From an uncultured Eubacteriales bacterium (GTDB taxonomy: Bacteria; Bacillota; Clostridia; Peptostreptococcales; Anaerovoracaceae), in contig CADAEH010000006.1 in NCBI GenBank assembly GCA_902786855.1, forward strand, positions 56,512 through 120,511: a stretch of DNA of 64,000 bases. The letters run 5' to 3'. Below, piece by piece: positions 1 through 64,000 of the stretch (positions are counted from its first letter, which is position 1; each line of letters starts with the position of its first letter). Made by a program: the position numbers and the translations under genes. The notes beneath the pieces are model-generated. The model ran no database searches. It had not been told where the DNA came from and was given only the letters and a program-made list of their open reading frames with translations.

Positions 1-202
1 TAGCAGCAGCCACATACGGACCCGCGCTCTGTGTCACCATGCCCTTTATCGCCTTAGCCACCTCGCGGTGATCTGAGCATGTGACGAACCTGACCTCAAC
101 CGGGTATATGCGGCGGTCGAGTATCCTGACCTTGCCGTCTTCATACCAGGCTATGTTCTCAAGCTGCAGCATCCATGCGAGATCTCTGTCCTGTCTTTCC
201 AT
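1..202 (-). CDS. MtnA/eIF2B-family sugar-phosphate isomerase, N-terminal fragment
   Basis: The first 67 codons of a gene that runs off the left edge. The peptide begins MERQDRDLAWMLQ and has the pattern 'ENIAWYEDGKVRILDRR.YP.E..FVTC....EVA.AIKGMVTQSAGP', which is the usual start of the S-methyl-5-thioribose-1-phosphate isomerase / eIF2B alpha-beta-delta superfamily: a W-E-D-G-K strand, an 'ILD' strand, then the helix leading to the substrate loop. In MtnA the loop normally reads 'RGAP'; here it is 'QSAGP', so a divergent member acting on another sugar phosphate is possible. The ATG lies 15 nt after the stop of the acyl-CoA ligase and has an AAAGGA ribosome site, so the two are probably co-transcribed. 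The catalytic Cys and Asp lie outside the window, so the exact activity cannot be judged. Confidence 0.6.
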   Translation of the reverse strand, partial: MERQDRDLAWMLQLENIAWYEDGKVRILDRRIYPVEVRFVTCSDHREVAKAIKGMVTQSAGPYVAAA

Positions 203-217
203 CTCAGGTCCTTTCTT

Positions 218-2011
218 TTATTCTGCGGTATTGTTCGCAGCGGCTTCTTCAGCTGCCTTTCGCTTTGCTTCTTCTTCCTCCTCGAGGACGCGGTATGCGA
301 CCTTACCGACGAGGGTCTTAGGCAGCTCAGCGCGGAATTCTATATCGTAAGGCATCGCATACTTGGCGATGTGCTTCCTTGCGTATGCCATCAGCTCTTC
401 CTTGAGGGACTCATCAGCCGTGACTCCGTTCTTAGGCATCACGAACATCTTGACCTTTTCCATCTTATAGTCGTCAGGCACTCCGATCGCGCAGCTCATC
501 TGGACCTTTTCATGAGCGTCAAAGACGTTCTCAAGCTGTGCCGGATAAATATTGTAGCCTGACGAGATGATCATTCTCTTGGCTCTGCCCTTGAAGTAGA
601 TGAAGCCCTCTTCATCCATGGTACCAAGGTCGCCTGTATATACCCACTTGAGTCCGTCCGCATGCTCACGGATGGTCTCGGCAGTCTCGACCGGCATGTC
701 GAGGTAGCCCTGCATCACCGAAGGCCCTGCGAGCAGGATCTCACCTTCCTCGCCATACGGGAGTTCTTCAGCCGTGCCCGGTTTTACTATCTTATAGTAT
801 GTGTCAGGGAACGGGATCCCTATGCTGCCTTCCTTGTGCATCTGAGGAGGCGTGAGGCATGATGCTGTAACACACTCCGTTGTCCCGTAGCCCTCACGGA
901 CCTGGATTATGGCCTTGTGATCATAGAGGAAAGCGTCGAACTTCTTTTTGAGCTCCACCGAGAGGGAGTCTCCGCCTGAGAACACGCCCTTGAGCGATGA
1001 GAGATCCGCTCCGTTCATTGAAGGAAGTCTCAGAAGTGCCTCGAAGAGAGTCGGTACTCCTGCGATGAAGTTGCATCTGTATTTTGTGATAAGCTTCGCG
1101 TAGCTCTTAGGAGTGAACCTAGGTACGAGGACGCAGCGCCCTCCGCCGGCAAGCATCGTGTGGATGCATACACCCAGTCCGAATCCGTGGAAGATCGGCA
1201 TAGCTGCCAGCATCTTGTCGCCTACCCTATAGATAGGATTGGCAGTTATGACCTGCTTGGCCAGAGCATTGAAGTTTAAGTTGGTAAGGACGATTCCCTT
1301 GGTGACGCCTGTAGTGCCGCCTGAATAAAGGATCGCAGCCGGGTCATCAGGTTTTCTCTTCACTCTGTACTCATATCCGCAGTGTCTGCCGAGACTCATG
1401 AAGTCAGGCCACTGGAAGACAGGCGCGTCTTTTGGGATCTTCTGTATCTTGCGGCCTTCTGTCAGCATGTAACCCATTCTGATCGGTCTCGTCAGCTCAT
1501 CCCTGATGCGGGCGATGATGACGTTCTGGATCCTGGTGTTCTTACGAATCGCTTCGATCTTGTGATAGAACTGGTCGAGAGTCACTACCATGACAGAGTT
1601 CGACATGTTGAGATAGTTCTCTATCTCTTTCTCTGCGCTGAGCGGATGCACCATATTTGCGACTGCTCCGACCAGGTTGATCGCATAGAGCATATAGATC
1701 GCCTGCGGGCAGTTAGGCATCGCGATCGTGACCCTGTCATTCTCGCGTATTCCAAGTATCCTCAGAGACTTGGCGCACAGATTGATCTGATCGATCATAT
1801 ATTTATATGTGATATGTTTGCCCATGAAATCCATGGCGATCATCAGAGGGTGCTTCTTCGCAGTCTCCTCGACCTTTTCATACATGGTGCCGTTGAAGTA
1901 TTCAGTGGTCAGCGGCAGATCGCCTCTGCTTTTGTCCCATGGGATCTTAACGTTCTCAGGTACAGGGAAAACTATGTTTCCTTCGTCATTGAGTGTCCAT
2001 TTATAAGCCAT
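218..2011 (-). CDS. AMP-forming acyl-CoA ligase (fatty or aryl acid CoA synthetase)
   Basis: A 597-residue member of the ANL adenylate-forming superfamily, which activates a carboxylic acid with ATP and loads it onto CoA. The nucleotide loop ILYSGGTTGVTKG is at residues 227-239, GYGTTEC (motif A5) at about 374-380, YTGDLG with the ribose-binding Asp at about 457, the hinge GRAKRMIISSGYNIYP at about 472, and the C-terminal catalytic lysine in PKTLVGKVAYR. All key residues are intact and the length is normal. The acid substrate cannot be deduced; the closest overall look is of long-chain or medium-chain acyl-CoA ligases. The ATG has an AAAGGA site. The C-terminus ends in a charged Glu/Lys/Ala tail beyond the domain. 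It is followed at 15 nt by an MtnA-like gene, a pairing I do not recognise. Confidence 0.9.
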   Translation of the reverse strand: MAYKWTLNDEGNIVFPVPENVKIPWDKSRGDLPLTTEYFNGTMYEKVEETAKKHPLMIAMDFMGKHITYKYMIDQINLCAKSLRILGIRENDRVTIAMPNCPQAIYMLYAINLVGAVANMVHPLSAEKEIENYLNMSNSVMVVTLDQFYHKIEAIRKNTRIQNVIIARIRDELTRPIRMGYMLTEGRKIQKIPKDAPVFQWPDFMSLGRHCGYEYRVKRKPDDPAAILYSGGTTGVTKGIVLTNLNFNALAKQVITANPIYRVGDKMLAAMPIFHGFGLGVCIHTMLAGGGRCVLVPRFTPKSYAKLITKYRCNFIAGVPTLFEALLRLPSMNGADLSSLKGVFSGGDSLSVELKKKFDAFLYDHKAIIQVREGYGTTECVTASCLTPPQMHKEGSIGIPFPDTYYKIVKPGTAEELPYGEEGEILLAGPSVMQGYLDMPVETAETIREHADGLKWVYTGDLGTMDEEGFIYFKGRAKRMIISSGYNIYPAQLENVFDAHEKVQMSCAIGVPDDYKMEKVKMFVMPKNGVTADESLKEELMAYARKHIAKYAMPYDIEFRAELPKTLVGKVAYRVLEEEEEAKRKAAEEAAANNTAE

Positions 2012-2240
2012 TTGTTTTATTCCTTTATTACTATTTTTTTCAATCTTTCAGCTCGTGAATTATCCGGAGCCGCATCTTATTGATTGTATCATTATACTTC
2101 TTTCAATTCCAGCAAATTGGGCCAAAACAGCATCGTTATCTGGCTGAAGATGCTTAATTGCGGGTATGTCAATGTCCTCCACCCTATTCTGTCGGCAGCG
2201 GCTTATGTGTTATCATACAGAAGATGGAGGTGGGACACAG

Positions 2241-2687
2241 ATGACAGACTGTAAACTGCTTGCAAGACAGCTGGAAGCCCTTATTGAAGATACTGAATGG
2301 GACATCAGTATTATGGCAAACGCTTCTGCCCTCATATGGGATGCACTTGAAGATATAAACTGGGCAGGTTTTTATATCATGAGAAACGGACACCTGGAGC
2401 TCGGACCATTTCAGGGAAAGGTCGCCTGTGTCAGGATCGGGATCGGAAAAGGCGTGTGCGGTACCGCTGTTCTGGAGGACAAAACTCAGCTCGTTCCTGA
2501 TGTGCATGAGTTTCCCGGTCACATAGCCTGCGACTCTGCCAGCAATTCAGAGATCGTGATCCCTATTCATTCAGGTGAAAGCATTTACGGGGTGCTGGAC
2601 ATAGACAGTCCGCTCAAAGGCAGATTCACAGAAGATGACAGCGATGGACTGGATGCACTTGTAAAAGTCATAGAAAATCGGCTGTAA
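2241..2687 (+). CDS. msrC: Free methionine-(R)-sulfoxide reductase (GAF domain, fRMsr)
   Basis: A single GAF domain of 148 residues that reduces free methionine-R-sulfoxide. Three cysteines sit at positions 63, 73 and 97 in the contexts VACVRI, GVCGTA and HIACDSAS. The spacing of 10 and 24 residues is the one found in yeast and E. coli fRMsr, where these residues are the catalytic and resolving cysteines. The downstream segment SNSEIVIPI and the VLDIDSP strand are also family signatures. An upstream in-frame ATG at 2166 would add 25 residues without homology. I chose 2241 because it has a GGAGG site 10 nt upstream and matches the family start. It stands alone and diverges from the acyl-CoA ligase. 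Cytosolic; probable role in oxidative damage repair. Confidence 0.9.
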   Translation: MTDCKLLARQLEALIEDTEWDISIMANASALIWDALEDINWAGFYIMRNGHLELGPFQGKVACVRIGIGKGVCGTAVLEDKTQLVPDVHEFPGHIACDSASNSEIVIPIHSGESIYGVLDIDSPLKGRFTEDDSDGLDALVKVIENRL

Positions 2688-2703
2688 TTTGTTTTTCTTC
2701 ACC

Positions 2704-2752
2704 AAATGTTCAGAATCGAATGCTGCTAATCCGGCTAATTATCTGAACATTT
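2704..2752. repeat. Inverted repeat next to the ABC exporter promoter
   Basis: AAATGTTCAGA at 2704-2714 is matched perfectly by TCTGAACATTT at 2742-2752, with 27 nt between. The right arm ends 4 nt before a TATAAT box at 2757-2762 that would serve the exporter gene at 2821. No run of T follows, so it does not look like a terminator. The arrangement resembles a two-site operator for a repressor or response regulator, but the regulator is not in the window. Confidence 0.45.
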
Positions 2753-2820
2753 AGTGTATAATTTTATGTTGTACACTTTTAAATGCAGCTAGCTGAGGAA
2801 TACTATCACGATCAGATTCC

Positions 2821-5800
2821 ATGCTTGAATTAAAAAACATCTCAAAGGAATACAAGACCGGCGCTGAAGTGGTGCACGCTCTGAGGAACGTGGACCTTGC
2901 TTTCCGTGAGAGCGAATTCGTTTCTATCCTCGGTCCTTCCGGCTGCGGAAAGACCACCATGTTAAATATTCTCGGCGGTCTCGATCAGTACACAGACGGA
3001 GATCTGATCATCAACGGCGTCAGTACCAAGCAATATAAAGACTCTGACTGGGATGCCTACAGAAATAACACGATCGGATTCGTATTCCAGAGCTACAATC
3101 TGATCTCTCACCAGACTGTTCTTTCCAATGTCGAGCTTGCCCTGACACTGTCGGGCATTTCCGCGGCAGAGAGAAAGCAGCGCGCAATCACAGCTCTGGA
3201 ACAGGTCGGGCTGGGCGATCAGATCAACAAAAAACCGGCTCAGATGTCAGGCGGCCAGGTGCAGCGTGTAGCCATCGCCAGAGCGCTGATCAACGACCCG
3301 GATATAATCCTTGCAGATGAACCTACCGGTGCCCTTGACTCTGAGACCAGTGTCCAGATCATGGCTATCCTCAAGGACATCTCCCGGAAAAAGCTGGTCA
3401 TAATGGTCACTCACAATCCTGAACTTGCTGAGGAGTATTCGACAAGGATAGTAAAGCTTTCAGACGGTCGTGTCATCAGTGATTCAGACCCTTATGTTCC
3501 CGGGGCTGCAGAGCCTGTTTCGGGAGAGAACGGCGTAGTCCCTTTACCGGCCATGGTATCAGAGCCTGTGGGGAGGGATGTGTCTCCATCTGCGGGTACA
3601 AAGGGGCGCGTACAGCGACGCCGCAACCGCTCGATGTCCATGCTCACAGCCAACCGGCTTTCACTCAACAACCTGATGACCAAAAAAGCCAGGACACTGC
3701 TGACCGCTTTTGCCGGCAGCATAGGCATCATCGGCATCGCACTGATACTTTCGGTGTCCAACGGTTTCCAGAAATATATCGATAAACTCGAAGAGGACAC
3801 CCTCTCGTCATATCCTCTCCAGATACAGTCGGAGACGGCGGATATGACTTCGATGATCACCGCGTTTGCAGCCAATGCACAGGATACCGAGGGCGAGGAT
3901 TCCGGCGGCCGTGTGCATGAGCAGCAGGTCATGACAGATATGCTCGCAAGCATCGGATCCAACGACCTGGCTTCTTTCAAAGAACATCTGGATTCCCACA
4001 TGGATGAAATCAGTGGCTGGTTCAATGATTATTCATACAATTACGGCATCTCACCGAGCATATACTCCACCAATATGAAGTACGGTGTTCTTAGGGTAAG
4101 TCCGGGTTCTATCATGCAGTCATATATGAACAGCTTCCAGACTGCCTACATACAATATGCCAACACTGACGTATTCTTCCAGATGATGAATAATGAAAAG
4201 CTGCTCAAGTCCCAGTTCAAAGTGCTGGCAGGAAAATGGCCTGAAAAGTACGATGAGCTGCTTCTGGTGCTCGACAGCGAAGATCAGCTCAATGACTATA
4301 TAGTATATACACTGGGACTGAGAGATCCTCAGGAACTCAAGGACATGATCAGCGAGGTCATGAAGGGCAATCAGGTCGAAAACAACAATGAGCAGCTCGA
4401 GTGGACATATGATGATTTTATCGGTATGGAATTCGCTCTCGTCAACAGGTGTGATACTTACCGGCGCAATTCTTCATACAATGTATGGGAAGATATGTCC
4501 GATGACGATGACTTTATGAAAGGTCTCATCAGAGATGCCGAGAGGCTGCATATATCGGGCATCGTCTGCGCAAAGGACAGATCCGGTGCTTCAGCTATGA
4601 GCAGCGGTATCGGCTATCTGCCTTCACTCACGCAGCATATGATAGACTATGCGGCGGAGTCGGATATTGTACGTATCCAGAAAGCCAACAAGGGTGCCGA
4701 TGTTTTCTCCGGCAAGAGTTTCGAGTCTATCCGCAACAAAACCGATGAAGGTCTCGGTTTTGAAGACATGATCAGCATCGACAAGGACAAGCTCAAAAAG
4801 GCTCTCGGCGGAAATATTGATCCAAAGGCAATTGAAAAGGCCATCAAAAAGACCGGCAACGAAGAGATGGAGGCCCTTGCGGACGCCGATTCTGCAGAAA
4901 AGATAGAGTCCGATGTAAATATCGCTCTCACCAAGGGATGCAACGGCATGATCAATTACTTAGTAGATCAGTTCAAAAAGGATCCTGCCAATTTCAAGAT
5001 CGACGATGACATGGTCACGAAAGCTCTTGCAGCCAATGTGGACACAGGAAACCATGCTCAGCTGGTCAATAAGCTGCTTGGCGGATATGGTGAAGTGCTC
5101 AAAGCTTCGGGCGATCAGATAACCGGTGCGATAGCAGCGGCGACAGATCCGGCCGCGATAGCAGCGGCACAGGAAGCTGCACAAAAGGCCGCTGAAGAGC
5201 AGGCAGCTCAGGAACTGGTCAAACGCTTCAAGGATGCCGGGATGGAGATCTCTGACGAAGATGCCCTCAGGTTCATTCGCGAAGGTGTAAGCGCATCTGA
5301 CCTGATCGAACTGTCAGGCGGGAGTCTCAGCGAAGAACAGGCGGCTGAATTTGCAAAATCCATCAATGATGCCATCAGTTCCGCAAAGGAGGAAGCTGCA
5401 AAGCAAGCGGCTGAGCAGGCTGGGCAGCAGCCTGAACCTGCAGATATGCTGAAGGACGCCCTCGGAAAGACTGTGGATCCTTATGTCAATGCAAAAGCTC
5501 TGCAAGATGGTGTAAAACAATACGGTGAAGGTATTGAGAAGATGCAGATCGCCAAGGAGGTCTACCCTGCTCTGGGAGAAGTCGCCAAAAAGATCGGTGA
5601 GCAATTCCACATCGATCCGTCGGGCATTGCAGATGCGTTCAAGATGAAGATGGATGAAGACGAGCTGACAAGACTTATCACTGCCTACATGTCCGGCGGT
5701 GCAGAGACAAGCTATGAATCCAACATGAGAAAGCTCGGATATGCAGATCTGGACAATCCTGCTTCAATGGCTTTCTATTTCAGGGATTTTGATTCAAAGC

Positions 5801-6333
5801 AGAAATTCCTTGATTTCCTCGATGACTATAACGAGGATATGAAAGATAAGGACAAAGAAGACCAGGTGATCAGCTATACGGATATCACGGGCATTATGAT
5901 GAAGTCGGTCAAGACCATCACCAATGCAGTGAGCTATGTCCTGATCGCTTTCGTCGCGATATCACTGATAGTATCGTCCATCATGATAGGCGTCATCACC
6001 TATATCTCCGTGCTCGAGCGTACCAAAGAGATCGGTATCCTCAGAGCGATCGGTGCATCGAAGCGGGATATCTCAAGGATATTCAACGCCGAGACCATCA
6101 TTGTCGGACTCTGTGCCGGGGTGATAGGAATAGGGGCAAGCCTGCTCCTGCTGATACCTATCAACAAGATACTGATCAACCTCACAGGCATCGCTGCACT
6201 CAAGGCGATATTGCCTCCGGCGGGAGGAGTGATCCTTATACTTATAAGTATATTCCTCACCTATATCGCCGGACTCATCCCATCAGGCATGGCTGCCCGT
6301 AAGGACCCGGTAGTGGCACTGAGGACAGAATGA
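2821..6333 (+). CDS. Large MacB/FtsX-type ABC exporter, ATPase fused to permease
   Basis: A 1170-residue fusion. Residues 1-220 are an ABC ATPase of the LolD/MacB class: Walker [10 protein letters not shown] at 38-46, signature [15 protein letters not shown] near 143, Walker [13 protein letters not shown] near 160, H-loop MVTHNPE. A charged linker follows, then one membrane segment at about 290-315, about 720 extracytoplasmic residues, and three membrane segments at about 1037-1067, 1098-1120 and 1130-1158 in an FtsX domain ending in the 'DPVVALR' tail typical of the family. Known MacB-type proteins act by mechanotransmission rather than classic transport. The external domain is unusually long and contains an Ala/Glu/Gln-rich, coiled-coil-like stretch (about 765-875). 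No partner protein is adjacent. Ribosome site is weak (GAGGA 22 nt upstream). Substrate unknown; peptides or lipoproteins are the family precedents. Confidence 0.88.
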
Positions 6334-6370
6334 TCACATTTCGCTCCTTTGCAAACAACGACAAAAGTAC

Positions 6371-6408
6371 CAGCCCCGTTCACAGACGGGGCTGATTTGT
6401 TTTTTGTG
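6371..6408 (+). terminator. Rho-independent terminator after the ABC exporter
   Basis: CAGCCCCGT (6371-6379) pairs with ACGGGGCTG (6386-6394) around a six-base loop, followed by ATTTGTTTTTTGT. It lies 38 nt after the exporter stop codon on the plus strand. Confidence 0.9.
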
Positions 6409-6423
6409 TAAAGCAATACAAAA

Positions 6424-6453
6424 CAAGAGCGGTGACCTGCATCACCGCTCTTG
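6424..6453 (-). terminator. Rho-independent terminator after the GH20 gene
   Basis: A perfect 12-bp stem, CAAGAGCGGTGA with TCACCGCTCTTG, with a six-base loop. Read on the minus strand it is followed by TTTTGTATTG; on the plus strand the following bases are not T-rich. It therefore ends transcripts arriving from the minus-strand GH20 gene, 138 nt upstream, and faces the exporter terminator. Confidence 0.8.
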
Positions 6454-6590
6454 CCGTTGTCTAAGGTATTATATGGAAATTTATATGGAGGTTTCAGAGG
6501 TTTCTCTCTGTTACATGTACATAATACAGTACAATTATGTAGAAACGGTGATACTTATGAGAACAGAGTTTGTCATTTTTACGGACGGTT

Positions 6591-8654
6591 TCAGTATATG
6601 AGTTTCTGGATCCAGGTCGCGCCTTCTTCAGCCTCTGAAGCTGCCGGCAGGACTGTTGCAGATCCAGAGTCTCCGGTCCAGCCCGGGAATCCATTCATGC
6701 TCTCTGCAAAAGCCTTCATCATTTCATAATCCTCTGCTGCTTTGATGCCTGATGCCGAGGAGTTCACTTCACAGTTCCACATCCTTGAAGCATTGGCCCA
6801 GGTCCTCATTTTCGTATCTTTCCATACAGCAGCTGCATCTTTATAGTCCGGGAAGTCGCACCATATTGCAAAGTATCCGCCTCCGAGCATCTCGTCAGGT
6901 ACCGTCATCTTTACCCCCGCTTTTCTTGCAAAAGATCTTGGGTCCCAATTTGCGAAAATATTGCGTCCGTCCACAGTCTTGTACTTGCCCTTCATTATAT
7001 CCTCGCCGTTTTTCTCACGAAGGACATAGAAGCACCATGATTCCATGAAGTTGTATACGACATGGCCTTTTTCCGCAAAATGTCCGGCTGTATTGTCGCC
7101 GTCAAACCAGTACGTGATCTCAACTGTTTCGCTGAGCTGGACATGCTGATCAGGGTTGATGTCGATCTCGTCGTTGAAAACTCTGCAGGTATAGCCCTTG
7201 GTCTCAAGCCTGTCTGCAAGGTCATTGATATAACTGATGAACACATCGCTCGCACTGCCGCCGTCTATGCCGAGAGTCTTTCTGGCGTATTTTTCCCAGT
7301 GCTCGAGAGCATCCCAACGGTTGTCATAATCTATAACATCGCCGCCCAGCTCGAATGTATACCAGCCAAGCAGCTCGTCACTTCCGATATCCATCTTGCT
7401 GCATCCCAGCTCTCTGAAGAGATCAGCATAGCTGTCTATCAGGGCGTTGGTAAAGGCTACAGCATGCTCTTTTGTAAGATCTATTCCTATGTAGTTGACT
7501 TTTTCTGTCTCGCCGCCATGCGAATAGTGATTGGCAATTGAGCCAAAGCCCTTTACGCTGCTGTCGTAGGTCTTCCCATCATATGTAAAAGAGAAGTCCG
7601 GATGCGAATCAACATACTTCGCATATCTTTTGACCATGAACTTATTGTGTCCCGGCGTGTCGAATGAAGGTATCACTTCCATATGATACTGTTTTGCAAG
7701 CTCTACGATCTCTCTCATCTCGGCAGTTGAGAGAGAGTCGATGTCTTCCGTCAGCCACGGGAACTCAGGGGAGTCGAGTCTGATCCCTTCCGCCTCAGCA
7801 AAGTGCAGCACGATGGCATTATATCTCTGAAGCGATGCTCTCCTGATGAGGTTTTCTATCCAGTCTTTGCTGAAATACTTGCGGCCGCAGTCGAGCATAA
7901 CAGCGCGCTCGGCAAGGTCCGGACCATCCTTGATCCTGCAGCATGCAAGCTTCAGAGTGTCTGCCTTACCGGCCGCTTCAGTATCATCTGCTGCAGTTTC
8001 TCCATCCGCCGTTTCAGGCTCACCGGCCTGAGCAGCATCGATGTTCTGCATTTCTCTTGCTATCTCAAGAAGCTCGGTAAGTCCGTACCATATACCGTCA
8101 GTACCGCAGGCTTCGACAATGATATTTTTTTCATCGATATACAGCTTGTATGTCTCGAAGATATCAGCGGTCGCGATACCGGCAAGGAATTCATCCTCTC
8201 TCACCAGACTGATCACTATGTCCCCTTCACTCGCAAAACGCTCATCACCGTAGACCACAGGGAGCGGTTTTTCTGACGGTATGCTGTATGCAGCAAACTC
8301 AGAGTCCATGAGCCTGACTGTGCTGAGCAGGTCTTCGGCAGGCGTGTCGTCTGTCGTGGCAATATAAAAGCGGCTCTCTGGAGTGAGCTCAAAAGTTCCC
8401 TCTTCCGGTGTGTATTCCTGTGCGAGAGCCTCAGCAAAGCTGTTCGCACCGGCATCCAAAAGCGGTTCAGGCGGCGCCTGCTCTGCCGGAGCTTCCGTTC
8501 CCGCCTGCTCGTCAGGGGTCTCTTCTGTCTGCTGCTCTGAGCCGATCAGGTCAAGTGCAACAAAATCATCCAGCCCGCTCAGAGCCATGGCATCGGCAGG
8601 CATGGAAATCAAGCACAAAAATATAATCGTAATGATTGCGGTGATTTTTTTCAA
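6591..8654 (-). CDS. Secreted family GH20 beta-N-acetylhexosaminidase-like glycosidase
   Basis: 687 residues with a Sec signal peptide (KKI then a hydrophobic core to about residue 23, cleavage near ADAMA). Acidic Pro/Glu/Ala-rich linkers at about 40-66 and 205-232 flank a GH20b-like accessory domain (about 85-200). The catalytic barrel runs from about 245: the opening LAERAVMLDCGR.YF matches the GH20 'RG.MLD.aR' strand, then IPSFDTPGHNKFM, and the catalytic Asp-Glu pair at 426-427 in MDIGSDELLGW. GH20 enzymes release terminal GlcNAc/GalNAc or lacto-N-biose by substrate-assisted catalysis. No LPXTG or surface anchor is visible. The start is a TTG, the only start that gives a full signal peptide. 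It sits downstream of a citrate operon whose last gene carries a NahK-like sugar kinase domain, a possible functional link. Confidence 0.85.
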   Translation of the reverse strand: MKKITAIITIIFLCLISMPADAMALSGLDDFVALDLIGSEQQTEETPDEQAGTEAPAEQAPPEPLLDAGANSFAEALAQEYTPEEGTFELTPESRFYIATTDDTPAEDLLSTVRLMDSEFAAYSIPSEKPLPVVYGDERFASEGDIVISLVREDEFLAGIATADIFETYKLYIDEKNIIVEACGTDGIWYGLTELLEIAREMQNIDAAQAGEPETADGETAADDTEAAGKADTLKLACCRIKDGPDLAERAVMLDCGRKYFSKDWIENLIRRASLQRYNAIVLHFAEAEGIRLDSPEFPWLTEDIDSLSTAEMREIVELAKQYHMEVIPSFDTPGHNKFMVKRYAKYVDSHPDFSFTYDGKTYDSSVKGFGSIANHYSHGGETEKVNYIGIDLTKEHAVAFTNALIDSYADLFRELGCSKMDIGSDELLGWYTFELGGDVIDYDNRWDALEHWEKYARKTLGIDGGSASDVFISYINDLADRLETKGYTCRVFNDEIDINPDQHVQLSETVEITYWFDGDNTAGHFAEKGHVVYNFMESWCFYVLREKNGEDIMKGKYKTVDGRNIFANWDPRSFARKAGVKMTVPDEMLGGGYFAIWCDFPDYKDAAAVWKDTKMRTWANASRMWNCEVNSSASGIKAAEDYEMMKAFAESMNGFPGWTGDSGSATVLPAASEAEEGATWIQKLIY

Positions 8655-8722
8655 TTCTGTATATAACCTTATTCCGGTCTGGACCGGACCATTTCATTGT
8701 TTTTGATCAGACGCTTCTTATT

Positions 8723-9334
8723 TCAGAAAAACAGCCCCTTGACCCATATCTCAAATCCTATCGCTATGAGGATCACGCCGCCTAATACAGACGCTTTTCC
8801 TGCAAGCCTCGTTCCGATCTTCCTGCCGATATGCAGACCTGCGATACATATGAACAGAGTCACGATCCCGATGATAGCTGAGGATGCCAGTGCTGTCAGG
8901 ATCGTATATGTCGCGATCGTGAATCCGACAGACAGAGCATCTATGGATGTAGCTATCCCCTGAACGATAAGATCTGAAGCTGTCAGCGAAGAAGTCTTCG
9001 TTTCCTGATCAGATGCGTCTGCACCTCCGGCATCAGGACGGTTTTCCCTTATCCCTTCAAGAAGCATCTTGCCGCCTATATAGAGCAGCAGAGCCAGCGC
9101 TATCCACGGTATGAATATCTGCAGCTTTTCGAATCTCTCTGCAGCTGTATGGACGATGACCCACCCTGCCAGAGGCATGAAAAACTGGAACGCAGCGAAT
9201 GTACCGGCTATCTTCAGTACTTTTCCCGCATTCAGATCTCTCTCGCTGAGGCCGTCAGCAAGCGATACTGAGAATGCATCCATGGCGAGACCCACTCCCA
9301 GCAGTATACTTCTGATTATCAGTTCAAGACTCAA
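8723..9334 (-). CDS. mntP: Manganese efflux pump MntP
   Basis: A 203-residue membrane protein of the MntP (DUF204/YebN) family, which exports Mn2+ from the cytoplasm. Six hydrophobic segments are visible. The first contains GVGLAMDAFSVSLADG and the fourth SIDALSVGFT, the duplicated conserved Asp-containing motif of the family. The start is a TTG preceded by AAGGGTG. It follows the AEC carrier by 72 nt on the same strand, too short a gap to hold the yybP-ykoY manganese riboswitch that often precedes mntP, and I see none further upstream. Confidence 0.9.
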   Translation of the reverse strand: MSLELIIRSILLGVGLAMDAFSVSLADGLSERDLNAGKVLKIAGTFAAFQFFMPLAGWVIVHTAAERFEKLQIFIPWIALALLLYIGGKMLLEGIRENRPDAGGADASDQETKTSSLTASDLIVQGIATSIDALSVGFTIATYTILTALASSAIIGIVTLFICIAGLHIGRKIGTRLAGKASVLGGVILIAIGFEIWVKGLFF

Positions 9335-9406
9335 ATACTTTCACCCTTAATGTTAGAACATGTCAGAAAGGAAGATATCCTCCGTTCTGACCAGAAACTG
9401 TATAAA

Positions 9407-10348
9407 TCAGAACATCCCCATTGTTTTGAGAATAAAGAGCCATACAGGTATCGTCAGACACGAAGCGAGTGTTGACGTGACTACGATCTCCCCTGCAAGA
9501 CGTCCGTTTCCGCCCATGGAACTTGCCATAGCGAAAGATGCGAGGGCAACAGGTGCGGATGACATAAGCGTCACCGCGATCAGTGGTACATCTCTGTAAC
9601 CCATGAGCACTGCTCCCGTGATACCGAAGATCGGAAAGAATACGAGCTTTCCGAAGGTACATATCGCGACCTTCTTAGTGTCACTTTCAAATTCCTTGAA
9701 GTTAAGGCCGGCTCCCAGGAGTATCAATGCGATAGGAGATGTACAGTCGGACAGTGTGGTTACTGTATTCTCGATCGTGACAGGGAGTTTGATACCGCAC
9801 AGCATCACTATCGCTGCCGCAATGCCTCCATCGATGATCGGGTTGGTAAGGATCCTTTTGATCATATCTTTTATGTCGACCTTACCGCCCCGGAATGTCT
9901 CAAACAGGACTACAGCTGATGCGTTATAAAACGGCACCACCAGCATCATTATTATCGCCACAGGAGTGATATTGCCTTTTCCGAAAAGGTTGATCGCGAT
10001 CGGGAACCCGAGAAGCACGAAATTGCTTCTGTACAGAGCCTGTATCATAGCACCCCGGTCATAGTTATCCTTTTCTATCCTGCAGATGAAAGCCCACGAG
10101 ACCGCAAGCTGAACGCATGTGAAGCCAAGCGCATACAGCCCGAGCCTTAGATCCAGATTTTCGCTGACGTTCTTGCCATACAGGTTATCGAACATAATAA
10201 AAGGATAGAGAGCCACGAACACCATGTGCGTGAATCTCTTTACATCCCTGTCATCAACCACATGACACATCCTGAGAATGATGCCTATGATCAGATATAT
10301 CATTGAAGGTAATACTGCACTGAAGCAGATTATAAAATTATGGAGCAT
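9407..10348 (-). CDS. AEC-family carrier, possible organic-acid permease
   Basis: A 313-residue protein with about ten membrane segments of the Auxin Efflux Carrier family. Family marks are the N-terminal LPSMIYLIIGIILR segment and the C-terminal VTLMSSAPVALASFAMA segment, where the bacterial malate/malonate permeases MleP and MdcF carry the same pattern. It starts with an ATG and AAAAGGACAG. The gene follows the citrate lyase operon by 107 nt and has a candidate promoter of its own. From that context I infer a dicarboxylate or citrate carrier, but the AEC family is too broad to decide this from sequence. Confidence 0.8.
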   Translation of the reverse strand: MLHNFIICFSAVLPSMIYLIIGIILRMCHVVDDRDVKRFTHMVFVALYPFIMFDNLYGKNVSENLDLRLGLYALGFTCVQLAVSWAFICRIEKDNYDRGAMIQALYRSNFVLLGFPIAINLFGKGNITPVAIIMMLVVPFYNASAVVLFETFRGGKVDIKDMIKRILTNPIIDGGIAAAIVMLCGIKLPVTIENTVTTLSDCTSPIALILLGAGLNFKEFESDTKKVAICTFGKLVFFPIFGITGAVLMGYRDVPLIAVTLMSSAPVALASFAMASSMGGNGRLAGEIVVTSTLASCLTIPVWLFILKTMGMF

Positions 10349-10403
10349 GTACTGTCCTTTTCTGCTGTTTTCTGCAGCTTGTATCCATTCGCTGCAAAAA
10401 CGA

Positions 10404-10412
10404 ATTATACCA
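10404..10412 (-). promoter_or_regulatory. Candidate extended -10 promoter for the AEC carrier
   Basis: Read on the minus strand the region holds TGGTATAAT, an extended -10 element, about 56 nt upstream of the carrier start. No good -35 box is present, as is common for extended -10 promoters. It would let the carrier and mntP be expressed apart from the citrate operon. Confidence 0.45.
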
Positions 10413-10455
10413 TGTTAGTATTACCTGTGCCACACAGTTGATCGTTGTTTCTCCA

Positions 10456-12867
10456 CTAATCCAAGGTCTTGATCACTTCCTGCATCTGATGCCATTTCCG
10501 CTCCATATCCATGACCAGTCTGAGCTGTGTCCGGCATCTTACAAGATTATGAGTATCATAGTCAGTCTTGAAATACCGGTCTCCCTGCAGATACTCCGTA
10601 AGGAATCTGATACCGCATTCGAAAGTCATCAGAAGAGCCCCTTCCGGGAGAAGTTGTATTTCATCTGCGGTGAGGCTGCCGCGGCATCCTTCGATAAACC
10701 CTTCTGCAAAACTCCTGAAAAGACTCATATCTAAACTTATGCGGGCAGGATCATCCTCATCCTCCCTTCCTGTGCAAGCACCTGAACGTATGGCATCTCC
10801 GAAGTCATTGACAGCAAAGCCGGGCATTACAGTATCGAGATCGATAACACAGACCGCTTTTCCCGTATCTCTGTCCATCAGGACATTATTGATCTTAGTA
10901 TCATTATGTGTCACTTTCAGAGGAACTTCTCCGGCTCTGATCCGGTCATTCAGCAGGTCTGCGATGTATTCGCGCTTCATGACAAAATCGATCTCCGGCT
11001 GCGCAGTCTGAACGCGTTTTTCCGTATCCTCTTCTATTGCCCTGATGAGCTCGTCAAGTCTCCATACTGTATCGTGGAACCTCGGTATTGTTTCATGCAG
11101 GGATCCCGCAGGAAGATCGGCAAGTCTTGCCTGGAACTGTCCGAATGCACGTCCCGCCTCTCTGAATTTCTCCGGACTCTCAGCGGTCTCGCAGGTATAA
11201 GTATTTTCTATGAAAGAAATCATCCGCCAGTATCTGCCGTCTGCTATCTGCAGGACACCTCCATCACGGGCAGGTATGACTGATATCGTTTCCCGCTGCG
11301 GATCGCCGCCTTCTGCCAGTATTTTTTTGCGTAAATGATCTGTTACTGTCACTATGTTTTCCATAAGCTGCATTGGATCATGGAAAACTTCGTGATTGAT
11401 ACGCTGCAGAATATACCTGTGATCCTCACCATCCGGACCGCATTCCACCAGATAGGTATCGTTTATATGACCGTTTCCGACCGGCCTGATGCTGCGCACC
11501 TGTCCCTCAACAGAAAAACCTTCCGCGATATCGTACAGATCATACCCATACAGACCGTGCCAGCGTTCAATAAGGTATGCCAGAGCAAGCATATCAGCGC
11601 TCCCGCCCGGAGACAGATCCCGGCTTATCATTTCTGCATCCAGTTCTTTCAGAGCCTCTTCCCGCTTGTCTGCAGGCAATGCGGATATGTCAGCTGCCGA
11701 CTTTCTGGCAAAATCAAGTCCTTCCGGTCCGCCGCGATGGAGCAGATTGGTATCGTCAAGTACAGCCATGCTGTCACAGAATGCGAGTGCTCCGGGGTTT
11801 CCATACCCTGCTGCCCTGTAGGCGGTCAGACTCGAATAGCAATGGAGTGCATCAGGAAATCCGGATGCCGCTTCGCCTACAGCTCCCTTTTTTCCATATC
11901 TGCTGTAGACTTTTCCGCCGTTGGTCACCGGTTCTGCGGCGGACTCTCTGAATTTATTATCAGCATCTTCACGTGCCAGTTCAGCAGCATAGCTTATAGC
12001 TGTTTCTGCCGTCACTTCATCCGGCTTCTCTGAGATCACTGATGCTTCCGTCAGCACCCTGCCCATTCCTGCCAGGAGGAGTCCCATGGAATAGATCAGG
12101 CCTTTGTGGGTGTTCACTCCGCCGGTCGCATCGAACATCTCTTTCTCGGCAGCAAGTCCGCGCGCTCTGAGTTCCTTCATGCTGCAGCCGTTCATTCCAA
12201 GCAAAGCAGCATCGTGAAAATACGGTCTCAGGCGCTCCGCACTCTTTTTGAAAAGAGGCACGTCCATGTCAGTATGCGCCCCGCAGTTCGTCATGTCTAC
12301 AAGACCCGGCTTTGGAGTCGTGTACAGTTCATCAAGAAGGGATCTGTACGCAGCATCGGCCAGTGCAGATGCGCAGAACTCTTTAAGCAGATCATCGGTC
12401 GCTGACCTGATTGCTTCGAGACCGTGACGGCGGCTCCTTGCACATTCAACTGCCGGCGCATCGCATATGAGACAGCGCCTGCCGATGCTCCTTGAGAGCT
12501 TTTGCCCTCCGGGCACCAGAACATCAAAGTCATAGAGTCTGGCTGCAGGAAAAGAATCTTCTACAGCTTCCAGCTTCCTTTTGACATGTGATGCATCCTC
12601 ACTCAGCAGCCAGAATGCTTCAGTCCCGGTAACATCATCCAGCACATAATTATCGATCACATTAAAACAAAGCGATCCAAGATCGGCCATCCCGCGGTCA
12701 AACAGCATGCGGGTCATAGGCGTTCTCTTGATATCGCCTGCTATATTCAGGGTAAGGCACACCAGACACTGATCCGGCCCGGCGTCTTCCAGCATTTTAT
12801 TCTGTATATGGACACGCCTTTCACGGGCACGCAGGACCTGATCCAGGCTGACGCTGTATGATCTCAT
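10456..12867 (-). CDS. citXG: CitX-CitG-NahK triple fusion: citrate lyase prosthetic group enzymes plus sugar kinase domain
   Basis: 803 residues with three domains. Residues 1 to about 150 are CitX (start MRSYSVSLDQVLRARERR), which transfers the prosthetic group to CitD. Residues about 160-435 are CitG (TTPKPGLVDMTNCGAHTDM and GGVNTHKG), which makes triphosphoribosyl-dephospho-CoA. CitXG fusions are known. From about 437 to the end is a complete kinase of the N-acetylhexosamine 1-kinase (NahK/LnpB) type: VGNGHINDTYLV, Brenner motif HNDTKINN at about 654, metal-binding IDLDTVMPG at about 672-682, and FECGIRFLTEYLQGD. The frame is open throughout. I chose the ATG at 12867 (GGAG, 7 nt spacer) over one 25 codons earlier because it matches the CitX start; it overlaps citC by 47 nt. 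A kinase on CitXG is not an arrangement I know. Confidence 0.9.
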   Translation of the reverse strand: MRSYSVSLDQVLRARERRVHIQNKMLEDAGPDQCLVCLTLNIAGDIKRTPMTRMLFDRGMADLGSLCFNVIDNYVLDDVTGTEAFWLLSEDASHVKRKLEAVEDSFPAARLYDFDVLVPGGQKLSRSIGRRCLICDAPAVECARSRRHGLEAIRSATDDLLKEFCASALADAAYRSLLDELYTTPKPGLVDMTNCGAHTDMDVPLFKKSAERLRPYFHDAALLGMNGCSMKELRARGLAAEKEMFDATGGVNTHKGLIYSMGLLLAGMGRVLTEASVISEKPDEVTAETAISYAAELAREDADNKFRESAAEPVTNGGKVYSRYGKKGAVGEAASGFPDALHCYSSLTAYRAAGYGNPGALAFCDSMAVLDDTNLLHRGGPEGLDFARKSAADISALPADKREEALKELDAEMISRDLSPGGSADMLALAYLIERWHGLYGYDLYDIAEGFSVEGQVRSIRPVGNGHINDTYLVECGPDGEDHRYILQRINHEVFHDPMQLMENIVTVTDHLRKKILAEGGDPQRETISVIPARDGGVLQIADGRYWRMISFIENTYTCETAESPEKFREAGRAFGQFQARLADLPAGSLHETIPRFHDTVWRLDELIRAIEEDTEKRVQTAQPEIDFVMKREYIADLLNDRIRAGEVPLKVTHNDTKINNVLMDRDTGKAVCVIDLDTVMPGFAVNDFGDAIRSGACTGREDEDDPARISLDMSLFRSFAEGFIEGCRGSLTADEIQLLPEGALLMTFECGIRFLTEYLQGDRYFKTDYDTHNLVRCRTQLRLVMDMERKWHQMQEVIKTLD

Positions 12868-13810
12868 ATGTGGACTCCGGTACCATTTCTCTGATTTTTC
12901 CGATCTCACCTTCAGCGATAAGGTCTCGCACTTTTCCTGCACTTATCCCCTGTAAACGCGGGATCTCCTCAAACGTGATCCCGTATGACGGCAGGAGCTC
13001 TTTCATCCGCTCATTGTACGCCCGTGTCACAGCAGAGAATGGTTCTTCACCCGCAAAGCGAATGGTGATGTTAAGCGCCGGAGCGATCCTTTTTGCGAAA
13101 AGCTCTATATCAAGATCGGATCTGACAAGGTCAGCCCTCTCCTCGTCTCTTATGAAGTAAGCAGGAAAAGTCGCGCGGGATACCAGATACAGATCGCTTT
13201 CAAACACATGGCAGAAAGGGATATCTGCTGTTCCTCTCCTTATCATCTCAAGGCGTACCGCCGGCTCAAACATCGACCCTCTTTCCGAGACTGCAAAAAC
13301 ATACAGATTATCGCAACGTGAAGCGGCGTATCTGATCAGGTGCCTGTGTCCAAGAGTAAATGGGTCGCAGTTGCAGACTACCGCTCCGCATACCCCTGTA
13401 TAACGGGGGATCGAGTCAATAAAACTTTCAAAACCGTCTCTGCGGTTCTCCATCAGAAGAGCATCACCAGTCTCGATGACCGGGTAGAAGCCCATCGAGC
13501 TGAACATGCGGCTGTTATCGGGCTTTGTGCACAGAAAGAGCCGATGCCTTCCCATAGCGTATGCTTCGCTTATGAGTGAAGAGAGGATCGACGCCATGAT
13601 GCCCTGTCCCTCTGCATCCTGAGAAACAGCGAGCTGCTTCACAGTATTGCCTGCCAGGGCACCGCACCCGACGAGGCTGCCATCGTCATCTGTGGCAAGA
13701 GCGATGATATCGGCATCCCCCTCATCGCGCAGGTCACACGAATCAAGCAGCCGCAGGTATTCCTGCTGCTGCCTTTTCGTTAACGGTGTGCTGTAAACTG
13801 CGATCCCCAT
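12821..13810 (-). CDS. citC: [Citrate (pro-3S)-lyase] ligase
   Basis: 329 residues, the normal size of CitC, which acetylates the thiol of the citrate lyase acyl carrier protein with acetate and ATP and so activates the enzyme. An N-terminal GNAT-like domain (SLVGCGALAGNTVKQLAV, EGQGIMASIL) is followed by a nucleotidyltransferase domain with the family motif CNCDPFTLGHRHLI at about residue 148, where the HxGH signature appears as TLGHRHL. ATG with AGGAG at 7 nt. It lies 27 nt after icd and overlaps the downstream citXG-kinase gene, consistent with one operon. Confidence 0.95.
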   Translation of the reverse strand: MGIAVYSTPLTKRQQQEYLRLLDSCDLRDEGDADIIALATDDDGSLVGCGALAGNTVKQLAVSQDAEGQGIMASILSSLISEAYAMGRHRLFLCTKPDNSRMFSSMGFYPVIETGDALLMENRRDGFESFIDSIPRYTGVCGAVVCNCDPFTLGHRHLIRYAASRCDNLYVFAVSERGSMFEPAVRLEMIRRGTADIPFCHVFESDLYLVSRATFPAYFIRDEERADLVRSDLDIELFAKRIAPALNITIRFAGEEPFSAVTRAYNERMKELLPSYGITFEEIPRLQGISAGKVRDLIAEGEIGKIREMVPESTYEIIQRQPGSGPACP

Positions 13811-13837
13811 CAGATGCTCCTGCGGACCTGTCTGAAG

Positions 13838-15061
13838 CTAGGCCTGCACGCCTGCGAGCTTCTTCTCAAGGCGCTCGCGTATAGCTGCTATGAAATCTTT
13901 GGTCAGTACAGCTTTGGCTTCCATGCCATCGACCAGTCCGACCAGATCCTTGGTCATGATGCCGTCATTGAGGGTATCTATGCATGCTTCTTCGAGCTTG
14001 TCGCCGAAAGCCTGCAGGTCTTCAAGGCCGTCCATCTCGCCGCGCTTTCTGAGAGCGCCGCTCCATGCGAATATTGTCGCCATCGGGTTCGTCGATGTCT
14101 CTTCCCCGTTCAGATATTTATAGTAGTGGCGGGTAACTGTGCCGTGTGCAGCTTCGTATTCGAACTTGCCGTCCGGGCTGCAGAGAACTGATGTCATCAT
14201 AGCGAGTGAGCCGAAAGCTGTCGATACCATGTCGCTCATGACATCGCCGTCGTAATTCTTCAATGCCCAGATGAATCCGCCTTCGCTTCTGATCACGCGG
14301 GCGATAGCATCATCGATCAGCGTGTAGAAATATGTGAGACCGAGCTCGTCAAACTGCGCTTTATAGCACTCATCATATACTTTCTGGAACACGTCGCGGA
14401 AATGCATGTCGTACTTTTTGGAGATCGTATCCTTGGCTGAGAACCACAGATCCTGTTTTGTCTCTATCGCATACTTGAAGCAGGAGTGAGCGAATGATTC
14501 TATAGAGCTGTCCTTGTTGTAGATGCTCTGGATGATGCCCGGGCATTCAAAGTCATAGACAGTCTCGCGGAATTCAGCGCCGTTCTCTCCTGTGAAGACC
14601 AGTTCAGCCTTGCCCTTCTCAGGCACGCGGTACTCGGTGCCCTTATAGAGATCGCCATAGGCATGACGGGCTACGGTGATAGGCTTTTTCCAGTTGCGGA
14701 CGACAGGCTTGATGCCGTCTATGGTGATAGGAGCGCGGAAAACTGTTCCATCGAGGATCGCCCTGATGGTGCCGTTAGGGCTCTTCCACATCTCGTGCAG
14801 ATTGTACTCTGTCATACGCTGTGCATTCGGTGTGATGGTAGCGCACTTGACTCCGACGCCGTATTTTTTGATCGCTTCGCCGGCGTCCTTTGTGATCTGA
14901 TCTCCGGTCTCATCACGTACAGGAAGTCCGAGGTCATAGTATTCGGCCTTGAGATCTACGAAAGGAAGGATCAGTTCATCCTTGATCATCTTCCACAGTA
15001 TCCTTGTCATCTCATCTCCGTCCATCTCAACGATCGGAGTGGTCATTCTGATCTTATCCAT
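13838..15061 (-). CDS. icd: NADP-dependent isocitrate dehydrogenase
   Basis: 407 residues of the dimeric, eukaryote-like (type II) NADP-IDH class. It opens with [16 protein letters not shown] and has the substrate and metal segments [31 protein letters not shown] and [12 protein letters not shown], and the coenzyme loop [14 protein letters not shown], where His and Arg select NADP. It interconverts isocitrate and 2-oxoglutarate plus CO2. The ATG overlaps the end of citF by 8 nt (ATGGATAA), so translation of the two is coupled. An isocitrate dehydrogenase between citF and citC is unusual. Together with the upstream aconitase gene it joins citrate cleavage to 2-oxoglutarate, and the direction in vivo is open. 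Confidence 0.95.
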
Positions 15062-16655
15062 TTGATCTCCTTTTATTGATTCTCTTTTTATATACTACAG
15101 GCTGCTTTATCTCTTTTATCTGTCTTACCACATCTATCACGGTCCCGTCGCGGGCTTCGATTATACCGACGATCCTGTCTTCGAATTCGACTTTTTCAGG
15201 CTCTCCTACGATAGAGTAAGCTATATCGCGGAGCTCTTCTATCGTTTTCAGTGGGACACAGTCAGCTTCTCTCAGTGCTTCGAGGATGTCCGGTCTGGCT
15301 GGATTGACAGCGACTCCGTAGTCGGTAACGACTACATCAATGCTTTCGCCCGGTGTCGTAACTGTTGTGACATCGGTACATATCGCCGGGATCCTGCCCT
15401 GGAGAAGCGGGCATATGACTATGGCGCATTTTGCACCCTGAGCTGTATCCGGGTGTCCGCCCTGTGCTCCGGTTATCATGCCGTCCGATCCGACGACGAC
15501 ATTGCAGTTGAAGTGCACATCGACCTCGAGCGAAGCCAGAACAACATAGTCGAGCTTATTTACGACAGCTCCCTTGTTGAGCGGATTGGCGTAAACTCCT
15601 GCCGGGATCCTGTGGTGGTTGATGTTCTTGAGGTTGTGGACCGCGTCAAGGTCAAAGTCCTGGACGTCCAGCATGACCCTGGCCATCCCGTCGTCAAGGA
15701 GCTGGCACATTGCTTTGGTCAGCCCTCCTACGCCAAAACCCATATGGATATTGCGCTCTCTCATGATCTCGGCCAGGTACTGGGTGGAAGCGATGGATGC
15801 TCCGCCCACTCCCGTCTGATATGAGAAACCGTCTTTGAACCACGGCGTGTTGACCACGACGTCTGTACAGTACTGAGCCATGAGGAGTTTCCTCTGATCA
15901 GTCGTCGGCTTGGCTGCTCCGGTAGCGATCTTGGAAGGTATTCCGATCTCATCAACGACGCAGACATAGTCGATCTTGGTCTGTGAGATGTGCGCCGGGA
16001 AGTTAGGATAAGGCACCAGGCAGTCTGTTATGGCCACACAGTGATCGGCATGGTTGCCGTCTACGATGGCATAGCTCAGCACTCCGCAGTCCGCCTTGCC
16101 GCCGATACCTCTCAGGTTGCCGTAATCATCGGATGTCGGTGCACCGATAAAAGCGATATCCACGTGGGCCTCGCCTGTGGTAAGAGCTCTGACTCTGCCT
16201 CCGTGAGACCTCATGATGGCAAGGCCTTTGAGTTTCCCCTGCGAGATAGCTTCTCCGATCTTACCTCTTACGCCTGAGGACTCTATTCTGGTGATAGTCC
16301 CGTCTTCGATCATCGGTACCAGAGGATCATGAGCCTTTCCCAGCGACGTTGCACATATAGTGATATCCTTGAAACCCATTTCATGGATCTCTTTCATGAC
16401 CATGTTCACGATGAGGTCGCCGTCGCGGAAGTGATGATGGAAGGAGACTGTCATCCCGTCATGCGCTTCACACTTGATCAGTGCCTCCCTGATGTTGGCC
16501 ACAAGCTTGGATTTCTGATTGTTCATTATCGGACGGATAGTAGGACCGATCTTGGTGACGGGCTTATCATCCATGTAGAAATTGCCCTGAAAGCCCTCCT
16601 TGCCAGTGATCTCAAGTATCTCGTCCGGGATCTCTCTTCCTACTGCATTGATCAT
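15054..16655 (-). CDS. citF: Citrate lyase alpha subunit (citrate:acetyl-ACP transferase)
   Basis: 533 residues; CitF moves the acetyl-thioester carrier from acetate to citrate, giving citryl-ACP. Recognisable features are the N-terminal [11 protein letters not shown] and [13 protein letters not shown], the HHHFRDGD motif, and [12 protein letters not shown] and [12 protein letters not shown] in the CoA-transferase fold. I place the start at 16655 rather than at an upstream in-frame codon: it matches the family, has a GGGGG site, and follows the citE stop by one base. The last 8 nt overlap icd. The C-terminal [11 protein letters not shown] tail is short and basic and partly reflects that overlap. 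Confidence 0.96.
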
Positions 16656-16656
16656 T

Positions 16657-17559
16657 TTACAAGTCCCCCTTATAAACACCTGAAGCCTTGGCAAGCGCTA
16701 TCGTTCTCCTGGCACCGTCATAGAATGCGATGTCGATCATCTTTCCGTCTACCGTGAATACACCTATGCCCTGAGCTTTCTTGGTCTCGATCTCTTTTAT
16801 GACCTTCTCAGCGAAGATTATATCTTTTTCCTTAGGTGTATATATCTCATGTACTATAGGTATCTGACGAGGATTAATAATGGATTTTCCATCAAAACCC
16901 ATGGAGTGGATAATTTCAACTTCTCTCCTGAATCCCTCCATGTCATCGAGATTGGTCCATACCGTGTCGAAGCACTGGACCTTGGCGGCTCTTGCAGCTA
17001 TGATCATGTGCTGCCTTGCACCCATGAACTCAACACCGGTACCGGAAATGGATATCTGAAGATCCTTGGAATAATCTCCTCCGGAAAGTGCGATGCCAAA
17101 AAGTCTCTCTGACGAATCGCATATGCTCATCGCGTTTATTACGCCTCTTGCGGATTCGAGAGCGGCCATGATCAGGACACTGCCCGCAGGCCTTCTGAAT
17201 TCTCTTTCAGCTTCGGCTATGGCGTATTCAACGGTACGCACGTCATCAGCGTTCTCTGTCTTAGGTATGCGGATGGAATCGCAGCCGCCCGCAACCGCGC
17301 ATCTGACGTCTTCTCTCCACAGGTCTGTGTCGAGACCGTTGATACGGACTACCCGCTCGACTCCTCTGTAGTCGATCTCCTGCAGAGCATGATACAGGGA
17401 GTAACGAGCCGCATCTTTTTCCCTCTCTGCTACAGCATCTTCAAGGTCGAGCATGATCGAATCCGGCTTGTAGATATACGGATCCTTGATCAGTCCCGGC
17501 TTCTGGCAGTTCAGGAACATCATCGTACGGCGCAGCCTATACTTATTAGGATTGGTCAT
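16657..17559 (-). CDS. citE: Citrate lyase beta subunit (citryl-ACP lyase)
   Basis: 300 residues of the CitE/HpcH aldolase fold; it cleaves citryl-ACP to oxaloacetate and acetyl-ACP. Family motifs are the N-terminal RTMMFLNCQKPGL and SIMLDLEDAVAEREKD with its metal-binding Glu, RINGLDTDLW, and GFDGKSIINPRQIP. The start codon overlaps the citD stop as ATGA, and citF follows after one base, giving a tight citD-citE-citF translational unit. Confidence 0.96.
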   Translation of the reverse strand: MTNPNKYRLRRTMMFLNCQKPGLIKDPYIYKPDSIMLDLEDAVAEREKDAARYSLYHALQEIDYRGVERVVRINGLDTDLWREDVRCAVAGGCDSIRIPKTENADDVRTVEYAIAEAEREFRRPAGSVLIMAALESARGVINAMSICDSSERLFGIALSGGDYSKDLQISISGTGVEFMGARQHMIIAARAAKVQCFDTVWTNLDDMEGFRREVEIIHSMGFDGKSIINPRQIPIVHEIYTPKEKDIIFAEKVIKEIETKKAQGIGVFTVDGKMIDIAFYDGARRTIALAKASGVYKGDL

Positions 17560-17855
17560 CTTATAACACCTCCCCAGTTAACTCTGCCGTCATGCTCGAC
17601 AGCGCGCATTGCGGCGCATTCGACTCTTGCCTTTATGGTGCAGTCTAGAGCTCCCTTGTCCACTATGGTGACTCTGGCATTCTGTACACCAAGGCGGTCA
17701 AGTGTTTCCGATGCGACTTCCATGATCCTTTTGCCGTACTGCCTTATAACAGCACTGTCAAGATCGATCTCAAGGCCTCGCTGCGCCGGCTCGATCGTGA
17801 CCATACAGTCGCTGCTTTCGAGAGTGCCCGCAACAGCGGTTTTGATAATTTCCAT
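17556..17855 (-). CDS. citD: Citrate lyase acyl carrier protein (gamma subunit)
   Basis: 99 residues beginning MEIIKTAVAGTLESSD. Ser14, in ESSD, is the attachment site of the phosphoribosyl-dephospho-CoA group made by CitG and attached by CitX. Size and start agree with known CitD when the ATG at 17855 is used. An in-frame codon eight residues earlier is less likely, because the AGGAGG site (7 nt spacer) serves 17855. It is the first gene of the citDEF group, 42 nt after the aconitase stop. Confidence 0.95.
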   Translation of the reverse strand: MEIIKTAVAGTLESSDCMVTIEPAQRGLEIDLDSAVIRQYGKRIMEVASETLDRLGVQNARVTIVDKGALDCTIKARVECAAMRAVEHDGRVNWGGVIR

Positions 17856-17897
17856 GACTTTTCCTCCTGATATGATCAAGTGAAACAGTGATGTATG

Positions 17898-20141
17898 CTA
17901 TTTGTTCTGAGCTGCGTAGTAGTTCATCAGGCAGCCCTCGAGTATGATCGTCTTTTCATCTTCTGTGAGTCCCTTCACGTAGAGAGTCAGGTCGCTGACT
18001 GTGCCGTCCTTGCTGATGACCCTGGCAGGTATCTCTTCCTGACCAGCTTCAATAGCAGCGCGGATGCCCGGCACGAATACGAAGTCTCCCTCTTCATACG
18101 GGAACTCTGTTCCTTCAGCAAGCGTGAACGGTATGATGCCCCAGTTGATGCAGTTGCTGCGGTATCTCTTGGTAGCATATTCATAGCAGATGTTGGCAAA
18201 ACCGCCGAGCACTTTCTGGCAGGACGCTGCCTGCTCACGGGCTGATCCGTCGCCCGGTTTGTTAGCGAATACACATGAACCGAACTGAGTGTTCCCGATC
18301 AGCTCATCTGCGTCACCGACAGCTCCGAGAGCGAAGACCATTTTGGCTGGTTTCTCGCCGTTGCGGCGCGCAGTCTCATCAGCCGAGACTGCCTTAGAGC
18401 GGCCTACATATTCTGGTACTCGCCTCGAAAGCGCGAACTCCGAGAGCCTCAGCGGATTGCTCCTGTATGAACTGGTCTCGCCTGAAGGTATGAGTTCGTC
18501 AGTTGTTGTTACCGGATCTCTTATAACAGCATCGAGCTCGAGGAGCATATTGTCAGCAAGCTCATACATCTTAGGCCAGTCGGTGATATTAGGTCCGAGT
18601 ATCAGTTCGGTATCAGGATCTGCCTTGCCGAATCCGTAGTAGCAGCGTTTCTTATACACTGCATCGTCGAACGTATAAGGGACCTGCTCTGTTTCATAAT
18701 CTATGTCTGTAGCAGCTGTTATATAACCACCGTTTTTCGCTGTCGCTGCTATCGAGCGGGAGTCCATCAGTGCTACTGCGCTGATCTGCCCTTCACCCGG
18801 CTTGGAGCCTTCCCTGTTAGGGAAGTTCCTCGTAGTATGCCTGAGCGAGAGCCCATTGTTAGCCGGAACATCTCCTGCTCCGAAACAAGGCCCGCAGAAG
18901 GAAGGCTTGATGACAGCTCCTGCTTCGAGCAAAGCTTCTGTTTTGCCCGCGCGAGTGAGCGCCAGACTTGTCGGTACGCTTGTCGGATATACGGAAAGTG
19001 AGAAATATCCGTTGCCGGTGCTTCCGCCCTCAAGGATGTCTGCCGCCTCCACTATATTGTCAAATATGCCGCCTGAGCACCCTGCTATGACGCCCTGATC
19101 GGCAAGGACACCCTTATCGCTTATCTTCGATCTGAGATCAAGATGCGCCTTAGGGAATTTCTTAGCCGCCTCTGCCTCAACACCTGCGAGGATGCTGTCC
19201 GCGTTCTCAAGGAATTCATGTATCGTGTATGCGTTGGACGGATGGAACGGCAGTGCGATCATGGCCTCCATCTTGTCAAGCTCGATGGTTATGATGGCGT
19301 CATAATACGCACCCTCTTTCGGAGCAAGCTCTCTGTAGCACTCAGGGCGCTTGTGTATCTTATAGTACTTCTCGATCTCGGCATCGGTGGCCCAGATGGA
19401 TGAGAGGCACGTCGTCTCAGTCGTCATGACATCTATGCCGCTGCGGAAATCATATGGCAGGTATTCGAGTCCCGGACCGGCAAATTCAAGCACCTTGTTC
19501 TTGACCAGGCCCTGACCGAATGTTTCCTTAACAAGAGCGATCGCGACGTCATGCGGTCCTATGCCCTTCCTTGGCTTGCCTGTCACATAACAAAGCACCA
19601 CTTCCGGAGGCGTGATATCCCATGTGTTCTTGAGGAGCTGCTTTACCAGCTCCGGACCGCCTTCTCCAACGCCCATCGTACCGAGAGCACCATAGCGTGT
19701 GTGGCTGTCAGAACCGAGTATCATATTGCCGCATGCGGCGAGTTCTTCCCTGGCATATGAGTGGATAACACTCTGGTTGGCCGGTACATAGATACCACCG
19801 TATTTCTTAGCCGCAGACAGCCCGAATACATGGTCGTCTTCATTGATGGTCCCGCCGACAGCGCAGAGACTGTTGTGGCAGTTAGTCATTGCATAAGGGA
19901 TAGGAAACTCCTTAAGACCGCTTGCTCTTGCAGTCTGGATTATCCCTACATATGTGATGTCATGTGATACCAGCGCATCAAATCTTATATGAAATATACC
20001 GTCATCAGTCTGATCGCGGTGCGCATTCAGGATCTGATATGCTATGGTCCCGTTACGTCCGGCGCTTCTGTCAGTGCCTTCTGCTGCTTCACGAGGGGCA
20101 CCGTTGATCCATTCGACCCCCTGCTGGTGATACTTGATCAT
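17898..20141 (-). CDS. Aconitase-family hydratase (YbhJ-like), probable citrate/isocitrate isomerase
   Basis: 747 residues of the aconitase superfamily. The three 4Fe-4S ligand cysteines are visible in VIAGCSGGIFDN and SFCGPCFGAGD, and substrate-side motifs such as MILGSDSHTRYGALGTMGVGEGG and SRSIAATAKNGGYITAA are present. The C-terminal swivel domain holds the GSCVFANKPGDG and YRSNCINWG motifs. It resembles E. coli YbhJ-type proteins (about 750 residues) more than AcnA or AcnB. Context, the first gene of an operon with citDEF and icd, supports citrate to isocitrate isomerisation as its real role. The start at 20141 has GAAGGAAAG upstream; an ATG 13 codons earlier lacks a good site. Confidence 0.85.
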   Translation of the reverse strand: MIKYHQQGVEWINGAPREAAEGTDRSAGRNGTIAYQILNAHRDQTDDGIFHIRFDALVSHDITYVGIIQTARASGLKEFPIPYAMTNCHNSLCAVGGTINEDDHVFGLSAAKKYGGIYVPANQSVIHSYAREELAACGNMILGSDSHTRYGALGTMGVGEGGPELVKQLLKNTWDITPPEVVLCYVTGKPRKGIGPHDVAIALVKETFGQGLVKNKVLEFAGPGLEYLPYDFRSGIDVMTTETTCLSSIWATDAEIEKYYKIHKRPECYRELAPKEGAYYDAIITIELDKMEAMIALPFHPSNAYTIHEFLENADSILAGVEAEAAKKFPKAHLDLRSKISDKGVLADQGVIAGCSGGIFDNIVEAADILEGGSTGNGYFSLSVYPTSVPTSLALTRAGKTEALLEAGAVIKPSFCGPCFGAGDVPANNGLSLRHTTRNFPNREGSKPGEGQISAVALMDSRSIAATAKNGGYITAATDIDYETEQVPYTFDDAVYKKRCYYGFGKADPDTELILGPNITDWPKMYELADNMLLELDAVIRDPVTTTDELIPSGETSSYRSNPLRLSEFALSRRVPEYVGRSKAVSADETARRNGEKPAKMVFALGAVGDADELIGNTQFGSCVFANKPGDGSAREQAASCQKVLGGFANICYEYATKRYRSNCINWGIIPFTLAEGTEFPYEEGDFVFVPGIRAAIEAGQEEIPARVISKDGTVSDLTLYVKGLTEDEKTIILEGCLMNYYAAQNK

Positions 20142-20250
20142 TTTTCTCTTTCCTTCCCGATCCTCTCCAGGGATCATCATGTTTAATATTTACAAGCAAA
20201 AGCATTCCTTTTTCTACAGACAAGGAATAATACTCATTCTCTCTATTTTG

Positions 20251-20280
20251 ATTATAGATACTGTCATGTAATTATTCCAA
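20251..20280 (-). promoter_or_regulatory. Sigma-70 type promoter of the aconitase-citrate lyase operon
   Basis: On the minus strand TTGGAA (20275-20280), an 18-bp spacer, then TATAAT (20251-20256), about 110 nt before the hydratase start. GGAATAAT/ATTATTCC arms at 20224-20231 and 20271-20278 flank the -10 box and could be an operator, though they may be chance in AT-rich DNA. Confidence 0.6.
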
Positions 20281-20312
20281 TAAATTTTGTATTTTTTCAG
20301 CACACAGAACAA

Positions 20313-20341
20313 AACAGGAAAGGCTTAGTGTCTTTCCTGTT
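20313..20341 (-). terminator. Probable terminator of the Re-citrate synthase transcript
   Basis: AACAGGAAAG and CTTTCCTGTT form a 10-bp stem around a nine-base loop, about 90 nt after the Re-citrate synthase stop. The minus-strand tail is TTGTTCTG, only moderately T-rich. It separates this gene from the aconitase promoter that follows. Confidence 0.55.
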
Positions 20342-20428
20342 TAATACTGTCAATTTCCCGTTCGTACTATCCGGATCCTGCGCAGCAGGTCGCCGGATCT
20401 GATGCAGCGCAGTTTACTTATTCAGTAT

Positions 20429-21865
20429 TTACTGCTGCAGGAACTCGTCGATCTTGCTGCGTATCTCGGCAGCACCTATCTCTGCCACACGCCCTCCGGC
20501 GTACTCACTGTCTATCCAGTTCTTGACATAGACAACGACCGGACTGTGCTTATCGACCTGCTTATCAGCGTCAAGCCCGTAACTGACATTGATCCAGTGT
20601 GCAACACCTGCAGCTCCGGAATTCTGGTTGATATTGACCAGCGGAGGTCTCTTGAGGAATTTTCCCGTATCGAAGATGTTGTAGATCTCTTCATTCTTAA
20701 GAAGTCCGTCGGCATGGATCCCTGCTCTTGTAACATTGAAGTTCGCACCGGCAAAAGGTGTCTGTGCAGGAAGAGTGTATCCGACCTGATGCTCATAGTA
20801 TCTTGCAAGATCAGTGATGGCTGTGGTGTCCATCCCGTTCAGCGTGCCCTTGAGCTGAGCATATTCAAATACCATCGCTTCAACAGGGATATTGCCCGTT
20901 CTCTCGCCTATGCCGAACAATGTGCAGTTGACAGCGCCGCAGCCGTAAAGCCAGGCTGTTGCCGCATTGGTGACTGCCTTGTAGAAATCATTGTGTCCGT
21001 GCCACTCGAGGTCTTCGCTCGGAACACCGGCATACTGCTTGAGTCCGTAGATGATACCTGCTACCGACCTCGGCATGGTAGCTCCCGGATATGGAACACC
21101 GTATCCCATGGTGTCGCACAGTCTGATCTTGGCGTGCATGCCGCCCTGACGGGCAAGATCCTGAACAGCCGTTACAAACGGAACGACGAATCCGTAGAAG
21201 TCTGCCCTGGTGACATCCTCAAGGTGGCATCTTGGCTTGATGCCTGCCTCAAAAGCAGAATACACTATTGAGAGATAGTGATCGAGTGCCTGAGGTCTGG
21301 TCATGCCAAGCTTATAGAAGATATGATAGTCTGAGCAGCTTGTAAGGATACCCGTCTCCTTGACACCCATCTCCTTTACGATACTGAAGTCTTCTTTTTT
21401 CGCCCTGATCCAGGTCGTGATCTCAGGGAATTCGAGTCCGAGATCCTGGCAGGCTCTTATCGCTGCTTTGTCACGGTCACTGTATGTAAAAAACTCAGTC
21501 TGTCTGATGATGCCCTCCGGTCCTGACAGTTTCGACAGCAATGTGTATATGTCCGTTATCTGTTTCAGAGTGTAAGGCTCTCTTGATTGCTGTCCGTCAC
21601 GGAATGTGGAGTCAGTAATAAATATCTGCTCCGGCATATCATACGGGCTGGTCCTGAAGTTGAATCCGACCTTAGGGATCTCTGTGTATTCGAAGAATTC
21701 ACGGAAAAGATTAGGTTCAGGGATGTCCTGCACCTCATAGTGGACCGCCTCCATCTCAAGGAGATTGGTCTTGCCGCTCAGTTTTGTCCTCCGTGTCTTG
21801 CTGTTGTCAAGTTCATCAAAGTTTGCGATGCCTGGTGCTCTATCGTATACAGTATTATCCTTCAT
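20429..21865 (-). CDS. Re-citrate synthase (HMGL/isopropylmalate synthase-like)
   Basis: 478 residues of the DRE-TIM metallolyase superfamily. The signature ITDSTFRDGQQSREPYT carries the Arg-Asp pair; HLEDVTRADFYGF, EWHGHNDFY (metal-binding HxH) and CTLFGIGERTGNIP follow. The unusual N-terminal extension, the 'TDSTFRDGQQ' rather than 'DTTLRDGEQ' form, and the C-terminal VNINQNSGAAGVAHWI region match the Re-citrate synthase of Clostridium kluyveri (CKL_0973 type), which condenses acetyl-CoA and oxaloacetate with re-face stereochemistry in anaerobes lacking ordinary citrate synthase. Homocitrate synthase is the main alternative. Aconitase and isocitrate dehydrogenase are next door, which supports citrate and a route to glutamate. 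It has its own strong promoter and a moderate AAGGGAAG site. Confidence 0.88.
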   Translation of the reverse strand: MKDNTVYDRAPGIANFDELDNSKTRRTKLSGKTNLLEMEAVHYEVQDIPEPNLFREFFEYTEIPKVGFNFRTSPYDMPEQIFITDSTFRDGQQSREPYTLKQITDIYTLLSKLSGPEGIIRQTEFFTYSDRDKAAIRACQDLGLEFPEITTWIRAKKEDFSIVKEMGVKETGILTSCSDYHIFYKLGMTRPQALDHYLSIVYSAFEAGIKPRCHLEDVTRADFYGFVVPFVTAVQDLARQGGMHAKIRLCDTMGYGVPYPGATMPRSVAGIIYGLKQYAGVPSEDLEWHGHNDFYKAVTNAATAWLYGCGAVNCTLFGIGERTGNIPVEAMVFEYAQLKGTLNGMDTTAITDLARYYEHQVGYTLPAQTPFAGANFNVTRAGIHADGLLKNEEIYNIFDTGKFLKRPPLVNINQNSGAAGVAHWINVSYGLDADKQVDKHSPVVVYVKNWIDSEYAGGRVAEIGAAEIRSKIDEFLQQ

Positions 21866-21914
21866 TTCAATGATCTTCCCTTCTCAATACTAAAAAAGCA
21901 AAGAAGTTTATATA

Positions 21915-21924
21915 ATGTATACAT
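21915..21924. promoter_or_regulatory. ATGTATACAT palindrome at the Re-citrate synthase start site
   Basis: A perfect 10-bp palindrome immediately downstream of the -10 box, covering the expected transcription start. Repressor sites commonly sit there. It shares the core TGTATACA with the palindrome at 22090-22101. Confidence 0.45.
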
Positions 21925-21926
21925 GT

Positions 21927-21955
21927 ATTCTACGTGGACAATCGCCCTCTGTCAA
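21927..21955 (-). promoter_or_regulatory. Strong promoter of Re-citrate synthase
   Basis: On the minus strand a consensus TTGACA (21950-21955), a 17-bp spacer, and TAGAAT (21927-21932), about 62 nt before the ATG. This is one of the best promoter matches in the window. Confidence 0.8.
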
Positions 21956-22089
21956 TCTGAACAGCTTATGTTTTCCAATGTTTTCAATCATTTTGCGCCA
22001 TGCTCATCTGCTTTAGTCCAAAAACTGACTTTTGCCATTATCATAGCAGTTGAGTGCAAACCAGGGCTTTTCTGCATACTTTTTTCGAT

Positions 22090-22101
22090 ATTGTATACAA
22101 T
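22090..22101. promoter_or_regulatory. ATTGTATACAAT palindrome, candidate GntR-type operator
   Basis: A perfect 12-bp palindrome about 135 bp upstream of the Re-citrate synthase -35 box. TTGTATACAA-like sites are typical of FCD-class GntR regulators, many of which sense carboxylates such as citrate. No gntR gene is in the window. Confidence 0.4.
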
Positions 22102-22177
22102 TAACAAAATGACCCCTTCCAGCTATTGTTCAACTGTCAGAGGTCAGTTCTTTTACTTACCTGTAATAAGTGACGAG

Positions 22178-22195
22178 AGTTCCGATATCGGAACT
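22178..22195. repeat. 18-bp perfect palindrome after pyrI
   Basis: AGTTCCGATATCGGAACT, symmetrical with no spacer, 20 nt downstream of the pyrI stop. No T-tract follows on either strand, so it is more likely a protein site or mRNA 3'-end hairpin than a classic terminator. Confidence 0.5.
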
Positions 22196-22214
22196 GATTC
22201 GTTATTTATATGCC

Positions 22215-22640
22215 TTAATTCTTTTCTTTATATACCGTGTCACAGTATACGCAACGGTATTTTTTAGTTTCAGGATCTGAAAGCTTGAACTGATGCACGA
22301 TCTCCTGCTCTACGGATGTGATGCATCTCGGATTGCGGCACTCGAGCACTCCCGTTATAGTTTCAGGAAGCTTGAGGTGGACCTTTTTGAACAGCACGCG
22401 GTCTCTTATCATATTGACCGTGATCTTGTCATCAAAATATCCTAGTATATCAAGGTCGATATCTACATCTCCATCGATCTTGATTATGTCTTTTTTACCG
22501 TATTTGCCACTCTGGACACGCTGGATGATCGCGACTGTACAGTCAACCTTGTCGAGTCCAAGCAGATTGTAGATAGCCCAGCCTTCTCCGGCCTTTATAT
22601 GATCAAGCACTAAGCCTGTATTTACTCCATCAATATTCAT
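22215..22640 (-). CDS. pyrI: Aspartate carbamoyltransferase regulatory subunit
   Basis: 141 residues. The N-terminal nucleotide-binding domain (GLVLDHIKAGEGWAIYNLLGLD) is followed by the zinc domain with four cysteines, CRNPRC and CVYC, that contacts the catalytic subunit. PyrI makes the enzyme sensitive to CTP and ATP. ATG with GGGAG upstream. It follows pyrB by 52 nt. Confidence 0.95.
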   Translation of the reverse strand: MNIDGVNTGLVLDHIKAGEGWAIYNLLGLDKVDCTVAIIQRVQSGKYGKKDIIKIDGDVDIDLDILGYFDDKITVNMIRDRVLFKKVHLKLPETITGVLECRNPRCITSVEQEIVHQFKLSDPETKKYRCVYCDTVYKEKN

Positions 22641-22692
22641 ATGCTTCTCCCTTCATCAGTCCTCTGTATAAGAAACGGCTCGCAAGGCAAAA

Positions 22693-23613
22693 CTATTTCA
22701 TGCCCAGCAGGAAAAGTATGAGCGCCATACGTATGTACTTGCCCATAAGTGCCTGGAAGAAATATGCTGCTCTAGGGTCATCATCCACATCTACCGAGAT
22801 CTCGTTGACTCTCGGAAGCGGATGCATTACTATCATGTCTTCCTTGGCGGTATCAAGCATCCTGCGGTGAAGCACAAAACTGTCCTTCAGTCTTATATAG
22901 TCCTCCTCGTTGAAGAATCTTTCTCTCTGGACTCTTGTCATATACAGAACATCGAGCTCAGGGATGGCATCTTCAAGCCTGCGGACCTCTTTCCATTCAA
23001 TGCCTGCATTGTCAAGGGTCTCTTTTATATATTCAGGAAGGTCCAGCTCTTCAGGAGAGATCATGATGAATCTGATGTTCTCATATCTGATCATTGCTTC
23101 GATCAGAGAGTGGACCGTACGGCCGAATTTCAGGTCACCGCAGAGGCCTATGGTCAGATTTTTGAACTCTCCCTTTTTCCTGTGTATTGTCATCAGGTCG
23201 GTCAGAGTCTGTGTAGGATGGAAGTGTCCGCCGTCTCCGCCGTTGATGATAGGCACGGTCGCGCGTCTTGCCGCTACAAAAGGAGCACCTTCTTTTGGAT
23301 GCCTCATGGCAATAATATCGGCATAACCGCTTACCATTGTTACGGTATCAGATACGCTCTCGCCCTTAGATGCAGAACTCGAAGCTGCCTGATCAAAGCC
23401 CAGGACATTGCCTCCGAGATCCATCATTGCAGCCGTAAAGCTGAGCCTTGTTCTCGTGCTCGGTTCAAAGAAAAGAGTAGCAAGTTTCTTGTGTCTGCAG
23501 ATCTCCTGATAGGCTTCAGGATTTTCGATGATGTCATCTGCGACCTCTATCAGATGATCGATCTCTTCCACTGAAAGGTCTGTGATGTTGATCAGATGGC
23601 GAAGTTCACTCAT
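22693..23613 (-). CDS. pyrB: Aspartate carbamoyltransferase catalytic subunit
   Basis: 306 residues; condenses carbamoyl phosphate and aspartate in pyrimidine synthesis. The carbamoyl-phosphate motif [11 protein letters not shown] is at about residue 50, the swinging loop SSASKGES follows, then [12 protein letters not shown], and the aspartate-side [10 protein letters not shown] near 266. All key residues are present. AAAGGGGG precedes the ATG. It lies 90 nt after xpt on the same strand, so xpt-pyrB-pyrI form a likely nucleotide operon. Confidence 0.96.
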
Positions 23614-23703
23614 ATATTCCCCCTTTATCTGCTCTCCCGGTTATTATTATTCTTACTGCCACAGCACCCGGCTCCGAGCCTGATATCTGGTGGCTGCCAT
23701 TAA

Positions 23704-24279
23704 TTACTGTTTGCGGAATGTGATCTCTATGTCATCCATCTCTTCGATGATGGCAAGGGATTCGACTCTGTATCCCTTCTCTCTGAGACGGTCGCCGCCC
23801 AGCTGAAAGCCCTTCTCGATCGCTGCAACACATCCGACTACCTTGGCTCCTGCCATCTCGACGATCTCGATAAGGCCTGTAAGAGCACTGCCGTGAGCAA
23901 GGAAGTCGTCAACGATCAAGACCTTGTCATCAGGCGAAATGTATTCCTTATTGACTATCACGTGATTCTTATTGCCGTGAGTAAAAGACTGGACGACTGT
24001 GGAATAGACATCGCCTGAGATATTGGAACTCTTGTTCTTCTTGGCATATACAACAGGAAGTTCCATTGCAAAACCTGCTGAAACTGCGATCGGAATACCG
24101 GATGCTTCAATGGTGAGGATCTTGGTGACCTCTTCACCTTTGAACATATCCGCTATCTCTTCGCCGATTTCCTTCATGAACACAGTGTCGATCTGCTGAT
24201 TGAGAAAGCTGCCTACTTTAAGCACTCCGCCGGACAGTATCTCACCTTCAGCCAGGATCTTTTCTTCCATTTTCCTCAT
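23704..24279 (-). CDS. xpt: Xanthine phosphoribosyltransferase
   Basis: 191 residues; converts xanthine and PRPP to XMP (purine salvage). The N-terminal VLKVGSFLNQQID is typical of Xpt, and the PRPP loop VLIVDDFLAHGSALTG is at about 128-143. A GAGGGG site six bases before the ATG at 24279 favours this start over an ATG three codons later. Purine riboswitches often precede xpt in Firmicutes, but I could not find the conserved core upstream. Xanthine salvage here would compete with the purine degradation island further along. Confidence 0.94.
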   Translation of the reverse strand: MRKMEEKILAEGEILSGGVLKVGSFLNQQIDTVFMKEIGEEIADMFKGEEVTKILTIEASGIPIAVSAGFAMELPVVYAKKNKSSNISGDVYSTVVQSFTHGNKNHVIVNKEYISPDDKVLIVDDFLAHGSALTGLIEIVEMAGAKVVGCVAAIEKGFQLGGDRLREKGYRVESLAIIEEMDDIEITFRKQ

Positions 24280-24649
24280 ATCATTCCCCTCACTCTTATC
24301 GTTAGACCATATATTATCTGCCGGCAGATATGCATCATATGTCTGCTTTTATGTTCCGAATGTCAACCTTCATGCATCATATATATGCAGTTCCGCCGCA
24401 CAAAATCCTCAGTGTGAGCATACCATAAAACACCATATAATGATTGTTTTTTTCTGTGTTACTTTTCTGAATTTTTTGATCCGATTTTTTGTGCTGTACC
24501 ACGATGCTTTTTCCGATTTTTTGCAGGCAATGAACTTCGAGTCAGGAATGTTCAGGATCACAGATAATAACACGGAATACATCCCTGTCCGGATCATACC
24601 GGCCGCGTCTCAGAATAATTCGTCAAAAGTCATCTCAGAGCACATAAAA
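24280..24649. other. Intergenic region upstream of xpt
   Basis: About 370 bp without a supported gene; a 62-codon frame on the minus strand (24409-24597) lacks a ribosome site and any family likeness. On the minus strand TTGACA occurs at 24361-24366, but the best downstream -10 candidates give spacers of 18 (ACATAT) or 21 (TATGAT), so the promoter is uncertain. ATGCATCATAT is repeated near 24330 and 24371. A palindrome lies at 24315-24330. Confidence 0.55.
24315..24330. repeat. 16-bp palindrome in the xpt leader
   Basis: TATCTGCCGGCAGATA, a perfect palindrome about 36 bp before the xpt start codon and downstream of the candidate -35 box. Position and symmetry suggest an operator for a repressor of xpt-pyrBI. 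Confidence 0.45.
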
Positions 24650-24679
24650 GCTCCGTATCCCTTTTTACGGATACGGAGC
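24650..24679 (-). terminator. Terminator of the surface protein gene
   Basis: GCTCCGTATCC and GGATACGGAGC form an 11-bp perfect stem with an eight-base loop; the minus-strand tail reads TTTTATG. It lies 30 nt after the stop of the gene at 24709. Confidence 0.85.
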
Positions 24680-24708
24680 CATGCATCTTAATATCTTATG
24701 CAAAAATA

Positions 24709-26940
24709 TCACTTTACCGTGATTGTAACTTTTGCGAACACTCCGTTCTGCGCATATGCGTATACGATACACTTTCCCGGTGCAACGCCTTTGATCACGC
24801 CCTTTTTATTGACAGTTGCTACTGCAGTGTTGCTTGTTTCATAGCAGATAGCGCGGTGCTTCTTCACTTTGCCTTTGCCCTTTATACCCTTTGCCTTGAG
24901 CTTGAACATCTTGCCGGTCTTAAGGTTGACTTTGTTCTTCTTTGCTTTGGTCTTTACCTTCTTGAAGTTGCCTGCCTTGCCGCCCTTGGTTGCTGAATGG
25001 ATGACCTTGGAAGAAGCTGCTACTTTACCGTTCTTGTCTACAGCTACTACCATGTACTTGTAGTAGGTGCCCTTCTTCAGACCCTTATGCACGAAGCTTG
25101 TTCCTGTGAAACTTCCCATGAACAAGAGCTTGTTCTTCTTTCCGCACTTGTTTGCGTAAACGTTGTATTTTACGGCTCCTGGTACTGCATTCCATACTAT
25201 TGTCTGAGACTTCTTTCCTACTTTTTTAGCTCTTGCTGCCAGCTTGCCAAATGTTGACCCCGGTACATCACCGTCATCTTCTCGTGTGAGCAGGAACTGA
25301 TTCAGAGCATTTGCACTTGCGCCCTCTGCAGCGATACCGCCTGCAGGTGTTGATGCTGAAGGTGTTGACGTTGATGGACCGTCAGGACTCGGACCCGAAG
25401 AATCCGGTGAATTGGCGTCATTATTTTCAGGCGGTGTTTCAGGCTTTAGCTTATTGACCATCCGAACAGTACCGTCAGTATAGGTCTGCCCTCCGTAACG
25501 GACAATGTTTGTAGCAGGAATGACCTGGAAAGGAAGATCTTCAGCCGTATCATATCCTTCCGGTGCTGTTTTTTCATGCAGATAGTATAGTGACGGCATA
25601 TCTCGGTTCGATTTGCTATACTCAGTAGTGTCAAGATCGACGGTCTCCCCTGCTGTCAGATTGTCAGCTATTACATTTTTATCCTGATCCAGAATCTGGA
25701 AACTACCGCCTTCAATCGGATCTCCAGCCTCGTCTTCCAGACTGACTGTCACCGGATATCTTGGCCAGACATCCCATATTATTTGCACAGAATTAGTATT
25801 AGGTTTTAAACGAACCTGGTCTTTTAAAGAATATCCTGCCGAATGCCTGAAATAATATGGTTTATCTGACGGCGTAAAGGAATACTGTTCCACATTGTAC
25901 CATGTGTCATTCGGAACAGCTAATACTGCAACTCCAGTACTGGATGTACTACTTGAAACAATGTCAAATTCAAGATATCCATTCGAATCAGTAATGTACC
26001 CATTTTCCAGATCATAGTTAGCCAAAGGAACACTTCCGTTCTCATCTGTGCTGAATTTGATCCTAAAGCTGCCTGTCAGATCCTTTTCGTAAGGACACTG
26101 TCTGCATAAAACAACATAGAAAGCGGTGAAGCCCGGCACCTTTGGAATTGATTCTCTTTTTGTTGCTTCACAGACAGAGCATTTGTACTCTATCAGTCCG
26201 TTGAGTATTTTTGTTGCCGGTCTTAATACGGTAGAACTGTCCCATTTATGTCCTGCCGCAGGAATACTGGTACCTCTGCTCACAATATATTTGCAGTTAG
26301 TGCATTGTGTATCACCGGTATATCCTTCTTCTTCGCACGCAGGCTCTTTGGCATTTATGACTGTTGTGCCGTACTGGTGGTCGCATTCCATCCAGTCCGG
26401 TCTGATGTATCCCCAGTATGTAAACTCCTGATTGAATTCATCATCAGTAGTAGACATTTCCTCATTAACGGTGTACTTGAATACACTCAGCGCAGATGCC
26501 TCCGGAGCCCATGACGGATCGTTCTGAGCATATATTGCGTTATTATCACCATCATAGATACCGATCAGACCAAGATGCATATCATTTGGCCGTTGATATG
26601 CATCTTCATATATTACTATATCCCCGGTCTGAGGTGTTCCGTCCTTTACTTTGGTCCATCCGGCCGGCGGTGTCCATTCGCTATATTCAATAGGATAGTA
26701 AGTATCCTTAGGTGTCGCCCCTAAAAAAATATAGTAGTTATAGATTAAAGTAGTTCGGGTGGTGTGGGTTCCCCCGTTATACCTGGGCATAGTTCCTTCC
26801 TGGCTGCGTGCCCATTGTATAGCGGCTTCCTGTGAGCATTCTGTGCTTGCGTAGACCTGTGATGCCGGATTGAGCGATGGGATCGCATATGACAGCACCA
26901 TTGTCAGCGCTAATAACAAAGTAAAGACTTTCCTTTTCAT
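24709..26940 (-). CDS. Secreted multidomain surface protein with CHAP-like, Cna-B/SpaA-like, Fn3-like and Ig-like domains
   Basis: 743 residues. A signal peptide (MKRKVFTLLLALTMVLSYA, cleavage near VYA-ST) is followed by a cysteine amidase-like domain: a Cys in ECSQEA and GDIVIYEDAY...MHLGLIGIYDGD resemble CHAP or NlpC/P60 hydrolases. About residues 185-265 carry paired cysteines and H-x-W repeats (ACEEEGYTGDTQCTNC, YKCSVCE) seen in many clostridial surface proteins. Prealbumin-like Cna-B/SpaA domains follow (EAGDPIEGGSFQILDQDKN, LHEKTAPEGYDTAED), then a Ser/Pro/Thr linker near 505-545, an Fn3-like domain, and a C-terminal Big_2-like Ig domain with a very Lys-rich lead (KVKTKAKKNKVNLKTGK). 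There is no LPXTG; the basic domain may hold it to the wall. Function is inferred as cell-wall hydrolysis or adhesion. It has its own terminator. Confidence 0.75.
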   Translation of the reverse strand: MKRKVFTLLLALTMVLSYAIPSLNPASQVYASTECSQEAAIQWARSQEGTMPRYNGGTHTTRTTLIYNYYIFLGATPKDTYYPIEYSEWTPPAGWTKVKDGTPQTGDIVIYEDAYQRPNDMHLGLIGIYDGDNNAIYAQNDPSWAPEASALSVFKYTVNEEMSTTDDEFNQEFTYWGYIRPDWMECDHQYGTTVINAKEPACEEEGYTGDTQCTNCKYIVSRGTSIPAAGHKWDSSTVLRPATKILNGLIEYKCSVCEATKRESIPKVPGFTAFYVVLCRQCPYEKDLTGSFRIKFSTDENGSVPLANYDLENGYITDSNGYLEFDIVSSSTSSTGVAVLAVPNDTWYNVEQYSFTPSDKPYYFRHSAGYSLKDQVRLKPNTNSVQIIWDVWPRYPVTVSLEDEAGDPIEGGSFQILDQDKNVIADNLTAGETVDLDTTEYSKSNRDMPSLYYLHEKTAPEGYDTAEDLPFQVIPATNIVRYGGQTYTDGTVRMVNKLKPETPPENNDANSPDSSGPSPDGPSTSTPSASTPAGGIAAEGASANALNQFLLTREDDGDVPGSTFGKLAARAKKVGKKSQTIVWNAVPGAVKYNVYANKCGKKNKLLFMGSFTGTSFVHKGLKKGTYYKYMVVAVDKNGKVAASSKVIHSATKGGKAGNFKKVKTKAKKNKVNLKTGKMFKLKAKGIKGKGKVKKHRAICYETSNTAVATVNKKGVIKGVAPGKCIVYAYAQNGVFAKVTITVK

Positions 26941-27121
26941 ACAAACCTCTCTTATCCTGTCAAGCCTTCGGCTAAAATCAACCAGTGATGATGTCCAACA
27001 CTAATTTGTCAGTTATTGTTATTATTTTATCACAGGTGGAGACTATTACGATTGTATTAAATGTTATTTTTTTGATTACCATTGGGTAAATAATAGGCCT
27101 AATGGTTCATCCATAACAAAA

Positions 27122-27149
27122 CCCCGCATCCGGCGGTCCGGTTACGGGG
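27122..27149 (-). terminator. Terminator of the ygeW-arcC-ygeY operon
   Basis: CCCCG...CGGGG with an inner CCGG...CCGG pairing; the minus-strand tail is TTTTGTTATGG. It lies 43 nt beyond the ygeY stop. Confidence 0.75.
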
Positions 27150-27192
27150 TCGTGTGTACTATTCAGTACTGCTTAAAATATCAGCTAAAAGG

Positions 27193-28593
27193 TTATTTGA
27201 TATCGTTGTTGGTCTTGCCCTGACGGAACTGGCTTACATCACCGGTCTTCTCCTGCTCTGGGTAAAGAGGAATAGCTGCTGCGTAGAGTGCTGCGCATGT
27301 TACAAGATCCTGTTTCCATGTGATCTCGTTAGGTGCGTGAGCCTGGCTCTCAGCTCCAGGTCCGAATCCTACGCAAGGGATACCGTAACGTCCCTGGATG
27401 GAAACGCCGTTGGTCGAGAATGTCCACTTATCGCAGAGAGGACGTCCTTCTCTCTTATCCATAGCAGTTGGTGAGCCGATCCTCTTGTCGCCGAAGAGAG
27501 CTTTGTGTGCTTCCACGAGAGCCTTGACATGAGCTGAACTCTCTTTGTTGATCCATGTCGGGAAGTAACACTCTGTCTCATATACTTCCTTGGTCCAGGA
27601 TGGACGGTCATACATGTACATCGATACCTTGACATCATCGCCATACTTCTTGCATGCAGGAAGCTGTCTGATCTCTTCAAGGCAGCTGTCCCATGTCTCG
27701 CCTGCTGTCATACGTCTGTCAATCGAGATCGCGCAGGAGTCTGCTACAGCGCAGCGGCTTGGTGATGTGTAGAAGATCTGGGATACGGCACAGGTTCCCT
27801 TGCCGAGGAATCTCGCGTCTTCATAGTGATCCGGGTTGAACTTAGGGTCGAGCATCTTGACAAGTCCGTTGATGGATGTGCTGTCATCGCATCCGTTGTT
27901 GTTGAGCGCTCTAACATCGCTGATGATGTCAGCCATTTTGTAGATAGCATTGTCGCCTCTCTCAGGAGCTGATCCGTGGCAGGATACGCCCTTGACGTCG
28001 ACTCTGATCTCCATACGGCCTCTGTGTCCACGGTATATACCGCCATCAGTAGGCTCGGTCGAGATAACGAAGTCGATCTTGCTTGCTGCGTCTTCCGGAC
28101 CGTTGAAGTACTTGTTGACGATGTACTGCCAGCACATGCCGTCGCAGTCCTCTTCCTGTACTGATCCGACTACCATGATCTTATAGCCTGCAGGGATGAG
28201 TCCGAGATCTTTCATGATCTTAGCGCCGTATACAGCACTGGCCATTCCGCCTTCCTGGTCGGATCCGCCGCGGCCGTAGATGATATCGTCTGTCTCATAT
28301 CCTTCATAAGGATCATGTGTCCAGTTATTGATGTTTCCGATACCGACTGTATCGATGTGGGAATCGATGGCAATAATCTTGTCTCCGTCTCCCATCCAGC
28401 CGATGACATTGCCGAGTCCGTCGACTTCGACCTTGTCATAGCCGAGCTTTTCCATTTCAGCCTTGATGCATGCTACGACTTCGCCTTCCTCACAGCTTTC
28501 ACTCGGGTGTGAGATCATAGCTCTCAGGAATGCGCTCATATCCTTACCGTAATCTTCTGCTGCTTTCTTTATAGCTTTATAATCCAATGCCAT
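27193..28593 (-). CDS. ygeY: YgeY-type M20 metallohydrolase of the selenium-linked purine cluster
   Basis: 466 residues of the M20 peptidase/deacylase family with an intact di-zinc site: [10 protein letters not shown] (His and Asp), [26 protein letters not shown] (catalytic and bridging Glu), and a late His in ESQAHAPNE. The sequence corresponds to the YgeY group ('selenium metabolism hydrolase'), found beside ygeW, ygfK, ssnA and hydA in purine-using gut anaerobes and in E. coli. Its substrate is not firmly known; removal of an acyl or carbamoyl group from a ring-opening product is the likely role. AGGAGG precedes the ATG. It is the last gene of a three-gene operon. Confidence 0.92.
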
Positions 28594-28619
28594 ATTGTCT
28601 TCCTCCTTGACATACTCTT

Positions 28620-29564
28620 TTATGCGTGGATCCTTGTGCCCGTCTTTCCGTTGATTCCGTCTTTAGCTTTTTCAAGAAGTGTGATGAGTGCGGTCCTTCC
28701 AGGCTTCGATTCAGCGAATTTCACTGCAGCCTCCACCTTAGGAAGCATTGATCCCGGAGCAAACTGTCCCTCAGCAATGTATTTCTTTGCTTCTTCAACA
28801 CTGATTTCACCGAGTTTCTGCTCATCAGGCTTGCCATAATTGATCGCCGCGTTCTCAACAGCTGTAAGAATGATCAGGAAGTCTGCATCCAGCTGCTCCG
28901 CAAGGAGCTCAGATGCACGGTCCTTATCTATTACGGCAGGGGCACCCTGGAGATGATGATTCTCTGTCTTGAATACCGGGATCCCTCCGCCGCCTGCTCC
29001 GATAACCACATAGCCTGCATCAGCAAGCGCCCTTATCGTATCGATCTCGATGATCGATATCGGTTCAGGGCTTGCGACCACTCTTCTGTAGCCTCTTCCT
29101 GAGTCCTCAATAAACACGTGCCTCTTTTCCATTGCCTTCTTATCCGCTTCTTCCTTGGTCAGAAACGGACCGATCGGCTTTGTAGGATGTCTGAATGCAG
29201 GATCCTGAGGGTCTACCTCAACCTGTGTCAGTACGCATGCAACATTCCCGGCAAGACCTCTGTCCAGGAGTTCTTCTCTGAGTTTGTTCGTGATGTCGTA
29301 TCCGATATAGCCCTGGCTCATAGCCGTACATACGGACAGCGGGAAGTGCGGGTGTTTTTCCGGATTCTCTCTCGAGAGGAGAGTCATAGCATCCTGGATG
29401 ACCCCGACCTGAGGACCGTTTCCGTGTGTGACTACTACTTCATAGCCTTCTTCAATAAGGTCCGCGATCGGCTTTACTGCATCTGATACCGATATCATCT
29501 GCTCCACCAGGTTGCTTCCGAGCGCATTACCACCCAGTGCTACTACTATTTTTTTGTTTTCCAT
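28620..29564 (-). CDS. arcC: Carbamate kinase
   Basis: 314 residues of the amino acid kinase fold. Carbamate kinase marks are [11 protein letters not shown] at the N-terminus, [11 protein letters not shown] near residue 47, [14 protein letters not shown], and [12 protein letters not shown] near 190-201. It makes ATP from carbamoyl phosphate and ADP. It sits between ygeW (a carbamoyltransferase homologue) and ygeY, as in other purine clusters. I infer it captures energy from carbamoyl phosphate released from a ureido intermediate; no arginine deiminase genes are near. Confidence 0.94.
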
Positions 29565-29612
29565 TTTCAGTACCTGCCTTCTCTAATTAAATGCAGAACG
29601 ACAGTAATTATC

Positions 29613-30818
29613 TTATTTCTCGAGGAATCCCTGTCTTGGGCAGCCATTCTCATCGAGTTCCTTCAGTGCTGCTACAGGGTCTTTTACCTTAGCAAGGAAG
29701 ATCATAGCCGCGATGACATATGGCTTGTTGGATGCCTCTTTGTACAGGCTGTCACGTGCGCGGTCAAATACCTCTGCAGTAACTTCGCCGTGCTCGCAGG
29801 AAATGCCCTGGATGTCTGCAGGAAGCGGATGCATGTAGAGAGTGTCGAGGCCGTTCTTGGTCAGCTTCATCATCTCATCGTCTACAAGCCAGTCCTGATG
29901 TGTTGCGTTCTGTGCGAGGAGTTCTTTTTCGAGCTTGTCAATACCGTCGAAGTCTCCCTTGCCATAGAGATCGGTTCTGACTTCCATAGCAGCGAACGGT
30001 GCCCAGCTCTTAGGATATACAACATCAGCATCCTTGAATGCTTCCTTCATGTCATTAGTTACTGTGAACTTACCGCCTGACTCAGCAGCATTCTTCTCAG
30101 CTACCTTTACGACGTCTTCCATTACCTCATAGCCTTCCGGATGAGCGAGTACTACGTCCATTCCGAAGCGTGTGAGAAGTCCGATGATGCCCTGTGGTAC
30201 CGAAAGAGGCTTGCCGTATGATGGGGAGTATGCCCAGCTCATAGCGATCTTCTTGCCCTTCAGGTTTTCAACGCCGCCGAACTCATGGATGATGTGCAGT
30301 GCGTCTGCCAGAGACTGTGTCGGGTGATCGATATCGCACTGGAGGTTTACAAGTGTAGGTTTCTGTTCGAGCTCGCCGTCCTTTGCAGCCTGTGTAACAG
30401 AGTCGACTACTTCGTGCATGTAAGCGTTGCCCTTTCCGATATACATATCATCACGGATACCGATTACATCTGCCATGAATGAGATCATGGTTGCAGTCTC
30501 ACGAACGGTCTCGCCGTGAGCGATCTGTGACTTCTTCTCGTCGAGGTCCTGCACCTCGAGTCCGAGCAGGTTGCATGCGCTTGCAAATGAAAATCTTGTA
30601 CGTGTCGAATTGTCTCTGAAGATCGAGATTCCGAGTCCGGAATCGAAGATCTTGGTCGACTTGTTGCGTTCTCTGAGATCTCTCAGCGCATCTGCTACAG
30701 TAAAGATCGCTGCGATCTCATCGTCTGTCTTCTCCCATGTCAGGAAAAAGTCATTCTCATACATGTTGGCGATATCAAGCTTCGCCAGTTTTTCTGCGAG
30801 TTCTTTTGCTTTTGACAT
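29613..30818 (-). CDS. ygeW: YgeW-type knotted carbamoyltransferase
   Basis: 401 residues, longer than ornithine carbamoyltransferase and typical of YgeW. The carbamoyl phosphate loop is FRDNSTRTRFSFASACNLLG, with the second-subunit segment SQIAHGETVRE, then CDIDHPTQSLADALHII and YMHPLPADIQG. YgeW does not use ornithine or aspartate; it is thought to act on a purine-derived ureido compound, here in the phosphorolytic direction so that arcC can make ATP. AAGGAG precedes the ATG, and a promoter lies about 80 nt upstream, making it the first gene of its operon. Confidence 0.93.
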   Translation of the reverse strand: MSKAKELAEKLAKLDIANMYENDFFLTWEKTDDEIAAIFTVADALRDLRERNKSTKIFDSGLGISIFRDNSTRTRFSFASACNLLGLEVQDLDEKKSQIAHGETVRETATMISFMADVIGIRDDMYIGKGNAYMHEVVDSVTQAAKDGELEQKPTLVNLQCDIDHPTQSLADALHIIHEFGGVENLKGKKIAMSWAYSPSYGKPLSVPQGIIGLLTRFGMDVVLAHPEGYEVMEDVVKVAEKNAAESGGKFTVTNDMKEAFKDADVVYPKSWAPFAAMEVRTDLYGKGDFDGIDKLEKELLAQNATHQDWLVDDEMMKLTKNGLDTLYMHPLPADIQGISCEHGEVTAEVFDRARDSLYKEASNKPYVIAAMIFLAKVKDPVAALKELDENGCPRQGFLEK

Positions 30819-30899
30819 TTCACTTCTCCTTACTTCATAACCATAATCATCTATAACGTCAACGTTCTATTAACTTAACTTCTATCAGAATATAGTTTC

Positions 30900-30927
30900 A
30901 TTATACAACTGCTGACTTGCAAATCAA
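30900..30927 (-). promoter_or_regulatory. Candidate promoter of ygeW-arcC-ygeY
   Basis: On the minus strand TTGATT (30922-30927), a 16-bp spacer, and a perfect TATAAT (30900-30905). It lies just beyond the terminator of the preceding hydA transcript, so the three-gene unit is probably expressed separately. Confidence 0.6.
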
Positions 30928-30939
30928 TCGATTTTGCGC

Positions 30940-30966
30940 AAAAACCTAAAACTATTTTAGGTTTTT
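30940..30966 (-). terminator. Terminator of the hydA transcript
   Basis: AAAAACCTAAAA and TTTTAGGTTTTT form a 12-bp perfect stem with a three-base loop 10 nt after the hydA stop. The stem itself supplies the T-run on the minus strand. Confidence 0.8.
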
Positions 30967-30975
30967 CAGCCTGTT

Positions 30976-32412
30976 CTATATCATTTCGGAAAATTCAAGA
31001 GTTTCCGGCGTATGATCCTGCGCCAATGTGCTCGTTCCGCGCCTTAGATATCTGCCGTCTCCCCGTTTTCCGAGGAACTCGCCTTCTGAAACGATCTCCC
31101 GACCTCTCAGAAAAACTTTTTCTATTTTTCCGCTGAGCTGCATTCCTTCGTAGCATGAATAATCAGAAGCGCCGCGGATATAGTCTTTATCGATCATCGT
31201 ATAAGAGAGCGGATTTATGATAACGATATCCGCATCAGTGTCCGGCAGCAGGGTTCCCTTCTCAGGATACATCCCGAACATTTTGCTCGGATTAGTGCAG
31301 CAGTATTTTACTACCTCAGGCAGGGTGAGTCTGTCCCCCATATAGCCCTCGGAAAATACCAGCATCAGCCTTTCCTGCACTCCCGGAGCCCCGTTCGGGC
31401 ACTTAGTGAAGTCGTCCTTGCCGTATTGCTTCTCTGCTTTCCCCGCCTTGTAATGGAACGGGCAATGATCCGTCGCGATGGTATCGATTTCTCCGTCTTT
31501 CAGTGCCTGCCAGAGTTCTTCTCTGTCCTGATCTTTCCTCAGAGGCGGTGACATGATCGCCTTCAGGCCTTCCTGCGGATCCTCATACATATCATCAGTC
31601 AGCACCAGATACTGCGTGCAGGTCTCGACGCCAAGGTTTCTCTGACCTTCCGCTCTCGCCTTCTGTACCTCATGCAGGCCATGAGCACTTGACAGATGCA
31701 CTATGTACAGCGGTGCATCGCCCGCCATGGCAGCCAGATGTATCATCCTGTTGACTGCTTCCGCCTCGCACCTTGCAGGCCTGCTCAGCGGATGGAACTT
31801 TGCCTCACCGAGACCGGCTTCCTGACATTTCCTGCGCAGCAGCTGGATCACTCCATGGTTTTCGCAGTGAACAGTGATCAGAACACCGGCATCCTTAGCT
31901 GCCTGCAGGACCTGTAATATCTCTTCATCAAGCAGCCTGTAATCATATGTCATATAGACCTTGAAGCTTGTGATCCCTTCTTTTTTCGCGATCTCTTTCA
32001 TCTCATCAAGGGTCTCTTCGTGCAGATGCTGAAAGACACCGTGAAAACCGTAGTCCACGACAGCATTGCCGTCTGCCAGGCGGTGATATTCATTCACCTG
32101 ATGCCAGAGGCTGCAGTCTTTCGGCCCGAATGCCATATGATCCACGATGGTGGTCGTGCCGCCGCAGGCAGCCGCTACCGTACCGTCGTAAAAATCGTCT
32201 ATCGCCCGTGCAAAACCCACGTCCAGATCCATATGGGTATGGACGTCTATCGCTCCGGGCAGGACATACATTCCCGATGCGTCGATGATCTCTGCGCCCT
32301 CGCATTCAAGATCAGATCCTACCGCTGCGATCTTCTCACCATCGATCAGGATATCTGCTTTGAAGACAGCTGTATCATCCGCCAGTATTCCGTTTTTTAT
32401 TATCTTTTTCAT
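30976..32412 (-). CDS. hydA: Dihydropyrimidinase / hydantoinase-type cyclic amidohydrolase
   Basis: 478 residues of the D-hydantoinase family. The metal site HxH is in GAIDVHTHMDL, the carboxylated lysine in TSFKVYMTYD, further ligands in ITVHCENHG and IVHLSSAHG, and the catalytic Asp in TIATDHCPFH. These enzymes hydrolyse cyclic amides (hydantoins, dihydropyrimidines, xanthine-derived rings). In the Se-linked purine cluster this gene (hyuA/hydA) is inferred to open a reduced purine or imidazole-type ring. It follows the Mo hydroxylase at 32423 by 10 nt with a weak ribosome site and ends in a strong terminator. Confidence 0.93.
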   Translation of the reverse strand: MKKIIKNGILADDTAVFKADILIDGEKIAAVGSDLECEGAEIIDASGMYVLPGAIDVHTHMDLDVGFARAIDDFYDGTVAAACGGTTTIVDHMAFGPKDCSLWHQVNEYHRLADGNAVVDYGFHGVFQHLHEETLDEMKEIAKKEGITSFKVYMTYDYRLLDEEILQVLQAAKDAGVLITVHCENHGVIQLLRRKCQEAGLGEAKFHPLSRPARCEAEAVNRMIHLAAMAGDAPLYIVHLSSAHGLHEVQKARAEGQRNLGVETCTQYLVLTDDMYEDPQEGLKAIMSPPLRKDQDREELWQALKDGEIDTIATDHCPFHYKAGKAEKQYGKDDFTKCPNGAPGVQERLMLVFSEGYMGDRLTLPEVVKYCCTNPSKMFGMYPEKGTLLPDTDADIVIINPLSYTMIDKDYIRGASDYSCYEGMQLSGKIEKVFLRGREIVSEGEFLGKRGDGRYLRRGTSTLAQDHTPETLEFSEMI

Positions 32413-32422
32413 AGGTGATTCG

Positions 32423-35362
32423 TTATTTCTTCTTATTGTAGTAGGTGTTTTCCATAGGAAGAGTCGTTCTCAGCACTCCGTCTCTTGCATAATATGCGCC
32501 GGCTATCGCAGGTGCGGCAGGAATGGTCGTGATCTCACCTATTCCCTTTGCGCCGTACGATACATCAAGGAGCCAGTCCTTCTCTACATGGATCGCGTGG
32601 ATCTCAGGCGCATCCGTGGACCTCAGCAGTCCCAGGGTTCCGTATTTTGCTTTAGGTACGCAATCCTCGAGCGGCCATTTTTCTGTCACGGCATAGCCCA
32701 TTCCCATCAGAACTCCGCCCTCTATCTGACCTGACATCGAAAGCGGATTTACCACCTTTCCGGCATCGAACGCTGCGTATATGTCGGTGACACGTCCGTC
32801 TTCGTCAAGCACAGCTACATTGGTCGCATAACCGTAAGCGATGTGGCTCCGCGGGTTAGGTTTGTCAGATCCGAGCTTGTCCGTCGGTTCGAAGTATTCA
32901 TAAAAGAATTCTCTGCCGTTCAGCTTCTCCAGATCAGCTTCAATGATACCGGCTTCGTCCATTGCCTTTCTGAGCTGCAGAGCTGCGCCTCTTACCGCTT
33001 CGCCTGTTATAAGGGTCTGACGCGAACCGGATGTGGTGCCTGAATCAGGTGCATTCTCGGTATTTGAGATCCCGATCCTGACCTTGGTTATAGGAAGCGC
33101 CGTCGCCTGTGCCACGTCCTGACAGAACACAGTCTGACATCCCTGTCCTATATCGGATGCTGCAGTGTAGATGTACACAACTCCATCCTTTACTATGAGC
33201 TTAGCTCTTCCCTTATCAGGCAGGCCGACTCCTACTCCGGCATTTTTCATAGCGCACGCTATGCCCACTCTGTCCTTAGGGTTGTTGTCATAGTACTGCT
33301 TTACAGCAAGGAGAGTTTCCTTGAGCGCCGTCGAGACATCTGCGATCTGTCCGTTAGGAAGTACCTCCCCCGGTTCTATCGCATTCCGGTATCTGATCTC
33401 CCATGGACTGATCCCGACTTTTTCCGCCAGCACGTTCAGGAGCGACTCAAGCGCAAACTGGCTCTGGCATACTCCGAAACCTCTGAACGCTCCCGCAGGT
33501 GGATTGTTCGTATAATATCCGAACCCTCTTATATCTGTGTTGTGATAGTTGTAAGGTCCGACACTGTGCGTACAGGCTCTCTCCAGGACCGGTCCGCACA
33601 GGCTCGCATAAGCGCCGGTATCGAAGTTGATCTCACAGTCGAGGCCTTGCAGGATACCGTTCTCATCACAGCCTATCGTAAAGGTTCCCTCCATGGCATG
33701 TCTCTTAGGATGGACCCTCAGAGACTCACTGCGGCTGAACTTAGCCTTGACAGGTCTTCCGAATTTCAGAGCTGCAAGCGCTGAAATGTGCTGCGTGGTC
33801 ACGTCTTCCTTACCACCGAAGCCTCCGCCTATGAGCATGTTTTCGACTACGACTTTCTCCGGAGTATCCAGCCAGCCGAGCATATGACAGATCTCTTTTC
33901 TGGTATCGAATGCTCCCTGGTCAGTCGAAAGCACCTTGACTCCTCCCTTATATGGGAATGAGACCGCGCACTCAGGTTCGAGGAAAGCATGCTCGGTGAA
34001 CGGTGTTGAGAAACTTGCCGTGACCGTATAAGCGGACTTTGCGAGTGCCTTGGCAGCATCTCCTCTGACCACGTGTCTGCTTTGACACAGGTTTCCGTTC
34101 TCGTGGATCGCAGGAGCTCCTTCTGCTCTTGCTTCGTGAATATTTCTCACAGGCTCAAGCGGTTCGTAATCCACTTTGATCGCTCTTTTGGCTTGCTCGA
34201 GTATGTATGGTGTCTCGGCAACGACCATGCATATCGCGTCTCCGACCATCCTTGTCGTATCACCTTCAGCGATCATCACATCCCAGTCCTGCTGGATGTG
34301 ACCGACCTTGTTGTGAGGAACATCCGCTGCTGTAAGAACACCCAGTACACCCGGCAGAGACTCTGCCTTTTCTTTATGGATCTTCTTTACTATCGCCCTT
34401 GGAAAATCGGAACGTACAGCAGAGCAGTATGCCATCGGAGGCATATCTGCCTCGACGATCGTGCAGGTATTGCAGCCATGCTCACCTTTCCGGTATATAT
34501 TGGCGCCCGCTTTTATTTCTCCCCTTTTGACAGCGTCATCGAGATCCTCTTTGCTCCACCCGGCCTGCTCCATTATGAGCTCAGGTCTGTCCTCCGGGAT
34601 GAAGTATTCAGGACCGATATCATCAGGGTATTTACCATAGCCGAGGACCTTTTTCCTGACGTCCACCCGGAAGACATTCTGGCCGACTCCGTATATTGAT
34701 GCACGCTCTATATTGATCGGGTTTTCGCTGCCGGTCAGCTCCATTGGATCATAGCGGTTTCCGTATATGGACGCATGTCCGTAATTGCGGTAATTTGCTA
34801 TTCCTGAAACTACTGCCGGATCATACTGTGTCCCGTACTCGGAAATATATACGATCTCTCCTTTTGCGTCTTCATCCGAAAACTGACTGACGAATCTTAT
34901 CTCTTCTTCGCCGCGAAGCACCGCGGCTGCTCTTTTTATGCCCTGAACAATCTTTTTATAGCCGGTGCACCGGCATATGTTGCCCCTGATAGCTTCCCTG
35001 ATCTCTTCATCTGAAGGATCCGGGTTTCTGTCAATAAGCGCCTTAGCCGCCATGACCATGCCCGGTATGCAGAAGCCGCACTGGACAGCCCCGCTGGATC
35101 CGAATGCGAAAACAAAGGCTTCCTTCTCGCTGACAGACAGTCCCTCAACAGTCAGAATGCTTTTGCCCTCTGCTCTCTTTGTGGTCAGGACACATGATTT
35201 TACCGCGCGTCCGTCCACTATGATCGTGCATGTGCCGCACGCGCCTTCCGAGCATCCGTCCTTGACTGAATACAGTCTCAGATCGTCTCTGAGATATCTG
35301 AGCAGAGGCTTATCTTCTTCAGTCGTTCTGACAACACCGTTTACAGTAAATGTGTATGCCAT
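32423..35362 (-). CDS. xdhD: XdhD-type fused 2Fe-2S/molybdopterin hydroxylase, selenium-dependent xanthine dehydrogenase class
   Basis: 979 residues. The N-terminal plant-type 2Fe-2S domain keeps Cys37, 42, 45 and 57 (DGCSEGACGTC...SC), and the second 2Fe-2S helical domain keeps QCGFC and ICRCTGY. From about residue 200 the molybdopterin domain follows: IGGGFGGKED, GAFRGFGVCQSQFALE, SDIGQGCQTVFCQD, and the C-terminal active-site Glu in GAKGIGEITTIPAAPAI. The fused layout matches E. coli XdhD and the Se-dependent molybdenum hydroxylases of clostridia. It would oxidise a purine such as hypoxanthine or xanthine, or run as a reductase. It has no FAD domain and must pass electrons to a partner: YgfK, the RnfB-like protein next door, or a FAD subunit at 44184 or 45559. 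Confidence 0.93.
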   Translation of the reverse strand: MAYTFTVNGVVRTTEEDKPLLRYLRDDLRLYSVKDGCSEGACGTCTIIVDGRAVKSCVLTTKRAEGKSILTVEGLSVSEKEAFVFAFGSSGAVQCGFCIPGMVMAAKALIDRNPDPSDEEIREAIRGNICRCTGYKKIVQGIKRAAAVLRGEEEIRFVSQFSDEDAKGEIVYISEYGTQYDPAVVSGIANYRNYGHASIYGNRYDPMELTGSENPINIERASIYGVGQNVFRVDVRKKVLGYGKYPDDIGPEYFIPEDRPELIMEQAGWSKEDLDDAVKRGEIKAGANIYRKGEHGCNTCTIVEADMPPMAYCSAVRSDFPRAIVKKIHKEKAESLPGVLGVLTAADVPHNKVGHIQQDWDVMIAEGDTTRMVGDAICMVVAETPYILEQAKRAIKVDYEPLEPVRNIHEARAEGAPAIHENGNLCQSRHVVRGDAAKALAKSAYTVTASFSTPFTEHAFLEPECAVSFPYKGGVKVLSTDQGAFDTRKEICHMLGWLDTPEKVVVENMLIGGGFGGKEDVTTQHISALAALKFGRPVKAKFSRSESLRVHPKRHAMEGTFTIGCDENGILQGLDCEINFDTGAYASLCGPVLERACTHSVGPYNYHNTDIRGFGYYTNNPPAGAFRGFGVCQSQFALESLLNVLAEKVGISPWEIRYRNAIEPGEVLPNGQIADVSTALKETLLAVKQYYDNNPKDRVGIACAMKNAGVGVGLPDKGRAKLIVKDGVVYIYTAASDIGQGCQTVFCQDVAQATALPITKVRIGISNTENAPDSGTTSGSRQTLITGEAVRGAALQLRKAMDEAGIIEADLEKLNGREFFYEYFEPTDKLGSDKPNPRSHIAYGYATNVAVLDEDGRVTDIYAAFDAGKVVNPLSMSGQIEGGVLMGMGYAVTEKWPLEDCVPKAKYGTLGLLRSTDAPEIHAIHVEKDWLLDVSYGAKGIGEITTIPAAPAIAGAYYARDGVLRTTLPMENTYYNKKK

Positions 35363-35376
35363 ACTCTCCCCTCCAC

Positions 35377-35913
35377 TCAGTCAGTCATTATGCCATAAAG
35401 ATCGCGTATCACTCCGCGAGGGCACTTGACTGCACACATGCCGCAGCGGATGCACTTTGCAGGGTCTATGACTGCTATGTTGTCTGCGACTCTGACAGCA
35501 TCTGCAGGGCAGTTCTTTTCACAGAGCCTGCATGCAATACAGGAATTGACGCAGGCTGCTCTGGCATCCTTTCCGATATACTTATTGCTGCATTTCGGCT
35601 GTATATTCGCATCAGCCAGTATAAGGTCTATCAGTCCCTGCGGACAAGCCTTTACACAGAGCCCGCAGCCCACACACTTATCCTCGTCTAATGCCGGCGT
35701 ACCACCGTCTTCCAGACTTATCGCCTTCAGGCGGCAGGCAGAAACACATGATCCGCCGCCCAGGCAGCCGTATATGCACGCAGCTATACCATCCGGATAC
35801 TTCCCTTTTATCGCATTGCAATCAGCGGGAAGGGATGATCTGTCTATTCCTTCCCTGAGAGGACTCCCCCCTCTGCACCTGACATATGCTTTTTTCTTTA
35901 TTCTCTTAGCCAT
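35377..35913 (-). CDS. RnfB-like polyferredoxin of the purine cluster
   Basis: 178 residues with no membrane segment. The first part (YVRCRGG, DCNAIKGKYPDGIAACIYGCLGGGSCVSAC) resembles the C-terminal half of RnfB, including its 4Fe-4S 'YGCLG.G.C' motif. It is followed by CVGCGLCVKACP, CVNSCIACRLCEKNCP and CIRCGMCAVKCP, giving about four to five 4Fe-4S clusters. I start it at 35913, where AGGGGG precedes the ATG, rather than 23 codons earlier inside yqeB. It lies between yqeB and the fused Mo hydroxylase, so I infer it carries electrons between the hydroxylase and YgfK or another ferredoxin-linked enzyme. The membrane anchor of real RnfB is missing. Confidence 0.85.
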   Translation of the reverse strand: MAKRIKKKAYVRCRGGSPLREGIDRSSLPADCNAIKGKYPDGIAACIYGCLGGGSCVSACRLKAISLEDGGTPALDEDKCVGCGLCVKACPQGLIDLILADANIQPKCSNKYIGKDARAACVNSCIACRLCEKNCPADAVRVADNIAVIDPAKCIRCGMCAVKCPRGVIRDLYGIMTD

Positions 35914-35938
35914 TTTCCCCCTGAGCAGAAAACTATGA

Positions 35939-36730
35939 TCAAAACCTGTCTCTGGCGTAGCACAGTATCGCTTCAAGTACACCGCCTGCTATGGACATTG
36001 CTTTGTCTGATACTGTCATATAGTCTACCGATATGCCTCTCGGGTCTACGTCGCCGCATTTGAAACCTTCAGTGACATAGATCCCCTCCTGGAGCATTCC
36101 GCGTACGACCCCTGTGATTGCTGTAAATACAGGTACATTGTCGACATAAGCTACGATCTCGCCCTTGTATACCATGTTCCCGAAATCTCTGCGGGGATGA
36201 AAGTAACCATCTTTAGGTGCTCTGATCACCCGGTTGACTGTCTCGCCTCCGATATTGCCGGGTACTCCGGTATTCGGTATGGCAGATCCTTCCTTGATGA
36301 CTCTTCCGATGGTATGCCCGCGCTTTGTCTCTATTACGACATGGCAGTCTTCTCCGGCAGTAAAACCCGGACCGACTCCTATGACCAGCGGTGCATCGTC
36401 GATCCTTGTGCCCAGATTCTTCTTGGCTATTACAGCATCGACCTTAACATCAGGATGGAGACTGTCGATCATGCCTTCGTATGTAGTAGGCACGACAGGG
36501 ATCACACCCCTTGATATGCAGTCTCTGACCTGCTCTGCAGTTTCTGCTCTTTCCGCCATTACATCTTCAACAGCGGCGCTCCCAAGACGGATGGCTTCCG
36601 AAAAAGCCACCGTCCTGCGTACTGCCGTGGGCACAGGCAGATCTGTCATCACAATGTCAAATTTTGCATGATGCAGTCTCAATGCTATTCCGCTGGCGAG
36701 GTCGCCTGCGCCTTTGATGTATATCAGCAT
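35939..36730 (-). CDS. yqeB: YqeB, selenium-dependent molybdenum hydroxylase accessory protein
   Basis: 263 residues of the EF2563/YqeB group. It opens IYIKGAGDLASGIALRLHHAKFDIVMTDLPVPTAVRR, a Rossmann-like start related to XdhC, and has the conserved VIGVGPGFTAGEDCHVVIETKRGHTIGRVI segment. Comparative genomics ties YqeB and YqeC to the labile-selenium cofactor of molybdenum hydroxylases. AGAGGA precedes the ATG; it follows ygfK by 33 nt and is followed by the polyferredoxin gene. Its biochemical reaction is not established; sulfuration-like selenation of the cofactor is the usual suggestion. Confidence 0.92.
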   Translation of the reverse strand: MLIYIKGAGDLASGIALRLHHAKFDIVMTDLPVPTAVRRTVAFSEAIRLGSAAVEDVMAERAETAEQVRDCISRGVIPVVPTTYEGMIDSLHPDVKVDAVIAKKNLGTRIDDAPLVIGVGPGFTAGEDCHVVIETKRGHTIGRVIKEGSAIPNTGVPGNIGGETVNRVIRAPKDGYFHPRRDFGNMVYKGEIVAYVDNVPVFTAITGVVRGMLQEGIYVTEGFKCGDVDPRGISVDYMTVSDKAMSIAGGVLEAILCYARDRF

Positions 36731-36763
36731 AAAATATCCTCTGAAATAATTTATTCTCTAAAA

Positions 36764-39700
36764 CTAGCCTATAAGATATGCATAATTAGCTGTTACAGCC
36801 TTGATGAATGCGAGAATGCCCTCAGGCAGTGCGCACTTAGGATCAGCGATATCGTACTCTCCGACATTTCCGAACAGTCTTACGCATACTTTTGATCCCT
36901 CAAGTACGAGGAATCCGTTGTTCTCGCTGTCCTTGAAGTCCTCTTCGCTCCAGAACAGTGTGAACTTATCCTTGAACGGACGTCCTGCATATGGACAGAA
37001 TACCTGGCAGTTTCCGCACTCGTTGCACATACCGTCGACATGGAGTATCTGAGGTTTTGCAAATCCAGGTACATTTATGACGACATTTGCTCTGTTCGGA
37101 CATACATCCGCGCAGACCTCGCAAACAGTGCTGCAGCCGAGGCAGCGATCGTCTGCCTTGTCTGCCGGCGGATCAGCCAGAACGCCCTTGCGGTCGAGCA
37201 GTTTACCCATATTGCCGTCTGCATTGAGTTCAGCATACTTATCAAAGTCTGCCCCGCAGATAGCTGAAGTGATTACCTGTGCATCAGCGATAGCCTTGAC
37301 TACTGTAGCCGGTCCTCTGCGGCAGTCGCCTGCTGCATATACTCCAGGTACTGTTGTCATCAGGTTATCATCTACTACAGGCTTACCCTTGCTGTCGAGT
37401 TCAACGCCGGCTGCCTGATAGAGTCCCCTGTGGATCCTCTCACCAACTGCTGCGATAACGCATGTAGCCGGAACTTCTGTGAATTCGCCTGTACCGACAG
37501 GTGAACGTCTGCCGCTCTCATCCGGATCGCCGAGCTTGCAGATCTCGCATTTGAGCTTTCCGTCTTCTACACCTTCCGGTGCGAGAAGTTCCATGAACTC
37601 TACACCGTCATCGATAGCCATCTGCAGTTCTTCCTCATCTGCAGGCATGTATCTTCTTGTTCTGCGGTATACGAGGCGGACGTGCTCTACACCAGGCTGT
37701 CTCTTTGCAGCTCTTGCAACGTCCATAGCTGTGTTACCGCCGCCGATAACTACTACATCAGTACCGAGCTTGACAGTTCCGAGTTCTTCTCTTCCGATGT
37801 TATCCGAGTCCGGTCTGTTCTTGACATCATACAGGAACTCAAGAGCGTCGATCTCTTTTCCGTATTTCAGTGTCTTGCGGCCTTCAGCCCAGGCTCCGAT
37901 ACAGATCACGAAGTCTGTATATCCTTCAGCTCTGAGTTCATTGAGGGATACGATCTCTCTTCCCTTGACCATCTTAGCGCCATATGCGGAGCAGAGAGCC
38001 ACATCCTTGTTGATAGCATCTTCGCTGATCCTGAATTCAGGAATTACATAGCGAGGAACACCTCCAAGTCTCTTTCTCTTTTCGAACAGTGTTACATCGA
38101 CTCCGGCACGGCTCAGGAATGATGCTGTTGCAAGTCCTGCAGGGCCTCCGCCGATAACAGCGACCTTCTTATCACTGGTTATAGCAGGTGCGTGAAGTGT
38201 TGCAGCAACTCTGGCAGATCCTTGCTCAGCAGCCATCAGCTTGACCTCACGGATTCTAAGTGATGACTCATAGTGGTTTCTCATGCATCTGTCAGCGCAT
38301 GTATGCGGACAGATCGTTCCTGTTATGAAAGGAAGAGCATTCTTCTCAAGGATGATCCTGACAGCTTCTTCCGGTCTGCCCTTTTCCATGGCCTCGAGGT
38401 ATGCAGGGATATCCTGATTGATCGGGCATCCGCCGCTGCATGGTGCTGTGAAGCAGTCGAGCATTGGCAGAGGTTCTCCGTTCTTGCGGTCCGGAAGCGG
38501 TTTGATAGGCTTCTGGTTTCTCTCGCCCTTTGACATCTCTACGAGCGCTGCTGCCTTAGCCTTGTCTACACCGGCAAAACGCTCGCTGCCGCAGTCCATG
38601 AGGAGCTCGCCGATCTGTGACATCCTCTGATATCCACCCGGTTTGAGCACTGTAGTAGCCATTGTGATAGGCCAGATACCTGCTTCAAAGATCTCTTTGA
38701 TGTTGAAATAGTCAGCTCCGCCTGAGTAGCTGATACGGAGTTTGCCATCGAACTGTTTTGTAAGCTTTTCAGCAAGAGCGATGGACAGTGGGAACAGGCT
38801 GCGGCCTGACATGTACATCTCTTCTGATGGCAGTTCGCCGGCCTTGACATCAACAGGGAATGTGTTGGTGATCTTAACACCGAATTCCAGACCCTTCTCG
38901 TCGCAGAGCTTCTGCAGACGCTCGAACATAGGGATAGCATCCTTCCACTGAAGGTCTTCGAGGAAGTGATGATCATCGAATACTATGTAATCGAACCCGA
39001 GCGAATCGAGGCGCTTTCTTGCGAACTCATATCCGAGCAGTGTAGGGTTGCACTTGATGAATGTGTTGAGGTTCTTCTCTGTGATCAGGTATGAAGCGAT
39101 CCTCTCGATCTCATCAGGAGGGCATCCGTGCAATGTGGACTCTGTGATAGAGTTCGAGATCCTTGCAGGGATGGACTTGATGAATGCCTCATCTACTTTT
39201 TTGAGTCTTCCGTCCTTAACTGCCTGGAGCGATACCTCCATAGCATCCTTGAATACTTCTGTGTTCGAGGCATCCTTCATCTCCTCGATGAACTTGTCGA
39301 CCTTAGGGGTCTTGATGCCTTCGAGGTCATATCCTACGGACATGTTGAATACGAATCCGTCAGGATCGCCGAGTCCAAGCTCTTTTGAAAGGATCTTGCA
39401 CAGGAACCATGCTTTTACATATTCCTCATAGGCCTGCGGAACATACAGTTCTGTTGACCATTCGCAGTTGTAGCACTCGTCATGAGCTGTGATACATGGC
39501 TTTGCAACACATGCTGCCAGCTCTGCACCGTCCATCTTCTGAACAGTCTTCAGTTCGAAGAATCTCGAACCTGCAACGTATGATGCTACGATGTTCTGTG
39601 TCAGCTGTGTATTCGGACCTGCAGCAGGGCCGTAAGGCGACTCGATCTTCTCATCGAAGATCGGCAGAGCCTGACCATTAGTGTGTTTAACGAATTTTGA

Positions 39701-39790
39701 AATACCGAATATACTTCCGCTCTTCTCATACTCATCGAGTACCCAGTTAAGCAGATGCCTGTACGGCATAGGTCTCATAATATCACTCAT
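36764..39790 (-). CDS. ygfK: YgfK, FAD/4Fe-4S oxidoreductase ('putative selenate reductase subunit')
   Basis: 1008 residues. The N-terminal half (MSDIMRPMPYRHLLNWVLDEY onward) is a barrel-like domain related to dihydropyrimidine/dihydroorotate dehydrogenases. The middle is a GltD-type module: CSGGCPINQDIPAY and GTICPHTCADRC for Fe-S clusters, FAD motif VAVIGGGPAGLATASFLSRAG, and NAD(P) motif VVVIGGGNTAMDVARAA. The end has a cysteine-rich ferredoxin segment with CLGCSTVCEVCADVCP and CNECGNCQVFCPYAG. Despite its historic name, its co-occurrence with purine genes suggests it reduces a purine ring or serves as NAD(P)H partner of the Mo hydroxylases. The start at 39790 (AAGGAGGG) removes 42 codons that overlap ssnA. 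A small GC-rich hairpin (39817-39834) sits in the gap before it. Confidence 0.93.
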   Translation of the reverse strand: MSDIMRPMPYRHLLNWVLDEYEKSGSIFGISKFVKHTNGQALPIFDEKIESPYGPAAGPNTQLTQNIVASYVAGSRFFELKTVQKMDGAELAACVAKPCITAHDECYNCEWSTELYVPQAYEEYVKAWFLCKILSKELGLGDPDGFVFNMSVGYDLEGIKTPKVDKFIEEMKDASNTEVFKDAMEVSLQAVKDGRLKKVDEAFIKSIPARISNSITESTLHGCPPDEIERIASYLITEKNLNTFIKCNPTLLGYEFARKRLDSLGFDYIVFDDHHFLEDLQWKDAIPMFERLQKLCDEKGLEFGVKITNTFPVDVKAGELPSEEMYMSGRSLFPLSIALAEKLTKQFDGKLRISYSGGADYFNIKEIFEAGIWPITMATTVLKPGGYQRMSQIGELLMDCGSERFAGVDKAKAAALVEMSKGERNQKPIKPLPDRKNGEPLPMLDCFTAPCSGGCPINQDIPAYLEAMEKGRPEEAVRIILEKNALPFITGTICPHTCADRCMRNHYESSLRIREVKLMAAEQGSARVAATLHAPAITSDKKVAVIGGGPAGLATASFLSRAGVDVTLFEKRKRLGGVPRYVIPEFRISEDAINKDVALCSAYGAKMVKGREIVSLNELRAEGYTDFVICIGAWAEGRKTLKYGKEIDALEFLYDVKNRPDSDNIGREELGTVKLGTDVVVIGGGNTAMDVARAAKRQPGVEHVRLVYRRTRRYMPADEEELQMAIDDGVEFMELLAPEGVEDGKLKCEICKLGDPDESGRRSPVGTGEFTEVPATCVIAAVGERIHRGLYQAAGVELDSKGKPVVDDNLMTTVPGVYAAGDCRRGPATVVKAIADAQVITSAICGADFDKYAELNADGNMGKLLDRKGVLADPPADKADDRCLGCSTVCEVCADVCPNRANVVINVPGFAKPQILHVDGMCNECGNCQVFCPYAGRPFKDKFTLFWSEEDFKDSENNGFLVLEGSKVCVRLFGNVGEYDIADPKCALPEGILAFIKAVTANYAYLIG

Positions 39791-39816
39791 ATTTTCCCTC
39801 CTTGTGACTGCCCGGA

Positions 39817-39834
39817 GCTGCGCCGGCGCGCAGC
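39817..39834. repeat. GC-rich hairpin between ssnA and ygfK
   Basis: GCTGCGC-CGGC-GCGCAGC, a 7-bp perfect stem in the 68-nt gap between the ssnA stop and ygfK start. No T-tract follows. It may stabilise mRNA or limit read-through. Confidence 0.45.
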
Positions 39835-39858
39835 CCCTGACAGACTTTTCAATATCTA

Positions 39859-41199
39859 CTAATATGTTCTGTGATTGAGCTCGCCCCAGAGCTTCTTGCT
39901 CTGCTCGAGTGTCCATGCGTTGATAGCATCTTCATCGATTCCCACGAACTCTCTGTCTTTGTATAATACCTTACCGTTGATAATAGTTGTCCTGCAGTTC
40001 TTGCCCATCATGCCGAACAGCATGTGTCCGTCAATGTTCTCATCCGAGAACGGTGTGAACGGCTTGTAATCCATTACGATCACGTCAGCTGCAGCGCCTT
40101 CCTTCAGGATGCCGAGAGGTTTCTTGAAGTACTTAGCCGCGATCTTACGGTTGTTTTCAAAGAGCATGCTCATCGCTTCGCCCCATGCAACGTTAGGCAT
40201 AGCAGCGTTGTGTCTCTGGATGATCAGGAACACCTTGAGACTTTCGAGCATATCGTGTGTGTATGCGTCTGTTCCCATACCTACCATGATGCCCTTTGCC
40301 ATCATCTGGAGAACCGGAGCGCATCCTACCGCATTGCCCATGTTGGACTCAGGGTTGTTTACGACCATGGTGCCTGTCTCTTTGATGATATCCATCTCGG
40401 CAGGGCTTACATGGATGCAGTGTCCGAGAAGTGTCCTGTCTCCGAGAATGCCGTTGTACAGAAGTCTGTTGACCGGTCTGCAGCCGTAGTTGCGCAGGCT
40501 GTCGTATACGTCGTTCATGCCTTCGGCGATATGGATGTGGAAACCTGTCATGCCGTCATTGGCCTCTACCATCTTCTCGAACGTCTTGTCGGAGATGGTG
40601 AAAAGTGCATGGCCGCCGAACATGGCTTTGATCATGTCATCGTCTTCTTTGATCGCCCATTTTGCGAAGTCAGCATTCTCCTGGATGCCCTGAAGAGTCT
40701 TCTCTTCGCCGTCTCTTTCGGATACTTCGTAGCAGAGACAGGATCTCATTCCGAGTTCCTTTGCTACGTCCTTGATCGCGAAGAGTGAGCCAGGGATCTC
40801 ACAAAAGCTTGCGTGATGGTCAAAAATGGTCGTAACACCATCTCTGATACAGTCAAGGATGGTCGCATAAGCACACGCTTTCGTTCCGTCGATCGTCAGA
40901 TGGCGGTCTATAGCCCACCATGTACCATCGAGGACCTCGAAGAAGTTAGTAGGATTGTTGCCTTCTATCGCCAGTCCTCTGGCAAGTCCTGAATAGATAT
41001 GTGTGTGCGCATTGATCAGACCCGGCATGATGATGCCGCCCTTTGCATCTACGAATTCAGCATCAGGGTACGCTGCCTTCATGTCTGCAAGTGTTCCCAC
41101 TGCTTTGATGACTTCACCGTCAGTTACGACTGCTCCGTCCTTAAGATAAGGGAACTCAGGATCTCTTGTGATCAGCTGTCCATTACCGATTAGAAGCAT
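39859..41199 (-). CDS. ssnA: SsnA-type aminohydrolase
   Basis: 446 residues of the amidohydrolase superfamily, SsnA group. The metal site HxH is in GLINAHTHIYSGLARG, the middle His in GFHIHIAEG, then LLGHCIHVSP, and the final Asp in VGMGTDAYTHDML. Relatives include guanine, cytosine and chlorohydrolase-type deaminases. In purine-using anaerobes ssnA always travels with ygfK and hydA; its substrate is not proven. The start at 41199 has GGAAGGGAGG and matches the family; an in-frame codon 11 residues upstream is less likely. The chain ends shortly before the ygfK leader. Confidence 0.92.
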   Translation of the reverse strand: MLLIGNGQLITRDPEFPYLKDGAVVTDGEVIKAVGTLADMKAAYPDAEFVDAKGGIIMPGLINAHTHIYSGLARGLAIEGNNPTNFFEVLDGTWWAIDRHLTIDGTKACAYATILDCIRDGVTTIFDHHASFCEIPGSLFAIKDVAKELGMRSCLCYEVSERDGEEKTLQGIQENADFAKWAIKEDDDMIKAMFGGHALFTISDKTFEKMVEANDGMTGFHIHIAEGMNDVYDSLRNYGCRPVNRLLYNGILGDRTLLGHCIHVSPAEMDIIKETGTMVVNNPESNMGNAVGCAPVLQMMAKGIMVGMGTDAYTHDMLESLKVFLIIQRHNAAMPNVAWGEAMSMLFENNRKIAAKYFKKPLGILKEGAAADVIVMDYKPFTPFSDENIDGHMLFGMMGKNCRTTIINGKVLYKDREFVGIDEDAINAWTLEQSKKLWGELNHRTY

Positions 41200-41298
41200 A
41201 TGTTTTCCTCCCTTCCTGCATATCCTGTACATAACTGCCGTTTGCGGCGTTCTGCACCTTAGTTATCTATCGTACAAAATTGTATAAAAGTTACATCG

Positions 41299-44181
41299 TT
41301 ACTTGATCTTTCCAAGTTCTCTCAGGATCTTCTCAGGTGTCATCGGCCAGCTTCTCATCCATACACCGCAGGCATCATGGATAGCGTTTCCGATGGCCGG
41401 AGCAGCTCCGTTACATGCGATCTCAGAGATCGACTTCGCTCCGAACGGTCCGTGTGCATCATCCACATCGATGAGTACAGCTTTGAAATCATCAGGCTGC
41501 TCGGATATCATCGGGACTCCGTAATCCGTCATTGTCGCATTGACGCAGCGTCCGTCTTTGTCGAGGATCATATCTTCATACAGCGTGTGACCGATCGACT
41601 TCAGTGAAGCACCGTACATCTGGCACAGAGCAGCTTCAGGGTTGATAGGTGTTCCTGCGTCCTGTACAGCATAGAACTTCTGCACCTTGACCTCACCGGT
41701 CCTGATGTTGACAGCTACCTGAGCGAAATGAGCTCCGTATGGTACTGACGAAGCAGCTGTTGTAAAGCTTCCAGGTGCGATCAGGTGTCCGCGTCCGGTC
41801 CCTGATGTCGCTGTATGTATTATCTCGTAGTACGACAGTACCTTGCCTGTTTTCTTGGAATGTACTTCTCCAGGCCATGCGAGCTCCATGTCATCCATTT
41901 CCTCGCCCAGCTGATATGCCGCCTCATCGAGGATCTTGTTCTTGAGGTTAGTTGCTGCAACAACAGCAGCATTTCCGCTGAAGAACGTACCTGAGGATGC
42001 ATAGGATCCGGTATCAAACGCACCTGAGTCAGTATCGCCTGACAGGACTGTTATCTTATCCATCGGGATGCAGAGTATATCGCTCGTTACCTTGGCGATG
42101 ATCGTATCGAGACCGGTACCGATATCCGCAGCACCGCTGGTCACGATGATGGATCCATCCATCTCGAGCTTGGTTATCGCATTCGCGTGGTCGAGTCCAG
42201 GAAGTCCGGAACCCTGCATGATCATCGCGAATCCTTTACCGATCTTCCAGTCAGGGTCTCCGCTTTCCTCATGCTTGCCCCACTCGATCATCTCACAGCC
42301 CTTTTCGACTGCCTCTCTGAGTCCGCACGATCCGACAGGTACGACGTTTCCTTCACGTCCTTCGCCGAGGCCCTTGAGGATCTCAAGCATGTATCCCTCT
42401 TCAACGTGGTTCTTGAGCACCATTTCCTTATAGTCGACGCCGAGCTTTTCTGCGAGCTCGCACATTGCCATCATGAGTCCGTATGTACCCTTAGGTGTGC
42501 CGTAGCCCTGATATGCTCCTGCCGGCGGGATGTTGGTGTAATAGATCGTCAGATCGTATTTCATGTTGTCGCACTTGAACAGCGGCAGTGTCTTGGAGCA
42601 GCTGTTCATCGGTACTGTCAGAGCGTGGTTTCCGTAAGGTCCGGTGTTAGCGTCTACCTTGAGGTAAATGCCTGTGATCGAACCGTCCTTTTTGCCGCCC
42701 ATCTTGACGTGGACACGCATCGGATGTCTGGTGGAATTGGCTATGAATTCCTCCTCACGCGTATTGTGATAAAGTACCGGTCTTCCGGTCGCGAATGTGG
42801 CATATGCTGTCAGGTCCTCTACGAGGATATCCTGCTTTGATCCGTAGCCGCCTCCGACTCTTGTCTTGATTATGTGGATCTTGTTCTCTGAAAGACCTGT
42901 TACCCAGCTGACAATACGACGTACATGGTATGGAACCTGTGTGCTCGCATAGATTATCAGTCTGCCGTTCTCAAGCTTAGAGAAGCATATATGTGTCTCG
43001 AGAGGTGTGTGCTGGATCTGGCTTGTCTGGTATGTAGCTTCTACAACAGCGTCTGCTTCAGCAAATGCTTTGTCTACATCTCCGATGAATCCATGGTTGG
43101 CTGCCGCAACATTGTGCAGGATGTCACCATGGAGAGGGAACTGGTATACTACTTTTCCTTCTCTCTCATCCCCGGACAGCTTCTTGTTGTATTCATCCAG
43201 ATCGTCAGGAGCGCCTGAGTTGTACTGGACCCTTCCGTTATGTACGAGAGGCGCGCCCTCTGCCATTGCCTCTTCGACTGTGAATACAGCATCCAGCGGC
43301 TCGTATTCGACCTCGATGAGATCTCTCGCTTTTATCGCATCTTCGAGGGTCTCTGCGACTATCGCTGCCACACGGTCACCCACGTGTCTGACCTTCTTGT
43401 TGATGAGCTTCCTGTCATGAGGTGATGGTTCAGGGTTTCCCTGACCGGCGGACATGTAGGTTGCATCCGGGCAGTTATATGCGGTGATGATCTTTACAAC
43501 GCCCGGAATAGCTTCTGCTTTGGATGTGTCGATCTTGTTTACATATGCGCTTGCATATGGTGAACGGAGTACGACCATATAGCATGTATCGTCATCGACA
43601 TAGTCTTCGACGAATGCTCTCTCTCCGGAGACAAGCTGCGGAGCGTCTATCTTAGGCAGGACCTTGCCGACTGCCTTGAGGTGCGGCCTGAATTCAGGCG
43701 CGATCTCTGTTTTATATTCGCCGCCCGCGAGCTTCTCTTTGATCAGCTCGGCAGCAAGATAGTAGTGTTCATATCCGGCGTCACGGATGAATATTCCGGA
43801 CAAAGCATCCTTTACGTCTTCTCTGGTAGGGTTCGGGTTGTTTTCAAACAGCCATGTCATCAGGAGTGCAGCTGCCGGAGCGTTATACGCGCTCTGAACG
43901 ACACCTGCATCGACCAGTGCCTGCTGGACGACTGTCAGGTTCATTGAATTGCCCAGACTGTCAGGAGTGCGTATCTCACAGCCCTCGACTTCTCCGGCAA
44001 GTATAAGGTTGGAAAAGACCGGAGTGCCGTCAAGGAGGACTGTATCGCTTCCACAGAACCCCTCAGCGTCATCGCTGTCTCTGACAGCGAAGTTGCCGTT
44101 CATCACGAGCATATCGCGAAGTCTTGTAAGAGGATCGATATCGAATGATCTCTTTTTACCGTTAATAGTACAGTTGATCAT
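41299..44181 (-). CDS. Xanthine dehydrogenase-like molybdopterin subunit with a degenerate 2Fe-2S domain
   Basis: 960 residues in the same layout as fused Fe-S/Mo hydroxylases, but the iron-sulfur part has decayed. Where the working domain has C-x4-C-x2-C...C, this one has only Cys43 (GFCGSDTV) and 'VFSN' at the fourth site. Where the helical domain has QCGFC and CRCTGY it has VQSAYN (95-100) and FIRDAGY (131-137). The fold markers (TVLLDG, ALSGI, AGYEHY) remain. The molybdopterin domain from about 170 looks active: VGGGYGSKQD, GAYQGYGTPKGTYGL, AADIGTGLDT, and the active-site Glu in GAKSISEIACNGAAPAI. It must use the separate 2Fe-2S subunit at 45015. It follows a FAD subunit by 2 nt. Confidence 0.92.
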   Translation of the reverse strand: MINCTINGKKRSFDIDPLTRLRDMLVMNGNFAVRDSDDAEGFCGSDTVLLDGTPVFSNLILAGEVEGCEIRTPDSLGNSMNLTVVQQALVDAGVVQSAYNAPAAALLMTWLFENNPNPTREDVKDALSGIFIRDAGYEHYYLAAELIKEKLAGGEYKTEIAPEFRPHLKAVGKVLPKIDAPQLVSGERAFVEDYVDDDTCYMVVLRSPYASAYVNKIDTSKAEAIPGVVKIITAYNCPDATYMSAGQGNPEPSPHDRKLINKKVRHVGDRVAAIVAETLEDAIKARDLIEVEYEPLDAVFTVEEAMAEGAPLVHNGRVQYNSGAPDDLDEYNKKLSGDEREGKVVYQFPLHGDILHNVAAANHGFIGDVDKAFAEADAVVEATYQTSQIQHTPLETHICFSKLENGRLIIYASTQVPYHVRRIVSWVTGLSENKIHIIKTRVGGGYGSKQDILVEDLTAYATFATGRPVLYHNTREEEFIANSTRHPMRVHVKMGGKKDGSITGIYLKVDANTGPYGNHALTVPMNSCSKTLPLFKCDNMKYDLTIYYTNIPPAGAYQGYGTPKGTYGLMMAMCELAEKLGVDYKEMVLKNHVEEGYMLEILKGLGEGREGNVVPVGSCGLREAVEKGCEMIEWGKHEESGDPDWKIGKGFAMIMQGSGLPGLDHANAITKLEMDGSIIVTSGAADIGTGLDTIIAKVTSDILCIPMDKITVLSGDTDSGAFDTGSYASSGTFFSGNAAVVAATNLKNKILDEAAYQLGEEMDDMELAWPGEVHSKKTGKVLSYYEIIHTATSGTGRGHLIAPGSFTTAASSVPYGAHFAQVAVNIRTGEVKVQKFYAVQDAGTPINPEAALCQMYGASLKSIGHTLYEDMILDKDGRCVNATMTDYGVPMISEQPDDFKAVLIDVDDAHGPFGAKSISEIACNGAAPAIGNAIHDACGVWMRSWPMTPEKILRELGKIK

Positions 44182-44183
44182 GA

Positions 44184-44990
44184 CTATACCTCCTTTCCTG
44201 CAAGCTTTCTGCAGAAGTCATATGCTGTGACCCCCAGCAGATAACGCTTGTAAGCTTCACTTCCGAACATGTCTTCTGATATCTTCAGACTGTCAGCGCC
44301 TTTGAAGAAAGCGATCGCTTCTTCCTCGCTGATATCAGGATTTTCCCTGACCATTTCTTCGAAACCTTTGAATCTGTAAATGCCGCAGTTCTTGATAGCT
44401 CCGGCCAGAGTGAACCCTTTCTCCAAGGCAGCTGCGCTCATCGTGAGAACAGCATGGCTCTGAGCTGTATTTGAATATCTCTTGGATACGACCTTGACAT
44501 TATCCGGAACGATCACTGCTGTGATCAGCATGTCCTTACCTGCTTCAGATGCTTCCTTATAGGAATTCACGCAGATATCATCCTGCTTTCCATCCGGTGT
44601 GAGCACTTCGACTCTTGCGCATACTGCGAAAAGTGTCGGCAGCAGATACGAGTCGCTTCTGAGTGCTGCGATATTTCCGCCTATGGTCGCCATATTGCGC
44701 TTGGTGCGTGACGCCATGAACAGTGCAGCTTCCTTCAGATAATCAGGAACGATCTCTGATTCGACGATCTGCTGGAATGTGCACATCGAGCCGATCTTTA
44801 TGCCTTTTTCGACTTTCTCTATCTGACCGAGACCGCTGCACTTCTTGAGCGAGATCAGAGTTTCGGCCTGTGCCGGGACTTCTGATCCAAGGCGGTTTAC
44901 CTCGGTCCCTCCTGCAATGAAAGCAGCCGAAGCTGTTTTGGAGCCTGCTGCCTCTGCAGGGCTTTTAGCCATTAACAGTTGAGTTGCCAT
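44184..44990 (-). CDS. FAD-binding subunit of a molybdenum hydroxylase (YgfM/XdhB-like)
   Basis: 268 residues of the CO dehydrogenase flavoprotein/XdhB family. FAD pyrophosphate motifs are AAFIAGGTEVNRLG and NMATIGGNIAALRSDSYLLP. It lacks the CTSADS-type stretch of the other FAD subunit and is slightly shorter, like E. coli YgfM. The stop lies 2 nt before the start of the degenerate Fe-S/Mo subunit, so the pair is translationally linked. It probably carries electrons from that subunit to NAD+ or another acceptor. Confidence 0.92.
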   Translation of the reverse strand: MATQLLMAKSPAEAAGSKTASAAFIAGGTEVNRLGSEVPAQAETLISLKKCSGLGQIEKVEKGIKIGSMCTFQQIVESEIVPDYLKEAALFMASRTKRNMATIGGNIAALRSDSYLLPTLFAVCARVEVLTPDGKQDDICVNSYKEASEAGKDMLITAVIVPDNVKVVSKRYSNTAQSHAVLTMSAAALEKGFTLAGAIKNCGIYRFKGFEEMVRENPDISEEEAIAFFKGADSLKISEDMFGSEAYKRYLLGVTAYDFCRKLAGKEV

Positions 44991-45014
44991 AATAAATCTC
45001 CTTTTCCCTACATC

Positions 45015-45566
45015 CTACTTGAACGGCATCGGTTCAGGATACTCAGTGATACCCTGTGAGTTGACTTTCTCTGCTTCTTCGAACTTACCCAGATGTCTGA
45101 GCATGGTCTTTTTGACAGCGCGGAAGATATTTTCATATCCCGTGCATCTGCAGAGATGTCCTGACAGTGCTTTTCTGAGTTCATCATCTGTATACTCTTT
45201 GCCTGAATTCACGATCTCCCAACTGGTCATGATGAATCCCGGAGTACAGAATCCGCACTGGATCGCACCCTCGTCAATGAAGGCCTGCTGGATATCTGAA
45301 AGCTCGCCGCCCGGACCGATCAGTCCTTCGAGCGTCCATATCTCTTTGCCCTCAGCCCAGACTGCAAGATATATACAAGAGTTGAAACCCTCACCGTCAA
45401 TGATAACTGTGCAGGCTCCGCACTCACCGACTTCGCAGCCCTTCTTGACTGAAGTCAGGCGGAAGTCGTTACGCAGCATATCAGTGAGTGAAGCACGGAC
45501 ATCCACGATCCGCTCTACCTTTTTGCCATTGATAGTGCAGTGGACTACTTTATATTGCTTATCCAT
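45015..45566 (-). CDS. xdhC: 2Fe-2S subunit of xanthine dehydrogenase
   Basis: 183 residues with both 2Fe-2S domains intact: Cys44, 49, 52 and 64 (GCEVGECGAC...SC), then QCGFCTPG and LCRCTGY. The protein is the stand-alone small subunit of a three-subunit Mo hydroxylase (XdhA-XdhB-XdhC order in enterobacterial naming). The start codon overlaps the stop of the FAD subunit at 45559 by 8 nt and has GGAGG. It lies between two Mo/FAD sets and could serve both, as one of the Mo subunits lacks working clusters. The symbol follows E. coli usage, not the XdhC insertion chaperone. Confidence 0.94.
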   Translation of the reverse strand: MDKQYKVVHCTINGKKVERIVDVRASLTDMLRNDFRLTSVKKGCEVGECGACTVIIDGEGFNSCIYLAVWAEGKEIWTLEGLIGPGGELSDIQQAFIDEGAIQCGFCTPGFIMTSWEIVNSGKEYTDDELRKALSGHLCRCTGYENIFRAVKKTMLRHLGKFEEAEKVNSQGITEYPEPMPFK

Positions 45567-46446
45567 TTACCACACCTCCTGCCAGACTAATAGACTCCCG
45601 AAGTGCCCTTTCAGCCATTACGACTGATATGTGCTTACGAAGCGCTTTCCCGGCACGCCAGCTGTCACGCGGATTGATATCTTCAAGTACTGTCTCCGCA
45701 AATTTCTTGATGTTTTCTTCTGTTATCTCTTTTCCGTTGAGGAATTCTTCGGCTGTATAAGCGCGGACAGGTATCGGTGCAGCGACTCCGTATCCTATAC
45801 GTACACGCTCGAACGTCTTTTTGTCTTCGCTCAGCCTTACATTTACTGAGCATCCGGTAGTAGCAATGTCGAGAGCGTTTCTCATAGAGTACTTTATATA
45901 ATGACCGAAACATCTGTCATAGGACTCTTTCGGTATGAGAATGGCTGTCTGGAGTTCTCCCGGTTTAAGGTCTACTACTTTTGCCTTGATGTACCAGTCT
46001 TTGATCGGCACGCGTCTGACTCCCTCAGGCCCTGTGACTTCCATCACAGCCTCCCACGCCATCAGGGTGGATGCCGAGTCCGCTGACGTGACTCCGTTGC
46101 AGGTGTTGCCGCCGATCGTACCTATGGCTCTTATCTGCGGGCCTCCTACCATGTCAACGGCTTCGCCCAGTACATTGATGTATTTCTGAATGATCGGATC
46201 ATTCGTGATATGAGAGAAGCTGGTCAGAGAGCCTATGCGTATGTTTTCTTCATCGTCTATAGACACTCCCCTAAGCTCATCGAGCATGTAGATGCTGACC
46301 AGCTCGACTCCGGCTCTGCGGCCTTCACGTACCTGGACGAGCACATCGGATCCGCCTGCGAGGATCTGTGCTTCAGGATGCTCCTGCAGCAGCTGGACCG
46401 CATGCTGAACGCTTTCAGCTTCGTAAAGTGCTTTTATATCATACAT
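45559..46446 (-). CDS. xdhB: FAD-binding subunit of xanthine dehydrogenase
   Basis: 295 residues. FAD motifs AQILAGGSDVLVQVREG and AIGTIGGNTCNGVTSADSASTLMAWEA are typical of XdhB/CoxM. The middle holds ISHITND and the C-terminal CO dehydrogenase flavoprotein-type domain (NVRLSEDKKTFERVRIGYGVAAPIPVRA). GAAAGGAG precedes the ATG, 16 nt after the Mo subunit. It is the middle subunit of an xdhA-xdhB-xdhC unit. Confidence 0.94.
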   Translation of the reverse strand: MYDIKALYEAESVQHAVQLLQEHPEAQILAGGSDVLVQVREGRRAGVELVSIYMLDELRGVSIDDEENIRIGSLTSFSHITNDPIIQKYINVLGEAVDMVGGPQIRAIGTIGGNTCNGVTSADSASTLMAWEAVMEVTGPEGVRRVPIKDWYIKAKVVDLKPGELQTAILIPKESYDRCFGHYIKYSMRNALDIATTGCSVNVRLSEDKKTFERVRIGYGVAAPIPVRAYTAEEFLNGKEITEENIKKFAETVLEDINPRDSWRAGKALRKHISVVMAERALRESISLAGGVVNG

Positions 46447-46462
46447 ATTGACTGCTCTCCTT

Positions 46463-48790
46463 TCACTTGTTCTCTTCTGCCCAAGGGTCGTTTATGAGCC
46501 CTGCATCCGTGAATTCACGGAAGAGAGTGTGCGGCGACAGAGGGAGCTCGTTGATGTAAAGTCCGGTCGCCTGTCCAATAGCATTTCTGATCGCAGGTGC
46601 TACCGGGCATGCCGGCGGTTCGCCGAGTCCCTTTGTTCCGTAAGCACTGGTAGGTTCGTAGTTCTCTACGAAATCTGCAACCAGTCTCGGGTGATCCATG
46701 AATGAAGACATCTTGTAGTCAAGCAGGTTGTTGTTGAGAGGTCTTCCTGTCTTCTCGTCCCAGAGGAGTTTTTCCGACAAAGCGTATCCGATGCCCATGC
46801 TCTGTCCTCCGTGGACCTGTCCTGATGCGAGGATAGGATTGATGACCTGCCCGCAGTCATGGACGTTGACGATATTGAGAAGTCTTACCCTGCACATCGG
46901 TATGTCGACTTCGACCTCTGCGAAGCAGCAGCCGAATGAGTAAGCGTTTGATTTTATCTGATATGTTGACTCAGCGGTCAGATGCTGCGAACCGTCAGTT
47001 GTGTACAGTTTTGCAAGCGCCAGCTCGCCGATGGTCATGAGTTCACGTCCGTCCGTGGTCCTTACGATGATGCCGTCGACCAGGTCGAGGTTATAGACAG
47101 GCATGCGGGTGAACTGATGAGCTGCTTCGAGGACTTTTTCCTTGAGCAGAAGTGCTGTCTGCCTGATCGAGAATCCCAGTGTGTATGTACCGCGGGAAGC
47201 GTAAACGCCTGTGCCGAACGGTGTGACATCGGTATCCTGGCATGAGACCGGATGTACCATGTCAAACGGGATCCCGAGCGTATCAGCGATCATCTGTGCT
47301 GCAGCGGTATCAGCTCCCTGACCGATCTCAGTTTCACCGAGCTGGAACTGTACGGAACCGTCCTGGTTCATTACTATACGGCAGGATGAGGTCTCAAGTG
47401 CTATAGGATATACTGCAGTGTTGTACCAGAATGTCGAGACAGCTATACCTCTTCTGATATCGCCGGTCTGATTTGCATATTTCCTGACCTTGTCATAGTA
47501 TCCGATTATCTCGGCTCCCTTGTCGAAGCACTGATTGAATGTATCGGAATACAGCTCATTCTTAGAAAATGCGTGATAATATCCGACAGGCATGAGGTTT
47601 TTGCGCCTGAATTCGAGCGGATCCATTTTCATGGCTCTTGCGCAGTCCTCAGCATGGCACTCGAAAGCGTAACTTGCCTGAGGCATGCCGTATCCTCTCA
47701 TAGCGCCTGCTACGGAACGGTTAGTGTATACTGTCCAGGTCTCTCCGTCGATGTTGTCGCACGGATAGAGCTGCGGGAAAGCATTGAGTCCCTTAGCTGC
47801 AATAGCATGACCATGTGAACTGTAAGCACCGTTGTTGCACCATGCCTTGAATGTCCTTGCGGCAAAGCTTCCGTCAGGACGCATCCATGATGTGATGTGA
47901 TACCTGATCGCGTGTCTTATACGGTTGCAGATGAATGTCTCTTCACGAGGAACATCAAGCTTGACAAGACGTCCTCCGAGCTGAATGCTTATCCATGCTG
48001 TAAGAGGTTCATAGAGAACATCCTGCTTGTTACCGAATCCGCCTCCGACGTATGGCTTGATGACTCTGAACTTGCCCCAGTCCATGCCGGTCGCCTGCCC
48101 GATAACTCGCCTTACTATGTGCGGGATCTGAGTAGATGAGACCACGACAGTCCTGTCTCCCTCGCCATACGCATAGCAGATGAAATTCTCGATGTGGCAG
48201 TGCTGTACAGGCTGGGTCTCATACCAGCCTTCTACCTTGGTGAGCCCCGGTTCCTTGATTGCTTCTTCTACGCTTCCCATATGGATCTCGGTATGAGCGA
48301 GAACATTGTTAGGATAATTCTCGTGCAGAAGAGGTGCGCCTTCTTCCATTGCTTCCTGTGCATCGAGCACAAATGGCAGTTCCTCATACTCTACGCTTTT
48401 TTCAAGTATGCGGAGCGCCTGGGAAGCTGCGACTTCATCCTCAGCTACTACAGCTCCGATATCGTCGCCGTAGAAAAGAGGCCTGTCTGTCATTATAAGG
48501 CGGTCGCAGATATCCTGATGATGAGGATCCGTCGACCACGGGTGACCTGCTGTCGGAAAATAGTGCTTTTCTTTCAGGTCAAAGCAGGTGAAAACACGGA
48601 CCACGCCCGGTACTTTCTCTGCTTCTGCGGTATCTATCTTTTTGACGATACCGTTAGCCACTGTTGAATGCAGCACCCTGATCACAAGAGCGCCTTTATC
48701 ACACATGTCATCTGTGTATTTTATGCGCCCCATGGCCTTGTCGTGTGCATCGTGTCTGGTGACTGCCTGTCCGATGTATTTTTTGGACAT
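46463..48790 (-). CDS. xdhA: Molybdopterin-binding subunit of xanthine dehydrogenase
   Basis: 775 residues, a stand-alone Mo subunit. It starts SKKYIGQAVTRHDAHDKAMGRIKYTDD, the usual hammerhead domain opening. Cofactor and substrate loops are YVGGGFGNKQD, AGAMRGYGMPQASYAFE, LGETEIGQGADTAAAQM and the active-site Glu in GTKGLGEPPACPVAPAI. The start at 48790 is preferred to an ATG two codons upstream because it places AAGGAGGG at a normal distance. It heads the xdhABC unit and follows a MerR-type regulator by about 100 AT-rich bases, the likely promoter region. Substrate is inferred as hypoxanthine or xanthine from the deaminases and nucleoside transporter upstream. Confidence 0.95.
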   Translation of the reverse strand: MSKKYIGQAVTRHDAHDKAMGRIKYTDDMCDKGALVIRVLHSTVANGIVKKIDTAEAEKVPGVVRVFTCFDLKEKHYFPTAGHPWSTDPHHQDICDRLIMTDRPLFYGDDIGAVVAEDEVAASQALRILEKSVEYEELPFVLDAQEAMEEGAPLLHENYPNNVLAHTEIHMGSVEEAIKEPGLTKVEGWYETQPVQHCHIENFICYAYGEGDRTVVVSSTQIPHIVRRVIGQATGMDWGKFRVIKPYVGGGFGNKQDVLYEPLTAWISIQLGGRLVKLDVPREETFICNRIRHAIRYHITSWMRPDGSFAARTFKAWCNNGAYSSHGHAIAAKGLNAFPQLYPCDNIDGETWTVYTNRSVAGAMRGYGMPQASYAFECHAEDCARAMKMDPLEFRRKNLMPVGYYHAFSKNELYSDTFNQCFDKGAEIIGYYDKVRKYANQTGDIRRGIAVSTFWYNTAVYPIALETSSCRIVMNQDGSVQFQLGETEIGQGADTAAAQMIADTLGIPFDMVHPVSCQDTDVTPFGTGVYASRGTYTLGFSIRQTALLLKEKVLEAAHQFTRMPVYNLDLVDGIIVRTTDGRELMTIGELALAKLYTTDGSQHLTAESTYQIKSNAYSFGCCFAEVEVDIPMCRVRLLNIVNVHDCGQVINPILASGQVHGGQSMGIGYALSEKLLWDEKTGRPLNNNLLDYKMSSFMDHPRLVADFVENYEPTSAYGTKGLGEPPACPVAPAIRNAIGQATGLYINELPLSPHTLFREFTDAGLINDPWAEENK

Positions 48791-48889
48791 GCTCATCCCT
48801 CCTTATTGCTAAAAGTTACTATGATATGAAATGTGCTTTATATGGAATAATTTATTATCTATTTAATATACTCATGTATTGCAGCGCGA

Positions 48890-49663
48890 TCAGTGATAGA
48901 TCTTCATCATCACTTTAGTTACAAAACTGTCTCTGTTTTCCTCGACAAGCTGATCGATTATATTGACCGTAAGCGCTTCATCACCTATGGTGTCATGCTC
49001 ATCGAGTAGACCGCCGGCAGCCTGTCTCATCTTTTCAAAAGTATCATATATACTCTCGTATGATCCATGGTGGAATCCCACCAGATAGTCCGCAGGCGGG
49101 ATCACGCGTACCTTGTCCTGGTATTCGCCGGCATCTTCAGGAGGGATCTTTACAGCGAATTTCGCTTCTCCTCCTGAGTAAAGCACGAGAGTCGGATACA
49201 TGTAGAACAGTTCGTCTGCAAATACTGTCTCAAGGCCTCCTGCCTCGATGTAGTGGATATCTCCCTCTGAGTAGACAAATATCTGATCCGCATCAGCATA
49301 TGCCAGCTCGCTTTTTATCAGGGCAAATCTGTCTTTGCAGACAGATTCCATCCGGAGCATCTTTTCGTACTTTTTTCTCGCATTCTCAAATCTTTCTTTG
49401 AGAAATTCTTCTGTCTTGTCAGGGTTTCGTCCATGCATGAATTCCCCTATCTCATCCAGAGAGCAGTCAAGATCCCGGAGGAACCTTATCATGCCGAGTG
49501 AATAGATCTGGTCATACCTGTAGGTCCGCCATTTGTTCTCGGGGTTTCTGATATCCGGAACGAGCAGGCCTTCCTTGTCATAGTGGCGAAGGAGCTGGAC
49601 GTTGACATCAAAGACTCTGGCAAGCTCGCCTATCTTCCATGTCCTGTCATAATAACTCTTCAT
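48890..49663 (-). CDS. MerR-family regulator with effector-binding domain
   Basis: 257 residues. A MerR winged helix (WKIGELARVFDVNVQLLRHYDKEGLL, residues 9-34, then WRTYRYDQIYSLGMIRFLRDLDCSLDEI) is followed by a dimer helix (about 80-120) and a C-terminal GyrI/BmrR-type domain (VYSEGDIHYIEAGGLE...DYLVGFHHGSYESIYDTFEKM), which in relatives binds small aromatic or cationic molecules. It sits between the deaminase genes and xdhABC. I infer a purine- or intermediate-sensing activator of the island. MerR proteins act on promoters with long spacers; I could not fix such a promoter in the AT-rich 48797-48889 gap. Confidence 0.88.
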   Translation of the reverse strand: MKSYYDRTWKIGELARVFDVNVQLLRHYDKEGLLVPDIRNPENKWRTYRYDQIYSLGMIRFLRDLDCSLDEIGEFMHGRNPDKTEEFLKERFENARKKYEKMLRMESVCKDRFALIKSELAYADADQIFVYSEGDIHYIEAGGLETVFADELFYMYPTLVLYSGGEAKFAVKIPPEDAGEYQDKVRVIPPADYLVGFHHGSYESIYDTFEKMRQAAGGLLDEHDTIGDEALTVNIIDQLVEENRDSFVTKVMMKIYH

Positions 49664-49703
49664 CTTAACGTATCACCTTCTATTAATAGTCTGGATTCGT
49701 ATC

Positions 49704-49730
49704 TGAGCAGGACCTGCCCGGGTCTGCTCA
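49704..49730. repeat. Bulged hairpin upstream of the MerR-type gene
   Basis: TGAGCAG (49704-49710) pairs with CTGCTCA (49724-49730), and an inner ACC pairs with GGT after a one-base bulge on each side. It lies in the 106-bp gap between the M20 gene and the regulator. There is no T-tract; it may be an mRNA structure or a regulator site. Confidence 0.4.
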
Positions 49731-49769
49731 TAGCAAAAGCGTTATTTTTATTCCGATTATATTCTACTT

Positions 49770-50915
49770 TTATTCTACGACTGCAGATGCAGCGAGAAGC
49801 GGAACTGCAGTCTCCATATACCGGGTGTCCATTCGGAATGCCGGATCATGCCATGGCGCATTTTCTGTGCCCGGTATTCCGCTGCCTGCCCAGTAGAAAA
49901 ACGATGGTATTTCTGTCCCCCATACGGCAAAGTCTTCAGATGCCAGTGTCGGTGCACTGTCAGTTATATGATCTCTCCCTACGGCAGATTCCGCCGCCCT
50001 GAGCGCCAGCCTGTACATATCTTCCCCGTTGTTGACAGCAGGGACCATCGGAGTGATCTCAACGCTGCACTTACATTCGTATGCAGCTGCTATATCTTCT
50101 GAAAGTGTCCTGAGTCTTTCCTCCATACGGAGATGTGTATCATGGTCGAAAGACCTGATATAGCCTGTCAGCACTGCTGTCTCGGGAGCAGAGCTTTCCG
50201 ACATACCTGCCGTCACGCTGTTAAATGTGCAGATAGCCGGCTGGAATGGATCGACATTTCTGCTGACTATGGTCTGTACACTGCTTATCACTGAAGCGGC
50301 TGCGACAATAGGATCTACGCACTTATGCGGAAGTGCACCATGCCCGGGCTTTCCGGTCAGCGTGATCCTGAACACGCTCTTTTCAGACATCAGCGGCCCC
50401 TTGTGTACCACCACATATCCGCAGTCGATTTCCGGCCTGTTATGTATGCCGAAGATCCGCATCGGACGCTGAGGGACCTTGTCAAGGATGCCATGGTCAA
50501 GCATCGCTCTCGTACCATGAGTGCCCTCCTCCGCCGGCTGGAATATGAAAAGCACGTTGAAGGGGAGCGTCTCTCCTGACGAGCTGAGACAGTGCACTGC
50601 TCCGAGCATCGTTGCTGCATGTGCGTCATGACCGCAGAGATGCTTCATCCCCTGCTCAGTCGGAACAGCGTCTATGTCTGCTCTCAGCGCTACGGTTTTA
50701 TCCGAACCTGCGTCCAGGAAGCACACAAGTCCGGTGTCCATTCCTATGTCTATGATATCCACAGGATATCCTTTACAGACTTTCCTTATATATGCAGTTG
50801 AGGCTTTCTCTTCGAATGCTTTTTCAGGTATCGTATGCAGATACTGCCAATGCTCTTCTGCGAGTCTTACCGCCTCTCTCATGAGGGATGAATCGAATAA
50901 TGAATTGTCAAACAT
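49770..50915 (-). CDS. M20 family amidohydrolase (amino acid or hippurate deacylase-like)
   Basis: 381 residues of the M20D group. Ligands are in LCGHDAHAATMLG (residues near 93, Cys-Gly-His-Asp-Ala-His), FIFQPAEEGTHG (Glu-Glu), the dimer domain GKPGHGALPH, and the last His in APWHDPAFRMD. The Cys-x-His-x-x-His form is typical of carboxypeptidase/N-acyl amino acid amidohydrolases. The N-terminus lacks a clear ribosome site; the ATG at 50915 follows the guanine deaminase gene by 36 nt. In this setting it might hydrolyse a ureido or formimino product of ring opening, but an ordinary amino acid deacylase cannot be ruled out. Confidence 0.85.
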   Translation of the reverse strand: MFDNSLFDSSLMREAVRLAEEHWQYLHTIPEKAFEEKASTAYIRKVCKGYPVDIIDIGMDTGLVCFLDAGSDKTVALRADIDAVPTEQGMKHLCGHDAHAATMLGAVHCLSSSGETLPFNVLFIFQPAEEGTHGTRAMLDHGILDKVPQRPMRIFGIHNRPEIDCGYVVVHKGPLMSEKSVFRITLTGKPGHGALPHKCVDPIVAAASVISSVQTIVSRNVDPFQPAICTFNSVTAGMSESSAPETAVLTGYIRSFDHDTHLRMEERLRTLSEDIAAAYECKCSVEITPMVPAVNNGEDMYRLALRAAESAVGRDHITDSAPTLASEDFAVWGTEIPSFFYWAGSGIPGTENAPWHDPAFRMDTRYMETAVPLLAASAVVE

Positions 50916-50951
50916 TTTTCTAATACTGTAGCTTGCTTTTTTAATGCAGAA

Positions 50952-52217
50952 TCAGTCTGCCATGTATGCCGGTTCGCCTTCGCTCCATACCGCTCTGATC
51001 GAGCCCGGCTGTCTTTTATAGAAACATCTGCTGAAGCGTTCTGTCACGCTGAGACCTTTTCTCATCAGGTTGCTGTCATCGAGCACGATCGCATGCAGCA
51101 TGTTGCCTTGTGCGAACCCCGCTTTTGCACCGAACCACGGCGCCGCAGCGCTCGTTGCCAGATACCAGGCTTCCGTCTCATTGACATGATCTGTTTCCCA
51201 GTTGTCGATGATGCTTCTGACCTTGGAAGTCTGGACGGTACTTGCAACTACATCAAATCCGTTGAGGGTGTTGCCTCCGGATATATCACTGCCCAGCACT
51301 ACTTTGAGGTTTTCATCAAGCATCTGCCTCAGCGGCATCACGCCGGAAGCGATGTTGGTATTTGAGTTGCAGCAGTGGACCACAGTCACCCCGTATTCAG
51401 CGATTGCTTTTCTTTCCCTTTCAGAGCTGTGCACGCAGTGTGCCATGAGTGTCCGGTCATGCCAGAGTCCGCTGTCATGATATGTGTCCCAGTATTCCTC
51501 ACATTCAGGTCTGAGCTGCTTTACCCATTCGATCTCACTGGTATTCTCCGATATATGAGACTGCACAGGCAGGTCTCTTTCACGGGACAGTTCTCCGAGA
51601 AATCTCATGAGTTCATCAGTGCATGACGGGGTGAATCTCGGCGTCAGTATCGGTTTTACCCGGGTAAAACGGCTGCACTCCACGAGCCATCTTAAAGTCT
51701 CGCGCTTTGACTCTTCTGTGGTCTCCTGCAGTATCGGGCTGCCGTTCCTGTCCATGTTGACCTTGCCGACATATCCGGTAATGCCCGCTTTTTCAAGTTC
51801 TTCCATCAGCACTATCGTGGAATCCGTATGCAGAGATGAAAACATCGCCACTCTTGTCGTTCCGTGGCTGATAAGATCATGTGCAAGTCTGCGGTATACT
51901 TTTCTCGCGTATTCCGGATCGGCAAACCTTGACTCCATCGGATATGCATATTTGCTCAGCCAGTCGACGAGCGGCAGATCCATGCCAAGTCCCAGCATAG
52001 GATACTGCGGTGCATGCAGGTGCATATCGCAGAATGACTGCATAATAAGCATATCGCTGTAGTCATAGAGCACAGCATCTGCAAATTCCTCAGGCAGAGT
52101 GTCGCTGACGGATACTATTCTGCCTCTTTCGAGGCAGATATATCCGTTTTTTATCGTTTTGATCTCTGTCAGAGATTCTGATGAAACAATGTCTCCTTTT
52201 AAGACCGTTCTGTTCAT
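50952..52217 (-). CDS. guaD: Guanine deaminase
   Basis: 421 residues of the amidohydrolase superfamily, guanine deaminase type. Diagnostic segments are SFCDMHLHAPQYPMLGLGMDLPL (metal HxH with the HAPQYP signature), ILTPRFTPSCTDELM, LPVQSHISENTSEI, TLMAHCVHSSERE and VVLGSDISGGNTL. It deaminates guanine to xanthine and so feeds xanthine dehydrogenase. Its ATG lies two bases after the adenine deaminase stop, so the two deaminases are surely co-expressed. Confidence 0.9.
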   Translation of the reverse strand: MNRTVLKGDIVSSESLTEIKTIKNGYICLERGRIVSVSDTLPEEFADAVLYDYSDMLIMQSFCDMHLHAPQYPMLGLGMDLPLVDWLSKYAYPMESRFADPEYARKVYRRLAHDLISHGTTRVAMFSSLHTDSTIVLMEELEKAGITGYVGKVNMDRNGSPILQETTEESKRETLRWLVECSRFTRVKPILTPRFTPSCTDELMRFLGELSRERDLPVQSHISENTSEIEWVKQLRPECEEYWDTYHDSGLWHDRTLMAHCVHSSERERKAIAEYGVTVVHCCNSNTNIASGVMPLRQMLDENLKVVLGSDISGGNTLNGFDVVASTVQTSKVRSIIDNWETDHVNETEAWYLATSAAAPWFGAKAGFAQGNMLHAIVLDDSNLMRKGLSVTERFSRCFYKRQPGSIRAVWSEGEPAYMAD

Positions 52218-52219
52218 TG

Positions 52220-53929
52220 TTACTGGTTGATGAATCCTGATCCTGAAGCTGCCACCTTAAACAGTCCTCTAGGTGTGACACGGAGCTCAGGAATTACTGT
52301 AAGTGCCATGAACGAAAGCGTGATGAACGGATCGAAATCCTGCGAAACGCCCATCTCGTAAGCCTTAGTTTTCATTACCTGAAGTTTGCTGTTGACTTCC
52401 TTGAAATGCACGTCTGTCATCAGTCCCATGATAGGCAGCGGCAGGGTCTCGAAAACTTTTCCGTTCTCGACTACTGTGTAGCCGCCCTGTACACGGGCGA
52501 TCTCATTGACTGCGATCGCGATATCTTCATCGTTGTCGCCGATTACTATGATATTGTGCGAATCATGTGATACTGATGAAGCGATAGCGCCGCCGCGTAT
52601 ACCGTATCCCTTAGTCACTGCAACTCCGATCTTGCCGCTGTTTTTATGTCTTTCTACAGCTGCGATCTTGAGGTAGCCGTCATGCGGGACAAAGTTGTCT
52701 GTCTTAGGGAAATGCACGACGATATCATTCGTTACGATCTGCTTAGGCTCCATACCCAGTACATGTGTAAGCTGTTTCTTGATCGGAAGAACGAAATCTG
52801 ACGGATGTACCTTGTCGATGTTGACAGTGTGTTTCAGTTTTGCCGGGCACTTCTTTACCTTGATCGGAGCATTCTTGTCGATGCGTTTCCCCTTGAAGTA
52901 AACATCAAGTACGTTGAAGTCTTTCATGTTGTCAAATACTACCAGGTCAGCCTGATAACCAGGAGCGATAGCTCCCATATGCTTGAGGCCGTAGCACTTA
53001 GCGGTATTGATGGTTGCCATCTTGATGGCCTTGAACGGATCGAGTCCCAGTTCTACAGCTCTTCTGACGTTATAAACGATATGACCTTCTCTGAGGATAT
53101 CTTCTATGTGCTTATCGTCGGTGCAGAAACTGAAGTGCTCGGTATCAATGCCTGTCCTGACAATGCCGCTTACGATGTCATCAACGTTGTGTGCGGCAGA
53201 GCCTTCACGTACATGGACATGTATGCCTCTTCTGGCTTCCTCGAGTGCATACTCGAACGTCGATGCCTCGTGGTCTGTATCTACGCCAGCCAGCTTGTAT
53301 GCAGACAGCTGCCTGTTAGGCAGGAACGGTGCGTGGCCGTCGATCGTCTGATGTTCAAACAGTGCGAACTTGGCAAACATACGAGGATCTCCGTTGATAA
53401 CTGCATCATCGTCCATGACCTCGCCGAGACCCAATATCCTCTCATTTCCTACGAAAGGATACATGTCATTAGCTGCAAACATGCAGCCGTTATCATCTAT
53501 GTTGGTAGCCGGTACACATGACGGCATCATAACGAACACATTGGCGTCAGACTTTTCGGTCTGATCAAGGATGTATTTGATTCCGTCAGCACCGGATACA
53601 TTGCATGCCTCATGAGGGTCAACGATGAATGTCGTCGTACCGCAGGCTGCAGCCGTGGCGACCAGTTCGGCAGGAGCGACCATCGTGGATTCAAGGTGCA
53701 GGTGTGCATCTATGAATCCCGGAGCGATATATGCACCTTTAAGGTCGACCTCTTTCTTGCCCTGATAGGATTTTGATACACCCAGGATGATGCCATCCTT
53801 GACTGCCACACATGACTCGACTATCTCGCCGGTGAAAACGTCAACTATCTTGCAGTTCTTAAGCAGAAGATCTGCTTTGACCTTGCCGAGTGTAGCTCCG
53901 GCCAGTCTCTTATAAGTCTCTAATTTCAC
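52220..53929 (-). CDS. ade: Adenine deaminase
   Basis: 569 residues, the normal length of bacterial Ade. The metal site GFIDAHLHLESTMVAP, the conserved VDPHEACNVSGADG, the second-half DGYLKIAAVERHKNSG and the SSVSHDSHNIIVIGDND block are family signatures. It converts adenine to hypoxanthine. The start is a GTG with AAAGGAG. The upstream 70 nt after the transporter terminator hold a hairpin (53950-53976) but no recognisable purine riboswitch core. Confidence 0.95.
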   Translation of the reverse strand: MKLETYKRLAGATLGKVKADLLLKNCKIVDVFTGEIVESCVAVKDGIILGVSKSYQGKKEVDLKGAYIAPGFIDAHLHLESTMVAPAELVATAAACGTTTFIVDPHEACNVSGADGIKYILDQTEKSDANVFVMMPSCVPATNIDDNGCMFAANDMYPFVGNERILGLGEVMDDDAVINGDPRMFAKFALFEHQTIDGHAPFLPNRQLSAYKLAGVDTDHEASTFEYALEEARRGIHVHVREGSAAHNVDDIVSGIVRTGIDTEHFSFCTDDKHIEDILREGHIVYNVRRAVELGLDPFKAIKMATINTAKCYGLKHMGAIAPGYQADLVVFDNMKDFNVLDVYFKGKRIDKNAPIKVKKCPAKLKHTVNIDKVHPSDFVLPIKKQLTHVLGMEPKQIVTNDIVVHFPKTDNFVPHDGYLKIAAVERHKNSGKIGVAVTKGYGIRGGAIASSVSHDSHNIIVIGDNDEDIAIAVNEIARVQGGYTVVENGKVFETLPLPIMGLMTDVHFKEVNSKLQVMKTKAYEMGVSQDFDPFITLSFMALTVIPELRVTPRGLFKVAASGSGFINQ

Positions 53930-53949
53930 AGCTTTCTCCTTTCCTGAGC

Positions 53950-53976
53950 ATCGGTTCCCTTCTTATGAAAACCGAT
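53950..53976 (-). repeat. Hairpin in the ade leader
   Basis: ATCGGTT and AACCGAT form a 7-bp stem around a 13-base loop, 21 nt before the ade start codon and just upstream of its ribosome site. No T-tract. It could be a 5' stabilising stem or regulatory structure. Confidence 0.4.
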
Positions 53977-53999
53977 GGTTTTATACAGCTAATAAAGAA

Positions 54000-54017
54000 A
54001 GGCGCGTTAAAGCGCCT
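54000..54017 (-). terminator. Terminator of the nucleoside transporter operon
   Basis: AGGCGC and GCGCCT around GTTAAA; the minus-strand tail reads TTTCTTTATT. It lies 27 nt after the last permease stop and separates the transporter genes from ade, though read-through is possible. Confidence 0.8.
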
Positions 54018-54043
54018 CCCCCCAATTGACCATATTGAGTTGT

Positions 54044-55030
54044 CTACCTGTCTTCTCGGAAGTATGGCAGGCCAAGTCCTTCAGGTGGTTGATTCTCATT
54101 TTTACCCCTAAGGCTGATGACTATCAGCACTATGATCGTTACTAAGTACGGCAGCATCTTATATATCTCTTTCATCGCGAAATTCGCGCCTGTAGGGATA
54201 TACAGATAGAGTATGTAAAGTCCGCCGAAAAGCATCGATTCCCAGATCGCCCAGTTAGGACGCCAGATCGAGAATATTACGAGTGCAATAGCAAGCCATC
54301 CTCTGTCACCGAATGCATCGTTCGACCATACACCACTCGCGTAATCGAGTACGTAGTAGAGTCCGCCGATACCGGCGATCATGCATCCTATGCAGATAGA
54401 GAAGTATTTATATCTGTTGATATTGATACCGGCAGCATCAGCAGTAGCCGGGTTTTCACCAACAGCTCTCAGCTCCAGTCCTGTACGTGTCCTTTTCAGA
54501 GTATAGGATGTGAAGATAGCTATAGCGATCGCCACATATGTCATGAAACTGTATGAGAAGAGCAGTTCCCCGATCACACCGGCTTTGCCTGCAAACGGCA
54601 GAGGTGTCTTGAACGCTTTACTTGTCGCAGAAAGCACTATGGAAGGAACTTCGCTGCCCGTCAGTTTCATGATCGAGCCGCCGAAGAAGTTACCGAAACC
54701 GACACCGAACGTTGTCATGGCAAGTCCTGTTACGTTCTGATTTGCTCTGAGAGTTACTGTAAGGAAGCAGAAAAGCAGTCCCATCAGCAGTGAGCCTACC
54801 ATACAGCACACTATCGGTATCAGAAGGCCAATAACGGGATTGAAGTTCGCTGCTGAATTCTCATAAAGGAATGATCCTATTACACCTGATATAGCTCCGA
54901 CGTACATGACGCCCGGGATACCGAGGTTAAGGCTGCCGGATTTTTCGTTCAATGTTTCACCTACGCAGCCGAGCAGAAGCGGAATACTCTGTACGATCGC
55001 TCTAGGTATGAATGTTACCAGACTAAACAT
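54044..55030 (-). CDS. Nucleoside ABC transporter permease (BmpA-linked, NupQ-like)
   Basis: 328 residues with about eight to nine membrane segments of the BPD_transp_2 family. Typical segments are LLLGCVGETLNEKSGSLNLGIPGVMYVGA at the start and TRTGLELRAVGENPATADAAGINI in the middle, the permease loop that contacts the ATPase. The start at 55030 has AAAGGAGG and overlaps the stop of the first permease by 8 nt. An upstream in-frame codon would add 20 residues with no likeness. It is the second permease of a purine nucleoside importer. Confidence 0.92.
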   Translation of the reverse strand: MFSLVTFIPRAIVQSIPLLLGCVGETLNEKSGSLNLGIPGVMYVGAISGVIGSFLYENSAANFNPVIGLLIPIVCCMVGSLLMGLLFCFLTVTLRANQNVTGLAMTTFGVGFGNFFGGSIMKLTGSEVPSIVLSATSKAFKTPLPFAGKAGVIGELLFSYSFMTYVAIAIAIFTSYTLKRTRTGLELRAVGENPATADAAGININRYKYFSICIGCMIAGIGGLYYVLDYASGVWSNDAFGDRGWLAIALVIFSIWRPNWAIWESMLFGGLYILYLYIPTGANFAMKEIYKMLPYLVTIIVLIVISLRGKNENQPPEGLGLPYFREDR

Positions 55031-56132
55031 CTGCAGCCTCCTTTCCGTGCGATTTGCGGAAATGCACCTGATAATTGATGAAGAATTCACTTCCGATTAC
55101 GAAGAACAGGATAACTCCTGTAAGGATGTCTCCGAACGAGTTGTTCAGTCCGAACGCTGTGGAGATCTCAGATCCGCCGCGGCTCATGAATACCATCAGA
55201 AGTCCCGATAAAATCATCCCGATCGGATTGAAGTGCGCCAGCCACGCTACCATGACTCCGAGGAAGCCTCTGCCGGCTTCGATCGTAGTTGTCATTGTGT
55301 GGTCCGTGCCGGCTACAAGCATCCATCCTGTAAGACCGCAGATAAGTCCGCAGAGTACCAGTGTACGGACTATGACTTTTCCTACATTGATACCTACATA
55401 TCTGGCGGTATTCTGGCTCTCACCGACTACTGAGAGCTCGTAACCGTGTTTGCTGTATCTCAGATAGATATACATGAATATGGTCACAACGATCGAGACC
55501 AGTACAGGCAGGAGATACTGTTTGCCTGCTACTACAGGGAGCCAGCCGGCATTCGTATTCGGGTTGATGATGCCGATCTTGCCGGACCCCTTCGGGTTCT
55601 CCCAGATGATGATATAGTATGCAACGATCTGCGTCGCTACATAGTTCATCATCAGTGTGAAAAGCGTCTCGTTGGTGTTCCATTTTGCCTTGCAGAATGC
55701 AGGGATGAATGCCCAGAGCGCACCTGCGGCAAGTGCTGCTATAAGTGACACAAGTATGAGTGCCCCGTTAGGCAGCTTATCATCAAGAGTTATCATGCAG
55801 GTCGCTGTAGCAAGTACACCGGCCATTACCTGTCCGCCGCCACCGAGGTTCCAGAACTTCATCTTGAATGCCGGAGCCAGCGCTACGGAAACCATCAGCA
55901 ATATGGACAGTTCCTTGAGCAGGGCCCACATCTTTCTCGGACTTCCGAATGAGCCTTCCCACATAGCGCCGTAGACGCTGATAGGATTCAGATGTGTAGT
56001 AACGGTCGTGATCAAAGCGCATACTATGAGAGCGACCAGGATACTGCCGAGCCTTATACCCCATTCATGCGTTTTTGAGATCGCCTTTCTCTTAGTGATA
56101 TGGATCAAAGGTTCTTTCTTTTGTTTATCCAA
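55023..56132 (-). CDS. Nucleoside ABC transporter permease (NupP-like)
   Basis: 369 residues with about nine to ten membrane segments of the same family. WEGSFGSPRKMWALLKELSILLMVSVALAPAFKMKFWNLGGGGQVMAG and YSKHGYELSVVGESQNTARYVGINV are characteristic. Two in-frame GTG codons lie at 56141 and 56138 but sit on top of the GGAGG site; the TTG at 56132 has that site at 8 nt and overlaps the ATPase stop by 8 nt, so I take it as the start. The two permeases form the membrane channel. Confidence 0.9.
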   Translation of the reverse strand: MDKQKKEPLIHITKRKAISKTHEWGIRLGSILVALIVCALITTVTTHLNPISVYGAMWEGSFGSPRKMWALLKELSILLMVSVALAPAFKMKFWNLGGGGQVMAGVLATATCMITLDDKLPNGALILVSLIAALAAGALWAFIPAFCKAKWNTNETLFTLMMNYVATQIVAYYIIIWENPKGSGKIGIINPNTNAGWLPVVAGKQYLLPVLVSIVVTIFMYIYLRYSKHGYELSVVGESQNTARYVGINVGKVIVRTLVLCGLICGLTGWMLVAGTDHTMTTTIEAGRGFLGVMVAWLAHFNPIGMILSGLLMVFMSRGGSEISTAFGLNNSFGDILTGVILFFVIGSEFFINYQVHFRKSHGKEAADV

Positions 56133-57693
56133 TTTCACCACCTCCGACTTTTGTCATAAGCAGTCCAACGCTGTGCTTGTCTGCCGTCCTGCCGTCAACG
56201 ATCCCGCTCACCTTACCTCCGCACAGCACCAGAATGCGGTCGCTGAGTTCGAGCAAAACATCGAGGTCTTCTCCGACAAATATAACGGCTACTCCGCGTT
56301 CCTTCTGCTGGTTGATAAGATCGTAAATGGTATATGAAGCATTGATATCAAGTCCTCTGACCGCGTATGCAGACATAAGCACAGTAGGGTTCATGGCTAT
56401 TTCACGGCCTACGAGCACCTTCTGGACGTTACCGCCTGACAGGCGTCTGACCGGAGTGTCGATTCCCGGTGTCACGACCTCGAGCTCGTCTACGACCTTC
56501 TGTGCAAGTTCTCTCGGTGTCTTACGGTCTGTAAATCCTGCGATGCTTCCCTTTCTTCTGAATGACCTGAGCATCATATTGTCAGCCAGATCCATGTTGG
56601 CTACAAGTCCCATACCAAGTCTGTCCTCAGGAACGAAAGCAAGCGAGACGCCCTTGGTATCGATCTCCAGCGAATCCATGCCGACAAGGTTTGTCCTGGA
56701 TCCGTCATCTTCAACATACAGGATCTCACCCTTTTCTATAGGCTGAAGTCCCGCAATGGCCTCAAGGAGTTCTTTCTGACCGCACCCGGATATACCGGCA
56801 ATGCCGAGTACCTCTCCGGTGTTTGCAGTAAAGGATACGTCATCAAGTTTCAGTATCCCGTCTTCAGTCCTTACCGTAAGACCTTTTATCTCAAGTCTCG
56901 GCTTTACGTTCTTAGGTTCAGGTCTGTCTATGTTCAGCTTGACCTCGCGCCCTACCATCATGTTGGTCATCTCCTGGGCGTTGGTCTCCTTTGTTATCAG
57001 CGTTCCGATATACTCACCTTTACGGAGTATAGCAACTTTATCAGAGATCTCTTCTACCTCGTGCAGCTTGTGTGTGATGATGATGACGGTCTTGCCGTCA
57101 GCTCTCATGTTACGAAGAACGTTGAAGAGCTTTTCCGTCTCCTGCGGAGTCAGTACAGCCGTAGGCTCGTCAAGAATCAAAATGTCCGCGCCTTTATAAA
57201 GCACTTTTACGATCTCTACGGTCTGCTTCTGGGATACCGACATGTCATATATTTTCTGATCAGGATCTACATCGAATCCGTAAGCATCACAGATCTCACG
57301 GATCTTCTTCGAAGCTTTTTCTATATCGAGCCTGCTCCATCTCGGTATCTTCTTGCCGTCTGTCTCATCGATGCCCAGAATTATGTTCTGCGCAGCAGTG
57401 AATACGTTGACCAGCTTAAAATGCTGGTGGATCATGCCTATGCCATAGTCATAGGCATCTTTCGGAGATGATATCTGAACAGGTTTTCCGTCAATAAAGA
57501 TCTCGCCCTCATCAGGATAATAAATACCCGAGAGCATATTCATCAAAGTAGTCTTGCCGGAACCGTTCTCGCCGAGAAGAGATAGGATCTCACCGCGGTA
57601 AATATCGAGGTTGACCTTGTTATTGGCTACCGTGCTTCCGAATGTCTTTGTAATGTTTCTCATCGAAACTGCGGGTGTTCTGCTGTCTTGCAA
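56125..57693 (-). CDS. Nucleoside ABC transporter ATPase with two nucleotide-binding domains (NupO-like)
   Basis: 522 residues with tandem ABC domains. The first has Walker A GENGSGKTT (41-49), Walker B ILILDEPTAVLTPQE and an H-loop IITHKLHEVEE; its signature reads MSVSQKQTVEI instead of the usual LSVGQ. The second has a degenerate P-loop GISGCGQKE, normal for the family, and LSGGNVQKVLVGRE, but its Walker B region reads LMSAYAVRGLDINAS where relatives have QPTRGLDVGA. The start is a TTG with GGGGAG; an ATG ten codons later is an alternative. It powers import of nucleosides or purine bases captured by the BMP lipoprotein. Confidence 0.9.
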   Translation of the reverse strand: MQDSRTPAVSMRNITKTFGSTVANNKVNLDIYRGEILSLLGENGSGKTTLMNMLSGIYYPDEGEIFIDGKPVQISSPKDAYDYGIGMIHQHFKLVNVFTAAQNIILGIDETDGKKIPRWSRLDIEKASKKIREICDAYGFDVDPDQKIYDMSVSQKQTVEIVKVLYKGADILILDEPTAVLTPQETEKLFNVLRNMRADGKTVIIITHKLHEVEEISDKVAILRKGEYIGTLITKETNAQEMTNMMVGREVKLNIDRPEPKNVKPRLEIKGLTVRTEDGILKLDDVSFTANTGEVLGIAGISGCGQKELLEAIAGLQPIEKGEILYVEDDGSRTNLVGMDSLEIDTKGVSLAFVPEDRLGMGLVANMDLADNMMLRSFRRKGSIAGFTDRKTPRELAQKVVDELEVVTPGIDTPVRRLSGGNVQKVLVGREIAMNPTVLMSAYAVRGLDINASYTIYDLINQQKERGVAVIFVGEDLDVLLELSDRILVLCGGKVSGIVDGRTADKHSVGLLMTKVGGGEIG

Positions 57694-57736
57694 AATTCTC
57701 TCCCCTTTCCGATATCGAATCTTGTTTTTTAAATTT

Positions 57737-57765
57737 GACCGGTCCCGCGCAAAGCGAGACCGGTC
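57737..57765 (-). repeat. Hairpin between binding-protein and ATPase genes
   Basis: GACCGGTC arms (57737-57744 and 57758-57765) extend to a GC-rich stem-loop around CGCGCAAAGC. The minus-strand tail is A-rich, not T-rich. Such spacers often protect the mRNA of the highly expressed binding protein and reduce read-through to the transporter genes. Confidence 0.55.
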
Positions 57766-57800
57766 ATAACTATTGAACTGTCTTCTTGATCAATTGTGGT

Positions 57801-59024
57801 TTAGCCGAAGTTTGTATCGAGCAGGTTGATTCCGTCTATCTGCAGATCGAAGTATGGAGCTGATCTGTATTCAGACTCATGGAAGTATCCGTCAGAGATT
57901 ACCTCTGTCTCGTGCTCATAAGCCTCATCAGCCTCTACGTCAGCCAGATAGGAATCAAGGTGTTTACCGTCTACAGTGAATGTGCTTGTGTCGAATACGT
58001 GGATCGAGCCATCCTTCAGGCCAGCCTCGACCTCTTCGAGCTTAGCAGCAGTACCTTCAGCAGCAACATTCTCGTTGAGCTCTGTCAGCTGTACAGAGTC
58101 TGTGTCGAGTGTTCCTGTCCAGTTAGTATCAAATGCCTCTCCGTTCTGAACTGCTTTGATTGCATATTCATAGAACGGTGACCAGTTGATCTTGGAGGAA
58201 ATGATGTAGGAATCCGGGCAAGCTTCCATTGTGCTTCCGTTGTAGGAAACGTCAGGGATACCAGCCTCTTTGCATGCTGTAGGAGCTCCCATGGAGTCAG
58301 CGTGCTGTGAGATAAGATCGCATCCGCCCTGGATCAGCTTGTTAGCGCCTTCCTTCTCAGCGGTCTCATCATACCAAGAACCAGTGAATGTAACGTCCAT
58401 TGTGACATCCGGGCAAACGCTCTTTGCACCAAGGTAGAATGATGTGTATCCGGAAACTACCTCAGCATATGTGAACGCACCTACATAACCCATCTTAGGG
58501 GTAGCGCCCTTCAGTTTGCCTGCTTCCTTGATCTCGTTGAGCTTCATTCCTGCAGCAACACCTGCAAGATAACGACCTTCATAGATCGAAGCGAATGCAT
58601 TGTGGAAGTTGTCCTGATTTGCTACGAGAGCATTGTCGCCTGTGCAGCTTACGAACTGTACATCAGGATTGTCCTTGGCTGCCTGGAGCATGAAGCCCTG
58701 ATGACCGAAGGAGTCTGAGAAGATGAGTGCGCAGCCCTTATCTACGAGCTCGCCGGCTGCATCATAGCATTCCTGTCCTTCAGGAACGTTCTTCATGATG
58801 ATAGCCTCTACTCCCATCTTGTCGCAGGATTCCTGGAATGCATCGAGGAAGTTCTTGTCATAAGTGGAGTTCTCGTCGTGGAGTGTGATCAGTCCGACCT
58901 TCATTGCAGCTTCGCCGCCTTCGTCGCCGCCTGCTTCTTCTCCGCCGCCGCCACCGCAGGCTGCCAGCATTGGCATCATTACCATAGCAAGGCAAATCAT
59001 TAAAGCAATAAGTCTTTTCTTCAT
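57801..59024 (-). CDS. BMP-family nucleoside-binding lipoprotein
   Basis: 407 residues. The signal peptide ends in the lipobox MLAAC with Cys23 as lipid site, then a Gly/Glu linker. The mature part has the BMP (PnrA-like) fold: VGLITLHDENSTYDKNF, ALIFSDSFGHQG, FVSCTGDNALVANQDNFHNAFASIYEGRYLAG, and GGCDLISQHADSMGAPTACKE. PnrA and NupN relatives bind purine nucleosides. It is the first gene of the transporter operon, with GGGAGG before the ATG and a long untranslated leader. Context makes purine nucleosides or bases the likely ligands. Confidence 0.93.
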   Translation of the reverse strand: MKKRLIALMICLAMVMMPMLAACGGGGGEEAGGDEGGEAAMKVGLITLHDENSTYDKNFLDAFQESCDKMGVEAIIMKNVPEGQECYDAAGELVDKGCALIFSDSFGHQGFMLQAAKDNPDVQFVSCTGDNALVANQDNFHNAFASIYEGRYLAGVAAGMKLNEIKEAGKLKGATPKMGYVGAFTYAEVVSGYTSFYLGAKSVCPDVTMDVTFTGSWYDETAEKEGANKLIQGGCDLISQHADSMGAPTACKEAGIPDVSYNGSTMEACPDSYIISSKINWSPFYEYAIKAVQNGEAFDTNWTGTLDTDSVQLTELNENVAAEGTAAKLEEVEAGLKDGSIHVFDTSTFTVDGKHLDSYLADVEADEAYEHETEVISDGYFHESEYRSAPYFDLQIDGINLLDTNFG

Positions 59025-59159
59025 AAATTTATCCTCCCTGTGTAAATACAGAAATCACGGTCTACCTAAGTCATTAGTAGCTCTTTGAGTCACCAGCCGC
59101 TGCTGTTTTGTTGTTCAAGATGCTACTATCCTAGCCTATCAGCAGATCTATTTTATGAT
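59025..59159 (-). ncRNA. Structured 5' leader of the nucleoside transporter mRNA, unassigned class
   Basis: The promoter at 59166-59194 implies a leader of about 135 nt. Read on the minus strand, an outer ACCTA/TAGGT pairing encloses TAGTAGC paired with GCTACTA about 38 nt later, with CAGCAGCGGCTGG inside. A small CTGT...ACAG hairpin abuts the GGGAGG ribosome site and could hide it. I could not match it to purine, c-di-GMP, guanidine or other riboswitch cores I know. It is a candidate cis-regulatory RNA only. Confidence 0.35.
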
Positions 59160-59165
59160 AGGTTA

Positions 59166-59194
59166 ATTTTAACTCTTAATATAGTTAATGACAA
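59166..59194 (-). promoter_or_regulatory. Promoter of the nucleoside transporter operon
   Basis: On the minus strand TTGTCA (59189-59194), a 17-bp spacer, TAAAAT (59166-59171); both boxes match consensus at five of six bases. Confidence 0.7.
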
Positions 59195-59244
59195 TAACAA
59201 AATATAAAATTAATATGATTTTAGGTTTAACTTTTTTTGCCGCG

Positions 59245-59273
59245 TTGACCGGTTTCCCTGCTGAATGTAAAAT
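59245..59273 (+). promoter_or_regulatory. Promoter of mocA-yqeC
   Basis: TTGACC (59245-59250), 17-bp spacer, TAAAAT (59268-59273) on the plus strand. It diverges from the transporter promoter 50 bp away, so a shared regulator is possible. Its position rules out start codons for mocA upstream of about 59280. Confidence 0.7.
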
Positions 59274-59316
59274 GATACATATATATAGAAAATCATCTGA
59301 AAAAAGCACAATACTT

Positions 59317-59907
59317 ATGAGACACGCAGACATCGCGATCATACTCGAGGCTGCCGGAAACAGCAGCAGATACGGCAGCAATAAGCTGCTTCATATTATG
59401 GAGGACGGACGTCCGATGGTATGCAGGATGCTGGACAATGCAAGAGCCCAGGATCCTTCCCGCCTGATACTTGTGACACAGTATGAAGAGGTCGTTTCGC
59501 TTGCTCCGGACTTTCAGATCGTCATGAATCATCACCCTGATCTCGGCATATCCCGCTCCATGCAGCTGGGCATTGAAGCTGCCGGTGATGCGGATGCCTA
59601 CATGTTCTGTGTATGTGATCAGCCATGGCTTACTCCGGCGACCGTCGGCCGCCTGATCGAAGAGTACCGGTCAGGCAAAGCGGGGATAGTTTCTCTTGCA
59701 TGGCAGGGAAAAATGTGCAATCCCAAGATTTTTTCATCACGCTACAGAGAAGAGCTCATGAGTCTTACAGGTGATACGGGCGGCCGGCAGATCATATCAT
59801 CGCATCCTGACGATTTGCTTCTGGTCGAGGCAGCAAGCATCGAAGAGACCATGGATATAGACCGCCCGATACATACCGCCAGTACACATTCAGTCAGCGG
59901 AGAGTGA
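59317..59907 (+). CDS. mocA: MocA-type molybdenum cofactor nucleotidyltransferase
   Basis: 196 residues of the MobA/MocA fold. EAAGNSSRYGSNKLLH at residues 11-26 is the nucleotide-binding loop (relatives read LAAGxSxRMGxNKLL), and CVCDQPWLTPATVGRLI holds the metal-binding Asp. MocA links CMP to molybdopterin to give the dinucleotide cofactor used by xanthine dehydrogenase-type enzymes. The start at 59317 agrees with the family and with the promoter at 59245; upstream in-frame Met codons lie in or before the promoter. The ribosome site is poor. It is co-transcribed with yqeC, which ties it to the Mo hydroxylases across the divergent promoter. Confidence 0.88.
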   Translation: MRHADIAIILEAAGNSSRYGSNKLLHIMEDGRPMVCRMLDNARAQDPSRLILVTQYEEVVSLAPDFQIVMNHHPDLGISRSMQLGIEAAGDADAYMFCVCDQPWLTPATVGRLIEEYRSGKAGIVSLAWQGKMCNPKIFSSRYREELMSLTGDTGGRQIISSHPDDLLLVEAASIEETMDIDRPIHTASTHSVSGE

Positions 59908-59931
59908 GTACTCCTGCAGCAGGGACTTAAG

Positions 59932-60711
59932 ATGGAATTGTGGAACTTCAGAGGAAAACAGAATAGTATAACAGCTGCACTGCAGCTCTCAATACCCGAT
60001 CATGCAGTCATAAGCATCACCGGCAGCGGGGGCAAAACTTCACTGATCTTCGCCTGGGCACATGAACTTGCCGGGTCCGGCAAGCGCACGGTGATAACCA
60101 CTACCACGCACATGGCTCACCCCGATCATGTAAAAGATGACCCTTGCTGTCCATACGGCGGGGTAACGGCTGTATTCGTCCCATCAGACGGATCGAAGCC
60201 GGTCAGCGATATACTTGCAGATATAGATAATCAGCTTGAATGTGAGAACATCGTAATGGTCGTCTCCCCTGACCCGGAAAGACCGGCTAAGGTCATGTCC
60301 CCTCCGCAGGCGGTAATGGATCATCTATACAAAACGGCAGATGTCGTCCTCATCGAAGCAGACGGTTCGAGACGCATGCCGCTCAAATGGCCGGCCCCAT
60401 GGGAGCCTGTCGTACCCGGCAATACCGATATCACCGTATGTGTTACGGGCCTGAGTTCTCTCGGCAGCAGACCATGCGATGTAATGTACGGGTATGAATA
60501 TCTGCCTGAAGCCATGCGCCGCGAGACCGTAGATGCATCGCTTATCAGCGCTGTGCTCGTATCGCTTGACGGCGGGCAGAAGGCAGCGCAAGGAGAGTAC
60601 AGGGCTTTTCTCAACCAGGCAGATAATGCAGAGCTCAAAAGGACCGCATCCGGCATACAGAATATACTTGCTGTATGCGGCATACAGAGTGCGTGGGGCA
60701 CTTTGCTTTAG
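59932..60711 (+). CDS. yqeC: YqeC, selenium-dependent molybdenum hydroxylase accessory protein
   Basis: 259 residues. A P-loop-like SITGSGGKTSLIFAWAHEL (28-46), VITTTTHMAHP, DVVLIEADGSRRMPLKWPAPWEPVVP and the late VLVSLDGGQKAA.G.YRAFLNQAD block are the YqeC signature. YqeC and YqeB co-occur with Se-dependent molybdenum hydroxylases and are thought to help insert selenium into the cofactor. AGGGAC precedes the ATG, 24 nt after mocA. A bidirectional terminator follows. Confidence 0.92.
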   Translation: MELWNFRGKQNSITAALQLSIPDHAVISITGSGGKTSLIFAWAHELAGSGKRTVITTTTHMAHPDHVKDDPCCPYGGVTAVFVPSDGSKPVSDILADIDNQLECENIVMVVSPDPERPAKVMSPPQAVMDHLYKTADVVLIEADGSRRMPLKWPAPWEPVVPGNTDITVCVTGLSSLGSRPCDVMYGYEYLPEAMRRETVDASLISAVLVSLDGGQKAAQGEYRAFLNQADNAELKRTASGIQNILAVCGIQSAWGTLL

Positions 60712-60750
60712 CCACTAAAGCAAACGTCGCATATTACATATTAAAGAAAT

Positions 60751-60785
60751 AAATGGAGCTGCAGGATTGTCCTGCAGCTCCATTT
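60751..60785. terminator. Bidirectional terminator between yqeC and thrC
   Basis: AAATGGAGCTGCAGGA and TCCTGCAGCTCCATTT form a 16-bp perfect stem with a TTG loop. The minus-strand tail is ATTTATTTCTTT, the plus-strand tail is ATTTCTGATTG. It lies between convergent genes. Confidence 0.88.
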
Positions 60786-60808
60786 CTGATTGCATATCAT
60801 TGCTTATT

Positions 60809-62032
60809 CTAGATATTAAGTACCTTGCGGAGTTTATCCATATCAGGCTCAAGTCTGATCGGCTCGCCTGCAGCCTTGATGCCGTTAGCCGTATCCTTGA
60901 GTCCGTTTCCGGTCACTATGACTGCAACGCTTGCGTCTGCAGGGATCTTTCCTTCACTGCAGAGCTTGGTAAGTCCTGCCATGCCGGTGACGCCTGCCGG
61001 TTCGCCGAATACACCGCACTCTCTGCCTGTCACTCTCATGGCCTCCAGGATCTCGTCATCAGTGACTTCGACCGGGATGCCATTCGATTCGATGATAGCA
61101 GCGATCGCCTTGTCAGCGTTACGAGGTACGCCTACGGAAATGGAGTCTGCAAGAGTATTCTCTTCCATCGGTTCCCAAGGCTCGCCTGTCTTGACCGCTC
61201 TGTTGATCGGGCATGTATTTACGGACTGTGCAGAGATCAGTCTTGGCAGCTTGTCTATGAATCCCGCATTGTACAGATCCTTGAATCCTTTCCATACACC
61301 TGCGATGGTGCATCCGTCTCCTACGGATAAAGCTACATAGTCAGGGACTTTCCATCCGAACTGCTCGGCGATCTCAAGTGCTACGGTCTTTTTGCCTTCC
61401 ATCAGGTAGCAGTTGATCGCGGCATTACGATTGTACCAGCCATACTCATCTATCGCAGCTTTTGAAAGTTCAAAAGTGTCCTCATAGTTGCCCTTGACGG
61501 AAATGACCTTGGCTCCGAATATCAGCAGCTGGGCCACTTTACCTATAGGAGCTCTCTCAGGAACGAAGATATATGTCTTCAGTCCTGCTGCTGCGGAGTT
61601 TCCTGCCAGAGAACTTGCAGCGTTGCCTGTCGATGAGCATGCGATCGTGTCGTATCCTGCTTCTATCGCTTTGGCAACACCCATTGAGCTCGCTCTGTCT
61701 TTGAGTGAAGCCGTAGGATTAAGTCCGTCATCTTTGAGGAAAAGCTTGCGGATACCGAGTTTCTTCGCCATGCGAGGCTCCTCATACAGAGGTGACCAAC
61801 CGACTCTCAGCGGTGGCTGCACAGTATCCTCTTCAACAGGAAGGAACGGGCGGTAACGCCACATCGTATAATTGTCACTTGCGGAAATGCTCTCAGGACT
61901 GGATACTGATCTGATGTAATCATAGTCATAGACAACATCGAGTATCCCGCCGCATTCACATGTCGTAGCGTCAGGTAATGCTTCATATTCCCTGCCGCAC
62001 TTTATGCACTTAAGACACTTAACATTCTTCAT
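60809..62032 (-). CDS. thrC: Threonine synthase
   Basis: 407 residues of fold-type II PLP enzymes. The N-terminal zinc-ribbon-like CLKCIKCGREYEALPDATTCECGG, then PLRVGWSPLYEEPRMAKKLG, the PLP lysine in NPTASLKDRASS, SSTGNAASSLAGNSAAAGL, and SVGDGCTIAGVWKGF are those of the archaeal/thermophile-type threonine synthase. It converts phosphohomoserine to threonine. ATG with GGAGG, and a near-consensus promoter. The purine clusters of other bacteria carry a different PLP enzyme, diaminopropionate ammonia-lyase (ygeX); this protein is not that, and no ygeX is in the window. Confidence 0.9.
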   Translation of the reverse strand: MKNVKCLKCIKCGREYEALPDATTCECGGILDVVYDYDYIRSVSSPESISASDNYTMWRYRPFLPVEEDTVQPPLRVGWSPLYEEPRMAKKLGIRKLFLKDDGLNPTASLKDRASSMGVAKAIEAGYDTIACSSTGNAASSLAGNSAAAGLKTYIFVPERAPIGKVAQLLIFGAKVISVKGNYEDTFELSKAAIDEYGWYNRNAAINCYLMEGKKTVALEIAEQFGWKVPDYVALSVGDGCTIAGVWKGFKDLYNAGFIDKLPRLISAQSVNTCPINRAVKTGEPWEPMEENTLADSISVGVPRNADKAIAAIIESNGIPVEVTDDEILEAMRVTGRECGVFGEPAGVTGMAGLTKLCSEGKIPADASVAVIVTGNGLKDTANGIKAAGEPIRLEPDMDKLRKVLNI

Positions 62033-62103
62033 AATGTATCCTCCATGTATAACAGCTGATTATTTCTATTCTGAATTAATTAACGTCTTTACTTATCGAT
62101 TTG

Positions 62104-62133
62104 ATTATATTCCGTTTCTGCTGACCCGGTCAA
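62104..62133 (-). promoter_or_regulatory. Promoter of thrC
   Basis: On the minus strand TTGACC (62128-62133), an 18-bp spacer and TATAAT (62104-62109), about 70 nt before the ATG. No T-box or attenuator is evident in the short leader. Confidence 0.78.
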
Positions 62134-62298
62134 CACTTTACAGCCCGGCTCGCAAAACACCTGTCCTCAGACCGGCAAAGCGGCAATAAGCAACTGAAAA
62201 TAACAAAAGTTACCGTTTGATGTTCGGTTTTGTTGATAGACATCTCTTAGAGCATGAACTACAATAATGTTAACAATAATTGCAAAGGTAGGTTTTAT

Positions 62299-63384
62299 AT
62301 GAGAAAGTATTACCTGGACAACATACGTTGGGCGGCAGTCGTGATCGTCGTCCTCTACCATGTCTTTTACATGTACAACGCCGAAGGCATTGTTGGCGTC
62401 GTCGGGAAGATCACCGACCTGGATGTACAGTACTATGATGTGTTTCAGTACATCGTATATCCGTGGATAATGGTGGTCCTGTTCATAGTGTCCGGCATCA
62501 GCTCTAAGCTGTACCTTGACCGGCATACAGATAAGGAGTTTATCCGGAGCAGGACGACACGGCTTCTGGTACCATCGACAGTCGGTCTCTTTGCTTTTCA
62601 GTTTTTACAGGGCTATGTCAATGTCTCACTCGGCGGATTCTTTGAGCGCTCACCCGATCTTCCGATTTTCGCAAAGTTTCTTATATGCATCGCCTCCGGC
62701 ATAGGCGTTCTCTGGTATATCCAGCTCCTGTGGGTCTTCTCCCTGCTGCTGGTACTCGTCAGAAAAGCCGATAAAGGTCGCCTATGGAATAAATGCAGAA
62801 ACGTCGGGCTGCCGGTGCTCATCGCTCTGGCCATCCCGGTATACGGCGCGGCTCAGATCCTGAACACGCCGATAATCGTTGTTTACCGCTGCGGCTTATA
62901 CTTTTCTGTTTTCCTGATCGGCTATTTTGTGCTTTCACACGACGAGGTGATCGACGTACTGAAGAAGTGGTTCCCTCTCATTCTGGGTATCGCAATAATT
63001 CTGGGAGCAGCGTTCTGCATCAGATACTTCGGAGAAAACTATGCCGATAAGCCGGCAACCAGATCCGTTCTCTTCACATCATATGGATATTTTGCCAGTC
63101 TGGCGATAATAGGCGGCATGGCAAAATACGGTGATATCAGCAACAGATTCACACAGTGGATGAGCAAGCGGAGTTTTGGGCTGTATGTGTTCCACTATCT
63201 GGGGGTCTCTTCAGTAGGTCTGTTCCTGGCAAGACCCGGATATATACCGGCGCCGGCGGCATATCTGCTCAGCCTTACAGCCGGATTCGCGTACGGCTAT
63301 CTGCTGAACGCAGTCATTTCAAGGATACCGGGCTACAGATGGGCAGTACTCGGGATAAAAGGAGATAAGAAGAATGTTCAGTGA
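62299..63384 (+). CDS. Membrane acyltransferase, acyltransferase-3 family
   Basis: 361 residues with about ten membrane segments. The start MRKYYLDNIRWAAVVIVVLYHVFYMYN carries the family's early Arg and catalytic His (LYHV), followed by VLFIVSGISSKLYL and RTTRLLVPSTVG, the usual loop with Arg. Proteins of this family move acyl groups onto sugars, peptidoglycan or other exported molecules. The start at 62299 (AGG, 6 nt spacer) removes 15 codons of low-complexity Asn-rich lead. Its end overlaps the next gene by 11 nt. Substrate unknown. Confidence 0.85.
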   Translation: MRKYYLDNIRWAAVVIVVLYHVFYMYNAEGIVGVVGKITDLDVQYYDVFQYIVYPWIMVVLFIVSGISSKLYLDRHTDKEFIRSRTTRLLVPSTVGLFAFQFLQGYVNVSLGGFFERSPDLPIFAKFLICIASGIGVLWYIQLLWVFSLLLVLVRKADKGRLWNKCRNVGLPVLIALAIPVYGAAQILNTPIIVVYRCGLYFSVFLIGYFVLSHDEVIDVLKKWFPLILGIAIILGAAFCIRYFGENYADKPATRSVLFTSYGYFASLAIIGGMAKYGDISNRFTQWMSKRSFGLYVFHYLGVSSVGLFLARPGYIPAPAAYLLSLTAGFAYGYLLNAVISRIPGYRWAVLGIKGDKKNVQ

Positions 63385-63799
63385 TAATCTCACACAATTA
63401 CGCAAACTGAAGAGGATGACTCAGGAAGATATCGCCGAGGCAGTCGGTGTATCAAGGCAGGCTGTTGCAAAATGGGAAGCCGGCGAGACCTTGCCTGATC
63501 TCGACAAGTGCAGGAAGCTCGCTGATCTCTTCGAAGTAACGCTTGACGATCTCGCCAATTACGAGCCGAAAGAAAACATGGGGCTTGGTCTCCCGCCAAA
63601 AGGAAAGCACCTGTTTGGACTGGTCACTGTCGGTGACAAGGGTCAGATCGTCATTCCTGCCAAAGCCAGAAAGCTGTTCAATATTTCTGCAGGAGATCAG
63701 CTCGTAATACTCGGAGACGAATCCCAGGGACTGGCCATAGTCAGGTCAGAAGAATTCCTTGCGCTCGCTGATGCAGCAAGCAAAATGCTCGGAAAGTAA
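63374..63799 (+). CDS. HTH-XRE regulator fused to SpoVT-AbrB domain
   Basis: 141 residues. An XRE-type helix-turn-helix (NLTQLRKLKRMTQEDIAEAVGVSRQAVAKWEAGETLPD, residues 5-42) is joined to a SpoVT/AbrB swapped-hairpin DNA-binding domain (LVTVGDKGQIVIPAKARKLFNISAGDQLVIL, 83-113). Two DNA-binding folds in one short chain are known in Clostridia, often next to small membrane protein genes. The ATG overlaps the acyltransferase by 11 nt and has AAAGGAG, so translation is coupled. It may regulate its own operon. The intron end begins 14 nt downstream. Confidence 0.88.
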   Translation: MFSDNLTQLRKLKRMTQEDIAEAVGVSRQAVAKWEAGETLPDLDKCRKLADLFEVTLDDLANYEPKENMGLGLPPKGKHLFGLVTVGDKGQIVIPAKARKLFNISAGDQLVILGDESQGLAIVRSEEFLALADAASKMLGK

Positions 63800-63812
63800 G
63801 AAACAACACGAG

Positions 63813-64000
63813 ATCGAGTAGGGGCTAACTTGTAGCCCCTCTCACACCACCGTACGTGCCGTTCGGCATACGGCGGTTCAACCCAATAAGTAGTAATCTA
63901 TACAGCTGAGAAGTCCTCGCCTTGCGAGGATTTCTTTGCTGATGAGGCGCAGTCCCGTTGTCTTTGCGACCGCTTGGTAGTGGTCTCCAAATCCTACTGA
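63813..64000 (-). mobile_element. Group II intron, 3' end (class C-like)
   Basis: On the minus strand, domain V is a 34-nt hairpin at 63846-63879: ACCGCCGTA pairs with TACGGTGGT, closing on GCC-GAAC-GGC. The triad CGC pairs with GTG through a central G-U wobble, the form seen in bacterial class C introns rather than the usual AGC. Domain VI is the AGGGGCTA...TAGCCCCT hairpin at 63820-63840, followed by ACTCGAT, giving a 3' splice site near 63813. Most of the intron, including domains I-IV, lies beyond the right edge. The insertion is between genes, so it disrupts nothing visible here. Confidence 0.82.
63878..64000 (-). CDS. ltrA: Group II intron reverse transcriptase/maturase, C-terminal 40 residues
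   Basis: An open frame entering from the right edge and ending in TGA at 63878-63880, directly at the start of domain V. The residues DHYQAVAKTTGLRLISKEI and LARRGLLSCIDYYLLG are typical of the extreme C-terminus of LtrA-type intron proteins. The enzyme splices the intron RNA and copies it at new sites. Only this end can be seen, so intactness is unknown. Confidence 0.8.
   Translation of the reverse strand, partial: SVGFGDHYQAVAKTTGLRLISKEILARRGLLSCIDYYLLG

Follow-up and report, generated by a model that had tools for sequence, protein, structure and literature searches.

The reductive uric-acid (yanthine) pathway was solved biochemically in 2025 by Li et al., and that paper (PMC12507026) reports that E. 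coli and C. difficile enzymes take urate through yanthine to pyruvate in vitro, with the XdhD-YgfM, YgfK, SsnA and HydA steps shown for homologues from these species and with C. difficile using UacX/UacY in place of YgfK/YgeW. The selenium-dependent Mo-hydroxylase regions of E. faecalis and C. difficile, as described in PMC2276186 and PMC11448449 (Johnstone & Self 2024), resemble the locus described here in carrying yqeB, yqeC, a MocA-type protein, selD, purine hydroxylases and an EF2570-type fused Fe-S/Mo hydroxylase. The table of Haft & Self 2008 (PMC2276186) includes ygeX for all three of E. coli, E. faecalis and C. difficile. In E. coli K-12 the locus (L010) has the order xdhABC-ygeVWXY-hyuA-yqeABC-mocA-ygfK-ssnA-ygfM-xdhD-xanQ-guaD-ghxQ-ygfST-uacT; it holds xdhABC, xdhD-ygfM, guaD, XanQ, GhxQ, UacT, mocA, yqeB and yqeC. 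The usual reaction of YgeX is cleavage of diaminopropionate to pyruvate and ammonia.

The window, the whole 64,000-nucleotide stretch of DNA analyzed, carries 22 minus-strand genes at 27193-59024 with intergenic gaps from -68 to 157 bp, to which a plus-strand mocA-yqeC pair adds. Genes were called with NCBIfam models at curated cut-offs, plus Pfam domains, as follows.

57801..59024, minus: BMP/PnrA-type substrate-binding lipoprotein of an ABC importer, substrate predicted (Pfam Bmp PF02608, 96 bits, over cut-off)
56125..57693, minus: importer ATPase (NCBIfam ABC_ATP_B6, 412 bits, below cut-off 670)
55023..56141, minus: importer permease 2 (ABC_B6_perm_2, 136 bits, below cut-off)
54044..55090, minus: importer permease 1 (ABC_B6_perm_1, 137 bits, below cut-off)
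52220..53929, minus: adenine deaminase, Ade (TIGR01178, 554 bits, cut-off 472.5)
50952..52217, minus: guanine deaminase-like, GuaD (TIGR02967, 315 bits, below cut-off 375)
49770..50915, minus: M20 amidohydrolase (TIGR01891, 248.6 bits, over cut-off)
48890..49663, minus: MerR-family regulator (Pfam MerR_1)
46463..48796, minus: XdhA, Mo subunit of purine hydroxylase 1 (NF043082, 1129.7 bits, cut-off 780)
45559..46446, minus: XdhB, FAD subunit (NF043083, 415.5 bits, cut-off 310)
45015..45566, minus: XdhC, [2Fe-2S] subunit (NF043084, 256.7 bits, cut-off 217)
44184..44990, minus: YgfM-like FAD subunit, divergent (TIGR03312, 102.9 bits, below cut-off; Pfam FAD_binding_5)
41299..44181, minus: XdhD, predicted urate reductase, urate to yanthine (TIGR03313, 1219 bits, cut-off 1102)
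39859..41232, minus: SsnA, aminohydrolase (NF005540, 652 bits, cut-off 444)
36764..39916, minus: YgfK, yanthine reductase by homology (TIGR03315, 1344 bits, cut-off 835)
35939..36730, minus: YqeB, selenium-dependent Mo-hydroxylase maturation (TIGR03309, 342.7 bits, cut-off 220)
35377..35982, minus: RnfB-like ferredoxin, candidate electron carrier (Fer4 repeats)
32423..35362, minus: SeXDH, third Mo hydroxylase (TIGR03311, 1134.5 bits, cut-off 830; Pfam domains)
30976..32412, minus: HydA/HyuA hydantoinase (TIGR02033, 526 bits, cut-off 393)
29613..30818, minus: YgeW carbamoyltransferase (TIGR03316, 750 bits, cut-off 500)
28620..29564, minus: ArcC/YqeA carbamate kinase (TIGR00746, 375.6 bits, cut-off 358)
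27193..28593, minus: YgeY hydrolase (NF009555, 610.7 bits, cut-off 321)
59188..59907, plus: MocA-like molybdenum cofactor cytidylyltransferase (TIGR03310, 128 bits, below cut-off 186)
59932..60711, plus: YqeC, selenium cofactor protein (TIGR03172, 147.7 bits, cut-off 73)
60809..62032, minus: TSL, threonine-synthase-like PLP enzyme, proposed diaminopropionate exit (PALP, 239 bits; co-occurrence; without the threonine-synthase Ser/Arg)

Every gene named in the preliminary description was found in its place by profile matches, including the three Mo subunits, two FAD subunits and one separate Fe-S subunit. The products of ygeY, arcC, ygeW, hydA (as a D-hydantoinase), the SeXDH gene, yqeB, ygfK, ssnA, xdhD, xdhC, xdhB, xdhA, ade and yqeC exceeded their curated NCBIfam cut-offs; guanine deaminase (314.9 bits against 375.4), the YgfM-type FAD subunit (102.9 against 241.5) and MocA (128.2 against 186.45) fell below theirs. 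Among the NCBIfam models listed as matching the four importer proteins, none reached its cut-off, so the nucleoside substrate suggested earlier is a prediction, although the binding protein itself passes Pfam Bmp. The MerR regulator, M20 amidohydrolase and RnfB-like ferredoxin had been omitted from the earlier account. Copies of the regulator 57-71% identical lie near xdhA in 9 genomes of the genus, the M20 gene adjoins ade in many of the genus loci examined, and the ferredoxin is present in 10 genus neighborhoods. The gene of a 743-aa secreted protein (24709-26940) was excluded from the unit because ygeY and xpt have no such gene between them in two related genomes (G307 and G361). In the window, xpt lies nearby at 23704-24279.

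This gene set is that of the reductive uric-acid pathway, an already known kind of locus, and it backs the anaerobic purine or urate catabolism proposed earlier. The window and E. coli K-12 have in common XdhABC, XdhD-YgfM, YgfK, SsnA, HyuA, YgeW, carbamate kinase, YgeY, MocA, YqeB, YqeC, guanine deaminase and purine import. E. coli has YgeX, YgeV, NCS2 permeases and YgfST, which were not seen in the window run, whereas the window adds Ade, the BMP-type ABC importer, the TIGR03311 hydroxylase, the ferredoxin, the MerR regulator, the M20 hydrolase and the linked TSL gene. The claim that the island is broader than the core set is therefore only partly right, because the E. coli K-12 locus, which already has import and deamination, is nearly as broad; ade, the BMP-type importer, the third hydroxylase and the ferredoxin are the extras. 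By alignment, Glu606 of E. coli XdhD is kept in the XdhD of the window, which is paired with the divergent YgfM-type subunit, and is not found in XdhA or SeXDH. As in E. coli, the Fe-S domain of XdhD has lost its cluster cysteines (seven of eight are gone), while XdhC has all eight. SeXDH fuses Fe-S and Mo domains, and a Pfam scan found no FAD domain in it. The proposed link to selenium agrees with YqeB, YqeC and MocA at the locus and with a selD elsewhere in the genome whose active-site motif contains an in-frame TGA.

On balance, we favor reading the locus as purine-to-urate-to-C3 catabolism of a Mogibacterium-like ruminant-gut bacterium, by the reductive pathway with a non-textbook terminal module. 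The BMP-type importer may take up purine nucleosides or bases, which Ade and GuaD would convert to hypoxanthine and xanthine, and XdhABC and/or the TIGR03311 enzyme would, from what is known of their families, oxidize these to urate. Homology and the conserved Glu606 suggest XdhD-YgfM as the reductase that turns urate into yanthine; the pyrimidine ring would next be opened by YgfK and SsnA, and the hydantoin by HydA. YgeW and ArcC, whose presence fits the carbamoyl phosphate and ATP formation claimed previously, would convert one ureido group, and YgeY would remove the other, leaving 2,3-diaminopropionate. Oxidation of hypoxanthine to urate releases four electrons, the number that the two reductions use up; an operon with both kinds of hydroxylase would therefore be balanced internally for redox and would let hypoxanthine be fermented.

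The description of a near-complete route is not supported as worded: every other pathway gene is present, but a profile search with TIGR03528 found no YgeX in the window or in its 87% complete genome (best match, 60.7 bits; cut-off, 532.25). The earlier account noted neither this absence nor TSL, the PLP enzyme encoded just past 60711, where that account ended. YgeX was also absent from 16 of 18 ygfK-positive genomes tested in the genus (17 of these 18 have a completeness of 82-97%), and 25 of 30 outside-genus loci with core urate genes had no ygeX in the stretch examined. That ygeX sits in an unsequenced part of the genome, with TSL and a further PLP enzyme, PLP490, serving something unrelated, is thus very improbable; the genome is incomplete and contig C6 does end 2 kb after TSL, but these counts, and the way the PLP490-TSL pair tracks the urate cluster, argue against it.

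TSL shares the PLP fold class of YgeX (TIGR03528; PDB 4D9G) and matches Pfam PALP, the domain by which YgeX is named in PMC12507026. Identity with E. coli YgeX is 24% across 208 residues, and the TSL score of 24.2 bits against the TIGR03528 cut-off of 532.25 rules out a diverged YgeX. It passes the threonine synthase model TIGR00260 (212 bits, cut-off 167), with a conserved PLP lysine and STGN loop, and resembles short threonine synthases of the T. thermophilus type (PDB 1UIM, 2ZSJ and 6CGQ) over the PLP domain. These have Ser155 and Arg160 (T. thermophilus numbering), which we take to be the residues that bind the phosphate of phosphohomoserine; in TSL the equivalents are Ala in 40 of 40 aligned members and Leu in 39 of 40 (Met in the other). 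Five solved and three further threonine synthases retain both residues, and the GNAGN loop of the latter three is GDGCT in TSL. A second thrC, of canonical length, lies elsewhere in the window's genome. TSL is therefore not a usual threonine synthase, and a role as the organism's own is ruled out by a separate longer ThrC, recognized by score and length, that 46 of the 48 genus genomes carry (one of these copies is partial), and by the absence of TSL from all 11 ygfK-negative genomes first examined, which is not a housekeeping distribution.

In those first sets, TSL was present in 17/18 ygfK-positive versus 0/11 ygfK-negative genomes. Over all 48 genus genomes, mostly incomplete MAGs, the counts were 29/32 versus 3/16 for TSL and 30/32 versus 2/16 for PLP490, which in the window's genome sits on another contig. 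On a ThrC tree covering 45 of the 48, eight independent pairs differ in ygfK, and "TSL or PLP490" changed the same way in six, the opposite way in none, with two ties (384 of 400 random pairings; the remaining 16 gave 5-0-2). Restricted to supported branches, four pairs remained, about three of them changing the same way and none opposite (p 0.25), and a quicker tree gave three pairs, about two the same way. Outside the genus, where only TSL-positive genomes were sampled, SsnA was found in 45 of 50 (three of the 45 as split or partial genes) and YgeX in 16, all with SsnA. Of 52 outside loci, 45 hold both PLP490 and TSL, and in 36 of these PLP490 is no more than 300 bp upstream of TSL and in the same orientation; one locus (L106) reads ssnA-ygfK-SeXDH-PLP490-TSL-ygeY-ygeW-arcC, without ygeX. 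Against a tie to the urate cluster, 22 of the 52 show none of ygeY, ygeW, ssnA and ygfK in the stretch, some stretches being short and ten longer than 18 kb.

From the co-occurrence we propose that TSL and PLP490 take diaminopropionate onward, most simply by beta-elimination of ammonia to pyruvate. YgeX and TSL coexist in the 16 outside genomes and in three of the genus (G208, G281 and G407); the pair is therefore not a plain replacement. An assimilatory exit, in which the pair sends diaminopropionate by beta-replacement into the serine/phosphoserine/glycine pool and can stand beside YgeX, would account for the coexistence in 16/50 genomes, yet we consider it unlikely. The nearest solved relatives of TSL and PLP490 are beta-/gamma-replacement and elimination enzymes, and purines replace glycine plus threonine for C. 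difficile (PMC11448449). serC follows TSL in seven outside loci (L112, L115, L116, L117, L118, L120 and L146; in L117 an ORF on the opposite strand intervenes). Six of the seven also have serA and/or DUF1015 genes, and in six ssnA-ygfK comes next. However, these are only 7 of 52 outside loci against 0 of 28 in the window's genus, and serC-serA may be an unrelated neighbor. Searches on DUF1015 with serine genes, and on Mogibacterium with purines, found nothing useful among the papers listed.

Cleavage of diaminopropionate by a promiscuous housekeeping enzyme is a more doubtful prospect still. A D-serine ammonia-lyase (contig C4) and an IlvA-like enzyme (contig C16) are both present in the genome; the former passes its own model (613.6 bits, cut-off 368) and has a weak match to a diaminopropionate ammonia-lyase model (54 bits against a cut-off of 276), and the ureido intermediates have been suggested to have the R configuration (PMC12990295). 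This would, however, leave two cluster-linked PLP genes unexplained. The genome also encodes a 364-aa threonine-synthase-like protein on contig C2, with similar matches in G307 and G361. Least probable of all is that the locus serves selenate reduction or Mo-hydroxylation in general, or simply purine salvage that stops at xanthine or urate. Labels like "putative selenate reductase subunit YgfK", which we treat as historic family names, and the neighboring xpt point that way, but the downstream ring-opening and ureido-cleaving genes, and the in vitro route cited above (PMC12507026), argue against it.

We tentatively propose, at just under an even chance, that the conserved PLP490-TSL pair forms a previously undescribed last branch of the reductive uric-acid pathway in several Firmicutes families and some spirochaetes, replacing YgeX in most TSL-bearing genomes examined and standing beside it in others, and leading from diaminopropionate to pyruvate or, as serC/serA hint, to serine and glycine. 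Our literature search, which covered recent urate-cluster studies in part, found no description of the pair in this pathway. Surveys in the literature that use Pfam PF00291 to score YgeX could not separate TSL from YgeX. If the pair does replace YgeX, such surveys lump different enzymes, and screens that demand ygeX of a urate degrader will miss many species. Uricolysis by gut bacteria matters for gout and for the urate balance of the host, and work to engineer it is under way; if the proposal is true, whether the purine C3 unit ends up as pyruvate or as assimilated serine and glycine could be addressed directly with two proteins.

The source genome is a 2.9-Mb assembly of 62 contigs, 87% complete, and its contig C6 (120,511 bases), of which the window covers bases 56512-120511, carries the purine and urate gene cluster. 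Family-model and Pfam matches in the window confirmed the gene list of the preliminary description and added a MerR regulator, an M20 amidohydrolase, and an RnfB-like ferredoxin. Features of the window were as follows:

10456-21865, citrate-lyase-type run: CitX-CitG-APH fusion, Iso_dh, CitF, aconitase, and an HMGL-like protein
24709-26940, between ygeY and xpt, a 743-aa protein carrying SpaA and Big_2 domains; not seen at that position in genomes G307 and G361
27193-59024, minus strand, 22 genes with intergenic gaps of -68 to 157 bp, followed by plus-strand mocA and yqeC
32423-35362, SeXDH, the third Mo hydroxylase (TIGR03311), 979 aa
35377-35982, RnfB-like ferredoxin between yqeB and SeXDH, present in 10 genus neighbourhoods
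41299-44181, XdhD
60809-62032, TSL, a threonine-synthase-like PLP enzyme
63813-63878, group II intron domain at the end of C6, just past TSL

By family assignment, the gene set matches the reductive uric-acid pathway discussed by Percudani (PMC12990295) and reconstituted with E. coli and C. difficile enzymes in the accessible text of Li et al. 2025 (PMC12507026). In that pathway XdhD-YgfM makes yanthine from urate, YgfK with SsnA carries out its reduction and opening, the hydantoin is opened by HyuA, the ureido groups are taken off by YgeW and YgeY, and YgeX, the diaminopropionate ammonia-lyase that usually ends the pathway, cleaves 2,3-diaminopropionate (PMC12507026; PMC12990295); homologues were thereby shown by others to lead from urate through diaminopropionate to pyruvate (PMC12507026). 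The selenium-linked catabolism proposed in the preliminary description gained support, because yqeB and yqeC lie in the window and selD, on contig C9 of the same genome, has an in-frame TGA at its active-site motif. According to the accessible text of PMC11448449, C. difficile selD or yqeB mutants grow poorly on xanthine and urate, and a yqeC mutant had no obvious phenotype. Adjoining the C9 selD is a look-alike, by eye, of NCS2 nucleobase permeases (locus L068, 2263-3870), possibly a urate/xanthine permease. The further claim that this island is broader than the core set held only in part: genes for import, for deaminating guanine, and for maturation, together with two sets of hydroxylases, are likewise present in the E. 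coli K-12 region, and a 23-gene E. coli region of such kind was reported in 2008 by Haft and Self (accessible text of PMC2276186), so this kind of cluster was already known.

E. coli XdhD Glu606, proposed to orient urate (PMC12507026, accessible text), is kept in the aligned XdhD of the window and three others of its Mogibacterium-like genus; XdhA and SeXDH do not have it. In the window XdhD, the N-terminal "Fe-S" domain lacks seven of the eight cluster cysteines, as it does in 11/11 genus XdhDs compared, and all eight are gone from the fused domain of E. coli XdhD (L010, 23317-26187); XdhC and SeXDH retain theirs. This loss suggests that [2Fe-2S] clusters may be missing from the urate reductase; the term "2Fe-2S" is absent from the accessible text of PMC12507026. 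Candidates for carrying electrons from the YgfM flavin to molybdenum are XdhC and the locus ferredoxin. The ferredoxin, paired with SeXDH in locus L118 too, could also serve as electron carrier to a hydroxylase that has no FAD subunit of its own. Genus copies of SeXDH are mostly 957-1009 aa, with additional residues separating the Fe-S part from the Mo part; homologues in G168 (892 aa) and G041 (861 aa) are shorter.

TSL lies immediately past the point where the preliminary description had ended the island. In a first batch of genus genomes, TSL was found in 17/18 with ygfK versus 0/11 without, counting copies in pieces in G351 and G358 and scoring G335 and G358 as ygfK-positive from fragments below the cut-off; the exception was G367 (79% complete). 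In a second batch of 19, ygfK was present in 14 (13 over the cut-off plus a partial copy in G410), and TSL-type matches, assigned by score and length, in 15, three of which were in ygfK-negative genomes 67-84% complete. Across both batches TSL occurred in 29/32 ygfK-positive versus 3/16 ygfK-negative genomes, and PLP490, another PLP enzyme (490 aa, some copies fragmented), in 30/32 versus 2/16 (Fisher p about 1e-6 and 3e-8, respectively, naive values that take no account of kinship). The longer ThrC gave a tree for 45 of the 48 genomes (all but G342, G401, and G408), on which eight independent pairs differed in ygfK, and "TSL or PLP490" changed the same way in six and the opposite way in none, with two ties; restriction to supported branches left four pairs (p 0.25), too few for power. 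In the window's genome PLP490 sits on contig C25, ending 169 bases short of the contig end, oriented as it would be if, like the G307 copy, it came after TSL. The group II intron domain may have caused the assembly break between them.

A profile search of the window's 87% complete genome found no gene at the YgeX model cut-off. YgeX was present in 7/23 ygfK-bearing genomes searched, comprising 2/18 of the genus (G208 and G281; first-batch genomes, the second batch adding 14 further ygfK-positive ones) and 5/5 non-genus genomes (G357, G382, G168, G041, and G033), whose best TSL matches were only 23-37% identical; a third genus member, G407, has ygeX in its neighbourhood stretch. Within the window's order, ygfK exceeded the cut-off in 21/394 genomes, five of them non-genus.

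When two short peptide patterns of TSL were run against a species-genome collection, a search that overlooks members carrying neither, 197 relatives were found; all counts in this paragraph concern the best 80. By identity, 28 belonged to the window's genus (86-94%) and 52 did not (64-75%); on named contigs, the nearest by TSL came from Mogibacterium sp. and from MAGs of uncultured Clostridiales, several of them recovered from the gut of goats, sheep, or horses. PLP490 was also in the stretch at 45/52 non-genus loci, and in 36 of these 45 it shared the strand of TSL and lay just upstream, no more than 300 bp away. One or more of ygeY, ygeW, ssnA, and ygfK occurred within up to 10 kb each side at 30/52, and ygeX at 5 of those 30; locus L106, for example, reads ssnA-ygfK-SeXDH-PLP490-TSL-ygeY-ygeW-arcC. 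Among the 50 non-genus TSL-positive genomes (L147 and L148 left out; only TSL-positive genomes were counted), SsnA was found in 45 (42 over the cut-off; split or partial in G422, G423, and G425) and YgeX in 16, all SsnA-positive, and therefore 29/45 with SsnA lack YgeX. A YheO-like PAS/HTH_22 regulator (L112, 7562-8215, and similar), not seen in the window, adjoins PLP490, TSL, or arcC in many urate clusters and lies between arcC and ygeY in G264; it might regulate the pathway.

The present analysis established gene content, linkage, co-occurrence, and the loss of residues, and we propose that TSL and PLP490 would take the place of the missing YgeX, with diaminopropionate as the probable substrate and pyruvate as the probable product. 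Both proteins match Pfam PF00291, the family that Li et al. used to score YgeX neighbours (PMC12507026, accessible text), and PLP490 is closest, weakly, to cysteine synthase and cystathionine beta-synthase. The chief alternative is that the pair forms an assimilatory exit to serine: serC follows TSL in seven loci among the best 80 of 197 (L112, L115, L116, L117, L118, L120, and L146), accompanied in six by serA and/or DUF1015 genes. DUF1015 proteins lie by serC/serA within the urate clusters of L112 (12387-13634) and L116 (4453-5754). Some genomes carry the pair and YgeX together, which speaks against the pair simply replacing YgeX. A usual threonine synthase was rejected for TSL, since its Ser/Arg pair is replaced and a separate longer ThrC occurs in 46/48 genus genomes (one partial).

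The alignment behind this rejection shows that 5/5 solved and 3/3 short threonine synthases keep Ser at position 155 and Arg at position 160 (T. thermophilus numbering), two residues that we take to be substrate-phosphate ligands; our literature search found no paper for that role. Forty TSLs, chosen from the 80 loci plus the window, keep the PLP lysine and STGN loop and have Ala at position 155 (40/40) and Leu (39) or Met (1) at position 160; one of the two scan patterns lies near this site but excludes both positions.

Taken by itself, the cluster is a variant of an already known kind, and what is most interesting about it lies at and beyond its edge.
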